Assembly: GCA_027574665.1 (NCBI GenBank)
Contig: CM050656.1
Location: 13,777,501-13,841,500 of the forward strand
Length of the DNA: 64,000 nt
Direction of reading: 5' to 3'
Source: Rhynochetos jubatus
Lineage: Eukaryota > Chordata > Aves > Eurypygiformes > Rhynochetidae
The position numbers and the translations under genes were made by a program. Under the pieces are notes generated by a model. The model was not told the DNA's origin. It saw nothing but the letters and a program-made list of their open reading frames with translations, and made no database searches. This document shows positions 1 through 64,000 of this stretch, piece after piece; within the stretch, counting starts at the first letter, position 1; every line of letters starts with the position of its first letter.

Positions 1-27
1 ATGTCGGTGCAGTGTCGTGCTCGTCTT

Positions 28-52
28 GGCAGGCCTTTGCAATCCCAATTAT
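28..52 (+). other. Almost invariant core of the unit
   Basis: This stretch runs from GGCAGGCC through TTGCAAT and CCAATTAT. Across about 365 units I see very few changes inside it: AGGACTTTGC near 42802, TTGCAAACC near 34895, GCAACCCC near 60218, and the linked CCTGGCAGG change in the five-copy cassette just upstream. Flanking positions 23 and 53 and the telomeric tract vary in tens of units, so the core stands out as conserved. It resembles no CENP-B box that I can see. It could bind a protein or could simply have escaped mutation before the last rounds of amplification. Confidence 0.5.
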
Positions 53-70
53 CCCTGGAGCTGTGGGCTT

Positions 71-84
71 TCTGGTTCTCCAGA
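71..84 (+). other. Short hairpin abutting the telomeric tract
   Basis: TCTGG, loop TTCT, CCAGA: a 5 bp perfect stem with a 4 nt loop whose last base directly precedes the first telomeric hexamer. It recurs in nearly every unit. Occasional stem changes are seen (G to C at about 18555 and 34401, G to T at about 34753, TCTGCAGA forms at about 20804, 22530, 25130 and 31436, CTCTAGA at about 37921 and 42674), and none is compensated on the other arm. The element may therefore be incidental. Confidence 0.5.
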
Positions 85-108
85 CCCTAACCCTAACCCT
101 AACCCTAG
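85..108 (+). repeat. Embedded telomere-like tract (representative)
   Basis: Three CCCTAA hexamers plus CCCTAG, read on the + strand. The minus strand therefore reads CTAGGG followed by three TTAGGG: four GGG runs spaced by TTA, the minimum for an intramolecular telomeric G-quadruplex. It also gives three matches to the YTAGGGTTR consensus of vertebrate TRF1/TRF2 Myb domains. An equivalent tract lies in every unit of the array. The common variants are CCGTAA as the third hexamer (about 67 units), loss of one hexamer (16 units), and single changes such as TAAGCC near 2201 and 34098 or CTTAACC near 27412, 28116 and 41102. Binding and folding are inferred from motif matches only. Confidence 0.93.
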
Positions 109-131
109 AAGTTGCCGACGGCGGTTTCCGG

Positions 132-146
132 CCACGCCCCCCGTGG
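132..146 (+). other. C-loop inverted repeat CCACG-C5-CGTGG
   Basis: A 5 bp perfect inverted repeat (CCACG and CGTGG) flanks five C residues; the left arm with its following bases forms CCACGCCC, which resembles the KLF/Sp GC-box class. This is the most variable site of the unit. The frequent alternatives replace the right arm: C8 followed by GGGTTC (for example near 1551, 8060, 44145), C8 followed by GCGTTC (near 5065, 11050, 28341), ACCCACGCGTTGTGG (17570, 35694, 36046, 39914) and AACCACGCGTTCTGG (26759, 27815, 30268, 41149). The alternatives abolish the inverted repeat or shift it. Any regulatory role is speculative. Confidence 0.45.
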
Positions 147-3100
147 GTTCTGGCTAGGAAAGCTGGGGAGGGAGCCATGTCGGTGCAGTGTCGTGCTCCT
201 CTTGGCAGGCCTTTGCAATCCCAATTATCCCTGGAGCTGTGGGCTTTCTGGTTCTCCAGACCCTAACCCTAACCCTAACCCTAGAAGTTGCCGACGGCGG
301 TTTCCGGCCACGCCCCCCGTGGGTTCTGGCTAGGAAAGCTGGGGAGGGAGCCATGTCGGTGCAGTGTCGTGCTCGTCTTGGCAGGCCTTTGCAATCCCAA
401 TTATCCCTGGAGCTGTGGGCTTTCTGGTTCTCCAGACCCTAACCCTAACCGTAACCCTAGAAGTTGCCGACGGCGGTTTCCGGCCACGCCCCCCGTGGGT
501 TCTGGCTAGGAAAGCTGGGGAGGGAGCCATGTCGGTGCAGTGTCGTGCTCCTCTTGGCAGGCCTTTGCAATCCCAATTATCCCTGGAGCTGTGGGCTTTC
601 TGGTTCTCCAGACCCTAACCCTAACCCTAACCCTAGAAGTTGCCGACGGCGGTTTCCGGCCACGCCCCCCGTGGGTTCTGGCTAGGAAAGGTGGGGAGGG
701 AGCCATGTCGGTGCAGTGTCGTGCTCGTCTTGGCAGGCCTTTGCAATCCCAATTATCCCTGGAGCTGTGGGCTTTCTGGTTCTCCAGACCCTAACCCTAA
801 CCCTAACCCTAGAAGTTGCCGACGGCGGTTTCCGGCCACGCCCCCCGTGGGTTCTGGCTAGGAAAGCTGGGGAGGGAGCCATGTCGGTGCAGTGTCGTGC
901 TCGTCTTGGCAGGCCTTTGCAATCCCAATTATCCCTGGAGCTGTGGGCTTTCTGGTTCTCCAGACCCTAACCCTAACCCTAACCCTAGAAGTTGCCGACG
1001 GCGGTTTCCGGCCACGCCCCCCGTGGGTTCTGGCTAGGAAAAGTGGGGAGGGAGCCATGTCGGTGCAGTGTCGTGCTCCTCTTGGCAGGCCTTTGCAATC
1101 CCAATTATCCCTGGAGCTGTGGGCTTTCTGGTTCTCCAGACCCTAACCCTAACCCTAACCCTAGAAGTTGCCGACGGCGGTTTCCGGCCACGCCCCCCGT
1201 GGGTTCTGGCTAGGAAAGCTGGGGAGGGAGCCATGTCGGTGCAGTGTCGTGCTCCTCTTGGCAGGCCTTTGCAATCCCAATTATCCCTGGAGCTGTGGGC
1301 TTTCTGGTTCTCCAGACCCTAACCCTAACCCTAACCCTAGAAGTTGCCGCCGGCGGTTTCCGGCCACGCCCCCCGTGGGTTCTGGCTAGGAAAGCTGGGG
1401 AGGGAGCCATGTCGGTGCAGTGTCGTGCTCCTCTTGGCAGGCCTTTGCAATCCCAATTATCCCTGGAGCTGTGGGCTTTCTGGTTCTCCAGACCCTAACC
1501 CTAACCCTAACCCTAGAAGTTGCCGACGGCGGTTTCCGGCCACGCCCCCCCCGGGTTCTGGCTAGGAAAGCTGGGGAGGGAGCCATGTCGGTGCAGTGTC
1601 GTGCTCCTCTTGGCAGGCCTTTGCAATCCCAATTATCCCTGGAGCTGTGGGCTTTCTGGTTCTCCAGACCCTAACCCTAACCCTAACCCTAGAAGTTGCC
1701 GACGGCGGTTTCCGGCCACGCCCCCCGTGGGTTCTGGCTAGGAAAGCTGGGGAGGGAGCCATGTCGGTGCAGTGTCGTGCTCCTCTTGGCAGGCCTTTGC
1801 AATCCCAATTATGCCTGGAGCTGTGGGCTTTCTGGTTCTCCAGACCCTAACCCTAACCGTAACCCTAGAAGTTGCCGACGGCGGTTTCCGGCCACGCCCC
1901 CCGTGGGTTCTGGCTAGGAAAGCTGGGGAGGGAGCCATGTCGGTGCAGTGTCGTGCTCCTCTTGGCAGGCCTTTGCAATCCCAATTATCCCTGGAGCTGT
2001 GGGCTTTCTGGTTTTCCAGACCCTAACCCTAACCCTAACCCTAGAAGTTGCCGACGGCGGTTTCCGGCCACGCCCCCCGTGGGTTCTGGCTAGGAAAGCT
2101 GGGGAGGGAGCCATGTCGGTGCAGTGTCGTGCTCCTCTTGGCAGGCCTTTGCAATCCCAATTATCCTTGGAGCTGTGGGCTTTCTGGTTCTCCAGACCCT
2201 AAGCCTAACCCTAACCCTAGAAGTTGCCGACGGCGGTTTCCGGCCACGCCCCCCGTGGGTTCTGGCTAGGAAAGCTGGGGAGGGAGCCATGTCGGTGCAG
2301 TGTCGTGCTCCTCTTGGCAGGCCTTTGCAATCCCAATTATCCCTGGAGCTGTGGGCTTTCTGGTTCTCCAGACCCTAACCCTAACCCTAACCCTAGAAGT
2401 TGCCGACGGCGGTTTCCGGCCACGCCCCCCGTGGGTTCTGGCTAGGAAAAGTGGGGAGGGAGCCATGTCGGTGCAGTGTCGTGCTCCTCTTGGCAGGCCT
2501 TTGCAATCCCAATTATCCCTGGAGCTGTGGGCTTTCTGGTTCTCCAGACCCTAACCCTAACCCTAACCCTAGAAGTTGCCGACGGCGGTTTCCGGCCACG
2601 CCCCCCGTGGGTTCTGGCTAGGAAAGCTGGGGAGGGAGCCATGTCGGTGCAGTGTCGTGCTCCTCTTGGCAGGCCTTTGCAATCCCAATTATCCCTGGAG
2701 CTGTGGGCTTTCTGGTTCTCCAGACCCTAACCCTAACCCTAACCCTAGAAGTTGCCGACGGCGGTTTCCGGCCACGCCCCCCGTGGGTTCTGGCTAGGAA
2801 AGCTGGGGAGGGAGCCATGTCGGTGCAGTGTCGTGCTCCTCTTGGCAGGCCTTTGCAATCCCAATTATCCCTGGAGCTGTGGGCTTTCTGGTTCTCCAGA
2901 CCCTAACCCTAACCCTAACCCTAGAAGTTGCCGACGGCGGTTTCCGGCCACGCCCCCCGTGGGTTCTGGCTAGGAAAGCTGGGGAGGGAGCCATGTCGGT
3001 GCAGTGTCGTGCTCGTCTTGGCAGGCCTTTGCAATCCCAATTATCCCTGGAGCTGTGGGCTTTCTGGTTCTCCAGACCCTAACCCTAACCCTAACCCTAG

Positions 3101-3168
3101 AAGTTGCCGACGGCGGTTTCCGGCCACGCCCCCCGTGGGTTCTGGCTAGGAAAGCTGGGGAGGGAGCC

Positions 3169-6100
3169 ATGTCGGTGCAGTGTCGTGCTCCTCTTGGCAG
3201 GCCTTTGCAATCCCAATTATCCCTGGAGCTGTGGGCTTTCTGGTTCTCCAGACCCTAACCCTAACCCTAACCCTAGAAGTTGCCGACGGCGGTTTCCGGC
3301 CACGCCCCCCGTGGGTTCTGGCTAGGAAAAGTGGGGAGGGAGCCATGTCGGTGCAGTGTCGTGCTCGTCTTGGCAGGCCTTTGCAATCCCAATTATCCCT
3401 GGAGCTGTGGGCTTTCTGGTTCTCCAGACCCTAACCCTAACCCTAACCCTAGAAGTTGCCGACGGCGGTTTCCGGCCACGCCCCCCGTGGGTTCTGGCTA
3501 GGAAAGCTGGGGAGGGAGCCATGTCGGTGCAGTGTCGTGCTCCTCTTGGCAGGCCTTTGCAATCCCAATTATCCCTGGAGCTGTGGGCTTTCTGGTTCTC
3601 CAGACCCTAACCCTAACCCTAACCCTAGAAGTTGCCGACGGCGGTTTCCGGCCACGCCCCCCGTGGGTTCTGGCTAGGAAAGCTGGGGAGGGAGCCATGT
3701 CGGTGCAGTGTCGTGCTCCTCTTGGCAGGCCTTTGCAATCCCAATTATCCCTGGAGCTGTGGGCTTTCTGGTTCTCCAGACCCTAACCCTAACCCTAACC
3801 CTAGAAGTTGCCGACGGCGGTTTCCGGCCACGCCCCCCGTGGGTTCTGGCTAGGAAAGCTGGGGAGGGAGCCATGTCGGTGCAGTGTCGTGCTCCTCTTG
3901 GCAGGCCTTTGCAATCCCAATTATCCCTGGAGCTGTGGGCTTTCTGGTTCTCCAGACCCTAACCCTAACCCTAACCCTAGAAGTTGCCGACGGCGGTTTC
4001 CGGCCACGCCCCCCGTGGGTTCTGGCTAGGAAAGCTGGGGAGGGAGCCATGTCGGTGCAGTGTCGTGCTCGTCTTGGCAGGCCTTTGCAATCCCAATTAT
4101 CCCTGGAGCTGTGGGCTTTCTGGTTCTCCAGACCCTAACCCTAACCCTAACCCTAGAAGTTGCCGACGGCGGTTTCCGGCCACGCCCCCCGTGGGTTCTA
4201 GCTAGGAAAGCTGGGGAGGGAGCCATGTCGGTGCAGTGTCGTGCTCCTCTTGGCAGGCCTTTGCAATCCCAATTATCCCTGGAGCTGTGGGCTTTCTGGT
4301 TCTCCAGACCCTAACCCTAACCCTAACCCTAGAAGTTGCCGACGGCGGTTTCCGGCCACGCCCCCCGTGGGTTCTGGCTAGGAAAGCTGGGGAGGGAGCC
4401 ATGTCGGTGCAGTGTCGTGCTCCTCTTGGCAGGCCTTTGCAATCCCAATTATCCCTGGAGCTGTGGGCTTTCTGGTTCTCCAGACCCTAACCCTAACCCT
4501 AACCCTAGAAGTTGCCGACGGCGGTTTCCGGCCACGCCCCCCCCGGGTTCTGGCTAGGAAAGCTGGGGAGGGAGCCATGTCGGTGCAGTGTCGTGCTCCT
4601 CTTGGCAGGCCTTTGCAATCCCAATTATCCCTGGAGCTGTGGGCTTTCTGGTTCTCCAGACCCTAACCCTAACCCTAACCCTAGAAGTTGCCGACGGCGG
4701 TTTCCGGCCACGCCCCCCGTGGGTTCTGGCTAGGAAAGCTGGGGAGGGAGCCATGTCGGTGCAGTGTCGTGCTCCTCTTGGCAGGCCTTTGCAATCCCAA
4801 TTATCCCTGGAGCTGTGGGCTTTCTGGTTCTCCAGACCCTAACCCTAACCCTAACCCTAGAAGTTGCCGACGGCGGTTTCCGGCCACGCCCCCCGTGGGT
4901 TCTGGCTAGGAAAGCTGGGGAGGGAGCCATGTCGGTGCAGTGTCGTGCTCCTCTTGGCAGGCCTTTGCAATCCCAATTATCCCTGGAGCTGTGGGCTTTC
5001 TGGTTCTCCAGACCCTAACCCTAACCCTAACCCTAGAAGTTGCCGACGGCGGTTTCCGGCCACGCCCCCCCCGCGTTCTGGCTAGGAAAGCTGGGGAGGG
5101 AGCCATGTCGGTGCAGTGTCGTGCTCCTCTTGGCAGGCCTTTGCAATCCCAATTATCCCTGGAGCTGTGGGCTTTCTGGTTCTCCAGACCCTAACCCTAA
5201 CCGTAACCCTAGAAGTTGCCGACGGCGGTTTCCGGCCACGCCCCCCGTGGGTTCTGGCTAGGAAAGCTGGGGAGGGAGCCATGTCGGTGCAGTGTCGTGC
5301 TCCTCTTGGCAGGCCTTTGCAATCCCAATTATCCCTGGAGCTGTGGGCTTTCTGGTTCTCCAGACCCTAACCCTAACCCTAACCCTAGAAGTTGCCGACG
5401 GCGGTTTCCGGCCACGCCCCCCCCGCGTTCTGGCTAGGAAAGCTGGGGAGGGAGCCATGTCGGTGCAGTGTCGTGCTCCTCTTGGCAGGCCTTTGCAATC
5501 CCAATTATCCCTGGAGCTGTGGGCTTTCTGGTTCTCCAGACCCTAACCCTAACCCTAACCCTAGAAGTTGCCGACGGCGGTTTCCGGCCACGCCCCCCGT
5601 GGGTTCTGGCTAGGAAAGCTGGGGAGGGAGCCATGTCGGTGCAGTGTCGTGCTCCTCTTGGCAGGCCTTTGCAATCCCAATTATCCCTGGAGCTGTGGGC
5701 TTTCTGGTTCTCCAGACCCTAACCCTAACCCTAACCCTAGAAGTTGCCGACGGCGGTTTCCGGCCACGCCCCCCGTGGGTTCTGGCTAGGAAAGCTGGGG
5801 AGGGAGCCATGTCGGTGCAGTGTCGTGCTCCTCTTGGCAGGCCTTTGCAATCCCAATTATCCCTGGAGCTGTGGGCTTTCTGGTTCTCCAGACCCTAACC
5901 CTAACCCTAACCCTAGAAGTTGCCGACGGCGGTTTCCGGCCACGCCCCCCGTGGGTTCTGGCTAGGAAAGCTGGGGAGGGAGCCATGTCGGTGCAGTGTC
6001 GTGCTCCTCTTGGCAGGCCTTTGCAATCCCAATTATCCCTGGAGCTGTGGGCTTTCTGGTTCTCCAGACCCTAACCCTAACCCTAACCCTAGAAGTTGCC

Positions 6101-9100
6101 GACGGCGGTTTCCGGCCACGCCCCCCCCGCGTTCTGGCTAGGAAAGCTGGGGAGGGAGCCATGTTGGTGCAGTGTCGTGCTCCTCTTGGCAGGCCTTTGC
6201 AATCCCAATTATCCCTGGAGCTGTGGGCTTTCTGGTTCTCCAGACCCTAACCCTAACCCTAACCCTAGAAGTTGCCGACGGCGGTTTCCGGCCACGCCCC
6301 CCGTGGGTTCTGGCTAGGAAAGCTGGGGAGGGAGCCATGTCAGTGCAGTGTCGTGCTCCTCTTGGCAGGCCTTTGCAATCCCAATTATCCCTGGAGCTGT
6401 GGGCTTTCTGGTTCTCCAGACCCTAACCCTAACCCTAACCCTAGAAGTTGCCGACGGCGGTTTCCGGCCACGCCCCCCGTGGGTTCTGGCTAGGAAAGCT
6501 GGGGAGGGAGCCATGTCGGTGCAGTGTCGTGCTCCTCTTGGCAGGCCTTTGCAATCCCAATTATGCCTGGAGCTGTGGGCTTTCTGGTTCTCCAGACCCT
6601 AACCCTAACCCTAACCCTAGAAGTTGCCGACGGCGGTTTCCGGCCACGCCCCCCGTGGGTTCTGGCTAGGAAAGCTGGGGAGGGAGCCATGTCGGTGCAG
6701 TGTCGTGCTCCTCTTGGCAGGCCTTTGCAATCCCAATTATCCCTGGAGCTGTGGGCTTTCTGGTTCTCCAGACCCTAACCCTAACCCTAACCCTAGAAGT
6801 TGCCGACGGCGGTTTCCGGCCACGCCCCCTGTGGGTTCTGGCTAGGAATGCTGGCGAGGGAGCCATGTCGGTGCAGTGTCGTGCTCCTCTTGGCAGGCCT
6901 TTGCAATCCCAATTATCCCTGGAGCTGTGGGCTTTCTGGTTCTCCAGACCCTAACCCTAACCCTAACCCTAGAAGTTGCCGACGGCGGTTTCCGGCCACG
7001 CCCCCCGTGGGTTCTGGCTAGGAAAGCTGGGGAGGGAGCCATGTCGGTGCAGTGTCGTGCTCCTCTTGGCAGGCCTTTGCAATCCCAATTATCCCTGGAG
7101 CTGTGGGCTTTCTGGTTCTCCAGACCCTAACCCTAACCCTAACCCTAGAAGTTGCCGACGGCGGTTTCCGGCCACGCCCCCCGTGGGTTCTGGCTAGGAA
7201 AGCTGGGGAGGGAGCCATGTCGGTGCAGTGTCGTGCTCCTCTTGGCAGGCCTTTGCAATCCCAATTATCCCTGGAGCTGTGGGCTTTCTGGTTCTCCAGA
7301 CCCTAACCCTAACCCTAACCCTAGAAGTTGCCGACGGCGGTTTCCGGCCACGCCCCCCGTGGGTTCTGGCTAGGAATGCTGGCGAGGGAGCCATGTCGGT
7401 GCAGTGTCGTGCTCCTCTTGGCAGGCCTTTGCAATCCCAATTATCCCTGGAGCTGTGGGCTTTCTGGTTCTCCAGACCCTAACCCTAACCCTAACCCTAG
7501 AAGTTGCCGACGGCGGTTTCCGGCCACGCCCCCCGTGGGTTCTGGCTAGGAAAGGTGGGGAGGGAGCCATGTCGGTGCAGTGTCGTGCTCCTCTTGGCAG
7601 GCCTTTGCAATCCCAATTATGCCTGGAGCTGTGGGCTTTCTGGTTCTCCAGACCCTAACCCTAACCCTAACCCTAGAAGTTGCCGACGGCGGTTTCCGGC
7701 CACGCCCACCGTGGGTTCTGGCTAGGAAAGCTGGGGAGGGAGCCATGTCGGTGCAGTGTCGTGCTCCTCTTGGCAGGCCTTTGCAATCCCAATTATCCCT
7801 GGAGCTGTGGGCTTTCTGGTTCTCCAGACCCTAACCCTAACCCTAACCCTAGAAGTTGCCGACGGCGGTTTCCGGCCACGCCCCCCGTGGGTTCTGGCTA
7901 GGAATGCTGGCGAGGGAGCCATGTCGGTGCAGTGTCGTGCTCCTCTTGGCAGGCCTTTGCAATCCCAATTATCCCTGGAGCTGTGGGCTTTCTGGTTCTC
8001 CAGACCCTAACCCTAACCCTAACCCTAGAAGTTGCCGACGGCGGTTTCCGGCCACGCCCCCCCCGGGTTCTGGCTAGGAAAGCTGGGGAGGGAGCCATGT
8101 CGGTGCAGTGTCGTGCTCCTCTTGGCAGGCCTTTGCAATCCCAATTATCCCTGGAGCTGTGGGCTTTCTGGTTCTCCAGACCCTAACCCTAACCCTAACC
8201 CTAGAAGTTGCCGACGGCGTTTTCCGGCCACGCCCCCCGTGGGTTCTGGCTAGGAAAGCTGGGGAGGGAGCCATGTCGGTGCAGTGTCGTGCTCCTCTTG
8301 GCAGGCCTTTGCAATCCCAATTATCCCTGGAGCTGTGGGCTTTCTGGTTCTCCAGACCCTAACCCTAACCCTAACCCTAGAAGTTGGCGACGGCGGTTTC
8401 CGGCCACGCCCCCCGTGGGTTCTGGCTAGGAAAGCTGGGGAGGGAGCCATGTCGGTGCAGTGTCGTGCTCCTCTTGGCAGGCCTTTGCAATCCCAATTAT
8501 CCCTGGAGCTGTGGGCTTTCTGGTTCTCCAGACCCTAACCCTAACCCTAACCCTAGAAGTTGCCGACGGCGGTTTCCGGCCACGCCCCCCGTGGGTTCTG
8601 GCTAGGAAAGCTGGGGAGGGAGCCATGTCGGTGCAGTGTCGTGCTCCTCTTGGCAGGCCTTTGCAATCCCAATTATCCCTGGAGCTGTGGGCTTTCTGGT
8701 TCTCCAGACCCTAACCCTAACCCTAACCCTAGAAGTTGCCGACGGCGGTTTCCGGCCACGCCCCCCGTGGGTTCTGGCTAGGAATGCTGGCGAGGGAGCC
8801 ATGTCGGTGCAGTGTCGTGCTCCTCTTGGCAGGCCTTTGCAATCCCAATTATCCCTGGAGCTGTGGGCTTTCTGGTTCTCCAGACCCTAACCCTAACCCT
8901 AACCCTAGAAGTTGCCGACGGCGGTTTCCGGCCACGCCCCCCGTGGGTTCTGGCTAGGAAAGCTGGGGAGGGAGCCATGTCGGTGCAGTGTCGTGCTCCT
9001 CTTGGCAGGCCTTTGCAATCCCAATTATCCCTGGAGCTGTGGGCTTTCTGGTTCTCCAGACCCTAACCCTAACCCTAACCCTAGAAGTTGCCGACGGCGG

Positions 9101-9152
9101 TTTCCGGCCACGCCCCCCGTGGGTTCTGGCTAGGAAAGCTGGGGAGGGAGCC
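3169..9152 (+). repeat. Large duplicated block, copy A (34 units)
   Basis: A long ordered series of unit tags here reappears in copy B. Matching tags at an offset of 6,160 bp (35 units) include AAAAGTGGGG at about 3327, G at position 23 of the units at 3345 and 4049, GTTCTAGCTAGG at about 4197 and C8-GGG at about 4551. The offset drops to 5,984 bp for the series C8-GCG 5065, C8-GCG 6122 with ATGTTGG 6163, GTCAGTG 6339 and CCCCTGTGGG 6826, then returns to 6,160 bp for GGAATGCTGGCG 7375, AAAGGTGGGG 7551, GCCCACCG 7706, GGCGTTTTCC 8217 and TTGGCGACG 8385. The offset shifts show loss and gain of single whole units. Confidence 0.85.
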
Positions 9153-9328
9153 ATGTCGGTGCAGTGTCGTGCTCCTCTTGGCAGGCCTTTGCAATCCCAA
9201 TTATCCCTGGAGCTGTGGGCTTTCTGGTTCTCCAGACCCTAACCCTAACCCTAACCCTAGAAGTTGCCGACGGCGGTTTCCGGCCACGCCCCCCGTGGGT
9301 TCTGGCTAGGAAAAGTGGGGAGGGAGCC

Positions 9329-12300
9329 ATGTCGGTGCAGTGTCGTGCTCCTCTTGGCAGGCCTTTGCAATCCCAATTATCCCTGGAGCTGTGGGCTTTC
9401 TGGTTCTCCAGACCCTAACCCTAACCCTAACCCTAGAAGTTGCCGACGGCGGTTTCCGGCCACGCCCCCCGTGGGTTCTGGCTAGGAAAAGTGGGGAGGG
9501 AGCCATGTCGGTGCAGTGTCGTGCTCGTCTTGGCAGGCCTTTGCAATCCCAATTATCCCTGGAGCTGTGGGCTTTCTGGTTCTCCAGACCCTAACCCTAA
9601 CCCTAACCCTAGAAGTTGCCGACGGCGGTTTCCGGCCACGCCCCCCGTGGGTTCTGGCTAGGAAAGCTGGGGAGGGAGCCATGTCGGTGCAGTGTCGTGC
9701 TCCTCTTGGCAGGCCTTTGCAATCCCAATTATCCCTGGAGCTGTGGGCTTTCTGGTTCTCCAGACCCTAACCCTAACCCTAACCCTAGAAGTTGCCGACG
9801 GCGGTTTCCGGCCACGCCCCCCGTGGGTTCTGGCTAGGAAAGCTGGGGAGGGAGCCATGTCGGTGCAGTGTCGTGCTCCTCTTGGCAGGCCTTTGCAATC
9901 CCAATTATCCCTGGAGCTGTGGGCTTTCTGGTTCTCCAGACCCTAACCCTAACCCTAACCCTAGAAGTTGCCGACGGCGGTTTCCGGCCACGCCCCCCGT
10001 GGGTTCTGGCTAGGAAAGCTGGGGAGGGAGCCATGTCGGTGCAGTGTCGTGCTCCTCTTGGCAGGCCTTTGCAATCCCAATTATCCCTGGAGCTGTGGGC
10101 TTTCTGGTTCTCCAGACCCTAACCCTAACCCTAACCCTAGAAGTTGCCGACGGCGGTTTCCGGCCACGCCCCCCGTGGGTTCTGGCTAGGAAAGCTGGGG
10201 AGGGAGCCATGTCGGTGCAGTGTCGTGCTCGTCTTGGCAGGCCTTTGCAATCCCAATTATCCCTGGAGCTGTGGGCTTTCTGGTTCTCCAGACCCTAACC
10301 CTAACCCTAACCCTAGAAGTTGCCGACGGCGGTTTCCGGCCACGCCCCCCGTGGGTTCTAGCTAGGAAAGCTGGGGAGGGAGCCATGTCGGTGCAGTGTC
10401 GTGCTCCTCTTGGCAGGCCTTTGCAATCCCAATTATCCCTGGAGCTGTGGGCTTTCTGGTTCTCCAGACCCTAACCCTAACCCTAACCCTAGAAGTTGCC
10501 GACGGCGGTTTCCGGCCACGCCCCCCGTGGGTTCTGGCTAGGAAAGCTGGGGAGGGAGCCATGTCGGTGCAGTGTCGTGCTCCTCTTGGCAGGCCTTTGC
10601 AATCCCAATTATCCCTGGAGCTGTGGGCTTTCTGGTTCTCCAGACCCTAACCCTAACCCTAACCCTAGAAGTTGCCGACGGCGGTTTCCGGCCACGCCCC
10701 CCCCGGGTTCTGGCTAGGAAAGCTGGGGAGGGAGCCATGTCGGTGCAGTGTCGTGCTCCTCTTGGCAGGCCTTTGCAATCCCAATTATCCCTGGAGCTGT
10801 GGGCTTTCTGGTTCTCCAGACCCTAACCCTAACCCTAACCCTAGAAGTTGCCGACGGCGGTTTCCGGCCACGCCCCCCGTGGGTTCTGGCTAGGAAAGCT
10901 GGGGAGGGAGCCATGTCGGTGCAGTGTCGTGCTCCTCTTGGCAGGCCTTTGCAATCCCAATTATCCCTGGAGCTGTGGGCTTTCTGGTTCTCCAGACCCT
11001 AACCCTAACCCTAACCCTAGAAGTTGCCGACGGCGGTTTCCGGCCACGCCCCCCCCGCGTTCTGGCTAGGAAAGCTGGGGAGGGAGCCATGTCGGTGCAG
11101 TGTCGTGCTCCTCTTGGCAGGCCTTTGCAATCCCAATTATCCCTGGAGCTGTGGGCTTTCTGGTTCTCCAGACCCTAACCCTAACCGTAACCCTAGAAGT
11201 TGCCGACGGCGGTTTCCGGCCACGCCCCCCGTGGGTTCTGGCTAGGAAAGCTGGGGAGGGAGCCATGTCGGTGCAGTGTCGTGCTCGTCTTGGCAGGCCT
11301 TTGCAATCCCAATTATCCCTGGAGCTGTGGGCTTTCTGGTTCTCCAGACCCTAACCCTAACCCTAACCCTAGAAGTTGCCGACGGCGGTTTCCGGCCACG
11401 CCCCCCCCGCGTTCTGGCTAGGAAAGCTGGGGAGGGAGCCATGTCGGTGCAGTGTCGTGCTCCTCTTGGCAGGCCTTTGCAATCCCAATTATCCCTGGAG
11501 CTGTGGGCTTTCTGGTTCTCCAGACCCTAACCCTAACCCTAACCCTAGAAGTTGCCGACGGCGGTTTCCGGCCACGCCCCCCGTGGGTTCTGGCTAGGAA
11601 AGCTGGGGAGGGAGCCATGTCGGTGCAGTGTCGTGCTCCTCTTGGCAGGCCTTTGCAATCCCAATTATCCCTGGAGCTGTGGGCTTTCTGGTTCTCCAGA
11701 CCCTAACCCTAACCCTAACCCTAGAAGTTGCCGACGGCGGTTTCCGGCCACGCCCCCCGTGGGTTCTGGCTAGGAAAGCTGGGGAGGGAGCCATGTCGGT
11801 GCAGTGTCGTGCTCCTCTTGGCAGGCCTTTGCAATCCCAATTATGCCTGGAGCTGTGGGCTTTCTGGTTCTCCAGACCCTAACCCTAACCCTAACCCTAG
11901 AAGTTGCCGACGGCGGTTTCCGGCCACGCCCCCCGTGGGTTCTGGCTAGGAAAGCTGGGGAGGGAGCCATGTCGGTGCAGTGTCGTGCTCCTCTTGGCAG
12001 GCCTTTGCAATCCCAATTATCCCTGGAGCTGTGGGCTTTCTGGTTCTCCAGACCCTAACCCTAACCCTAACCCTAGAAGTTGCCGACGGCGGTTTTCGGC
12101 CACGCCCCCCCCGCGTTCTGGCTAGGAAAGCTGGGGAGGGAGCCATGTTGGTGCAGTGTCGTGCTCCTCTTGGCAGGCCTTTGCAATCCCAATTATCCCT
12201 GGAGCTGTGGGCTTTCTGGTTCTCCAGACCCTAACCCTAACCCTAACCCTAGAAGTTGCCGACGGCGGTTTCCGGCCACGCCCCCCGTGGGTTCTGGCTA

Positions 12301-15300
12301 GGAAAGCTGGGGAGGGAGCCATGTCAGTGCAGTGTCGTGCTCCTCTTGGCAGGCCTTTGCAATCCCAATTATCCCTGGAGCTGTGGGCTTTCTGGTTCTC
12401 CAGACCCTAACCCTAACCCTAACCCTAGAAGTTGCCGACGGCGGTTTCCGGCCACGCCCCCCGTGGGTTCTGGCTAGGAAAGCTGGGGAGGGAGCCATGT
12501 CGGTGCAGTGTCGTGCTCCTCTTGGCAGGCCTTTGCAATCCCAATTATGCCTGGAGCTGTGGGCTTTCTGGTTCTCCAGACCCTAACCCTAACCCTAACC
12601 CTAGAAGTTGCCGACGGCGGTTTCCGGCCACGCCCCCCGTGGGTTCTGGCTAGGAAAGCTGGGGAGGGAGCCATGTCGGTGCAGTGTCGTGCTCCTCTTG
12701 GCAGGCCTTTGCAATCCCAATTATCCCTGGAGCTGTGGGCTTTCTGGTTCTCCAGACCCTAACCCTAACCCTAACCCTAGAAGTTGCCGACGGCGGTTTC
12801 CGGCCACGCCCCCTGTGGGTTCTGGCTAGGAATGCTGGCGAGGGAGCCATGTGGGTGCAGTGTCGTGCTCCTCTTGGCAGGCCTTTGCAATCCCAATTAT
12901 CCCTGGAGCTGTGGGCTTTCTGGTTCTCCAGACCCTAACCCTAACCCTAACCCTAGAAGTTGCCGACGGCGGTTTCCGGCCACGCCCCCCGTGGGTTCTG
13001 GCTAGGAAAGCTGGGGAGGGAGCCATGTCGGTGCAGTGTCGTGCTCCTCTTGGCAGGCCTTTGCAATCCCAATTATCCCTGGAGCTGTGGGCTTTCTGGT
13101 TCTCCAGACCCTAACCCTAACCCTAACCCTAGAAGTTGCCGACGGCGGTTTCCGGCCACGCCCCCCGTGGGTTCTGGCTAGGAAAGCTGGGGAGGGAGCC
13201 ATGTCGGTGCAGTGTCGTGCTCCTCTTGGCAGGCCTTTGCAATCCCAATTATCCCTGGAGCTGTGGGCTTTCTGGTTCTCCAGACCCTAACCCTAACCGT
13301 AACCCTAGAAGTTGCCGACGGCGGTTTCCGGCCACGCCCCCCGTGGGTTCTGGCTAGGAAAGCTGGGGAGGGAGCCATGTCGGTGCAGTGTCGTGCTCCT
13401 CTTGGCAGGCCTTTGCAATCCCAATTATCCCTGGAGCTGTGGGCTTTCTGGTTCTCCAGACCCTAACCCTAACCCTAACCCTAGAAGTTGCCGACGGCGG
13501 TTTCCGGCCACGCCCCCCGTGGGTTCTGGCTAGGAATGCTGGCGAGGGAGCCATGTCGGTGCAGTGTCGTGCTCCTCTTGGCAGGCCTTTGCAATCCCAA
13601 TTATCCCTGGAGCTGTGGGCTTTCTGGTTCTCCAGACCCTAACCCTAACCCTAACCCTAGAAGTTGCCGACGGCGGTTTCCGGCCACGCCCCCCGTGGGT
13701 TCTGGCTAGGAAAGGTGGGGAGGGAGCCATGTCGGTGCAGTGTCGTGCTCCTCTTGGCAGGCCTTTGCAATCCCAATTATGCCTGGAGCTGTGGGCTTTC
13801 TGGTTCTCCAGACCCTAACCCTAACCGTAACCCTAGAAGTTGCCGACGGCGGTTTCCGGCCACGCCCACCGTGGGTTCTGGCTAGGAAAGCTGGGGAGGG
13901 AGCCATGTCGGTGCAGTGTCGTGCTCCTCTTGGCAGGCCTTTGCAATCCCAATTATCCCTGGAGCTGTGGGCTTTCTGGTTCTCCAGACCCTAACCCTAA
14001 CCCTAACCCTAGAAGTTGCCGACGGCGGTTTCCGGCCACGCCCCCCGTGGGTTCTGGCTAGGAATGCTGGCGAGGGAGCCATGTCGGTGCAGTGTCGTGC
14101 TCCTCTTGGCAGGCCTTTGCAATCCCAATTATCCCTGGAGCTGTGGGCTTTCTGGTTCTCCAGACCCTAACCCTAACCCTAACCCTAGAAGTTGCCGACG
14201 GCGGTTTCCGGCCACGCCCCCCCCGGGTTCTGGCTAGGAAAGCTGGGGAGGGAGCCATGTCGGTGCAGTGTCGTGCTCCTCTTGGCAGGCCTTTGCAATC
14301 CCAATTATCCCTGGAGCTGTGGGCTTTCTGGTTCTCCAGACCCTAACCCTAACCCTAACCCTAGAAGTTGCCGACGGCGTTTTCCGGCCACGCCCCCCGT
14401 GGGTTCTGGCTAGGAAAGCTGGGGAGGGAGCCATGTCGGTGCAGTGTCGTGCTCCTCTTGGCAGGCCTTTGCAATCCCAATTATCCCTGGAGCTGTGGGC
14501 TTTCTGGTTCTCCAGACCCTAACCCTAACCCTAACCCTAGAAGTTGGCGACGGCGGTTTCCGGCCACGCCCCCCGTGGGTTCTGGCTAGGAAAGCTGGGG
14601 AGGGAGCCATGTCGGTGCAGTGTCGTGCTCCTCTTGGCAGGCCTTTGCAATCCCAATTATCCCTGGAGCTGTGGGCTTTCTGGTTCTCCAGACCCTAACC
14701 CTAACCGTAACCCTAGAAGTTGCCGACGGCGGTTTCCGGCCACGCCCCCCGTGGGTTCTGGCTAGGAAAGCTGGGGAGGGAGCCATGTCGGTGCAGTGTC
14801 GTGCTCCTCTTGGCAGGCCTTTGCAATCCCAATTATCCCTGGAGCTGTGGGCTTTCTGGTTCTCCAGACCCTAACCCTAACCCTAACCCTAGAAGTTGCC
14901 GACGGCGGTTTCCGGCCACGCCCCCCGTGGGTTCTGGCTAGGAATGCTGGCGAGGGAGCCATGTCGGTGCAGTGTCGTGCTCCTCTTGGCAGGCCTTTGC
15001 AATCCCAATTATCCCTGGAGCTGTGGGCTTTCTGGTTCTCCAGACCCTAACCCTAACCGTAACCCTAGAAGTTGCCGACGGCGGTTTCCGGCCACGCCCC
15101 CCGTGGGTTCTGGCTAGGAAAGCTGGGGAGGGAGCCATGTCGGTGCAGTGTCGTGCTCCTCTTGGCAGGCCTTTGCAATCCCAATTATCCCTGGAGCTGT
15201 GGGCTTTCTGGTTCTCCAGACCCTAACCCTAACCCTAACCCTAGAAGTTGCCGACGGCGGTTTCCGGCCACGCCCCCCGTGGGTTCTGGCTAGGAAAGCT

Positions 15301-15312
15301 GGGGAGGGAGCC
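9329..15312 (+). repeat. Large duplicated block, copy B (34 units)
   Basis: This is the second copy of the tag series in 3169-9152, separated from it by one unit (9153-9328). GTTCTAGCTAGG recurs at about 10357, GTCAGTG at about 12323, CCCCTGTGGG at about 12810, GCCCACCG at about 13866, GGCGTTTTCC at about 14377 and TTGGCGACG at about 14545. Copy B has picked up changes absent from copy A: CCGTAA hexamers near 13299, 13827, 14707 and 15059, ATGTGGGTGC at about 12850, and ATTATGCC near 11844. One unit is missing relative to A near 10.8 kb and one is extra near 13.2 kb. The block is therefore an old tandem duplication being reworked unit by unit. Confidence 0.85.
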
Positions 15313-18300
15313 ATGTCGGTGCAGTGTCGTGCTCCTCTTGGCAGGCCTTTGCAATCCCAATTATCCCTGGAGCTGTGGGCTTTCTGGTTCTCCAGACCCT
15401 AACCCTAACCCTAACCCTAGAAGTTGCCGACGGCGGTTTCCGGCCACGCCCCCCGTGGGTTCTGGCTAGGAAAGCTGGGGAGGGAGCCATGTCGGTGCAG
15501 TGTCGTGCTCCTCTTGGCAGGCCTTTGCAATCCCAATTATCCCTGGAGCTGTGGGCTTTCTGGTTCTCCAGACCCTAACCCTAACCCTAACCCTAGAAGT
15601 TGGCGACGGCGGTTTCCGGCCACGCCCCCCGTGGGTTCTGGCTAGGAATGCTGGCGAGGGAGCCATGTCGGTGCAGTGTCGTGCTCCTCTTGGCAGGCCT
15701 TTGCAATCCCAATTATCCCTGGAGCTGTGGGCTTTCTGGTTCTCCAGACCCTAACCCTAACCCTAACCCTAGAAGTTGCCGACGGCGGTTTCCGGCCACG
15801 CCCCCCGTGGGTTCTGGCTAGGAAAGCTGGGGAGGGAGCCATGTCGGTGCAGTGTCGTGCTCCTCTTGGCAGGCCTTTGCAATCCCAATTATCCCTGGAG
15901 CTGTGGGCTTTCTGGTTCTCCAGACCCTAATCCTAACCGTAACCCTAGAAGTTGCCGACGGCGGTTTCCGGCCACGCCCCCCGTGGGTTCTGGCTAGGAA
16001 AGCTGGGGAGGGAGCCATGTCGGTGCAGTGTTGTGCTCGTCTTGGCAGGCCTTTGCAATCCCAATTATCCCTGGAGCTGTGGGCTTTCTGGTTCTCCAGA
16101 CCCTAACCCTAACCGTAACCCTAGAAGTTGCCGACGGCGGTTTCCGGCCACGCCCCCCATGGGTTCTGACTAGGAAAGCTGGGGAGGGAGCCATGTCGGT
16201 GCAGTGTCGTGCTCCTCTTGGCAGGCCTTTGCAATCCCAATTATCCCTGGAGCTGTGGGCTTTCTGGTTCTCCAGACCCTAACCCTAACCCTAACCCTAG
16301 AAGTTGCCGACGGCGGTTTCCGGCCACGCCCCCCGTGGGTTCTGGCTAGGAAAGCTGGGGAGGGAGCCATGTCGGTGCAGTGTCGTGCTCCTCTTGGCAG
16401 GCCTTTGCAATCCCAATTATCCCTGGAGCTGTGGGCTTTCTGGTTCTCCAGACCCTAACCCTAACCCTAACCCTAGAAGTTGCCGATGGCGGTTTCCGGC
16501 CACGCCCCCCCCGCGTTCTGGCTAGGAAAGCTGGGGAGGGAGCCATGTCGGTGCAGTGTCGTGCTCCTCTTGGCAGGCCTTTGCAATCCCAATTATCCCT
16601 GGAGCTGTGGGCTTTCTGGTTCTCCAGACCCTAACCCTAACCGTAACCCTAGAAGTTGCCGACGGCGGTTTCCGGCCACGCCCCCCGTGGGTTCTGGCTA
16701 GGAAAGCTGGGGAGGGAGCCATGTCGGTGCAGTGTCGTGCTCCTCTTGGCAGGCCTTTGCAATCCCAATTATCCCTGGAGCTGTGGGCTTTCTGGTTCTC
16801 CAGACCCTAACCCTAACCCTAACCCTAGAAGTTGCCGACGGCGGTTTCCGGCCACACCCCCCGTGGGTTCTGGCTAGGAAAGCTGGGGAGGGAGCCATGT
16901 CGGTGCAGTGTCGTGCTCCTCTTGGCAGGCCTTTGCAATCCCAATTATCCCTGGAGCTGTGGGCTTTCTGGTTCTCCGGACCCTAACCCTAACCCTAACC
17001 CTAGAAGTTGCCGACGGCGGTTTCCGGCCACGCCCCCCGTGGGTTCTGGCTAGGAAAGGTGGGGAGGGAGCCATGTCGGTGCAGTGTCGTGCTCCTCTTG
17101 GCAGGCCTTTGCAATCCCAATTATCCCTGGAGCTGTGGGCTTTCTGGTTCTCCAGACCCTAACCCTAACCCTAACCCTAGAAGTTGCCGACGGCGGTTTC
17201 CGGCCACGCCCCCCGTGGGTTCTGGCTAGGAAAGCTGGGGAGGGAGCCATGTCGGTGCAGTGTCGTGCTCCTCTTGGCAGGCCTTTGCAATCCCAATTAT
17301 CCCTGGAGCTGTGGGCTTTCTGGTTCTCCAGACCCTAACCCTAACCCTAACCCTAGAAGTTGCCGACGGCGGTTTCCGACCACGCCCCCTGTGGGTTCTG
17401 GCTAGGAAAGCTGGGGAGGGAGCCATGTCGGTGCAGTGTCGTGCTCCTCTTGGCAGGCCTTTGCAATCCCAATTATCCCTGGAGCTGTGGGCTTTCTGGT
17501 TCTCCAGACCCTAACCCTAACCCTAACCCTAGAAGTTGCCGACGGCGGTTTCCGGCCACGCCACCCACGCGTTGTGGCTAGGAAAGCTGGGGAGGAAGCC
17601 ATGTCGGTGCAGTGTCGTGCTCCTCTTGGCAGGCCTTTGCAATCCCAATTATGCCTGGAGCTGTGGGCTTTCTGGTTCTCCAGACCCTAACCCTAACCGT
17701 AACCCTAGAAGTTGCCGACGGCGGTTTCCGGCCACGCCCCCCGTGGGTTCTGGCTAGGAAAGCTGGGGAGGGAGCCATGTCGGTGCAGTGTTGTGCTCGT
17801 CTTGGCAGGCCTTTGCAATCCCAATTATCCCTGGAGCTGTGGGCTTTCTGGTTCTCCAGACCCTAACCCTAACCCTAACCCTAGAAGTTGCCGACGGCGG
17901 TTTCCGGCCACGCCCCCCATGGGTTCTGGCTAGGAAAGCTGGGGAGGGAGCCATGTCGGTGCAGTGTCGTGCTCGTCTTGGCAGGCCTTTGCAATCCCAA
18001 TTATCCCTGGAGCTGTGGGCTTTCTGGTTCTCCAGACCCTAACCCTAACCCTAACCCTAGAAGTTGCCGACGGCGGTTTCCGGCCACGCCCCCCGTGGGT
18101 TCTGGCTAGGAAAGCTGGGGAGGGAGCCATGTCGGTGCAGTGTCGTGCTCGTCTTGGCAGGCCTTTGCAATCCCAATTATCCCTGGAGCTGTGGGCTTTC
18201 TGGTTCTCCAGACCCTAACCCTAACCGTAACCCTAGAAGTTGCCGACGGCGGTTTCCGGCCACGCCCCCCGTGGGTTCTGGCTAGGAAAGCTGGGGAGGG

Positions 18301-19360
18301 AGCCATGTCGGTGCAGTGTCGTGCTCCTCTTGGCAGGCCTTTGCAATCCCAATTATCCCTGGAGCTGTGGGCTTTCTGGTTCTCCAGACCCTAACCCTAA
18401 CCCTAACCCTAGAAGTTGCCGACGGCGGTTTCCGGCCACGCCCCCCGTGGGTTCTGGCTAGGAAAGCTGGGGAGGGAGCCATGTCGGTGCAGTGTCGTGC
18501 TCCTCTTGGCAGGCCTTTGCAATCCCAATTATCCCTGGAGCTGTGGGCTTTCTGCTTCTCCAGACCCTAACCCTAACCGTAACCCTAGAAGTTGCCGACG
18601 GCGGTTTCCGGCCACGCCCCCCGTGGGTTCTGGCTAGGAAAGCTGGGGAGGGAGCCATGTCGGTGCAGTGTCGTGCTCCTCTTGGCAGGCCTTTGCAATC
18701 CCAATTATCCCTGGAGCTGTGGGCTTTCTGGTTCTCCAGACCCTAACCCTAACCCTAACCCTACAAGTTGCCGACGGCGGTTTCTGGCCACGCCCCCCGT
18801 GGGTTCTGGCTAGGAAAGCTGGGGAGGGAGCCATGTCGGTGCAGTGTCGTGCTCCTCTTGGCAGGCCTTTGCAATCCCAATTATCCCTGGAGCTGTGGGC
18901 TTTCTGGTTCTCCAGACCCTAACCCTAACCGTAACCCTAGAAGTTGCCGACGGCGGTTTCTGGCCACGCCCCCCGTGGGTTCTGGCTAGGAAAGCTGGGG
19001 AGGGAGCCATGTCGGTGCAGTGTCGTGCTCCTCTTGGCAGGCCTTTGCAATCCCAATTATCCCTGGAGCTGTGGGCTTTCTGGTTCTCCAGACCCTAACC
19101 CTAACCGTAACCCTAGAAGTTGCCGACGGCGGTTTCCGGCCACGCCCCCCGTGGGTTCTGGCTAGGAAAGCTGGGGAGGGAGCCATGTCTGTGCAGTGTC
19201 GTGCTCCTCTTGGCAGGCCTTTGCAATCCCAATTATCCCTGGAGCTGTGGGCTTTCTGGTTCTCCAGACCCTAACCCTAACCCTAACCCTAGAAGTTGCC
19301 GACGGCGGTTTCCGGCCACGCCCCCTGTGGATTCTGGCTAGGAAAGCTGGGGAGGGAGCC
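15313..19360 (+). repeat. Diverged segment rich in CCGTAA units
   Basis: Twenty-three full-length units in which CCGTAA as third hexamer becomes frequent, against sparse use further left. Private tags include TAATCC at about 15929, CCCATGGGTTCTGAC at about 16157, GATGGC at about 16485, CCACACCCC at about 16853, TCCGGACC at about 16977, CCGACCACG at about 17378, CACCCACGCGTTGTGG at 17570 with AGGAAGCC at about 17594, TCTGCTTC at about 18553 and CTACAAG with TTTCTGG at about 18762-18785. No clear higher-order period is visible across the segment. Confidence 0.8.
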
Positions 19361-20042
19361 ATGTCGGTGCAGTGTCGTGCTCGTCTTGGCAGGCCTTTGC
19401 AATCCCAATTATCCCTGGAGCTGTGGGCTTTCTGGTTCTCCAGACCCTAACCCTAACCCTAACCCTAGAAGTTGCCGACGGCGGTTTCCGGCCACGCCCC
19501 CTGTGGATTCTGGCTAGGAAAGCTGGGGAGGGAGCCATGTCGGTGCAGTGTCGTGCTCCTCTTGGCAGGCCTTTGCAATCCCAATTATCCCTGGAGCTGT
19601 GGGCTTTCTGGTTCTCCAGACCCTAACCCTAACCCTAACCCTAGAAGTTGCCGACGGCGGTTTCCGGCCACGCCCCCTGTGGGTTCTGGCTAGGAAAGCT
19701 GGGGAGGGAGCCATGTCGGTGCAGTGTCGTGCTCCTCTTGGCAGGCCTTTGCAATCCCAATTATCCCTGGAGCTGTGGGCTTTCTGGTTCTCCAGACCCT
19801 AACCCTAACCGTAACCCTAGAAGTTGCCGACGGCGGTTTCCGGCCACGCCCCCCGTGGGTTCTGGCTAGGAAAGCTGGGGAGGGAGCCATGTCGGTGCAG
19901 TGTCGTGCTCCTCTTGGCAGGCCTTTGCAATCCCAATTATCCCTGGAGCTGTGGGCTTTCTGGTTCTCCAGACCCTAACCCTAACCCTAACCCTAGAAGT
20001 TGCCCCCCGTGGGTTCTGGCTAGGAAAGCTGGGGAGGGAGCC
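19361..20042 (+). repeat. 682 bp four-unit block, copy 1
   Basis: Three 176 bp units and one 154 bp unit. Tags in order: G at position 23 with CCCCTGTGGATTC, CCCCTGTGGGTTC, CCGTAA with the standard right arm, then the short unit 19889-20042 that lacks 22 bp. The same four units in the same order follow immediately at 20043-20724. Confidence 0.9.
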
Positions 20043-20724
20043 ATGTCGGTGCAGTGTCGTGCTCGTCTTGGCAGGCCTTTGCAATCCCAATTATCCCTGG
20101 AGCTGTGGGCTTTCTGGTTCTCCAGACCCTAACCCTAACCCTAACCCTAGAAGTTGCCGACGGCGGTTTCCGGCCACGCCCCCTGTGGATTCTGGCTAGG
20201 AAAGCTGGGGAGGGAGCCATGTCGGTGCAGTGTCGTGCTCCTCTTGGCAGGCCTTTGCAATCCCAATTATCCCTGGAGCTGTGGGCTTTCTGGTTCTCCA
20301 GACCCTAACCCTAACCCTAACCCTAGAAGTTGCCGACGGCGGTTTCCGGCCACGCCCCCTGTGGGTTCTGGCTAGGAAAGCTGGGGAGGGAGCCATGTCG
20401 GTGCAGTGTCGTGCTCCTCTTGGCAGGCCTTTGCAATCCCAATTATCCCTGGAGCTGTGGGCTTTCTGGTTCTCCAGACCCTAACCCTAACCGTAACCCT
20501 AGAAGTTGCCGACGGCGGTTTCCGGCCACGCCCCCCGTGGGTTCTGGCTAGGAAAGCTGGGGAGGGAGCCATGTCGGTGCAGTGTCGTGCTCCTCTTGGC
20601 AGGCCTTTGCAATCCCAATTATCCCTGGAGCTGTGGGCTTTCTGGTTCTCCAGACCCTAACCCTAACCCTAACCCTAGAAGTTGCCCCCCGTGGGTTCTG
20701 GCTAGGAAAGCTGGGGAGGGAGCC
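20043..20724 (+). repeat. 682 bp four-unit block, copy 2
   Basis: Unit-for-unit repeat of 19361-20042, again ending in a 154 bp unit (20571-20724). The tags (CCCCTGTGGATTC, CCCCTGTGGG, CCGTAA, 22 bp deletion) occur in the same order, and I see no difference between the copies apart from their flanks. The high identity indicates a recent tandem duplication. Confidence 0.9.
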
Positions 20725-21252
20725 ATGTCGGTGCAGTGTCGTGCTCCTCTTGGCAGGCCTTTGCAATCCCAATTATCCCTGGAGCTGTGGGCTTTCTGGT
20801 TCTGCAGACCCTAACCCTAACCGTAACCCTAGAAGTTGCCGACGGCGGTTTCCGGCCACGCCCCCCGTGGGTTCTGGCTAGGAAAGCTGGGGAGGGAGCC
20901 ATGTCGGTGCAGTGTCGTGCTCCTCTTGGCAGGCCTTTGCAATCCCAATTATCCCTGGAGCTGTGGGCTTTCTGGTTCTCCAGACCCTAACCCTAACCCT
21001 AACCCTAGAAGTTGCCGACGGCGGTTTCCGGCCACGCCCCCCGTGGGTTCTGGCTAGGAAAGCTGGGGAGGGAGCCATGTCGGTGCAGTGTCGTGCTCCT
21101 CTTGGCAGGCCTTTGCAATCCCAATTATCCCTGGAGCTGTGGGCTTTCTGGTTCTCCAGACCCTAACCCTAACCGTAACCCTAGAAGTTGCCGACGGCGG
21201 TTTCCGGCCACGCCCCCCGTGGGTTCTGGCTAGGAAAGCTGGGGAGGGAGCC
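20725..21252 (+). repeat. Three linking units
   Basis: Three full 176 bp units alternate CCGTAA, standard and CCGTAA tracts. The first has TCTGCAGACC (a PstI palindrome) before the telomeric tract. The same first unit follows the 154 bp unit in the later repeats at about 22.5 and 25.1 kb, so it belongs to the higher-order repeat lineage that starts just to the right. Confidence 0.8.
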
Positions 21253-23154
21253 ATGTCGGTGCAGTGTCGTGCTCCTCTTGGCAGGCCTTTGCAATCCCAA
21301 TTATCCCTGGAGCTGTGGGCTTTTTGGTTCTCCAGACCCTAACCCTAACCCCAGAAGTTGCCGTAGGCGGTTTCCGGCCACGCCCCCCGTGGGTTCTGGC
21401 TAGGAAAGCTGGGGAGGGAGCCATGTCGGTGCAGTGTCGTGCTCCTCTTGGCAGGCCTTTGCAATCCCAATTATCCCTGGAGCTGTGGGCTTTCTGGTTC
21501 TCCAGACCCTAACCCTAACCCTAACCCTAGAAGTTGCCGACGGCGGTTTCCGGCCACGCCCCCCGTGGGTTCTGGCTAGGAAAGCTGGGGAGGGAGCCAT
21601 GTCGGTGCAGTGTCGTGCTCCTCTTGGCAGGCCTTTGCAATCCCAATTATCCCTGGAGCTGTGGGCTTTCTGGTTCTCCAGACCCTAACCCTAACCGTAA
21701 CCCTAGAAGTTGCCGACGGCGGTTTCCGGCCACGCCCCCTGTGGGTTCTGGCTAGGAAAGCTGGGGAGGGAGCCATGTCGGTGCAGTGTCGTGCTCGTCT
21801 TGGCAGGCCTTTGCAATCCCAATTATCCCTGGAGCTGTGGGCTTTCTGGTTCTCCAGACCCTAACCCTAACCGTAACCCTAGAAGTTGCCGACGGCGGTT
21901 TCCGGCCACGCCCCCCGTGGGTTCTGGCTAGGAAAGCTGGGGAGGGAGCCATGTCGGTGCAGTCTCGTGCTCCTCTTGGCAGGCCTTTGCAATCCCAATT
22001 ATCCCTGGAGCTGTGGGCTTTCTGGTTCTCCAGACCCTAACCCTAACCCCAGAAGTTGCCGACGGCGGTTTCCGGCCACGCCCCCCGTGGGTTCTGGCTA
22101 GGAAAGCTGGGGAGGGAGCCATGTCGGTGCAGTGTCGTGCTCGTCTTGGCAGGCCTTTGCAATCCCAATTATCCCTGGAGCTGTGGGCTTTCTGGTTCTC
22201 CAGACCCTAACCCTAACCCTAACCCTAGAAGTTGCCGACGGCGGTTTCCGGCCACGCCCCCCGTGGGTTCTGGCTAGGAAAGCTGGGGAGGGAGCCATGT
22301 CGGTGCAGTGTCGTGCTCCTCTTGGCAGGCCTTTGCAATCCCAATTATCCCTGGAGCTGTGGGCTTTCTGGTTCTCCAGACCCTAACCCTAACCCTAACC
22401 CTAGAAGTTGCCCCCCGTGGGTTCTGGCTAGGAAAGCTGGGGAGGGAGCCATGTCGGTGCAGTGTCGTGCTCCTCTTGGCAGGCCTTTGCAATCCCAATT
22501 ATCCCTGGAGCTGTGGGCTTTCTGGTTCTGCAGACCCTAACCCTAACCGTAACCCTAGAAGTTGCCGACGGCGGTTTCCGGCCACGCCCCCCGTGGGTTC
22601 TGGCTAGGAAAGCTGGGGAGGGAGCCATGTCGGTGCAGTGTCGTGCTCCTCTTGGCAGGCCTTTGCAATCCCAATTATCCCTGGAGCTGTGGGCTTTCTG
22701 GTTCTCCAGACCCTAACCCTAACCCTAACCCTAGAAGTTGCCGACGGCGGTTTCCGGCCACGCCCCCCGTGGGTTCTGGCTAGGAAAGCTGGGGAGGGAG
22801 CCATGTCGGTGCAGTGTCGTGCTCGTCTTGGCAGGCCTTTGCAATCCCAATTATCCCTGGAGCTGTGGGCTTTCTGGTTCTCCAGACCCTAACCCTAACC
22901 CTAACCCTAGAAGTTGCCGACGGCGGTTTCCGGCCACGCCCCCCGTGGGTTCTGGCTAGGAAAGCTGGGGAGGGAGCCATGTCGGTGCAGTGTCGTGCTC
23001 CTCTTGGCAGGCCTTTGCAATCCCAATTATGCCTGGAGCTGTGGGCTTTCTGGTTCTCCAGACCCTAACCCTAACCGTAACCCTAGAAGTTGCCGACGGC
23101 GGTTTCCGGCCACGCCCCCCGTGGGTTCTGGCTAGGAAAGCTGGGGAGGGAGCC
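21253..23154 (+). repeat. 1,902 bp 11-unit higher-order repeat, copy 1
   Basis: Eleven units: eight of 176 bp, two of 170 bp (21253 and 21951) and one of 154 bp (22297). Both 170 bp units have two CCCTAA hexamers followed by CCCCAG. Ordered tags: TTTTTGG with GCCGTAGGC in the first unit, then standard, CCGTAA with CCCCTGTGGG, G23 with CCGTAA, CAGTCTCGTG (21951), G23, the 154 bp unit, TCTGCAGACC, standard, G23, and ATTATGCC with CCGTAA. The series restarts at 23155, and the same first-unit tags recur at 25755. Confidence 0.92.
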
Positions 23155-25754
23155 ATGTCGGTGCAGTGTCGTGCTCCTCTTGGCAGGCCTTTGCAATCCC
23201 AATTATCCCTGGAGCTGTGGGCTTTTTGGTTCTCCAGACCCTAACCCTAACCCCAGAAGTTGCCGTAGGCGGTTTCCGGCCACGCCCCCCGTGGGTTCTG
23301 GCTAGGAAAGCTGGGGAGGGAGCCATGTCGGTGCAGTGTCGTGCTCCTCTTGGCAGGCCTTTGCAATCCCAATTATCCCTGGAGCTGTGGGCTTTCTGGT
23401 TCTCCAGACCCTAACCCTAACCCTAACCCTAGAAGTTGCCGACGGCGGTTTCCGGCCACGCCCCCCGTGGGTTCTGGCTAGGAAAGCTGGGGAGGGAGCC
23501 ATGTCGGTGCAGTGTCGTGCTCCTCTTGGCAGGCCTTTGCAATCCCAATTATCCCTGGAGCTGTGGGCTTTCTGGTTCTCCAGACCCTAACCCTAACCCT
23601 AACCCTAGAAGTTGCCGACGGCGGTTTCCGGCCACGCCCCCCGTGGGTTCTGGCTAGGAAAGCTGGGGAGGGAGCCATGTCGGTGCAGTGTCGTGCTCCT
23701 CTTGGCAGGCCTTTGCAATCCCAATTATGCCTGGAGCTGTGGGCTTTCTGGTTCTCCAGACCCTAACCCTAACCGTAACCCTAGAAGTTGCCGACGGCGG
23801 TTTCCGGCCACGCCCCCCGTGGGTTCTGGCTAGGAAAGCTGGGGAGGGAGCCATGTCGGTGCAGTGTCGTGCTCCTCTTGGCAGGCCTTTGCAATCCCAA
23901 TTATCCCTGGAGCTGTGGGCTTTTTGGTTCTCCAGACCCTAACCCTAACCCCAGAAGTTGCCATAGGCGGTTTCCGGCCACGCCCCCCGTGGGTTCTGGC
24001 TAGGAAAGCTGGGGAGGGAGCCATGTCGGTGCAGTGTCGTGCTCCTCTTGGCAGGCCTTTGCAATCCCAATTATCCCTGGAGCTGTGGGCTTTCTGGTTC
24101 TCCAGACCCTAACCCTAACCGTAACCCTAGAAGTTGCCGACGGCGGTTTCCGGCCACGCCCCCCGTGGGTTCTGGCTAGGAAAGCTGGGGAGGGAGCCAT
24201 GTCGGTGCAGTGTCGTGCTCCTCTTGGCAGGCCTTTGCAATCCCAATTATCCCTGGAGCTGTGGGCTTTCTGGTTCTCCAGACCCTAACCCTAACCGTAA
24301 CCCTAGAAGTTGCCGACGGCGGTTTCCGGCCACGCCCCCTGTGGGTTCTGGCTAGGAAAGCTGGGGAGGGAGCCATGTCGGTGCAGTGTCGTGCTCGTCT
24401 TGGCAGGCCTTTGCAATCCCAATTATCCCTGGAGCTGTGGGCTTTCTGGTTCTCCAGACCCTAACCCTAACCGTAACCCTAGAAGTTGCCGACGGCGGTT
24501 TCCGGCCACGCCCCCCGTGGGTTCTGGCTAGGAAAGCTGGGGAGGGAGCCATGTCGGTGCAGTCTCGTGCTCCTCTTGGCAGGCCTTTGCAATCCCAATT
24601 ATCCCTGGAGCTGTGGGCTTTCTGGTTCTCCAGACCCTAACCCTAACCCCAGAAGTTGCCGACGGCGGTTTCCGGCCACGCCCCCCGTGGGTTCTGGCTA
24701 GGAAAGCTGGGGAGGGAGCCATGTCGGTGCAGTGTCGTGCTCGTCTTGGCAGGCCTTTGCAATCCCAATTATCCCTGGAGCTGTGGGCTTTCTGGTTCTC
24801 CAGACCCTAACCCTAACCGTAACCCTAGAAGTTGCCGACGGCGGTTTCCGGCCACGCCCCCCGTGGGTTCTGGCTAGGAAAGCTGGGGAGGGAGCCATGT
24901 CGGTGCAGTGTCGTGCTCCTCTTGGCAGGCCTTTGCAATCCCAATTATCCCTGGAGCTGTGGGCTTTCTGGTTCTCCAGACCCTAACCCTAACCCTAACC
25001 CTAGAAGTTGCCCCCCGTGGGTTCTGGCTAGGAAAGCTGGGGAGGGAGCCATGTCGGTGCAGTGTCGTGCTCCTCTTGGCAGGCCTTTGCAATCCCAATT
25101 ATCCCTGGAGCTGTGGGCTTTCTGGTTCTGCAGACCCTAACCCTAACCGTAACCCTAGAAGTTGCCGACGGCGGTTTCCGGCCACGCCCCCCGTGGGTTC
25201 TGGCTAGGAAAGCTGGGGAGGGAGCCATGTCGGTGCAGTGTCGTGCTCCTCTTGGCAGGCCTTTGCAATCCCAATTATCCCTGGAGCTGTGGGCTTTCTG
25301 GTTCTCCAGACCCTAACCCTAACCCTAACCCTAGAAGTTGCCGACGGCGGTTTCCGGCCACGCCCCCCGTGGGTTCTGGCTAGGAAAGCTGGGGAGGGAG
25401 CCATGTCGGTGCAGTGTCGTGCTCGTCTTGGCAGGCCTTTGCAATCCCAATTATCCCTGGAGCTGTGGGCTTTCTGGTTCTCCAGACCCTAACCCTAACC
25501 CTAACCCTAGAAGTTGCCGACGGCGGTTTCCGGCCACGCCCCCCGTGGGTTCTGGCTAGGAAAGCTGGGGAGGGAGCCATGTCGGTGCAGTGTCGTGCTC
25601 CTCTTGGCAGGCCTTTGCAATCCCAATTATGCCTGGAGCTGTGGGCTTTCTGGTTCTCCAGACCCTAACCCTAACCGTAACCCTAGAAGTTGCCGACGGC
25701 GGTTTCCGGCCACGCCCCCCGTGGGTTCTGGCTAGGAAAGCTGGGGAGGGAGCC
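23155..25754 (+). repeat. Higher-order repeat, copy 2, expanded to 15 units (2,600 bp)
   Basis: Same ordered tags as copy 1 but with four additional units (698 bp). The extra cassette is the TTTTTGG 170 bp unit plus three 176 bp units ending in ATTATGCC with CCGTAA; it occurs at 23155-23852 and the 170 bp unit then recurs at 23853, this time with GCCATAGGC instead of GCCGTAGGC. The remainder (CAGTCTCGTG unit 24551, 154 bp unit 24897, TCTGCAGACC unit, ATTATGCC unit) matches copy 1. Length arithmetic agrees: 154 + 3 x 170 + 11 x 176 = 2,600. Confidence 0.92.
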
Positions 25755-26622
25755 ATGTCGGTGCAGTGTCGTGCTCCTCTTGGCAGGCCTTTGCAATCCC
25801 AATTATCCCTGGAGCTGTGGGCTTTTTGGTTCTCCAGACCCTAACCCTAACCCCAGAAGTTGCCGTAGGCGGTTTCCGGCCACGCCCCCCGTGGGTTCTG
25901 GCTAGGAAAGCTGGGGAGGGAGCCATGTCGGTGCAGTGTCGTGCTCCTCTTGGCAGGCCTTTGCAATCCCAATTATCCCTGGAGCTGTGGGCTTTCTGGT
26001 TCTCCAGACCCTAACCCTAACCCTAACCCTAGAAGTTGCCGACGGCGGTTTCCGGCCACGCCCCCCGTGGGTTCTGGCTAGGAAAGCTGGGGAGGGAGCC
26101 ATGTCGGTGCAGTGTCGTGCTCCTCTTGGCAGGCCTTTGCAATCCCAATTATCCCTGGAGCTGTGGGCTTTCTGGTTCTCCAGACCCTAACCCTAACCGT
26201 AACCCTAGAAGTTGCCGACGGCGGTTTCCGGCCACGCCCCCTGTGGGTTCTGGCTAGGAAAGCTGGGGAGGGAGCCATGTCGGTGCAGTGTCGTATTCCT
26301 CTTGGCAGGCCTTTGCAATCCCAATTATCCCTGGAGCTGTGGGCTTTCTGGTTCTCCAGACCCTAACCCTAACCGTAACCCTAGAAGTTGCCGACGGCGG
26401 TTTCCGGCCACGCCCCCCGTGGGTTCTGGCTAGGAAAGCTGGGGAGGGAGCCATGTCGGTGCAGTCTCGTGCTCCTCTTGGCAGGCCTTTGCAATCCCAA
26501 TTATCCCTGGAGCTGTGGGCTTTCTGGTTCTCCAGACCCTAACCCTAACCCCAGAAGTTGCCGACGGCGGTTTCCGGCCACGCCCCCCGTGGGTTCTGGC
26601 TAGGAAAGCTGGGGAGGGAGCC
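25755..26622 (+). repeat. Higher-order repeat, copy 3, truncated to five units
   Basis: Begins with the same TTTTTGG plus GCCGTAGGC 170 bp unit and runs through the CAGTCTCGTG 170 bp unit (26453-26622), then the series stops. A TCGTATTCC change at about 26291 is new in this copy and recurs far to the right (about 32429, 43492, 44197, 46837, 47189). The next units carry the unrelated AACCACGCG tag, so the third copy is broken at about 26.6 kb. Confidence 0.88.
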
Positions 26623-28734
26623 ATGTCGGTGCAGTGTCGTGCTCGTCTTGGCAGGCCTTTGCAATCCCAATTATCCCTGGAGCTGTGGGCTTTCTGGTTC
26701 TCCAGACCCTAACCCTAACCCTAACCCTAGAAGTTGCCGACGGCGGTTTCCGGCCACGCCAACCACGCGTTCTGGCTAGGAAAGCTGGGGAGGAAGCCAT
26801 GTCGGTGCAGTGTCGTGCTCCTCTTGGCAGGCCTTTGCAATCCCAATTATCCCTGGAGCTGTGGGCTTTCTGGTTCTCCAGACCCTAACCCTAACCCTAA
26901 CCCTAGAAGTTGCCGACGGCGGTTTCCGGCCACGCCCCCCGTGGGTTCTGGCTAGGAAAGCTGGGGAGGGAGCCATGTCGGTGCAGTGTCGTGCTCCTCT
27001 TGGCAGGCCTTTGCAATCCCAATTATCCCTGGAGCTGTGGGCTTTCTGGTTCTCCAGACCCTAACCCTAACCCTAACCCTAGAAGTTGCCGACGGCGGTT
27101 TCCGGCCACGCCCCCCGTGGGTTCTGGCTAGGAAAGCTGGGGAGGGAGCCATGTCGGTGCAGTGTCGTGCTCGTCTTGGCAGGCCTTTGCAATCCCAATT
27201 ATCCCTGGAGCTGTGGGCTTTCTGGTTCTCCAGACCCTAACCCTAACCGTAACCCTAGAAGTTGCCGACGGCGGTTTCCGGCCACGCCCCCCGTGGGTTC
27301 TGGCTAGGATAGCTGGGGAGGGAGCCATGTCGGTGCAGTGTCGTGCTCCTCTTGGCAGGCCTTTGCAATCCCAATTATCCCTGGAGCTGTGGGCTTTCTG
27401 GTTCTCCAGACCTTAACCCTAACCGTAACCCTAGAAGTTGCCGATGGCGGTTTCCGGCCACGTCCCCCGTGGGTTCTGGCTAGGAAAGCTGGGGAGGGAG
27501 CCATGTCGGTGCAGTGTCGTGCTCCTCTTGGCAGGCCTTTGCAATCCCAATTATGCCTGGAGCTGTGGGCTTTCTGGTTCTCCAGACCCTAACCCTAACC
27601 CTAACCCTAGAAGTTGCCGACGGCGGTTTCCGGCCACGCCCCCCGTGGGTTCTGGCTAGGAAAGCTGGGGAGGGAGCCATGTCGGTGCAGTGTCGTGCTC
27701 CTCTTGGCAGGCCTTTGCAATCCCAATTATCCCTGGAGCTGTGGGCTTTCTGGTTCTCCAGACCCTAACCCTAACCCTAACCCTAGAAGTTGCCGACGGC
27801 GGTTTCCGGCCACGCCAACCACGCGTTCTGGCTAGGAAAGCTGGGGAGGAAGCCATGTCGGTGCAGTGTCGTGCTCCTCTTGGCAGGCCTTTGCAATCCC
27901 AATTATCCCTGGAGCTGTGGGCTTTCTGGTTCTCCAGACCCTAACCCTAACCCTAACCCTAGAAGTTGCCGACGGCGGTTTCCGGCCACGCCCCCCGTGG
28001 GTTCTGGCTAGGAAAGCTGGGGAGGGAGCCATGTCGGTGCAGTGTCGTGCTCCTCTTGGCAGGCCTTTGCAATCCCAATTATCCCTGGAGCTGTGGGCTT
28101 TCTGGTTCTCCAGACCTTAACCCTAACCGTAACCCTAGAAGTTGCCGATGGCGGTTTCCGGCCACGTCCCCCGTGGGTTCTGGCTAGGAAAGCTGGGGAG
28201 GGAGCCATGTCGGTGCAGTGTCGTGCTCCTCTTGGCAGGCCTTTGCAATCCCAATTATGCCTGGAGCTGTGGGCTTTCTGGTTCTCCAGACCCTAACCCT
28301 AACCCTAACCCTAGAAGTTGCCGACGGCGGTTTCCGGCCACGCCCCCCCCGCGTTCTGGCTAGGAAAGCTGGGGAGGGAGCCATGTCGATGCAGTGTCGT
28401 GCTCCTCTTGGCAGGCCTTTGCAATCCCAATTATCCCTGGAGCTGTGGGCTTTCTGGTTCTCCAGACCCTAACCCTAACCGTAACCCTAGAAGTTGCCGA
28501 CGGCGGTTTCCGGCCACGCCCCCCGTGGGTTCTGGCTAGGAAAGCTGGGGAGGGAGCCATGTCGGTGCAGTGTCGTGCTCCTCTTGGCAGGCCTTTGCAA
28601 TCCCAATTATCCCTGGAGCTGTGGGCTTTCTGGTTCTCCAGACCCTAACCCTAACCCTAACCCTAGAAGTTGGCGACGGCGGTTTCCGGCCACGCCCCCC
28701 CCGCGTTCTGGCTAGGAAAGCTGGGGAGGGAGCC
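26623..28734 (+). repeat. Twelve units with 1,056 bp and 704 bp internal duplications
   Basis: The CCAACCACGCGTTC plus AGGAAGCC unit starting at 26623 recurs at 27679, 1,056 bp (six units) later. A very specific unit with CTTAACC, CCGTAA, GATGGC and CACGTCCCCC occurs at about 27412-27465 and again 704 bp (four units) later at about 28116-28169, each time followed by an ATTATGCC unit. AGGATAGCTGG at about 27308 is a tag also seen at about 34660 and in the right-hand cassette. C8-GCG forms appear at about 28341 and 28696, and GTCGATGC at about 28387. Confidence 0.85.
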
Positions 28735-29432
28735 ATGTCGGTGCAGTGTCGTGCTCCTCTTGGCAGGCCTTTGCAATCCCAATTATCCCTGGAGCTGTGG
28801 GCTTTCTGGTTCTCCAGACCCTAACCCTAACCGTAACCCTAGAAGTTGCCGACGGCGGTTTCCGGCCACGCCCCCCGTGGGTTCTGGCTAGGAAAGCTGG
28901 GGAGGGAGCCATGTCGGTGCAGTGTCGTGCTCGTCTTGGCAGGCCTTTGCAATCCCAATTATCCCTGGAGCTGTGGGCTTTCTGGTTCTCCAGACCCTAA
29001 CCCTAACCGTAACCCTAGAAGTTGCCGACGGCGGTTTCCGGCCACGCCCCCCATGGGTTCTGGCTAGGAAAGCTGGGGAGGGAGCCATGTCGGTGCAGTG
29101 TCGTGCTCGTCTTGGCAGGCCTTTGCAATCCCAATTATCCCTGGAGCTGTGGGCTTTCTGGTTCTCCAGACCCTAACCCTAACCCTAACCCTAGAAGTTG
29201 CCGACGGCGGTTTCCGGCCACGCCCCCCGTGGGTTCTGGCTAGGAAAGCTGGGGAGGGAGCCATGTCGGTGCAGTGTCGTGCTCCTCTTGGCAGGCCTTT
29301 GCAATCCCAATTATCCCTGGAGCTGTGGGCTTTCTGGTTCTCCAGACCCTAACCCTAACCCCAGAAGTTGCCGACGGCGGTTTCCGGCCACGCCCCCCCC
29401 GCGTTCTGGCTAGGAAAGCTGGGGAGGGAGCC
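28735..29432 (+). repeat. 698 bp four-unit block, copy 1
   Basis: Three 176 bp units and one 170 bp CCCCAG unit (29263-29432). Tags: CCGTAA; G23 with CCGTAA and CCCATGGG (A at 29053); G23; then the 170 bp unit with the C8-GCG right arm. It is followed directly by a second copy. Confidence 0.9.
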
Positions 29433-30130
29433 ATGTCGGTGCAGTGTCGTGCTCCTCTTGGCAGGCCTTTGCAATCCCAATTATCCCTGGAGCTGTGGGC
29501 TTTCTGGTTCTCCAGACCCTAACCCTAACCGTAACCCTAGAAGTTGCCGACGGCGGTTTCCGGCCACGCCCCCCGTGGGTTCTGGCTAGGAAAGCTGGGG
29601 AGGGAGCCATGTCGGTGCAGTGTCGTGCTCGTCTTGGCAGGCCTTTGCAATCCCAATTATCCCTGGAGCTGTGGGCTTTCTGGTTCTCCAGACCCTAACC
29701 CTAACCGTAACCCTAGAAGTTGCCGACGGCGGTTTCCGGCCACGCCCCCCATGGGTTCTGGCTAGGAAAGCTGGGGAGGGAGCCATGTCGGTGCAGTGTC
29801 GTGCTCGTCTTGGCAGGCCTTTGCAATCCCAATTATCCCTGGAGCTGTGGGCTTTCTGGTTCTCCAGACCCTAACCCTAACCCTAACCCTAGAAGTTGCC
29901 GACGGCGGTTTCCGGCCACGCCCCCCGTGGGTTCTGGCTAGGAAAGCTGGGGAGGGAGCCATGTCGGTGCAGTGTCGTGCTCCTCTTGGCAGGCCTTTGC
30001 AATCCCAATTATCCCTGGAGCTGTGGGCTTTCTGGTTCTCCAGACCCTAACCCTAACCCCAGAAGTTGCCGACGGCGGTTTCCGGCCACGCCCCCCGTGG
30101 GTTCTGGCTAGGAAAGCTGGGGAGGGAGCC
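29433..30130 (+). repeat. 698 bp four-unit block, copy 2
   Basis: Repeats 28735-29432 unit for unit, with CCCATGGG recurring exactly 698 bp later (A at 29751). The one clear difference is that its 170 bp unit (29961-30130) has the standard CCGTGGG right arm in place of C8-GCG. That single-site switch inside an otherwise identical block suggests conversion or exchange at the C-tract. Confidence 0.88.
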
Positions 30131-31356
30131 ATGTCGGTGCAGTGTCGTGCTCCTCTTGGCAGGCCTTTGCAATCCCAATTATCCCTGGAGCTGTGGGCTT
30201 TCTGGTTCTCCAGACCCTAACCCTAACCCTAACCCTAGAAGTTGCCGACGGCGGTTTCCGGCCACGCCAACCACGCGTTCTGGCTAGGAAAGCTGGGGAG
30301 GAAGCCATGTCGGTGCAGTGTCGTGCTCCTCTTGGCAGGCCTTTGCAATCCCAATTATCCCTGGAGCTGTGGGCTTTCTGGTTCTCCAGACCCTAACCCT
30401 AACCCTAACCCTAGAAGTTGCCGACGGCGGTTTCCGGCCACGCCCCCCGTGGGTTCTGGCTAGGAAAGCTGGGGAGGGAGCCGTGTCGGTGCAGTGTCGT
30501 GCTCCTCTTGGCAGGCCTTTGCAATCCCAATTATCCCTGGAGCTGTGGGCTTTCTGGTTCTCCAGACCCTAACCCTAACCCTAACCCTAGAAGTTGCCGA
30601 CGGCGGTTTCCGGCCACGCCCCCCCCGGGTTCTGGCTAGGAAAGCTGGGGAGGAAGCCATGTCGGTGCAGTGTCGTGCCCCTCTTGGCAGGCCTTTGCAA
30701 TCCCAATTATCCCTGGAGCTGTGGGCTTTCTGGTTCTCCAGACCCTAACCCTAACCGTAACCCTAGAAGTTGCCGACGGCGATTTCCGGCCACGCCCCCC
30801 GTGGGTTCTGGCTAGGAAAGCTGGGGAGGGAGCCATGTCGGTGCAGTGTCGTGCTCCTCTTGGCAGGCCTTTGCAATCCCAATTATCCCTGGAACTGTGG
30901 GCTTTCTGGTTCTCCAGACCCTAACCCTAACCCTAACCCTAGAAGTTGCCGACCGCGGTTTCCGGCCACGCCCCCTGTGGGTTCTGGCTAGGAAAGCTGG
31001 GGAGGAAGCCATGTCGGTGCAGTGTCGTGCTCCTCTTGGCAGGCCTTTGCAATCCCAATTATCCCTGGAGCTGTGGGCTTTCTGGTTCTCCAGACCCTAA
31101 CCCTAACCCCAGAAGTTGCCGACGGCGGTTTCCGGCCACGCCCCCCGTGGGTTCTGGCTAGGAAAGCTGTGGAGGGAGCCATGTCGGTGCAGTGTCGTGC
31201 TCCTCTTGGCAGGCCTTTGCAATCCCAATTATCCCTGGAGCTGTGGGCTTTCTGGTTCTCCAGACCCTAACCCTAACCGTAACCCTAGAAGTTGCCGACG
31301 GCGGTTTCCGGCCACGCCCCCCGTGGGTTCTGGCTAGGAAAGCTGGGGAGGGAGCC
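30131..31356 (+). repeat. Seven units between duplicated blocks
   Basis: Six 176 bp units and one 170 bp CCCCAG unit (31011-31180). Private tags include AACCACGCG with AGGAAGCC (30268-30304), GCCGTGTCGG at about 30481, GTGCCCCTC at about 30677, GGCGATTTCC at about 30778, GGAACTGTGG at about 30891, GACCGCGG at about 30951 and AAGCTGTGGAGG at about 31165. Tag density is high, so these units look older or less recently homogenised than their neighbours. Confidence 0.8.
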
Positions 31357-32412
31357 ATGTCGGTGCAGTGTCGTGCTCCTCTTGGCAGGCCTTTGCAATC
31401 CCAATTATGCCTGGAGCTGTGGGCTTTCTGGTTCTGCAGACCCTAACCCTAACCGTAACCCTAGAAGTTGCCGACGGCGGTTTCCGGCCACGCCCCCTGT
31501 GGGTTCTGGCTAGGAAAGCTGGGGAGGGAGCCATGTCGGTGCAGTGTCGTGCTCCTCTTGGCAGGCCTTTGCAATCCCAATTATCCCTGGAGCTGTGGGC
31601 TTTCTGGTTCTCCGGACCCTAACCCTAACCCTAACCCTAGAAGTTGCCGACGGCGGTTTCCGGCCACGCCCCCCCCGCGTTCTGGCTAGGAAAGCTGGGG
31701 AGGGAGCCATGTCGGTGCAGTGTCGTGCTCGTCTTGGCAGGCCTTTGCAATCCCAATTATCCCTGGAGCTGTGGGCTTTCTGGTTCTCCAGACCCTAACC
31801 CTAACCCTAACCCTAGAAGTTGCCGATGGCTGTTTCCGGCCACGCCCCCCGTGGGTTCTGGCTAGGAAAGCTGGGGAGGGAGCCATGTCGGTGCAGTGTC
31901 GTGCTCCTCTTGGCAGGCCTTTGCAATCCCAATTATGCCTGGAGCTGTGGGCTTTCTGGTTCTCCAGACCCTAACCCTAACCCTAACCCTAGAAGTTGCC
32001 GACGGCGGTTTCCGACCACGCCCCCCGTGGGTTCTGGCTAGGAAAGCTGGGGAGGGAGCCATGTCGGTGCAGTGTCGTGCTCCTCTTGGCAGGCCTTTGC
32101 AATCCCAATTATCCCTGGAGCTGTGGGCTTTCTGGTTCTCCAGACCCTAACCCTAACCCTAACCCTACAAGTTGCCGGCGGCGGTTTCTGGCCACGCCCC
32201 CCGTGGGTTCTGGCTAGGAAAGCTGGGGAGGGAGCCATGTCGGTGCAGTGTCGTGCTCCTCTTGGCAGGCCTTTGCAATCCCAATTATCCCTGGAGCTGT
32301 AGGCTTTCTGGTTCTCCAGACCCTAACCCTAACCCTAACCCTAGAAGTTGCCGACGGCGGTTTCCGGCCACGCCCCCCGTGGGTTCTGGCTAGGAAAGCT
32401 GGGGAGGGAGCC
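31357..32412 (+). repeat. 1,056 bp six-unit block, copy 1
   Basis: Six 176 bp units with ordered tags: ATTATGCC with TCTGCAGACC and CCCCTGTGGG; TCCGGACC (31614) with C8-GCG; G23 with GATGGCTGTTTCC; ATTATGCC with CCGACCACG; CTACAAG with CCGGCGGCGG and TTTCTGG; and CTGTAGGC (about 32298). The series repeats 1,056 bp later. Confidence 0.9.
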
Positions 32413-33468
32413 ATGTCTGTGCAGTGTCGTATTCCTCTTGGCAGGCCTTTGCAATCCCAATTATGCCTGGAGCTGTGGGCTTTCTGGTTCTGCAGACCCT
32501 AACCCTAACCCTAACCCTAGAAGTTGCCGACGGCGGTTTCCGGCCACGCCCCCTGTGGGTTCTGGCTAGGAAAGCTGGGGAGGGAGCCATGTCGGTGCAG
32601 TGTCGTGCTCCTCTTGGCAGGCCTTTGCAATCCCAATTATCCCTGGAGCTGTGGGCTTTCTGGTTCTCCGGACCCTAACCCTAACCCTAACCCTAGAAGT
32701 TGCCGACGGCGGTTTCCGGCCACGCCCCCCCCGCGTTCTGGCTAGGAAAGCTGGGGAGGGAGCCATGTCGGTGCAGTGTCGTGCTCGTCTTGGCAGGCCT
32801 TTGCAATCCCAATTATCCCTGGAGCTGTGGGCTTTCTGGTTCTCCAGACCCTAACCCTAACCCTAACCCTAGAAGTTGCCGATGGCTGTTTCCGGCCACG
32901 CCCCCCGTGGGTTCTGGCTAGGAAAGCTGGGGAGGGAGCCATGTCGGTGCAGTGTCGTGCTCCTCTTGGCAGGCCTTTGCAATCCCAATTATGCCTGGAG
33001 CTGTGGGCTTTCTGGTTCTCCAGACCCTAACCCTAACCCTAACCCTAGAAGTTGCCGACGGCGGTTTCCGACCACGCCCCCCGTGGGTTCTGGCTAGGAA
33101 AGCTGGGGAGGGAGCCATGTCGGTGCAGTGTCGTGCTCCTCTTGGCAGGCCTTTGCAATCCCAATTATCCCTGGAGCTGTGGGCTTTCTGGTTCTCCAGA
33201 CCCTAACCCTAACCCTAACCCTACAAGTTGCCGGCGGCGGTTTCTGGCCACGCCCCCCGTGGGTTCTGGCTAGGAAAGCTGGGGAGGGAGCCATGTCGGT
33301 GCAGTGTCGTGCTCCTCTTGGCAGGCCTTTGCAATCCCAATTATCCCTGGAGCTGTAGGCTTTCTGGTTCTCCAGACCCTAACCCTAACCCTAACCCTAG
33401 AAGTTGCCGACGGCGGTTTCCGGCCACGCCCCCCGTGGGTTCTGGCTAGGAAAGCTGGGGAGGGAGCC
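32413..33468 (+). repeat. 1,056 bp six-unit block, copy 2
   Basis: Repeats 31357-32412 tag for tag: TCCGGACC at 32670, GATGGCTGTTTCC at about 32881, CCGACCACG at about 33069, CTACAAG at about 33222 and CTGTAGGC at about 33354. The first unit differs by TCGTATTCC and a standard third hexamer where copy 1 has CCGTAA. GTCTGTGCAG starts the unit at the junction (about 32416) and again just after copy 2 (about 33472). Confidence 0.9.
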
Positions 33469-36400
33469 ATGTCTGTGCAGTGTCGTGCTCCTCTTGGCAG
33501 GCCTTTGCAATCCCAATTATCCCTGGAGCTGTGGGCTTTCTGGTTCTCCAGACCCTAACCCTAACCCTAACCCTAGAAGTTGCCGACGGCGGTTTCCGGC
33601 CACGCCCCCTGTGGATTCTGGCTAGGAAAGCTGGGGAGGGAGCCATGTCGGTGCAGTGTCGTGCTCGTCTTGGCAGGCCTTTGCAATCCCAATTATCCCT
33701 GGAGCTGTGGGCTTTCTGGTTCTCCAGACCCTAACCCTAACCCTAACCCTAGAAGTTGCTGACGGCGGTTTCCGGCCACGCCCCCTGTGGATTCTGGCTA
33801 GGAAAGCTGGGGAGGGAGCCATGTCGGTGCAGTGTCGTGCTCCTCTTGGCAGGCCTTTGCAATCCCAATTATCCCTGGAGCTGTGGGCTTTCTGGTTCTC
33901 CAGACCCTAACCCTAACCCTAACCCTAGAAGTTGCCGACGGCGGTTTCCGGCCACGCCCCCCGTGGGTTCTGGCTAGGAAAGCTGGGGAGGGAGCCATGT
34001 CGGTGCAGTGTCGTGCTCCTCTTGGCAGGCCTTTGCAATCCCAATTATGCCTGGAGCTGTGGGCTTTCTGGTTCTCCAGACCCTAACCCTAACCCTAAGC
34101 CTAGAAGTTGCCCCCCGTGGGTTCTGGCTAGGAAAGCTGGGGAGGGAGCCATGTCGGTGCAGTGTTGTGCTCCTCTTGGCAGGCCTTTGCAATCCCAATT
34201 ATCCCTGGAGCTGTGGGCTTTCTGGTTCTGCAGACCCTAACCCTAACCGTAACCCTAGAAGTTGCCGACGGCGGTTTCCGGCCACGCCCCCCGTGGGTTC
34301 TGGCTAGGAAAGCTGGGGAGGGAGCCATGTCGGTGCAGTGTCGTGCTCCTCTTGGCAGGCCTTTGCAATCCCAATTATCCCTGGAGCTGTGGGCTTTCTG
34401 CTTCTCCAGACCCTAACCCTAACCGTAACCCTAGAAGTTGCCGACGGCGGTTTCCGGCCACGCCCCCCGTGGGTTCTGGCTAGGAAAGCTGGGGAGGGAG
34501 CCATGTCGGTGCAGTGTCGTGCTCCTCTTGGCAGGCCTTTGCAATCCCAATTATCCCTGGAGCTGTGGGCTTTCTGGTTCTCCAGACCCTAACCCTAACC
34601 CTAACCCTAGAAGTTGCCGACGGCGGTTTCCGGCCACGCCCCCCGTGGGTTCTGGCTAGGATAGCTGGGGAGGGAGCCATGTCGGTGCAGTGTCGTGCTC
34701 GTCTTGGCAGGCCTTTGCAATCCCAATTATCCCTGGAGCTGTGGGCTTTCTGTTTCTCCAGACCCTAACCCTAACCCTAACCCTAGAAGTTGCCGACGGC
34801 GGTTTCCGGCCACGCCCCCCGTGGGTTCTGGCTAGGAAAGCTGGGGAGGGAGCCATGTCGGTGCAGTGTCGTGGTCCTCTTGGCAGGCCTTTGCAAACCC
34901 AATTATCCCTGGAGCTGTGGGCTTTCTGGTTCTCCAGACCCTAACCCTAACCCTAACCCTAGAAGTTGCCGACGGCGGTTTCCGGCCACGCCCCCCGTGG
35001 GTTCTGGCTAGGAAAGCTGGGGAGGGAGCCATGTCGGTGCAGTGTCGTGCTCCTCTTGGCAGGCCTTTGCAATCCCAATTATCCCTGGAGCTGTGGGCTT
35101 TCTGGTTCTCCAGACCCTAACCCTAACCCTAACCCTAGAAGTTGCCGACGGCGGTTTCCGGCCACGCCCCCTGTGGATTCTGGCTAGGAAAGCTGGGGAG
35201 GGAGCCATGTCGGTGCAGTGTCGTGCTCGTCTTGGCAGGCCTTTGCAATCCCAATTATCCCTGGAGCTGTGGGCTTTCTGGTTCTCCAGACCCTAACCCT
35301 AACCGTAACCCTAGAAGTTGCCGACGGCGGTTTCCGGCCACGCCCCCCGTGGGTTCTGGCTAGGAAAGCTGGGGAGGGAGCCATGTCGGTGCAGTGTCGT
35401 GCTCCTCTTGGCAGGCCTTTGCAATCCCAATTATCCCTGGAGCTGTGGGCTTTCTGGTTCTCCAGACCCTAACCCTAACCGTAACCCTAGAAGTTGCCGA
35501 CGGCGGTTTCCGGCCACGCCCCCCGTGGGTTCTGGCTAGGAAAGCTGGGGAGGGAGCCATGTCGGTGCAGTGTCGTGCTCCTCTTGGCAGGCCTTTGCAA
35601 TCCCAATTATCCCTGGAGCTGTGGGCTTTCTGGTTCTCCAGACCCTAACCCTAACCGTAACCCTAGAAGTTGCCGACGGCGGTTTCCGGCCACGCCACCC
35701 ACGCGTTGTGGCTAGGAAAGCTGGGGAGGGAGCCATGTCGGTGCAGTGTCGTGCTCCTCTTGGCAGGCCTTTGCAATCCCAATTATCCCTGGAGCTGTGG
35801 GCTTTCTGGTTCTCCAGACCCTAACCCTAACCCTAACCCTAGAAGTTGCCGACGGCGGTTTCCGGCCACGCCCCCCATGGGTTCTGGCTAGGAAAGCTGT
35901 GGAGGGAGCCATGTCGGTGCAGTGTCGTGCTCCTCTTGGCAGGCCTTTGCAATCCCAATTATGCCTGGAGCTGTGGGCTTTCTGGTTCTCCAGACCCTAA
36001 CCCTAACCGTAACCCTAGAAGTTGCCGACGGCGGTTTCCGGCCACGCCACCCACGCGTTGTGGCTAGGAAAGCTGGGGAGGGAGCCATGTCGGTGCAGTG
36101 TCGTGCTCCTCTTGGCAGGCCTTTGCAATCCCAATTATGCCTGGAGCTGTGGGCTTTCTGGTTCTCCAGACCCTAACCCTAACCCTAACCCTAGAAGTTG
36201 CCGACGGCGGTTTCCGGCCACGCCCCCCGTGGGTTCTGGCTAGGAAAGCTGTGGAGGGAGCCATGTCGGTGCAGTGTCGTGCTCCTCTTGGCAGGCCTTT
36301 GCAATCCCAATTATGCCTGGAGCTGTGGGCTTTCTGGTTCTCCAGACCCTAACCCTAACCGTAACCCTAGAAGTTGCCGACGGCGGTTTCCGGCCACGCC

Positions 36401-39400
36401 CCCCGTGGGTTCTGGCTAAGAAAGCTGGGGAGGGAGCCATGTCGGTGCAGTGTCGTGCTCCTCTTGGCAGGCCTTTGCAATCCCAATTATCCCTGGAGCT
36501 GTGGGCTTTCTGGTTCTCCAGACCCTAACCCTAACCCTAACCCTAGAAGTTGCCGACGGCGGTTTCCGGGCACGCCCCCCGTGGGTTCTGGCTAGGAAAG
36601 CTGGGGAGGGAGCCATGTCGGTGCAGTGTCGTGCTCCTCTTGGCAGGCCTTTGCAATCCCAATTATCCCTGGAGCTGTGGGCTTTCTGGTTCTCCAGACC
36701 CTAACCCTAACCGTAACCTTAGAAGTTGCCGACGGCGGTTTCCGGCCACGCCCCCCGTGGGTTCTGGCTAGGAAAGCTGGGGAGGGAGCCATGTCGGTGC
36801 AGTGTCGTGCTCCTCTTGGCAGGCCTTTGCAATCCCAATTATCCCTGGAGCTGTGGGCTTTCTGGTTCTCCAGACCCTAACCCTAACCCTAACCCTAGAA
36901 GTTGCCGACGGCGGTTTCCGGCCACGCCCCCCGTGGGTTCTGGCTAGGAAAGCTGGGGAGGGAGCCATGTCGGTGCAGTGTCGTGCTCCTCTTGGCAGGC
37001 CTTTGCAATCCCAATTATCCCTGGAGCTGTGGGCTTTCTGGTTCTCCAGACCCTAACCCTAACCCTAACCCTAGAAGTTGCCGACGGCGGTTTCCGGCCA
37101 CGCCCCCTGTGGGTTCTGGCTAGGAAAGCTGGGGAGGGAGCCATGTCGGTGCAGTGTCGTGCTCCTCTTGGCAGGCCTTTGCAATCCCAATTATCCCTGG
37201 AGCTGTGGGCTTTCTGGTTCTCCAGACCCTAACCCTAACCCCAGAAGTTGCCGATGGCGGTTTCCGGCCACGCCCCCCGTGGGTTCTGGCTAGGAAAGCT
37301 GGGGAGGGAGCCATGTCGGTGCAGTGTCGTGCTCCTCTTGGCAGGCCTTTGCAATCCCAATTATCCCTGGAGCTGTGGGCTTTCTGGTTCTCCAGACCCT
37401 AACCCTAACCGTAACCCTAGAAGTTGCCGACGGCGGTTTCCGGCCACGCCCCCCGTGGGTTCTGGCTAGGAAAGCTGGGGAGGGAGCCATGTCGGTGCAG
37501 TGTCGTGCTCCTCTTGGCAGGCCTTTGCAATCCCAATTATCCCTGGAGCTGTGGGCTTTCTGGTTCTCCAGACCCTAACCCTAACCCTAACCCTAGAAGT
37601 TGCCGACGGCGGTTTCCGGCCACGCCCCCCCCCGCGTTCTGGCTAGGAAAGCTGGGGAGGGAGCCATGTCGGTGCAGTGTCGTGCTCCTCTTGGCAGGCC
37701 TTTGCAATCCCAATTATCCCTGGAGCTGTGGGCTTTCTGGTTCTCCAGACCCTAACCCTAACCCTAACCCTAGAAGTTGCCGACGGCGGTTTCCGGCCAC
37801 GCCCCCCGTGGGTTCTGGCTAGGAAAGCTGGGGAGGGAGCCATGTCGGTGCAGTGTCGTGCTCCTCTTGGCAGGCCTTTGCAATCCCAATTATGCCTGGA
37901 GCTGTGGGCTTTCTGGTTCTCTAGACCCTAACCCTAACCCTAACCCTAGAAGTTGCCGACGGCGGTTTCCGGCCACGCCCCCCGTGGGTTCTGGCTAGGA
38001 AAGCTGGGGAGGGAGCCATGTTGGTGCAGTGTCGTGCTCCTCTTGGCAGGCCTTTGCAATCCCAATTATCCCTGGAGCTGTGGGCTTTCTGGTTCTCCAG
38101 ACCCTAACCCTAACCGTAACCCTAGAAGTTGCCGACGGCGGTTTCCGGCCACGCCCCCCGTGGGTTCTGGCTAGGAAAGGTGGGGAGGGAGCCATGTCGG
38201 TGCAGTGTCGTGCTCCTCTTGGCAGGCCTTTGCAATCCCAATTATGCCTGGAGCTGTGGGCTTTCTGGTTCTCCAGACCCTAACCCTAACCCTAACCCTA
38301 GAAGTTGCCGACGGCGGTTTCCGGCCACGCCCCCCGTGGGTTCTGGCTAGGAAAGCTGGGGAGGGAGCCATGTCGGTGCAGTGTCGTGCTCCTCTTGGCA
38401 GGCCTTTGCAATCCCAATTATCCCTGGAGCTGTGGGCTTTCTGGTTCTCCAGACCCTAACCCTAACCCTAACCCTAGAAGTTGCCGACGGTGGTTTCCGG
38501 CCACGCCCCCCGTGGGTTCTGGCTAGGAAAGCTGGGGAGGGAGCCATGTCGGTGCAGTGTCGTGCTCCTCTTGGCAGGCCTTTGCAATCCCAATTATCCC
38601 TGGAGCTGTGGGCTTTCTGGTTCTCCAGACCCTAACCCTAACCCTAACCCTAGAAGTTGCCGACGGCGGTTTCCGGCCACGCCCCCCGTGGGTTCTGGCT
38701 AGGAAAGCTGGGGAGGGAGCCATGTCGGTGCAGTGTCGTGCTCCTCTTGGCAGGCCTTTGCAATCCCAATTATCCCTGGAGCTGTGGGCTTTCTGGTTCT
38801 CCAGACCCTAACCCTAACCGTAACCCTAGAAGTTGCCGACGGCGGTTTCCGGCCACGCCCCCCGTGGGTTCTGGCTAGGAAAGCTGGGGAGGGAGCCATG
38901 TCGGTGCAGTGTCGTGCTCCTCTTGGCAGGCCTTTGCAATCCCAATTATCCCTGGAGCTGTGGGCTTTCTGGTTCTCCAGACCCTAACCCTAACCGTAAC
39001 CCTAGAAGTTGCCGACGGCGGTTTCCGGCCACGCCCCCCGTGGGTTCTGGCTAGGAAAGCTGGGGAGGGAGCCATGTCGGTGCAGTGTCGTGCTCCTCTT
39101 GGCAGGCCTTTGCAATCCCAATTATCCCTGGAGCTGTGGGCTTTCTGGTTCTCCAGACCCTAACCCTAACCCTAACCCTAGAAGTTGCCGACGGCGGTTT
39201 CCGGCCACGCCCCCCATGGGTTCTGGCTAGGAAAGCTGTGGAGGGAGCCATGTCGGTGCAGTATCGTGCTCCTCTTGGCAGGCCTTTGCAATCCCAATTA
39301 TCCCTGGAGCTGTGGGCTTTCTGGTTCTCCAGACCCTAACCCTAACCGTAACCCTAGAAGTTGCCGACGGCGGTTTCCGGCCACGCCCCCCGTGGGTTCT

Positions 39401-42400
39401 GGCTAGGAAAGCTGTGGAGGGAGCCATGTCGGTGCAGTGTCGTGCTCCTCTTGGCAGGCCTTTGCAATCCCAATTATCCCTGGAGCTGTGGGCTTTCTGG
39501 TTCTGCAGACCCTAACCCTAACCGTAACCCTAGAAGTTGCCGACGGCGGTTTCCGGCCACGCCCCCCGTGGGTTCTGGCTAGGAAAGCTGGGGAGGGAGC
39601 CATGTCGGTGCAGTGTCGTGCTCCTCTTGGCAGGCCTTTGCAATCCCAATTATCCCTGGAGCTGTGGGCTTTCTGGTTCTCCAGACCCTAACCCTAACCC
39701 TAACCCTAGAAGTTACCGACGGCGGTTTCCGGCCACGCCCCCCGTGGGTTCTGGCTAGGAAAGCTGGGGAGGGAGCCATGTCGGTGCAGTGTCGTGCTCC
39801 TCTTGGCAGGCCTTTGCAATCCCAATTATGCCTGGAGCTGTGGGCTTTCTGGTTCTCCAGACCCTAACCCTAACCCTAACCCTAGAAGTTTCCGACGGCG
39901 GTTTCCGGCCACGCCACCCACGCGTTGTGGCTAGGAAAGCTGGGGAGGGAGCCATGTCGGTGCAGTGTCGTGCTCCTCTTGGCAGGCCTTTGCAATCCCA
40001 ATTATGCCTGGAGCTGTGGGCTTTCTGGTTCTCCAGACCCTAACCCTAACCCTAACCCTAGAAGTTGCCGACGGCGGTTTCCGGCCACGCCCCCCGTGGG
40101 TTCTGGCTAGGAAAGCTGTGGAGGGAGCCATGTCGGTGCAGTGTCGTGCTCCTCTTGGCAGGCCTTTGCAATCCCAATTATCCCTGGAGCTGTGGGCTTT
40201 CTGGTTCTCCAGACCCTAACCCTAACCCTAACCCTAGAAGTTGCCGACGGCGGTTTCCGGCCACGCCCCCCGTGGGTTCTGGCTAGGAATGCTGGCGAGG
40301 GAGCCATGTCGGTGCAGTGTCGTGCTCCTCTTGGCAGGCCTTTGCAATCCCAATTATCCCTGGAGCTGTGGGCTTTCTGGTTCTCCAGACCCTAACCCTA
40401 ACCCTAACCCTAGAAGTTGCCGACGGCGGTTTCCGGCCACGCCCCCCGTGGGTTCTGGCTAGGAAAGCTGGGGAGGGAGCCATGTCGGTGCAGTGTCGTG
40501 CTCCTCTTGGCAGGCCTTTGCAATCCCAATTATCCCTGGAGCTGTGGGCTTTCTGGTTCTCCAGACCCTAACCCTAACCCTAACCCTAGAAGTTGCCGAC
40601 GGCGGTTTCCGGCCACGCCCCCCGTGGGTTCTGGCTAGGAAAGCTGGGGAGGGAGCCATGTCGGTGCAGTGTCGTGCTCCTCTTGGCAGGCCTTTGCAAT
40701 CCCAATTATCCCTGGAGCTGTGGGCTTTCTGGTTCTCCAGACCCTAACCCTAACCCTAACCCTAGAAGTTGCCGACGGCGGTTTCCGGCCACGCCCCCCC
40801 CCGCGTTCTGGCTAGGAAAGCTGGGGAGGGAGCCATGTCGGTGCAGTGTCGTGCTCCTCTTGGCAGGCCTTTGCAATCCCAATTATCCCTGGAGCTGTGG
40901 GCTTTCTGGTTCTCCAGACCCTAACCCTAACCCTAACCCTAGAAGTTGCCGACGGCGGTTTCCGGCCACGCCCCCCGTGGGTTCTGGCTAGGAAAGCTGT
41001 GGAGGGAGCCATGTCGGTGCAGTGTCGTGCTCCTCTTGGCAGGCCTTTGCAATCCCAATTATGCCTGGAGCTGTGGGCTTTCTGGTTCTCCAGACCCTAA
41101 CCTTAACCCTAACCCTAGAAGTTGCCGACGGCGGTTTCCGGCCACGCCAACCACGCGTTCTGGCTAGGAAAGCTGTGGAGGGAGCCATGTCAGTACAGTG
41201 TCGTGCTCCTCTTGGCAGGCCTTTGCAATCCCAATTATCCCTGGAGCTGTGGGCTTTCTGGTTCTCCAGACCCTAACCCTAACCCTAACCCTAGAAGTTG
41301 CCGACGGCGGTTTCCGACCACGCCCCCCGTGGGTTCTGGCTAGGAAAGCTGGGGAGGGAGCCATGTCGGTGCAGTGTCGTGCTCCTCTTGGCAGGCCTTT
41401 GCAATCCCAATTATCCCTGGAGCTGTGGGCTTTCTGGTTCTCCAGACCCTAACCCTAACCCTAACCCTAGAAGTTGCCGACGGCGGTTTCCGGCCACGCC
41501 CCCCGTGGGTTCTGGCTAGGAAAGCTGGGGAGGGAGCCATGTCGGTGCAGTGTCGTGCTCCTCTTGGCAGGCCTTTGCAATCCCAATTATGCCTGGAGCT
41601 GTGGGCTTTCTGGTTCTCCAGACCCTAACCCTAACCCTAACCCTAGAAGTTGCCGACGGCGGTTTCCGGCCACGCCCCCCGTGGGTTCTGGCTAGGAAAG
41701 CTGGGGAGGGAGCCATGTCGGTGCAGTGTCGTGCTCCTCTTGGCAGGCCTTTGCAATCCCAATTATGCCTGGAGCTGTGGGCTTTCTGGTTCTCCAGACC
41801 CTAACCCTAACCGTAACCCTAGAAGTTGCCGACGGCGGTTTCCGGCCACGCCCCCCGTGGGTTCTGGCTAGGAAAGCTGTGGAGGGAGCCATGTCGGTGC
41901 AGTGTCGTGCTCGTCTTGGCAGGCCTTTGCAATCCCAATTATCCCTGGAGCTGTGGGCTTTCTGGTTCTCCAGACCCTAACCCTAACCCTAACCCTAGAA
42001 GTTGCCGACGGCGGTTTCCGACCACGCCCCCCGTGGGTTCTGGCTAGGAAAGCTGGGGAGGGAGCCATGTCGGTGCAGTGTCGTGCTCCTCTTGGCAGGC
42101 CTTTGCAATCCCAATTATCCCTGGAGCTGTGGGCTTTCTGGTTCTCCAGACCCTAACCCTAACCCTAACCCTAGAAGTTGCCGACGGCGGTTTCCGGCCA
42201 CGCCCCCCGTAGGTTCTGGCTAGGAAAGCTGGGGAGGGAGCCATGTCGGTGCAGTGTCGTGCTCGTCTTGGCAGGCCTTTGCAATCCCAATTATGCCTGG
42301 AGCTGTGGGCTTTCTGGTTCTCCAGACCCTAACCCTAACCGTAACCCTAGAAGTTGCCGACGGCGGTTTCCGGCCACGCCCCCCGTGGGTTCTGGCTAGG

Positions 42401-44003
42401 AAAGCTGGGGAGGGAGCCATGTCGGTGCAGTGTCGTGCTCCTCTTGGCAGGCCTTTGCAATCCCAATTATGCCTGGAGCTGTGGGCTTTCTGGTTCTCCA
42501 GACCCTAACCCTAACCGTAACCCTAGAAGTTGCCGACGGCGGTTTCCGGCCACGCCCCCCGTGGGTTCTGGCTAGGAAAGCTGGGGAGGGAGCCACGTCG
42601 GTGCAGTGTCGTGCTCCTCTTGGCAGGCCTTTGCAATCCCAATTATCCCTGGAGCTGTGGGCTTTCTGGTTCTCTAGACCCTAACCCTAACCGTAACCCT
42701 AGAAGTTGCCGACGGCGGTTTCCGGACACGCCCCCCCCGCGTTCTGGCTAGGAAAGCTGGGGAGGGAGCCATGTCGGTGCAGTGTCGTGCTCCTCTTGGC
42801 AGGACTTTGCAATCCCAATTATCCCTGGAGCTGTGGGCTTTCTGGTTCTCCAGACCCTAACCCTAACCCTAACCCTAGAAGTTGCCGACGGCGGTTTCCG
42901 GCCACGCCCCCCCCCGCGTTCTGGCTAGGAAAGCTGGGGAGGGAGCCATGTCGGTGCAGTGTCGTGCTCCTCTTGGCAGGCCTTTGCAATCCCAATTATC
43001 CCTGGAGCTGTGGGCTTTCTGGTTCTCCAGACCCTAACCCTAACCCTAACCCTAGAAGTTGCCGACGGCGGTTTCCGGCCACGCCCCCCGTGGGTTCTGG
43101 CTAGGAAAGCTGGGGAGGGAGCCATGTCGGTGCAGTGTCGTGCTCCTCTTGGCAGGCCTTTGCAATCCCAATTATCCCTGGAGCTGTGGGCTTTCTAGTT
43201 CTCCAGACCCTAACCCTAACCCTAACCCTAGAAGTTGCCGACGGCGGTTTCCGGCCACGCCCCCCGTGGGTTCTGGCTAGGAAAGCTGGGGAGGGAGCCA
43301 TGTCGGTGCAGTGTCGTGCTCCTCTTGGCAGGCCTTTGCAATCCCAATTATCCCTGGAGCTGTGGGCTTTCTGGTTCTCCAGACCCTAACCCTAACCGTA
43401 ACCCTAGAAGTTGCCGACGGCGGTTTCCGGCCACGCCCCCCGTGGGTTCTGGCTAGGAAAGCTGGGGAGGGAGCCATGTCGGTGCAGTGTCGTATTCCTC
43501 TTGGCAGGCCTTTGCAATCCCAATTATCCCTGGAGCTGTGGGCTTTCTGGTTCTCCAGACCCTAACCCTAACCCTAACCCTAGAAGTTGCCGACGGCGGT
43601 TTCCGGCCACGCCCCCCGTGGGTTCTGGCTAGGAAAGCTGGGGAGGGAGCCATGTCGGTGCAGTGTCGTGCTCCTCTTGGCAGGCCTTTGCAATCCCAAT
43701 TATCCCTGGAGCTGTGGGCTTTCTGGTTCTCCAGACCCTAACCCTAACCGTAACCCTAGAAGTTGCCGACGGCGGTTTCTGGCCACGCCCCCCGTGGGTT
43801 CTGGCTAGGAAAGCTGGGGAGGGAGCCATGTCGGTGCAGTGTCGTGCTCCTCTTGGCAGGCCTTTGCAATCCCAATTATGCCTGGAGCTGTGGGCTTTCT
43901 GGTTCTCCAGACCCTAACCCTAACCCTAACCCTAGAAGTTGCCGACGGCGGTTTCCGGCCACGCCCCCCGTGGGTTCTGGCTAGGAAAGCTGGGGAGGGA
44001 GCC
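33469..44003 (+). repeat. Mosaic segment, about 60 units with only local order
   Basis: CCGTAA units, ATTATGCC units and AAGCTGTGGAGG units are interspersed. A two-unit (352 bp) period is visible at 35.5-36.2 kb, where CACCCACGCGTTGTGG occurs at 35694 and 36046. The 154 bp unit at 33997-34150 lies inside it and also carries TAAGCC; one CCCCAG 170 bp unit lies at 37143. Three units are 177 bp because of a nine-C tract (37625, 40794, 42907). CTAAGAAAG at about 36417, TTACCGACG at about 39712, CAGTATCG at about 39260 and AGGACTTTGC at about 42802 are private changes. Confidence 0.85.
33997..34150 (+). repeat. 154 bp unit with 22 bp deletion (fifth copy)
   Basis: Lacks the bases equivalent to positions 115-136 of the reference unit, joining GTTG directly to the C6 tract. 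The same junction is found in units at 19889, 20571, 22297 and 24897. This copy stands about 9 kb from the others and also has TAAGCC in place of the last TAACCC. The following unit has TCTGCAGACC, as after three of the other short units (20571, 22297 and 24897), so the pair probably moved together. Confidence 0.9.
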
Positions 44004-46995
44004 ATGTCGGTGCAGTGTCGTGCTCCTCTTGGCAGGCCTTTGCAATCCCAATTATGCCTGGAGCTGTGGGCTTTCTGGTTCTCCAGACCCTAACCCTAAC
44101 CCTAACCCTAGAAGTTGCCGACGGCGGTTTCCGGCCACGCCCCCCCCGGGTTCTGGCTAGGAAAGCTGGGGAGGGAGCCATGTCGGTGCAGTGTCGTATT
44201 CCTCTTGGCAGGCCTTTGCAATCCCAATTATCCCTGGAGCTGTGGGCTTTCTGGTTCTCCAGACCCTAACCCTAACCCTAACCCTAGAAGTTGCCGACGG
44301 CGGTTTCCGGCCACGCCCCCCGTGGGTTCTGGCTAGGAAAGCTGGGGAGGGAGCCATGTCGGTGCAGTGTCGTGCTCCTCTTGGCAGGCCTTTGCAATCC
44401 CAATTATCCCTGGAGCTGTGGGCTTTCTGGTTCTCCAGACCCTAACCCTAACCCTAACCCTAGAAGTTGCCGACGGCGGTTTCCGGCCACGCCCCCCGTG
44501 GGTTCTGGCTAGGAAAGCTGGGGAGGGAGCCATGTCGGTGCAGTGTGGTGCTCCTCTTGGCAGGCCTTTGCAATCCCAATTATCCCTGGAGCTGTGGGCT
44601 TTCTGGTTCTCCAGACCCTAACCCTAACCCTAACCCTAGAAGTTGCCGACGGCGGTTTCCGGCCACGCCCCCCATGGGTTCTGGCTAGGAAAAGTGGGGA
44701 GGGAGCCATGTCGGTGCAGTGTCGTGCTCCTCTTGGCAGGCCTTTGCAATCCCAATTATCCCTGGAGCTGTGGGCTTTCTGGTTCTCCAGACCCTAACCC
44801 TAACCCTAACCCTAGAAGTTGCCGACGGCGGTTTCCGGCCACGCCCCCCGTGGGTTCTGGCTAGGAAAGCTGGGGAGGGAGCCATGTCGGTGCAGTGTCG
44901 TGCTCCTCTTGGCAGGCCTTTGCAATCCCAATTATCCCTGGAGCTGTGGGCTTTCTGGTTCTCCAGACCCTAACCCTAACCCTAACCCTAGAAGTTGCCG
45001 ACGGCGGTTTCCGGCCACGCCCCCCGTGGGTTCTGGCTAGGAAAGCTGGGGAGGGAGCCATGTCGGTGCAGTGTCGTGCTCCTCTTGGCAGGCCTTTGCA
45101 ATCCCAATTATCCCTGGAGCTGTGGGCTTTCTGGTTCTCCAGACCCTAACCCTAACCCTAACCCTAGAAGTTGCCGACGGCGGTTTCCGGCCACGCCCCC
45201 CGTGGGTTCTGGCTAGGAAAGCTGGGGAGGGAGCCATGTCGGTGCAGTGTCGTGCTCGTCTTGGCAGGCCTTTGCAATCCCAATTATCCCTGGAGCTGTG
45301 GGCTTTCTGGTTCTCCAGACCCTAACCCTAACCCTAACCCTAGAAGTTGCCGACGGCGGTTTCCGGCCACGCCCCCCGTGGGTTCTGGCTAGGAAAGCTG
45401 GGGAGGGAGCCATGTCGGTGCAGTGTCGTGCTCCTCTTGGCAGGCCTTTGCAATCCCAATTATCCCTGGAGCTGTGGGCTTTCTGGTTCTCCAGACCCTA
45501 ACCCTAACCCTAACCCTAGAAGTTGCCGACGGCGGTTTCCGGCCACGCCCCCCGTGGGTTCTGGCTAGGATAGCTGGGGAGGGAGCCATGTCGGTGCAGT
45601 GTCGTGCTCCTCCTGGCAGGCCTTTGCAATCCCAATTATCCCGGGAGGTGTGGGCTTTCTGGTTCTCCAGACCCTAACCCTAACCCTAACCCTAGAAGTT
45701 GCCGACGGCGGTTTCTGGCCACGCCCCCCGTGGGTTCTGGCTAGGAAAAGTGGGGAGGGAGCCATGTCGGTGCAGTGTCGTGCTCCTCTTGGCAGGCCTT
45801 TGCAATCCCAATTATGCCTGGAGCTGTGGGCTTTCTGGTTCTCCAGACCCTAACCCTAACCCTAACCCTAGAAGTTGCCGACGGTGGTTTCCGGCCACGC
45901 CCCCCGTGAGTTCTGGCTAGGAAAGCTGGGGAGGGAGCCATGTCGGTGCAGTGTCGTGCTCCTCTTGGCAGGCCTTTGCAATCCCAATTATCCCTGGAGC
46001 TGTGGGCTTTCTGGTTCTCCAGACCCTAACCCTAACCCTAACCCTAGAAGTTGCCGACGGTGGTTTCCGGCCACGCCCCCCGTGGGTTCTGGCTAGGAAA
46101 AGTGGGGAGGGAGCCATGTCGGTGCAGTGTCGTGCTCCTCTTGGCAGGCCTTTGCAATCCCAATTATCCCTGGAGCTGTGGGCTTTCTGGTTCTCCAGAC
46201 CCTAACCCTAACCCTAACCCTAGAAGTTGCCGACGGCGGTTTCCGGCCACGCCCCCCGTGGGTTCTGGCTAGGAAAGCTGGGGAGGGAGCCATGTCGGTG
46301 CAGTGTCGTGCTCGTCTTGGCAGGCCTTTGCAATCCCAATTATCCCTGGAGCTGTGGGCTTTCTGGTTCTCCAGACCCTAACCCTAACCCTAACCCTAGA
46401 AGTTGCCGACGGCGGTTTCCGGCCACGCCCCCCGTGGGTTCTGGCTAGGAAAGCTGGGGAGGGAGCCATGTCGGTGCAGTGTCGTGCTCCTCTTGGCAGG
46501 CCTTTGCAATCCCAATTATCCCTGGAGCTGTGGGCTTTCTGGTTCTCCAGACCCTAACCCTAACCCTAACCCTAGAAGTTGCCGACGGCGGTTTCCGGCC
46601 ACGCCCCCCGTGGGTTCTGGCTAGGAAAGCTGGGGAGGGAGCCATGTCGGTGCAGTGTCGTGCTCCTCTTGGCAGGCCTTTGCAATCCCAATTATCCCTG
46701 GAGCTGTGGGCTTTCTGGTTCTCCAGACCCTAACCCTAACCCTAACCCTAGAAGTTGCCGACGGCGGTTTCCGGCCACGCCCCCCGTGGGTTCTGGCTAG
46801 GAAAGCTGGGGAGGGAGCCATGTCGGTGCAGTGTCGTATTCCTCTTGGCAGGCCTTTGCAATCCCAATTATCCCTGGAGCTGTGGGCTTTCTGGTTCTCC
46901 AGACCCTAACCCTAACCCTAACCCTAGAAGTTGCCGACGGCGGTTTCCGGCCACGCCCCCCGTGGGTTCTGGCTAGGAAAGCTGGGGAGGGAGCC
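44004..46995 (+). repeat. 2,992 bp 17-unit block, copy 1
   Basis: Tags in order: C8-GGG (about 44145), TCGTATTCC (about 44197), GTGTGGTGC (44545) with CCCATGGG and AAAAGTGGGG, G23, AGGATAGCTGG (about 45568), the cassette unit with TCCTCCTGG and CCCGGGAGGTG (45640), ATTATGCC, GGTGGTTTCC with CCGTGAGTTC (about 45894-45910), GGTGGTTTCC with AAAAGTGGGG (about 46098), and G23. Each recurs 2,992 bp to the right up to about 49.8 kb; TCGTATTCC near 46837 is an additional unit near the junction. Confidence 0.9.
45588..45763 (+). repeat. Cassette marker unit (five copies: 45588, 48580, 50340, 52628, 54036)
   Basis: This unit carries several linked differences: TCCTCCTGGCAGG, ATCCCGGGAGGTGTGG (new SmaI palindrome) and TTTCTGGCC with AAAAGTGGGG at its end. 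It is always preceded by an AGGATAGCTGG unit and followed by ATTATGCC then GGTGGTTTCC units. All five copies lie between 45.5 and 54.3 kb, with spacings of 2,992, 1,760, 2,288 and 1,408 bp, all whole multiples of 176. It is a good tracer of local amplification. Confidence 0.92.
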
Positions 46996-47523
46996 ATGTC
47001 GGTGCAGTGTCGTGCTCCTCTTGGCAGGCCTTTGCAATCCCAATTATCCCTGGAGCTGTGGGCTTTCTGGTTCTCCAGACCCTAACCCTAACCCTAACCC
47101 TAGAAGTTGCCGACGGCGGTTTCCGGCCACGCCCCCCCCGGGTTCTGGCTAGGAAAGCTGGGGAGGGAGCCATGTCGGTGCAGTGTCGTATTCCTCTTGG
47201 CAGGCCTTTGCAATCCCAATTATCCCTGGAGCTGTGGGCTTTCTGGTTCTCCAGACCCTAACCCTAACCCTAACCCTAGAAGTTGCCGACGGCGGTTTCC
47301 GGCCACGCCCCCCGTGGGTTCTGGCTAGGAAAGCTGGGGAGGGAGCCATGTCGGTGCAGTGTCGTGCTCCTCTTGGCAGGCCTTTGCAATCCCAATTATC
47401 CCTGGAGCTGTGGGCTTTCTGGTTCTCCAGACCCTAACCCTAACCCTAACCCTAGAAGTTGCCGACGGCGGTTTCCGGCCACGCCCCCCGTGGGTTCTGG
47501 CTAGGAAAGCTGGGGAGGGAGCC

Positions 47524-50500
47524 ATGTCGGTGCAGTGTGGTGCTCCTCTTGGCAGGCCTTTGCAATCCCAATTATCCCTGGAGCTGTGGGCTTTCTGGTT
47601 CTCCAGACCCTAACCCTAACCCTAACCCTAGAAGTTGCCGACGGCGGTTTCCGGCCACGCCCCCCATGGGTTCTGGCTAGGAAAAGTGGGGAGGGAGCCA
47701 TGTCGGTGCAGTGTCGTGCTCCTCTTGGCAGGCCTTTGCAATCCCAATTATCCCTGGAGCTGTGGGCTTTCTGGTTCTCCAGACCCTAACCCTAACCCTA
47801 ACCCTAGAAGTTGCCGACGGCGGTTTCCGGCCACGCCCCCCGTGGGTTCTGGCTAGGAAAGCTGGGGAGGGAGCCATGTCGGTGCAGTGTCGTGCTCCTC
47901 TTGGCAGGCCTTTGCAATCCCAATTATCCCTGGAGCTGTGGGCTTTCTGGTTCTCCAGACCCTAACCCTAACCCTAACCCTAGAAGTTGCCGACGGCGGT
48001 TTCCGGCCACGCCCCCCGTGGGTTCTGGCTAGGAAAGCTGGGGAGGGAGCCATGTCGGTGCAGTGTCGTGCTCCTCTTGGCAGGCCTTTGCAATCCCAAT
48101 TATCCCTGGAGCTGTGGGCTTTCTGGTTCTCCAGACCCTAACCCTAACCCTAACCCTAGAAGTTGCCGACGGCGGTTTCCGGCCACGCCCCCCGTGGGTT
48201 CTGGCTAGGAAAGCTGGGGAGGGAGCCATGTCGGTGCAGTGTCGTGCTCGTCTTGGCAGGCCTTTGCAATCCCAATTATCCCTGGAGCTGTGGGCTTTCT
48301 GGTTCTCCAGACCCTAACCCTAACCCTAACCCTAGAAGTTGCCGACGGCGGTTTCCGGCCACGCCCCCCGTGGGTTCTGGCTAGGAAAGCTGGGGAGGGA
48401 GCCATGTCGGTGCAGTGTCGTGCTCCTCTTGGCAGGCCTTTGCAATCCCAATTATCCCTGGAGCTGTGGGCTTTCTGGTTCTCCAGACCCTAACCCTAAC
48501 CCTAACCCTAGAAGTTGCCGACGGCGGTTTCCGGCCACGCCCCCCGTGGGTTCTGGCTAGGATAGCTGGGGAGGGAGCCATGTCGGTGCAGTGTCGTGCT
48601 CCTCCTGGCAGGCCTTTGCAATCCCAATTATCCCGGGAGGTGTGGGCTTTCTGGTTCTCCAGACCCTAACCCTAACCCTAACCCTAGAAGTTGCCGACGG
48701 CGGTTTCTGGCCACGCCCCCCGTGGGTTCTGGCTAGGAAAAGTGGGGAGGGAGCCATGTCGGTGCAGTGTCGTGCTCCTCTTGGCAGGCCTTTGCAATCC
48801 CAATTATGCCTGGAGCTGTGGGCTTTCTGGTTCTCCAGACCCTAACCCTAACCCTAACCCTAGAAGTTGCCGACGGTGGTTTCCGGCCACGCCCCCCGTG
48901 AGTTCTGGCTAGGAAAGCTGGGGAGGGAGCCATGTCGGTGCAGTGTCGTGCTCCTCTTGGCAGGCCTTTGCAATCCCAATTATCCCTGGAGCTGTGGGCT
49001 TTCTGGTTCTCCAGACCCTAACCCTAACCCTAACCCTAGAAGTTGCCGACGGTGGTTTCCGGCCACGCCCCCCGTGGGTTCTGGCTAGGAAAAGTCGGGA
49101 GGGAGCCATGTCGGTGCAGTGTCGTGCTCCTCTTGGCAGGCCTTTGCAATCCCAATTATCCCTGGAGCTGTGGGCTTTCTGGTTCTCCAGACCCTAACCC
49201 TAACCCTAACCCTAGAAGTTGCCGACGGCGGTTTCCGGCCACGCCCCCCGTGGGTTCTGGCTAGGAAAGCTGGGGAGGGAGCCATGTCGGTGCAGTGTCG
49301 TGCTCGTCTTGGCAGGCCTTTGCAATCCCAATTATCCCTGGAGCTGTGGGCTTTCTGGTTCTCCAGACCCTAACCCTAACCCTAACCCTAGAAGTTGCCG
49401 ACGGCGGTTTCCGGCCACGCCCCCCGTGGGTTCTGGCTAGGAAAGCTGGGGAGGGAGCCATGTCGGTGCAGTGTCGTGCTCCTCTTGGCAGGCCTTTGCA
49501 ATCCCAATTATCCCTGGAGCTGTGGGCTTTCTGGTTCTCCAGACCCTAACCCTAACCCTAACCCTAGAAGTTGCCGACGGCGGTTTCCGGCCACGCCCCC
49601 CGTGGGTTCTGGCTAGGAAAGCTGGGGAGGGAGCCATGTCGGTGCAGTGTCGTGCTCCTCTTGGCAGGCCTTTGCAATCCCAATTATCCCTGGAGCTGTG
49701 GGCTTTCTGGTTCTCCAGACCCTAACCCTAACCCTAACCCTAGAAGTTGCCGACGGCGGTTTCCGGCCACGCCCCCCGTGGGTTCTGGCTAGGAAAGCTG
49801 GGGAGGGAGCCATGTCGGTGCAGTGTCGTGCTCCTCTTGGCAGGCCTTTGCAATCCCAATTATCCCTGGAGCTGTGGGCTTTCTGGTTCTCCAGACCCTA
49901 ACCCTAACCCTAACCCTAGAAGTTGCCGACGGCGGTTTCCGGCCACGCCCCCCGTGGGTTCTGGCTAGGAAAGCTGGGGAGGGAGCCATGTCGGTGCAGT
50001 GTCGTGCTCCTCTTGGCAGGCCTTTGCAATCCCAATTATCCCTGGAGCTGTGGGCTTTCTGGTTCTCCAGACCCTAACCCTAACCCTAACCCTAGAAGTT
50101 GCCGACGGCGGTTTCCGGCCACGCCCCCCGTGGGTTCTGGCTAGGAAAGCTGGGGAGGGAGCCATGTCGGTGCAGTGTCGTGCTCCTCTTGGCAGGCCTT
50201 TGCAATCCCAATTATCCCTGGAGCTGTGGGCTTTCTGGTTCTCCAGACCCTAACCCTAACCCTAACCCTAGAAGTTGCCGACGGCGGTTTCCGGCCACGC
50301 CCCCCGTGGGTTCTGGCTAGGATAGCTGGGGAGGGAGCCATGTCGGTGCAGTGTCGTGCTCCTCCTGGCAGGCCTTTGCAATCCCAATTATCCCGGGAGG
50401 TGTGGGCTTTCTGGTTCTCCAGACCCTAACCCTAACCCTAACCCTAGAAGTTGCCGACGGCGGTTTCTGGCCACGCCCCCCGTGGGTTCTGGCTAGGAAA

Positions 50501-51571
50501 AGTGGGGAGGGAGCCATGTCGGTGCAGTGTCGTGCTCCTCTTGGCAGGCCTTTGCAATCCCAATTATGCCTGGAGCTGTGGGCTTTCTGGTTCTCCAGAC
50601 CCTAACCCTAACCCTAACCCTAGAAGTTGCCGACGGTGGTTTCCGGCCACGCCCCCCGTGAGTTCTGGCTAGGAAAGCTGGGGAGGGAGCCATGTCGGTG
50701 CAGTGTCGTGCTCCTCTTGGCAGGCCTTTGCAATCCCAATTATCCCTGGAGCTGTGGGCTTTCTGGTTCTCCAGACCCTAACCCTAACCCTAACCCTAGA
50801 AGTTGCCGACGGCGGTTTCCGGCCACGCCCCCCGTGGGTTCTGGCTAGGAAAAGTGGGGAGGGAGCCATGTCGGTGCAGTGTCGTGCTCCTCTTGGCAGG
50901 CCTTTGCAATCCCAATTATCCCTGGAGCTGTGGGCTTTCTGGTTCTCCAGACCCTAACCCTAACCCTAACCCTAGAAGTTGCCGACGGCGGTTTCCGGCC
51001 ACGCCCCCCGTGGGTTCTGGCTAGGAAAGCTGGGGAGGGAGCCATGTCGGTGCAGTGTCGTGCTCGTCTTGGCAGGCCTTTGCAATCCCAATTATCCCTG
51101 GAGCTGTGGGCTTTCTGGTTCTCCAGACCCTAACCCTAACCCTAACCCTAGAAGTTGCCGACGGCGGTTTCCGGCCACGCCCCCCGTGGGTTCTGGCTAG
51201 GAAAGCTGGGGAGGGAGCCATGTCGGTGCAGTGTCGTGCTCCTCTTGGCAGGCCTTTGCAATCCCAATTATCCCTGGAGCTGTGGGCTTTCTGGTTCTCC
51301 AGACCCTAACCCTAACCCTAACCCTAGAAGTTGCCGACGGCGGTTTCCGGCCACGCCCCCCGTGGGTTCTGGCTAGGAAAGCTGGGGAGGGAGCCATGTC
51401 GGTGCAGTGTCGTGCTCCTCTTGGCAGGCCTTTGCAATCCCAATTATCCCTGGAGCTGTGGGCTTTCTGGTTCTCCAGACCCTAACCCTAACCCTAACCC
51501 TAGAAGTTGCCGACGGCGGTTTCCGGCCACGCCCCCCGTGGGTTCTGGCTAGGAAAGCTGGGGAGGGAGCC
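47524..51571 (+). repeat. 4,048 bp 23-unit block, copy 1
   Basis: Starts with the GTGTGGTGC unit and includes two cassettes (CCCGGGAGGTG at 48632 and 50392), each followed by AAAAGTGGGG, ATTATGCC and GGTGGTTTCC with CCGTGAGTTC. The first cassette is followed by AAAAGTCGGGAGG (about 49090), the second by AAAAGTGGGG. The same series starts again at 51572. The left part of this block is itself copy 2 of the 2,992 bp block that begins at 44004. Confidence 0.9.
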
Positions 51572-54500
51572 ATGTCGGTGCAGTGTGGTGCTCCTCTTGG
51601 CAGGCCTTTGCAATCCCAATTATCCCTGGAGCTGTGGGCTTTCTGGTTCTCCAGACCCTAACCCTAACCCTAACCCTAGAAGTTGCCGACGGCGGTTTCC
51701 GGCCACGCCCCCCATGGGTTCTGGCTAGGAAAAGTGGGGAGGGAGCCATGTCGGTGCAGTGTCGTGCTCCTCTTGGCAGGCCTTTGCAATCCCAATTATC
51801 CCTGGAGCTGTGGGCTTTCTGGTTCTCCAGACCCTAACCCTAACCCTAACCCTAGAAGTTGCCGACGGCGGTTTCCGGCCACGCCCCCCGTGGGTTCTGG
51901 CTAGGAAAGCTGGGGAGGGAGCCATGTCGGTGCAGTGTCGTGCTCCTCTTGGCAGGCCTTTGCAATCCCAATTATCCCTGGAGCTGTGGGCTTTCTGGTT
52001 CTCCAGACCCTAACCCTAACCCTAACCCTAGAAGTTGCCGACGGCGGTTTCCGGCCACGCCCCCCGTGGGTTCTGGCTAGGAAAGCTGGGGAGGGAGCCA
52101 TGTCGGTGCAGTGTCGTGCTCCTCTTGGCAGGCCTTTGCAATCCCAATTATCCCTGGAGCTGTGGGCTTTCTGGTTCTCCAGACCCTAACCCTAACCCTA
52201 ACCCTAGAAGTTGCCGACGGCGGTTTCCGGCCACGCCCCCCGTGGGTTCTGGCTAGGAAAGCTGGGGAGGGAGCCATGTCGGTGCAGTGTCGTGCTCGTC
52301 TTGGCAGGCCTTTGCAATCCCAATTATCCCTGGAGCTGTGGGCTTTCTGGTTCTCCAGACCCTAACCCTAACCCTAACCCTAGAAGTTGCCGACGGCGGT
52401 TTCCGGCCACGCCCCCCGTGGGTTCTGGCTAGGAAAGCTGGGGAGGGAGCCATGTCGGTGCAGTGTCGTGCTCCTCTTGGCAGGCCTTTGCAATCCCAAT
52501 TATCCCTGGAGCTGTGGGCTTTCTGGTTCTCCAGACCCTAACCCTAACCCTAACCCTAGAAGTTGCCGACGGCGGTTTCCGGCCACGCCCCCCGTGGGTT
52601 CTGGCTAGGATAGCTGGGGAGGGAGCCATGTCGGTGCAGTGTCGTGCTCCTCCTGGCAGGCCTTTGCAATCCCAATTATCCCGGGAGGTGTGGGCTTTCT
52701 GGTTCTCCAGACCCTAACCCTAACCCTAACCCTAGAAGTTGCCGACGGCGGTTTCTGGCCACGCCCCCCGTGGGTTCTGGCTAGGAAAAGTGGGGAGGGA
52801 GCCATGTCGGTGCAGTGTCGTGCTCCTCTTGGCAGGCCTTTGCAATCCCAATTATGCCTGGAGCTGTGGGCTTTCTGGTTCTCCAGACCCTAACCCTAAC
52901 CCTAACCCTAGAAGTTGCCGACGGTGGTTTCCGGCCACGCCCCCCGTGAGTTCTGGCTAGGAAAGCTGGGGAGGGAGCCATGTCGGTGCAGTGTCGTGCT
53001 CCTCTTGGCAGGCCTTTGCAATCCCAATTATCCCTGGAGCTGTGGGCTTTCTGGTTCTCCAGACCCTAACCCTAACCCTAACCCTAGAAGTTGCCGACGG
53101 TGGTTTCCGGCCACGCCCCCCGTGGGTTCTGGCTAGGAAAAGTCGGGAGGGAGCCATGTCGGTGCAGTGTCGTGCTCCTCTTGGCAGGCCTTTGCAATCC
53201 CAATTATCCCTGGAGCTGTGGGCTTTCTGGTTCTCCAGACCCTAACCCTAACCCTAACCCTAGAAGTTGCCGACGGCGGTTTCCGGCCACGCCCCCCGTG
53301 GGTTCTGGCTAGGAAAGCTGGGGAGGGAGCCATGTCGGTGCAGTGTCGTGCTCGTCTTGGCAGGCCTTTGCAATCCCAATTATCCCTGGAGCTGTGGGCT
53401 TTCTGGTTCTCCAGACCCTAACCCTAACCCTAACCCTAGAAGTTGCCGACGGCGGTTTCCGGCCACGCCCCCCGTGGGTTCTGGCTAGGAAAGCTGGGGA
53501 GGGAGCCATGTCGGTGCAGTGTCGTGCTCCTCTTGGCAGGCCTTTGCAATCCCAATTATCCCTGGAGCTGTGGGCTTTCTGGTTCTCCAGACCCTAACCC
53601 TAACCCTAACCCTAGAAGTTGCCGACGGCGGTTTCCGGCCACGCCCCCCGTGGGTTCTGGCTAGGAAAGCTGGGGAGGGAGCCATGTCGGTGCAGTGTCG
53701 TGCTCCTCTTGGCAGGCCTTTGCAATCCCAATTATCCCTGGAGCTGTGGGCTTTCTGGTTCTCCAGACCCTAACCCTAACCCTAACCCTAGAAGTTGCCG
53801 ACGGCGGTTTCCGGCCACGCCCCCCGTGGGTTCTGGCTAGGAAAGCTGGGGAGGGAGCCATGTCGGTGCAGTGTCGTGCTCCTCTTGGCAGGCCTTTGCA
53901 ATCCCAATTATCCCTGGAGCTGTGGGCTTTCTGGTTCTCCAGACCCTAACCCTAACCCTAACCCTAGAAGTTGCCGACGGCGGTTTCCGGCCACGCCCCC
54001 CGTGGGTTCTGGCTAGGATAGCTGGGGAGGGAGCCATGTCGGTGCAGTGTCGTGCTCCTCCTGGCAGGCCTTTGCAATCCCAATTATCCCGGGAGGTGTG
54101 GGCTTTCTGGTTCTCCAGACCCTAACCCTAACCCTAACCCTAGAAGTTGCCGACGGCGGTTTCTGGCCACGCCCCCCGTGGGTTCTGGCTAGGAAAAGTG
54201 GGGAGGGAGCCATGTCGGTGCAGTGTCGTGCTCCTCTTGGCAGGCCTTTGCAATCCCAATTATGCCTGGAGCTGTGGGCTTTCTGGTTCTCCAGACCCTA
54301 ACCCTAACCCTAACCCTAGAAGTTGCCGACGGTGGTTTCCGGCCACGCCCCCCGTGAGTTCTGGCTAGGAAAGCTGGGGAGGGAGCCATGTCGGTGCAGT
54401 GTCGTGCTCCTCTTGGCAGGCCTTTGCAATCCCAATTATCCCTGGAGCTGTGGGCTTTCTGGTTCTCCAGACCCTAACCCTAACCCTAACCCTAGAAGTT

Positions 54501-54915
54501 GCCGACGGCGGTTTCCGGCCACGCCCCCCGTGGGTTCTGGCTAGGAAAAGTGGGGAGGGAGCCATGTCGGTGCAGTGTCGTGCTCCTCTTGGCAGGCCTT
54601 TGCAATCCCAATTATCCCTGGAGCTGTGGGCTTTCTGGTTCTCCAGACCCTAACCCTAACCCTAACCCTAGAAGTTGCCGACGGCGGTTTCCGGCCACGC
54701 CCCCCGTGGGTTCTGGCTAGGAAAGCTGGGGAGGGAGCCATGTCGGTGCAGTGTCGTGCTCGTCTTGGCAGGCCTTTGCAATCCCAATTATCCCTGGAGC
54801 TGTGGGCTTTCTGGTTCTCCAGACCCTAACCCTAACCCTAACCCTAGAAGTTGCCGACGGCGGTTTCCGGCCACGCCCCCCGTGGGTTCTGGCTAGGAAA
54901 GCTGGGGAGGGAGCC
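51572..54915 (+). repeat. 4,048 bp block, copy 2, contracted by two units
   Basis: Repeats the tags of 47524-51571: GTGTGGTGC at the start, CCCGGGAGGTG at 52680 and 54088, and AAAAGTCGGGAGG at about 53138, exactly 4,048 bp after its partner. Between AAAAGTCGGG and the second cassette there are two fewer units, so the offset falls to 3,696 bp. The right limit is uncertain because the tags end in consensus units; 54740 is the last unit with G23. Confidence 0.88.
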
Positions 54916-57900
54916 ATGTCGGTGCAGTGTCGTGCTCCTCTTGGCAGGCCTTTGCAATCCCAATTATCCCTGGAGCTGTGGGCTTTCTGGTTCTCCAGAC
55001 CCTAACCCTAACCCTAACCCTAGAAGTTGCCGACGGCGGTTTCCGGCCACGCCCCCCGTGGGTTCTGGCTAGGAAAGCTGGGGAGGGAGCCATGTCGGTG
55101 CAGTGTCGTGCTCCTCTTGGCAGGCCTTTGCAATCCCAATTATCCCTGGAGCTGTGGGCTTTCTGGTTCTCCAGACCCTAACCCTAACCCTAACCCTAGA
55201 AGTTGCCGACGGCGGTTTCCGGCCACGCCCCCCGTGGGTTCTGGCTAGGAAAGCTGGGGAGGGAGCCATGTCGGTGCAGTGTCGTGCTCCTCTTGGCAGG
55301 CCTTTGCAATCCCAATTATCCCTGGAGCTGTGGGCTTTCTGGTTCTCCAGACCCTAACCCTAACCCTAACCCTAGAAGTTGCCGACGGCGGTTTCCGGCC
55401 ACGCCCCCCGTGGGTTCTGGCTAGGAAAGCTGGGGAGGGAGCCATGTCGGTGCAGTGTCGTGCTCCTCTTGGCAGGCCTTTGCAATCCCAATTATCCCTG
55501 GAGCTGTGGGCTTTCTGGTTCTCCAGACCCTAACCCTAACCCTAACCCTAGAAGTTGCCGACGGCGGTTTCCGGCCACGCCCCCCGTGGGTTCTGGCTAG
55601 GAAAGCTGGGGAGGGAGCCATGTCGGTGCAGTGTCGTGCTCCTCTTGGCAGGCCTTTGCAATCCCAATTATCCCTGGAGCTGTGGGCTTTCTGGTTCTCC
55701 AGACCCTAACCCTAACCCTAACCCTAGAAGTTGCCGACGGCGGTTTCCGGCCACGCCCCCCGTGGGTTCTGGCTAGGAAAGCTGGGGAGGGAGCCATGTC
55801 GGTGCAGTGTCGTGCTCCTCTTGGCAGGCCTTTGCAATCCCAATTATCCCTGGAGCTGTGGGCTTTCTGGTTCTCCAGACCCTAACCCTAACCCTAACCC
55901 TAGAAGTTGCCGACGGCGGTTTCCGGCCACGCCCCCCGTGGGTTCTGGCTAGGAAAGCTGGGGAGGGAGCCATGTCGGTGCAGTGTCGTGCTCCTCTTGG
56001 CAGGCCTTTGCAATCCCAATTATCCCTGGAGCTGTGGGCTTTCTGGTTCTCCAGACCCTAACCCTAACCCTAACCCTAGAAGTTGCCGACGGCGGTTTCC
56101 GGCCACGCCCCCCGTGGGTTCTGGCTAGGAAAGCTGGGGAGGGAGCCATGTCGGTGCAGTGTCGTGCTCCTCTTGGCAGGCCTTTGCAATCCCAATTATC
56201 CCTGGAGCTGTGGGCTTTCTGGTTCTCCAGACCCTAACCCTAACCCTAACCCTAGAAGTTGCCGACGGCGGTTTCCGGCCACGCCCCCCGTGGGTTCTGG
56301 CTAGGAAAGCTGGGGAGGGAGCCATGTCGGTGCAGTGTCGTGCTCCTCTTGGCAGGCCTTTGCAATCCCAATTATCCCTGGAGCTGTGGGCTTTCTGGTT
56401 CTCCAGACCCTAACCCTAACCCTAACCCTAGAAGTTGCCGACGGCGGTTTCCGGCCACGCCCCCCGTGGGTTCTGGCTAGGAAAGCTGGGGAGGGAGCCA
56501 TGTCGGTGCAGTGTCGTGCTCCTCTTGGCAGGCCTTTGCAATCCCAATTATCCCTGGAGCTGTGGGCTTTCTGGTTCTCCAGACCCTAACCCTAACCCTA
56601 ACCCTAGAAGTTGCCGACGGCGGTTTCCGGCCACGCCCCCCGTGGGTTCTGGCTAGGAAAGCTGGGGAGGGAGCCATGTCGGTGCAGTGTCGTGCTCCTC
56701 TTGGCAGGCCTTTGCAATCCCAATTATCCCTGGAGCTGTGGGCTTTCTGGTTCTCCAGACCCTAACCCTAACCCTAACCCTAGAAGTTGCCGACGGCGGT
56801 TTCCGGCCACGCCCCCCGTGGGTTCTGGCTAGGAAAGCTGGGGAGGGAGCCATGTCGGTGCAGTGTCGTGCTCCTCTTGGCAGGCCTTTGCAATCCCAAT
56901 TATCCCTGGAGCTGTGGGCTTTCTGGTTCTCCAGACCCTAACCCTAACCCTAACCCTAGAAGTTGCCGACGGCGGTTTCCGGCCACGCCCCCCGTGGGTT
57001 CTGGCTAGGAAAGCTGGGGAGGGAGCCATGTCGGTGCAGTGTCGTGCTCCTCTTGGCAGGCCTTTGCAATCCCAATTATCCCTGGAGCTGTGGGCTTTCT
57101 GGTTCTCCAGACCCTAACCCTAACCCTAGAAGTTGCCGACGGCGGTTTCCGGCCACGCCCCCCGTGGGTTCTGGCTAGGAAAGCTGGGGAGGGAGCCATG
57201 TCGGTGCAGTGTCGTGCTCCTCTTGGCAGGCCTTTGCAATCCCAATTATCCCTGGAGCTGTGGGCTTTCTGGTTCTCCAGACCCTAACCCTAACCCTAGA
57301 AGTTGCCGACGGCGGTTTCCGGCCACGCCCCCCGTGGGTTCTGGCTAGGAAAGCTGGGGAGGGAGCCATGTCGGTGCAGTGTCGTGCTCCTCTTGGCAGG
57401 CCTTTGCAATCCCAATTATCCCTGGAGCTGTGGGCTTTCTGGTTCTCCAGACCCTAACCCTAACCCTAACCCTAGAAGTTGCCGACGGCGGTTTCCGGCC
57501 ACGCCCCCCGTGGGTTCTGGCTAGGAAAGCTGGGGAGGGAGCCATGTCGGTGCAGTGTCGTGCTCCTCTTGGCAGGCCTTTGCAATCCCAATTATCCCTG
57601 GAGCTGTGGGCTTTCTGGTTCTCCAGACCCTAACCCTAACCCTAACCCTAGAAGTTGCCGACGGCGGTTTCCGGCCACGCCCCCCGTGGGTTCTGGCTAG
57701 GAAAGCTGGGGAGGGAGCCATGTCGGTGCAGTGTCGTGCTCCTCTTGGCAGGCCTTTGCAATCCCAATTATCCCTGGAGCTGTGGGCTTTCTGGTTCTCC
57801 AGACCCTAACCCTAACCCTAGAAGTTGCCGACGGCGGTTTCCGGCCACGCCCCCCGTGGGTTCTGGCTAGGAAAGCTGGGGAGGGAGCCATGTCGGTGCA

Positions 57901-59297
57901 GTGTCGTGCTCCTCTTGGCAGGCCTTTGCAATCCCAATTATCCCTGGAGCTGTGGGCTTTCTGGTTCTCCAGACCCTAACCCTAACCCTAACCCTAGAAG
58001 TTGCCGACGGCGGTTTCCGGCCACGCCCCCCGTGGGTTCTGGCTAGGAAAGCTGGGGAGGGAGCCATGTCGGTGCAGTGTCGTGCTCCTCTTGGCAGGCC
58101 TTTGCAATCCCAATTATCCCTGGAGCTGTGGGCTTTCTGGTTCTCCAGACCCTAGCCCTAACCCTAACCCTAGAAGTTGCCGACGGCGGTTTCCGGCCAC
58201 GCCCCCCGTGGGTTCTGGCTAGGAAAGCTGGGGAGGGAGCCATGTCGGTGCAGTGTCGTGCTCCTCTTGGCAGGCCTTTGCAATCCCAATTATCCCTGGA
58301 GCTGTGGGCTTTCTGGTTCTCCAGACCCTAACCCTAACCCTAACCCTAGAAGTTGCCGACGGCGGTTTCCGGCCACGCCCCCCGTGGGTTCTGGCTAGGA
58401 AAGCTGGGGAGGGAGCCATGTCGGTGCAGTGTCGTGCTCCTCTTGGCAGGCCTTTGCAATCCCAATTATCCCTGGAGCTGTGGGCTTTCTGGTTCTCCAG
58501 ACCCTAACCCTAACCCTAACCCTAGAAGTTGCCGACGGCGGTTTCCGGCCACGCCCCCCGTGGGTTCTGGCTAGGAAAGCTGGGGAGGGAGCCATGTCGG
58601 TGCAGTGTCGTGCTCCTCTTGGCAGGCCTTTGCAATCCCAATTATCCCTGGAGCTGTGGGCTTTCTGGTTCTCCAGACCCTAACCCTAACCCTAACCCTA
58701 GAAGTTGCCGACGGCGGTTTCCGGCCACGCCCCCCGTGGGTTCTGGCTAGGAAAGCTGGGGAGGGAGCCATGTCGGTGCAGTGTCGTGCTCCTCTTGGCA
58801 GGCCTTTGCAATCCCAATTATCCCTGGAGCTGTGGGCTTTCTGGTTCTCCAGACCCTAACCCTAACCCTAACCCTAGAAGTTGCCGACGGCGGTTTCCGG
58901 CCACGCCCCCCGTGGGTTCTGGCTAGGAAAGCTGGGGAGGGAGCCATGTCGGTGCAGTGTCGTGCTCCTCTTGGCAGGCCTTTGCAATCCCAATTATCCC
59001 TGGAGCTGTGGGCTTTCTGGTTCTCCAGACCCTAACCCTAACCCTAACCCTAGAAGTTGCCGACGGCGGTTTCCGGCCACGCCCCCCGTGGGTTCTGGCT
59101 AGGAAAGCTGGGGAGGGAGCCATGTCGGTGCAGTGTCGTGCTCCTCTTGGCAGGCCTTTGCAATCCCAATTATCCCTGGAGCTGTGGGCTTTCTGGTTCT
59201 CCAGACCCTAACCCTAACCCTAACCCTAGAAGTTGCCGACGGCGGTTTCCGGCCACGCCCCCCGTGGGTTCTGGCTAGGAAAGCTGGGGAGGGAGCC
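54916..59297 (+). repeat. Homogeneous domain, 25 almost identical units
   Basis: Twelve consecutive 176 bp units from 54916 to 57027 show no difference that I can find from the consensus or from each other. The next 13 units differ only by clean loss of one hexamer in three of them (57028, 57198 and 57720, each 170 bp) and one TAGCCC change at 58155. CCGTAA, ATTATGCC, G23 and right-arm variants are all absent. This is the least diverged part of the window and is best explained by very recent local amplification or conversion; assembly collapse or expansion of identical units cannot be excluded. Confidence 0.88.
57028..57197 (+). repeat. 170 bp unit, clean one-hexamer loss (representative)
   Basis: Two CCCTAA hexamers followed by CCCTAG, so exactly one hexamer is missing and nothing else differs from consensus. 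The same form occurs at 57198, 57720, 60354 (with two extra bases in the C-tract, 172 bp), 60702 and 63687. It is distinct from the CCCCAG type of 170 bp unit found only between 21.2 and 37.3 kb. Only three GGG runs remain on the minus strand. Confidence 0.92.
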
Positions 59298-62200
59298 ATG
59301 TCGGTGCAGTGTCGTGCTCCTCTTGGCAGGCCTTTGCAATCCCAATTATCCCTGGAGCTGTGGGCTTTCTGGTTCTCCAGACCCTAACCCTAACCGTAAC
59401 CCTAGAAGTTGCCGACGGCGGTTTCCGGCCACGCCCCCCCCGGGTTCTGGCTAGGAAAGCTGGGGAGGGAGCCATGTCGGTGCAGTGTCGTGCTCCTCTT
59501 GGCAGGCCTTTGCAATCCCAATTATCCCTGGAGCTGTGGGCTTTCTGGTTCTCCAGACCCTAACCCTAACCCTAACCCTAGAAGTTGCCGACGGCGGTTT
59601 CCGGCCACGCCCCCCGTGGGTTCTGGCTAGGAAAGCTGGGGAGGGAGCCATGTCGGTGCAGTGTCGTGCTCCTCTTGGCAGGCCTTTGCAATCCCAATTA
59701 TCCCTGGAGCTGTGGGCTTTCTGGTTCTCCAGACCCTAACCCTAACCCTAACCCTAGAAGTTGCCGACGGCGGTTTCCGGCCACGCCCCCCGTGGGTTCT
59801 GGCTAGGAAAGCTGGGGAGGGAGCCATGTCGGTGCAGTGTCGTGCTCCTCTTGGCAGGCCTTTGCAATCCCAATTATCCCTGGAGCTGTGGGCTTTCTGG
59901 TTCTCCAGACCCTAACCCTAACCCTAACCCTAGAAGTTGCCGACGGCGGTTTCCGGCCACGCCCCCCGTGGGTTCTGGCTAGGAAAGCTGGGGAGGGAGC
60001 CATGTCGGTGCAGTGTCGTGCTCCTCTTGGCAGGCCTTTGCAATCCCAATTATCCCTGGAGCTGTGGGCTTTCTGGTTCTCCAGACCCTAACCCTAACCC
60101 TAACCCTAGAAGTTGCCGACGGCGGTTTCCGGCCACGCCCCCCGTGGGTTCTGGCTAGGAAAGCTGGGGAGGGAGCCATGTCGGTGCAGTGTCGTGCTCC
60201 TCTTGGCAGGCCTTTGCAACCCCAATTATCCCTGGAGCTGTGGGCTTTCTGGTTCTCCAGACCCTAACCCTAACCGTAACCCTAGAAGTTGCCGACGGCG
60301 GTTTCCGGCCACGCCCCCCGTGGGTTCTGGCTAGGAAAGCTGGGGAGGGAGCCATGTCGGTGCAGTGTCGTGCTCCTCTTGGCAGGCCTTTGCAATCCCA
60401 ATTATCCCTGGAGCTGTGGGCTTTCTGGTTCTCCAGACCCTAACCCTAACCCTAGAAGTTGCCGACGGCGGTTTCCGGCCACGCCCCCCCTGTGGGTTCT
60501 GGCTAGGAAAGCTGGGGAGGGAGCCATGTCGGTGCAGTGTCGTGCTCCTCTTGGCAGGCCTTTGCAATCCCAATTATCCCTGGAGCTGTGGGCTTTCTGG
60601 TTCTCCAGACCCTAACCCTAACCCTAACCCTAGAAGTTGCCGATGGCGGTTTCCGGCCACGCCCCCCGTGGGTTCTGGCTAGGAAAGCTGGGGAGGGAGC
60701 CATGTCGGTGCAGTGTCGTGCTCCTCTTGGCAGGCCTTTGCAATCCCAATTATCCCTGGAGCTGTGGGCTTTCTGGTTCTCCAGACCCTAACCCTAACCC
60801 TAGAAGTTGCCGACGGCGGTTTCCGGCCACGCCCTCCGTGGGTTCTGGCTAGGAAAGCTGGGGAGGGAGCCATGTCGGTGCAGTGTCGTGCTCCTCTTGG
60901 CAGGCCTTTGCAATCCCAATTATCCCTGGAGCTGTGGGCTTTCTGGTTCTCCAGACCCTAACCCTAACCCTAACCGTAGAAGTTGCCGATGGCGGTTTCC
61001 GGCCACGCCCCCCCCGGGTTCTGGCTAGGAAAGCTGGGGAGGGAGCCATGTCGGTGCAGTGTCGTGCTCCTCTTGGCAGGCCTTTGCAATCCCAATTATC
61101 GCTGGAGCTGTGGGCTTTCTGGTTCTCCAGACCCTAACCCTAACCCTAACCCTAGAAGTTGCCGATGGCGGTTTCCGGCCACGCCCCCCGTGGGTTCTGG
61201 CTAGGAAAGCTGGGGAGGGAGCCATGTCGGTGCAGTGTCGTGCTCCTCTTGGCAGGCCTTTGCAATCCCAATTATCCCTGGAGCTGTGGGCTTTCTGGTT
61301 CTCCAGACCCTAACCCTAACCCTAACCCTAGAAGTTGCCGACGGCGGTTTCCGGCCACGCCCCCCGTGGGTTCTGGCTAGGAAAGCTGGGGAGGGAGCCA
61401 TGTCGGTGCAGTGTCGTGCTCCTCTTGGCAGGCCTTTGCAATCCCAATTATCCCTGGAGCTGTGGGCTTTCTGGTTCTCCAGACCCTAACCCTAACCCTA
61501 ACCCTAGAAGTTGCCGACGGCGGTTTCCGGCCACGCCCCCCGTGGGTTCTGGCTAGGAAAGCTGGGGAGGGAGCCATGTCGGTGCAGTGTCGTGCTCCTC
61601 TTGGCAGGCCTTTGCAATCCCAATTATCCCTGGAGCTGTGGGCTTTCTGGTTCTCCAGACCCTAACCCTAACCCTAACCCTAGAAGTTGCCGCTGGCGGT
61701 TTCCGGCCACGCCCCCCGTGGGTTCTGGCTAGGAAAGCTGGGGAGGGAGCCATGTCGGTGCAGTGTCGTGCTCCTCTTGGCAGGCCTTTGCAATCCCAAT
61801 TATCCCTGGAGCTGTGGGCTTTCTGGTTCTCCAGACCCTAACCCTAACCCTAACCCTAGAAGTTGCCGACCGCGGATCCGGCCACGCCCCCCCCGGGTTC
61901 TGGCTAGGAAAGCTGGGGAGGGAGCCATGTCGGTGCAGTGTCGTGCTCCTCTTGGCAGGCCTTTGCAATCCCAATTATCCCTGGAGCTGTGGGCTTTCTG
62001 GTTCTCCAGACCCTAACACTAACCCTAACCCTAGAAGTTGCCGACCGCGGATCCGGCCACGCCCCCCGTGGGTTCTGGCTAGGAAAGCTGGGGAGGGAGC
62101 CATGTCGGTGCAGTCTCGTGCTCCTCTTGGCAGGCCTTTGCAATCCCAATTATCCCTGGAGCTGTGGGCTTTCTGGTTCTCCAGACCCTAACCCTAACCC

Positions 62201-64000
62201 TAACCCTAGAAGTTGCCGACGGCGGTTTCCGGCCACGCCCCCCGTGGGTTCTGGCTAGGAAAGCTGGGGAGGGAGCCATGTCGGTGCAGTGTCGTGCTCC
62301 TCTTGGCAGGCCTTTGCAATCCCAATTATCCCTGGAGCTGTGGGCTTTCTGGTTCTCCAGACCCTAACCCTAACCCTAACCCTAGAAGTTGCCGACGGCG
62401 GTTTCCGGCCACGCCCCCCGTGGGTTCTGGCTAGGAAAGCTGGGGAGGGAGCCATGTCGGTGCAGTGTCGTGCTCCTCTTGGCAGGCCTTTGCAATCCCA
62501 ATTATCCCTGGAGCTGTGGGCTTTCTGGTTCTCCAGACCCTAACCCTAACCCTAACCCTAGAAGTTGCCGACGGCGTTTTCCGGCCACGCCCCCCGTGGG
62601 TTCTGGCTAGGAAAGCTGGGGAGGGAGCCATGTCGGTGCAGTGTCGTGCTCCTCTTGGCAGGCCTTTGCAATCCCAATTATCCCTGGAGCTGTGGGCTTT
62701 CTGGTTCTCCAGACCCTAACCCTAACCCTAACCCTAGAAGTTGCCGACGGCGGTTTCCGGCCACGCCCCCCGTGGGTTCTGGCTAGGAAAGCTGGGGAGG
62801 GAGCCATGTCGGTGCAGTGTCGTGCTCCTCTTGGCAGGCCTTTGCAATCCCAATTATCCCTGGAGCTGTGGGCTTTCTGGTTCTCCAGACCCTAACCCTA
62901 ACCCTAACCCTAGAAGTTGCCGACGGCGGTTTCCGGCCACGCCCCCCCCGGGTTCTGGCTAGGAAAGCTGGGGAGGGAGCCATGTCGGTGCAGTCTCGTG
63001 CTCCTCTTGGCAGGCCTTTGCAATCCCAATTATCCCTGGAGCTGTGGGCTTTCTGGTTCTCCAGACCCTAACCCTAACCCTAACCCTAGAAGTTGCCGAC
63101 CGCGGATCCGGCCACGCCCCCCGTGGGTTCTGGCTAGGAAAGCTGGGGAGGGAGCCATGTCGGTGCAGTGTCGTGCTCCTCTTGGCAGGCCTTTGCAATC
63201 CCAATTATCCCTGGAGCTGTGGGCTTTCTGGTTCTCCAGACCCTAACCCTAACCCTAACCCTAGAAGTTGCCGACGGCGGTTTCCGGCCACGCCCCCCCC
63301 GGGTTCTGGCTAGGAAAGCTGGGGAGGGAGCCATGTCGGTGCAGTGTCGTGCTCCTCTTGGCAGGCCTTTGCAATCCCAATTATCCCTGGAGCTGTGGGC
63401 TTTCTGGTTCTCCAGACCCTAACCCTAACCGTAACCCTAGAAGTTGCCGACGGCGGTTTCCGGCCACGCCCCCCGTGGGTTCTGGCTAGGAAAGCTGGGG
63501 AGGGAGCCATGTCGGTGCAGTGTCGTGCTCCTCTTGGCAGGCCTTTGCAATCCCAATTATCCCTGGAGCTGTGGGCTTTCTGGTTCTCCAGACCCTAACC
63601 CTAACCCTAACCCTAGAAGTTGCCGACGGCGGTTTCCGGCCACGCCCCCCCCGTGGGTTCTGGCTAGGAAAGCTGGGGAGGGAGCCATGTCAGTGCAGTG
63701 TCGTGCTCCTCTTGGCAGGCCTTTGCAATCCCAATTATCCCTGGAGCTGTGGGCTTTCTGGTTCTCCAGACCCTAACCCTAACCCTAGAAGTTGCCGACG
63801 GCGGTTTCCGGCCACGCCCCCCGTGGGTTCTGGCTAGGAAAGCTGGGGAGGGAGCCATGTCGGTGCAGTGTCGTGCTCCTCTTGGCAGGCCTTTGCAATC
63901 CCAATTATCCCTGGAGCTGTGGGCTTTCTGGTTCTCCAGACCCTAACCCTAACCCTAACCCTAGAAGTTGCCGACGGCGGTTTCCGGCCACGCCCCCCGT
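59298..64000 (+). repeat. Right segment, diverged units of uneven length
   Basis: About 27 units with lengths of 170, 172, 175, 176 and 178 bp. Tags include CCGTAA at about 59396, 60276 and 63431, C8-GGG at about 59440, 61011, 61890, 62946 and 63297, GATGGC at about 60643, 60989 and 61165, GTAGAAG at about 60976, TATCGCTGG at about 61099, CGCTGGCGG at about 61691, CTAACACTAACC at about 62011, and GGCGTTTTCC at about 62575. The last unit starts at 63857 and is cut by the window edge after 144 bp, so the array continues to the right. Confidence 0.85.
61752..62101 (+). repeat. Two 175 bp units with GACCGCGGATCC replacement
   Basis: In two adjacent units (61752 and 61927) the CpG-dense stretch reads GACCGCGGATCCGG instead of GACGGCGGTTTCCGG: three substitutions' worth of change and one base lost. 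This creates overlapping SacII-like (CCGCGG) and BamHI-like (GGATCC, 61874 and 62049) palindromes. A third copy lies in the 175 bp unit at 62982 (GGATCC at 63104). The variant is seen nowhere else in the window. Confidence 0.92.

Follow-up and report, generated by a model that had tools for sequence, protein, structure and literature searches.

The window, that is, the whole stretch of 64,000 nucleotides analysed here, consists from end to end of a single tandem array, for which Tandem Repeats Finder gives a period of 176, 364.8 copies and 96% matches over 1-64000. Its features are the following:

1..64000, + strand: satellite array, 176-bp unit, 364.8 copies, about 22% of a 285-kb array on contig C11
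1..176, + strand: first full unit of 176 bp in the phase adopted, beginning ATGTCGGTGCAG
85..107, + strand: telomere-type tract in that unit, made up of three CCCTAA and then CCCTA(G), the G-rich strand being the - strand
437..459, + strand: tract with the commonest variant, third hexamer CCGTAA (G in 67/335 full-length units)
19889..20042, + strand: 154-bp unit lacking 22 bp a few bases past the telomere-type tract, one of n=5 such units
21253..21422, + strand: 170-bp unit having lost exactly one tract hexamer

Using anchors to delimit the repeats, we find that 335 of the 364 complete units have exactly 176 bp, the remaining 29 measuring 170 bp (16), 154 bp (5), 177 bp (3), 175 bp (3), 172 bp (1) and 178 bp (1), and that the full-length units diverge from their consensus by a mean of 0.88%. 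The consensus comprises CCCTAA three times followed by CCCTAG, which results in 23 bp of telomere-type sequence, and exact CCCTAA hexamers number three in 276/364 units, two in 85/364 and one in 3/364. Over the window this amounts to 1,004 CCCTAA and no TTAGGG on the + strand, as compared to a mean of 12.1 and a maximum of 18 CCCTAA in mononucleotide shuffles (n=20). These figures bear out the first-pass annotation, which had described a homogenised satellite of about 365 units of 176 bp, all in one orientation and each with some 24 bp of telomeric DNA built in, and lower its count of about 1,100 telomeric hexamers to the exact one. In all 17 units that have a 6-bp loss, the loss falls inside the tract. 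Each consensus unit also contains three YTAGGGTTR sites, the motif of the TRF half-site, with 989 in the window.

Selection on the tract is not visible in the window, where divergence is 1.02% in the tract versus 0.86% in the rest of the unit. In old copies on contig C2 the tract matches at 262/289 positions versus 80% elsewhere; this is not interpretable as conservation, because the adjacent block 20-80 scores similarly and the alignment is biased towards the tract. We have found no higher-order repeat, as the mean identity between units is flat (0.976-0.980 at lags 1-30, and 0.977 for random pairs). The top lag in the window is 176, together with its multiples, and 41 is absent from the top 40 lags, so that the 41-bp period of the avian CNM family is not seen, this comparison being one of period and not of CNM sequence. 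A CENP-B box, taken as NTTCGNNNNANNCGGGN, is absent from both strands of the doubled consensus, where the best window has 4 mismatches. No stop-free frame of 150 codons occurs in 1-5000, no RNA family matches 1-3000 at gathering score, and a literature search by a few sequence words returned no named satellite matching the unit.

The array to which the window belongs extends over 13.73-14.02 Mb of the 34.94-Mb contig C11 (about 285 kb, 39-40% along), its left edge falling at 13.733-13.734 Mb and its right edge at 14.018-14.020 Mb, and it is bordered by other sequence to the left and to the right. Each of seven 10-kb samples from 13.74-14.01 Mb is fully covered by the 176-bp unit on the same strand as the window. 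At the left end of C11, CCCTAA repeats extend over 3.7 kb before other sequence sets in, satellite units being absent within the 10 kb seen, and the right end carries a different, 472-bp satellite, a family found at several contig ends. A subtelomeric placement of the window's array, as first proposed, is thus ruled out by its position, 13.7 Mb from the start of C11, and by its flanks, both contig ends holding other sequence. A second array occurs on C11 at 8.74-9.33 Mb; the interval between the two was sampled over 12.5-13.71 Mb, where all seven 10-kb pieces are non-satellite.

The assembly, of a bird-like 1.33 Gb, includes a beta-globin exon that matches vertebrate haemoglobins, with chains of duck and ostrich ranking first, so that the genome is probably that of a bird. 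It contains at least 54,246 units, and arrays of about 0.1-1.4 Mb, as minimum spans, are borne by 13 chromosome-sized contigs. In a mapping from sparse matches, ten of these have one array, and there are two each on C11, C19 and C22; around 40,700 of the 54,246 unit cores would fit into the spans so mapped, leaving about a quarter unplaced. At least 54,710 of the 70,758 (CCCTAA)3 18-mers of the assembly (about 77%) lie within the satellite. On C13, where each contig end carries telomere repeats, the array is interior (8.37-9.81 of 26.2 Mb), and the unit consensus from C14 shows 96.6% identity, its tract being unchanged. The C22 arrays lie at 0-0.70 and 5.85-6.15 Mb; a single continuous multi-megabase array was considered there and rejected, as nine of ten probes at 1.0-5.5 Mb are non-satellite and one (4.0 Mb) is N. 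On C20 nine of nine probes at 0.8-6.0 Mb are non-satellite, for which reason we take its copies, located at 4.36 and 5.58 Mb, as strays. Arrays touch a contig end on C19, C21, C22 and C23, with no telomere in view at some: C19 and C22 start within an array, and C19, C21 and C23 finish within one (in C21 and C23 with diverged units). Short arms of acrocentric chromosomes, if left unfinished, would be expected to look like this, arm lengths being estimated from contigs alone.

Among the matches listed, the contigs C1-C8 have ten stray sites or small clusters, one on C1 (a single 17-mer that may be due to chance), two each on C2, C4 and C8 and three on C6; C3, C5 and C7 have none. Presence on all chromosomes, which is common but not obligatory for a centromeric satellite, is therefore not observed. 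Eleven contigs of 5.8-31.6 Mb (C12, C17, C18, C25, C26, C29-C34) show no copies among the matches listed, which are sparse or incomplete.

Conserved polarity is a property of the TLC repeat and minor satellite of mouse. We have compared the strand of each array with the telomere polarity of the nearer contig end, and the two agree in 15 of the 16 arrays on the 13 chromosome-sized contigs, a count that leaves out the C1-C8 and C20 strays, C35, C36, C122, C125, C128, C144, C80 and C119. No strand mixing occurs within any of the 13 contigs among the matches listed. Of the sites left out, those of C1-C8 share the nearer-end polarity in 6/10 cases (matches listed), the C20 strays in 2/2, C35 and C36, with single or few copies, in 2/2, and the small contigs C122, C125, C128 and C144, whose ends may not coincide with those of chromosomes, in 1/4.

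As in centromeric satellites, the arrays are large, tandem and homogenised, with a nucleosome-sized monomer. We consider that the window probably belongs to a satellite, centromeric or pericentromeric, of the intermediate and small chromosomes of a bird (probability roughly 0.7), as supported by the interior arrays of C11 and C13, the spread over 13 contigs with no large arrays on C1-C8, the contigs that start or finish within arrays, the unmixed strands, the intact tract of the C14 consensus, the separate 472-bp satellite at contig ends and the chicken precedent. A number of observations point the other way. C11, C22 and C19 have two arrays each, and an active centromere accounts for at most one per chromosome; eleven further contigs are without copies among the matches listed, and about a quarter of the units is unplaced. 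Higher-order repeats and a CENP-B box are lacking, although a centromere can do without either. Conservation of the tract within the window does not exceed that of the remaining unit, and polarity fails on three of the four small contigs.

If centromeric, the arrays would underlie or flank the kinetochore, being built of a nucleosome-sized 176/177-bp monomer that carries a tract of about four telomere-type hexamers and is homogenised within each chromosome. The tract could have originated where the short arms of acrocentric ancestors ended, and polarity-keeping exchange between short arms of non-homologous chromosomes could have spread it; it may mark preferred CENP-A or shelterin chromatin, comparable to the (TTAGGG)n within CNM arrays of seven chicken chromosomes. 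That the tract itself is functional at the centromere or pericentromere is less likely than not. We regard as still more speculative, and rather unlikely, the complete scheme of a telomere-derived centromere, in which a telomere repeat, of the kind that CENP-A occupies within satellite arrays on some chicken chromosomes, captured into the monomer and amplified to about 50,000 assembly copies would have given the smaller chromosomes telomere-like centromeres, with nearer-end polarity recording acrocentric short-arm origin and non-homologous exchange.

Non-centromeric interstitial heterochromatin, with arrays spread among small chromosomes without kinetochore function, would account for the two separate arrays on C11, with non-satellite samples over 12.5-13.71 Mb, and for those of C22, between which lie nine non-satellite probes and one N. 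However, the spread and position of the arrays, the contigs that break off within arrays at chromosome ends and a family common to small chromosomes, as CNM is in chicken (PMC9974502), make this explanation unlikely. Less probable again is a relic of end-to-end or centric fusion that trapped a subtelomeric satellite within chromosomes: the tract in the unit, the polarity shared by most arrays with the nearer telomere and the two arrays of some chromosomes are consistent with it, but a within-array divergence below 1% needs continuing homogenisation, several contig ends today hold the 472-bp satellite, and no CCCTAA run in the window or in the seven 10-kb C11 samples, none of which takes in an array edge, is longer than 3-4 hexamers. 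A telomere-like chromatin domain or shelterin sink is possible from the sequence, yet as the explanation of the family a shelterin sink, or the reservoir for recombination-based telomere maintenance suggested at first, is highly improbable in spite of the share of (CCCTAA)3 18-mers and the 989 YTAGGGTTR sites, given an interior array, a C11 left telomere whose hexamers run for 3.7 kb, satellite units being absent from the 10 kb seen there, and a tract of just 23 bp interrupted by CCGTAA in 67/335 units.

Should the centromeric reading be correct, the family offers a natural test of the telomeric-DNA origin of centromeres, both kinds of sequence being present in a single monomer. A further prediction is that (CCCTAA)3 PNA probes, with one fit per full unit, label array sites. 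Telomere signals at interstitial positions in such a species would then stem from the satellite rather than mark old fusions, and the reads would contain telomere-type k-mers that are for the most part non-telomeric, biasing k-mer estimates of telomere length.

The closest comparison is with chicken, where the CENP-A cores of seven chromosomes are (TTAGGG)n within CNM arrays (PMC9974502), and the 41-bp CNM is common to many small chromosomes, absent from most macrochromosomes and also found on chr6 and chr9. The present family likewise extends over many small chromosomes with telomere repeats associated with its arrays, but it differs from CNM in its 176-bp monomer, in a tract inside the monomer instead of a separate (TTAGGG)n block, in the lack of higher-order repeat and in having several arrays well inside the chromosome (PMC9974502). 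It shares with het-ITS abundant telomere-type DNA at interior sites, whereas here there are about 23 bp per 176-bp unit and not pure hexamer runs (PMC6410037, PMC9693754), the maximum over the window and the seven 10-kb samples being 3-4 hexamers. In the frog Boana faber, FISH suggests telomere motifs within centromeric satellite units (PMC9693754). Mouse telocentric ends, with TLC repeat and minor satellite, are similar in having near-telomere satellites in a shared order on many chromosomes; TLC adjoins the telomere, unlike many arrays here, which are interior, this being a comparison of arrangement (PMC12597820). The Villasante 2007 model, as told in PMC4620154, places telomere-similar sequences in centromeres, a subject also found in the title of an Arabidopsis study in the reference list of PMC9498494. 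Our case resembles that model in having telomere-like DNA at a putative centromere, and differs in that this DNA forms part of a homogenised monomer, the polarity of which mostly follows the nearer end.

A single tandem array with a period of 176 bp (364.8 copies, Tandem Repeats Finder over the whole window) occupies positions 1-64000, and 335 of its 364 complete units have exactly this length, with a mean divergence of 0.88% from their own consensus; 124 distinct sequences are found among the 364 units. The consensus unit contains an uninterrupted telomere-type tract of three CCCTAA followed by CCCTAG. Exact CCCTAA occurs 1,004 times on the forward strand of the window, the expectation being 12.1 (mean of 20 mononucleotide shuffles), and exact TTAGGG is not present; YTAGGGTTR, the half-site of the telomere protein TRF, is found at 989 sites, on a single strand throughout. 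The tract changes in length both ways by whole hexamers and keeps a constant position in the unit, as inferred from the loss of one tract hexamer in all 17 window units shortened by 6 bp, together with 47,824 units genome-wide having the exact tract between normal flanks (25,593 + 22,231 by strand) and 3,443 having a tract longer by one hexamer (1,664 + 1,779).

The whole assembly holds 70,758 occurrences of (CCCTAA)3 (37,824 + 32,934 by strand). Counting one per exact-tract unit and two per extended tract, 54,710 of these (77%) lie within the satellite, and thus the telomere-type DNA of this assembly is located mainly in satellite units, although telomeres may be under-assembled. A 32-base core of the unit, found in 316/364 window units, occurs 28,980 + 25,266 times by strand over the assembly, corresponding to at least 9.5 Mb of satellite at 176 bp per core occurrence. 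Arrays were located via rarer unit variants among the matches listed, plus two DNA searches (best candidates), and their limits are the outermost matches or probes, the spans being sampled rather than tiled.

Mapped arrays of the 176-bp satellite (C11, contig holding the window; other C numbers, contigs of the same assembly; strand, that with the CCCTAA reading; limits from outermost matches/probes unless stated)
C11 8.74-9.33 Mb, +, array
C11 13.73-14.02 Mb, +, array containing the window (samples/probes)
C13 8.37-9.81 Mb, +, array
C14 16.10-17.47 Mb, -, array
C15 15.37-15.59 Mb, -, array
C16 7.07-8.08 Mb, +, array
C19 0-0.29 Mb, -, array
C19 start between 20.45 and 20.50 Mb, to contig end, -, array
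C20 0.14-0.63 Mb, +, array
C21 17.54-18.04 Mb, -, array
C22 0-0.70 Mb, +, array
C22 5.85-6.15 Mb, +, array
C23 14.20-14.71 Mb, -, array
C24 3.30-3.44 Mb, +, array
C27 9.10-9.31 Mb, -, array
C28 9.99-10.09 Mb, -, array

If filled throughout, these spans would contain around 40,700 cores against a total of 54,246, so that around one quarter of the family would lie outside them. Four small contigs (C122, C125, C128, C144) carry whole or partial arrays, and C35, C36, C80 and C119 hold a few unit copies each. Among the matches listed, those of the core extending in contig order as far as C11, C1-C8 (42.6-148.6 Mb) have strays alone, on C1, C2, C4, C6 and C8. None of the matches listed for any pattern falls on C12, C17, C18, C25, C26 and C29-C34 (11 contigs).

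Within the assembly (1.331 Gb, 148 contigs), whose size, contig sizes and globin exons indicate a bird, C11 measures 34.94 Mb. The window corresponds to C11:13,777,501-13,841,500, and samples and probes place the edges of the window array between 13.733 and 13.734 Mb and between 14.018 and 14.020 Mb, resulting in an array of around 285 kb which is on the + strand in every sampled part. This contig starts with 2.5 kb of N and 3.7 kb of CCCTAA repeats, followed by other sequence, and its right end is a distinct 472-bp satellite (99% self-identity at lag 472, C11:34935081-34938080), which was looked for in the first 10 kb of the left end and is absent there. Defining a match as a score above half of the maximum over 40-60 bases, the 472-bp satellite was matched at 6 of 33 further contig ends: in reversed orientation where C23, C27, C29 and C33 start, and in forward orientation where C16 and C20 terminate. 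It is probably the subtelomeric satellite of this genome. Other repeats near contig ends comprise a separate tandem repeat of period 91/182 at C2:1-3000, a degenerate telomere-like run (CCCTAA, CCCGAA, CCTGAA, CCCAAA) at C2:134516000-134518000, about 1.27 Mb inside the end, and a common GC-rich short tandem repeat, GGGGCGGGGCTTAAGGGGCGAG-like as judged by eye, at the starts of C20, C24 and C125.

When the arrays of the 13 chromosome-sized contigs are each assigned to the nearer contig end, the CCCTAA strand matches the telomere orientation of that end in 15/16 arrays. Per chromosome, 12/12 are consistent and C19 is mixed, since the arrays at its opposite ends have the same strand and one is necessarily discordant; this arrangement is possibly real or a scaffolding error. 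The four small contigs, consistent in 1/4, count against this tentative nearer-end rule; they are given less weight than the first count, as such contigs may end short of a true chromosome end. The corresponding two-sided binomial values, p = 0.0005 for 12/12, 0.0034 with C19 counted against, and p = 0.049 for 13/17 when the small contigs are also included as equals, are descriptive, as the hypothesis came from the same data. The C1-C8 strays are consistent in 6/10 (hand count), close to chance. A further marker is in line with the nearer-end pattern: on the five chromosomes with mapped 176-bp arrays where the 472-bp satellite was seen (C11, C16, C20, C23, C27), it lies at the end farther from the array (5/5), and no 472-bp match was obtained at the opposite end of C11, C16, C20 and C23. 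Constant polarity would be expected if arrays were exchanged among the short arms of non-homologous acrocentric chromosomes, because inverted exchange between chromosome arms gives dicentric and acentric products.

A candidate centromeric or pericentromeric satellite is the reading that fits best, as the arrays sit at one or two sites per chromosome on 13 of the smaller chromosomes, that of C13 is interior with telomere repeats at either contig end, and some contigs terminate within arrays at chromosome ends. Small clusters of old unit copies at C2:43.98 Mb and C2:76.84 Mb (about 75-82% identity in most aligned pieces) are possibly relics of former centromeres on a macrochromosome. The 176-bp satellite was not seen among the results of searches in the main texts of openly accessible papers. 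A private family with a 176-bp unit is ordinary, since in a vertebrate survey the main cluster of satellite monomer lengths is near 171 bp and 94% of families are restricted to a single species (PMC13320880). What is distinctive here is the telomere tract within the unit and the array polarity. Telomere FISH in birds usually gives terminal signals only, interstitial ones being frequent in chicken and palaeognaths (PMC9693754), and in two nightingale species interstitial signal was not observed (PMC8687609). In chicken, acrocentric centromeres have CNM arrays in common, a sub/metacentric macrochromosome typically carries repeats of its own, and (TTAGGG)n inside CNM forms the CENP-A cores on seven chromosomes (PMC9974502).
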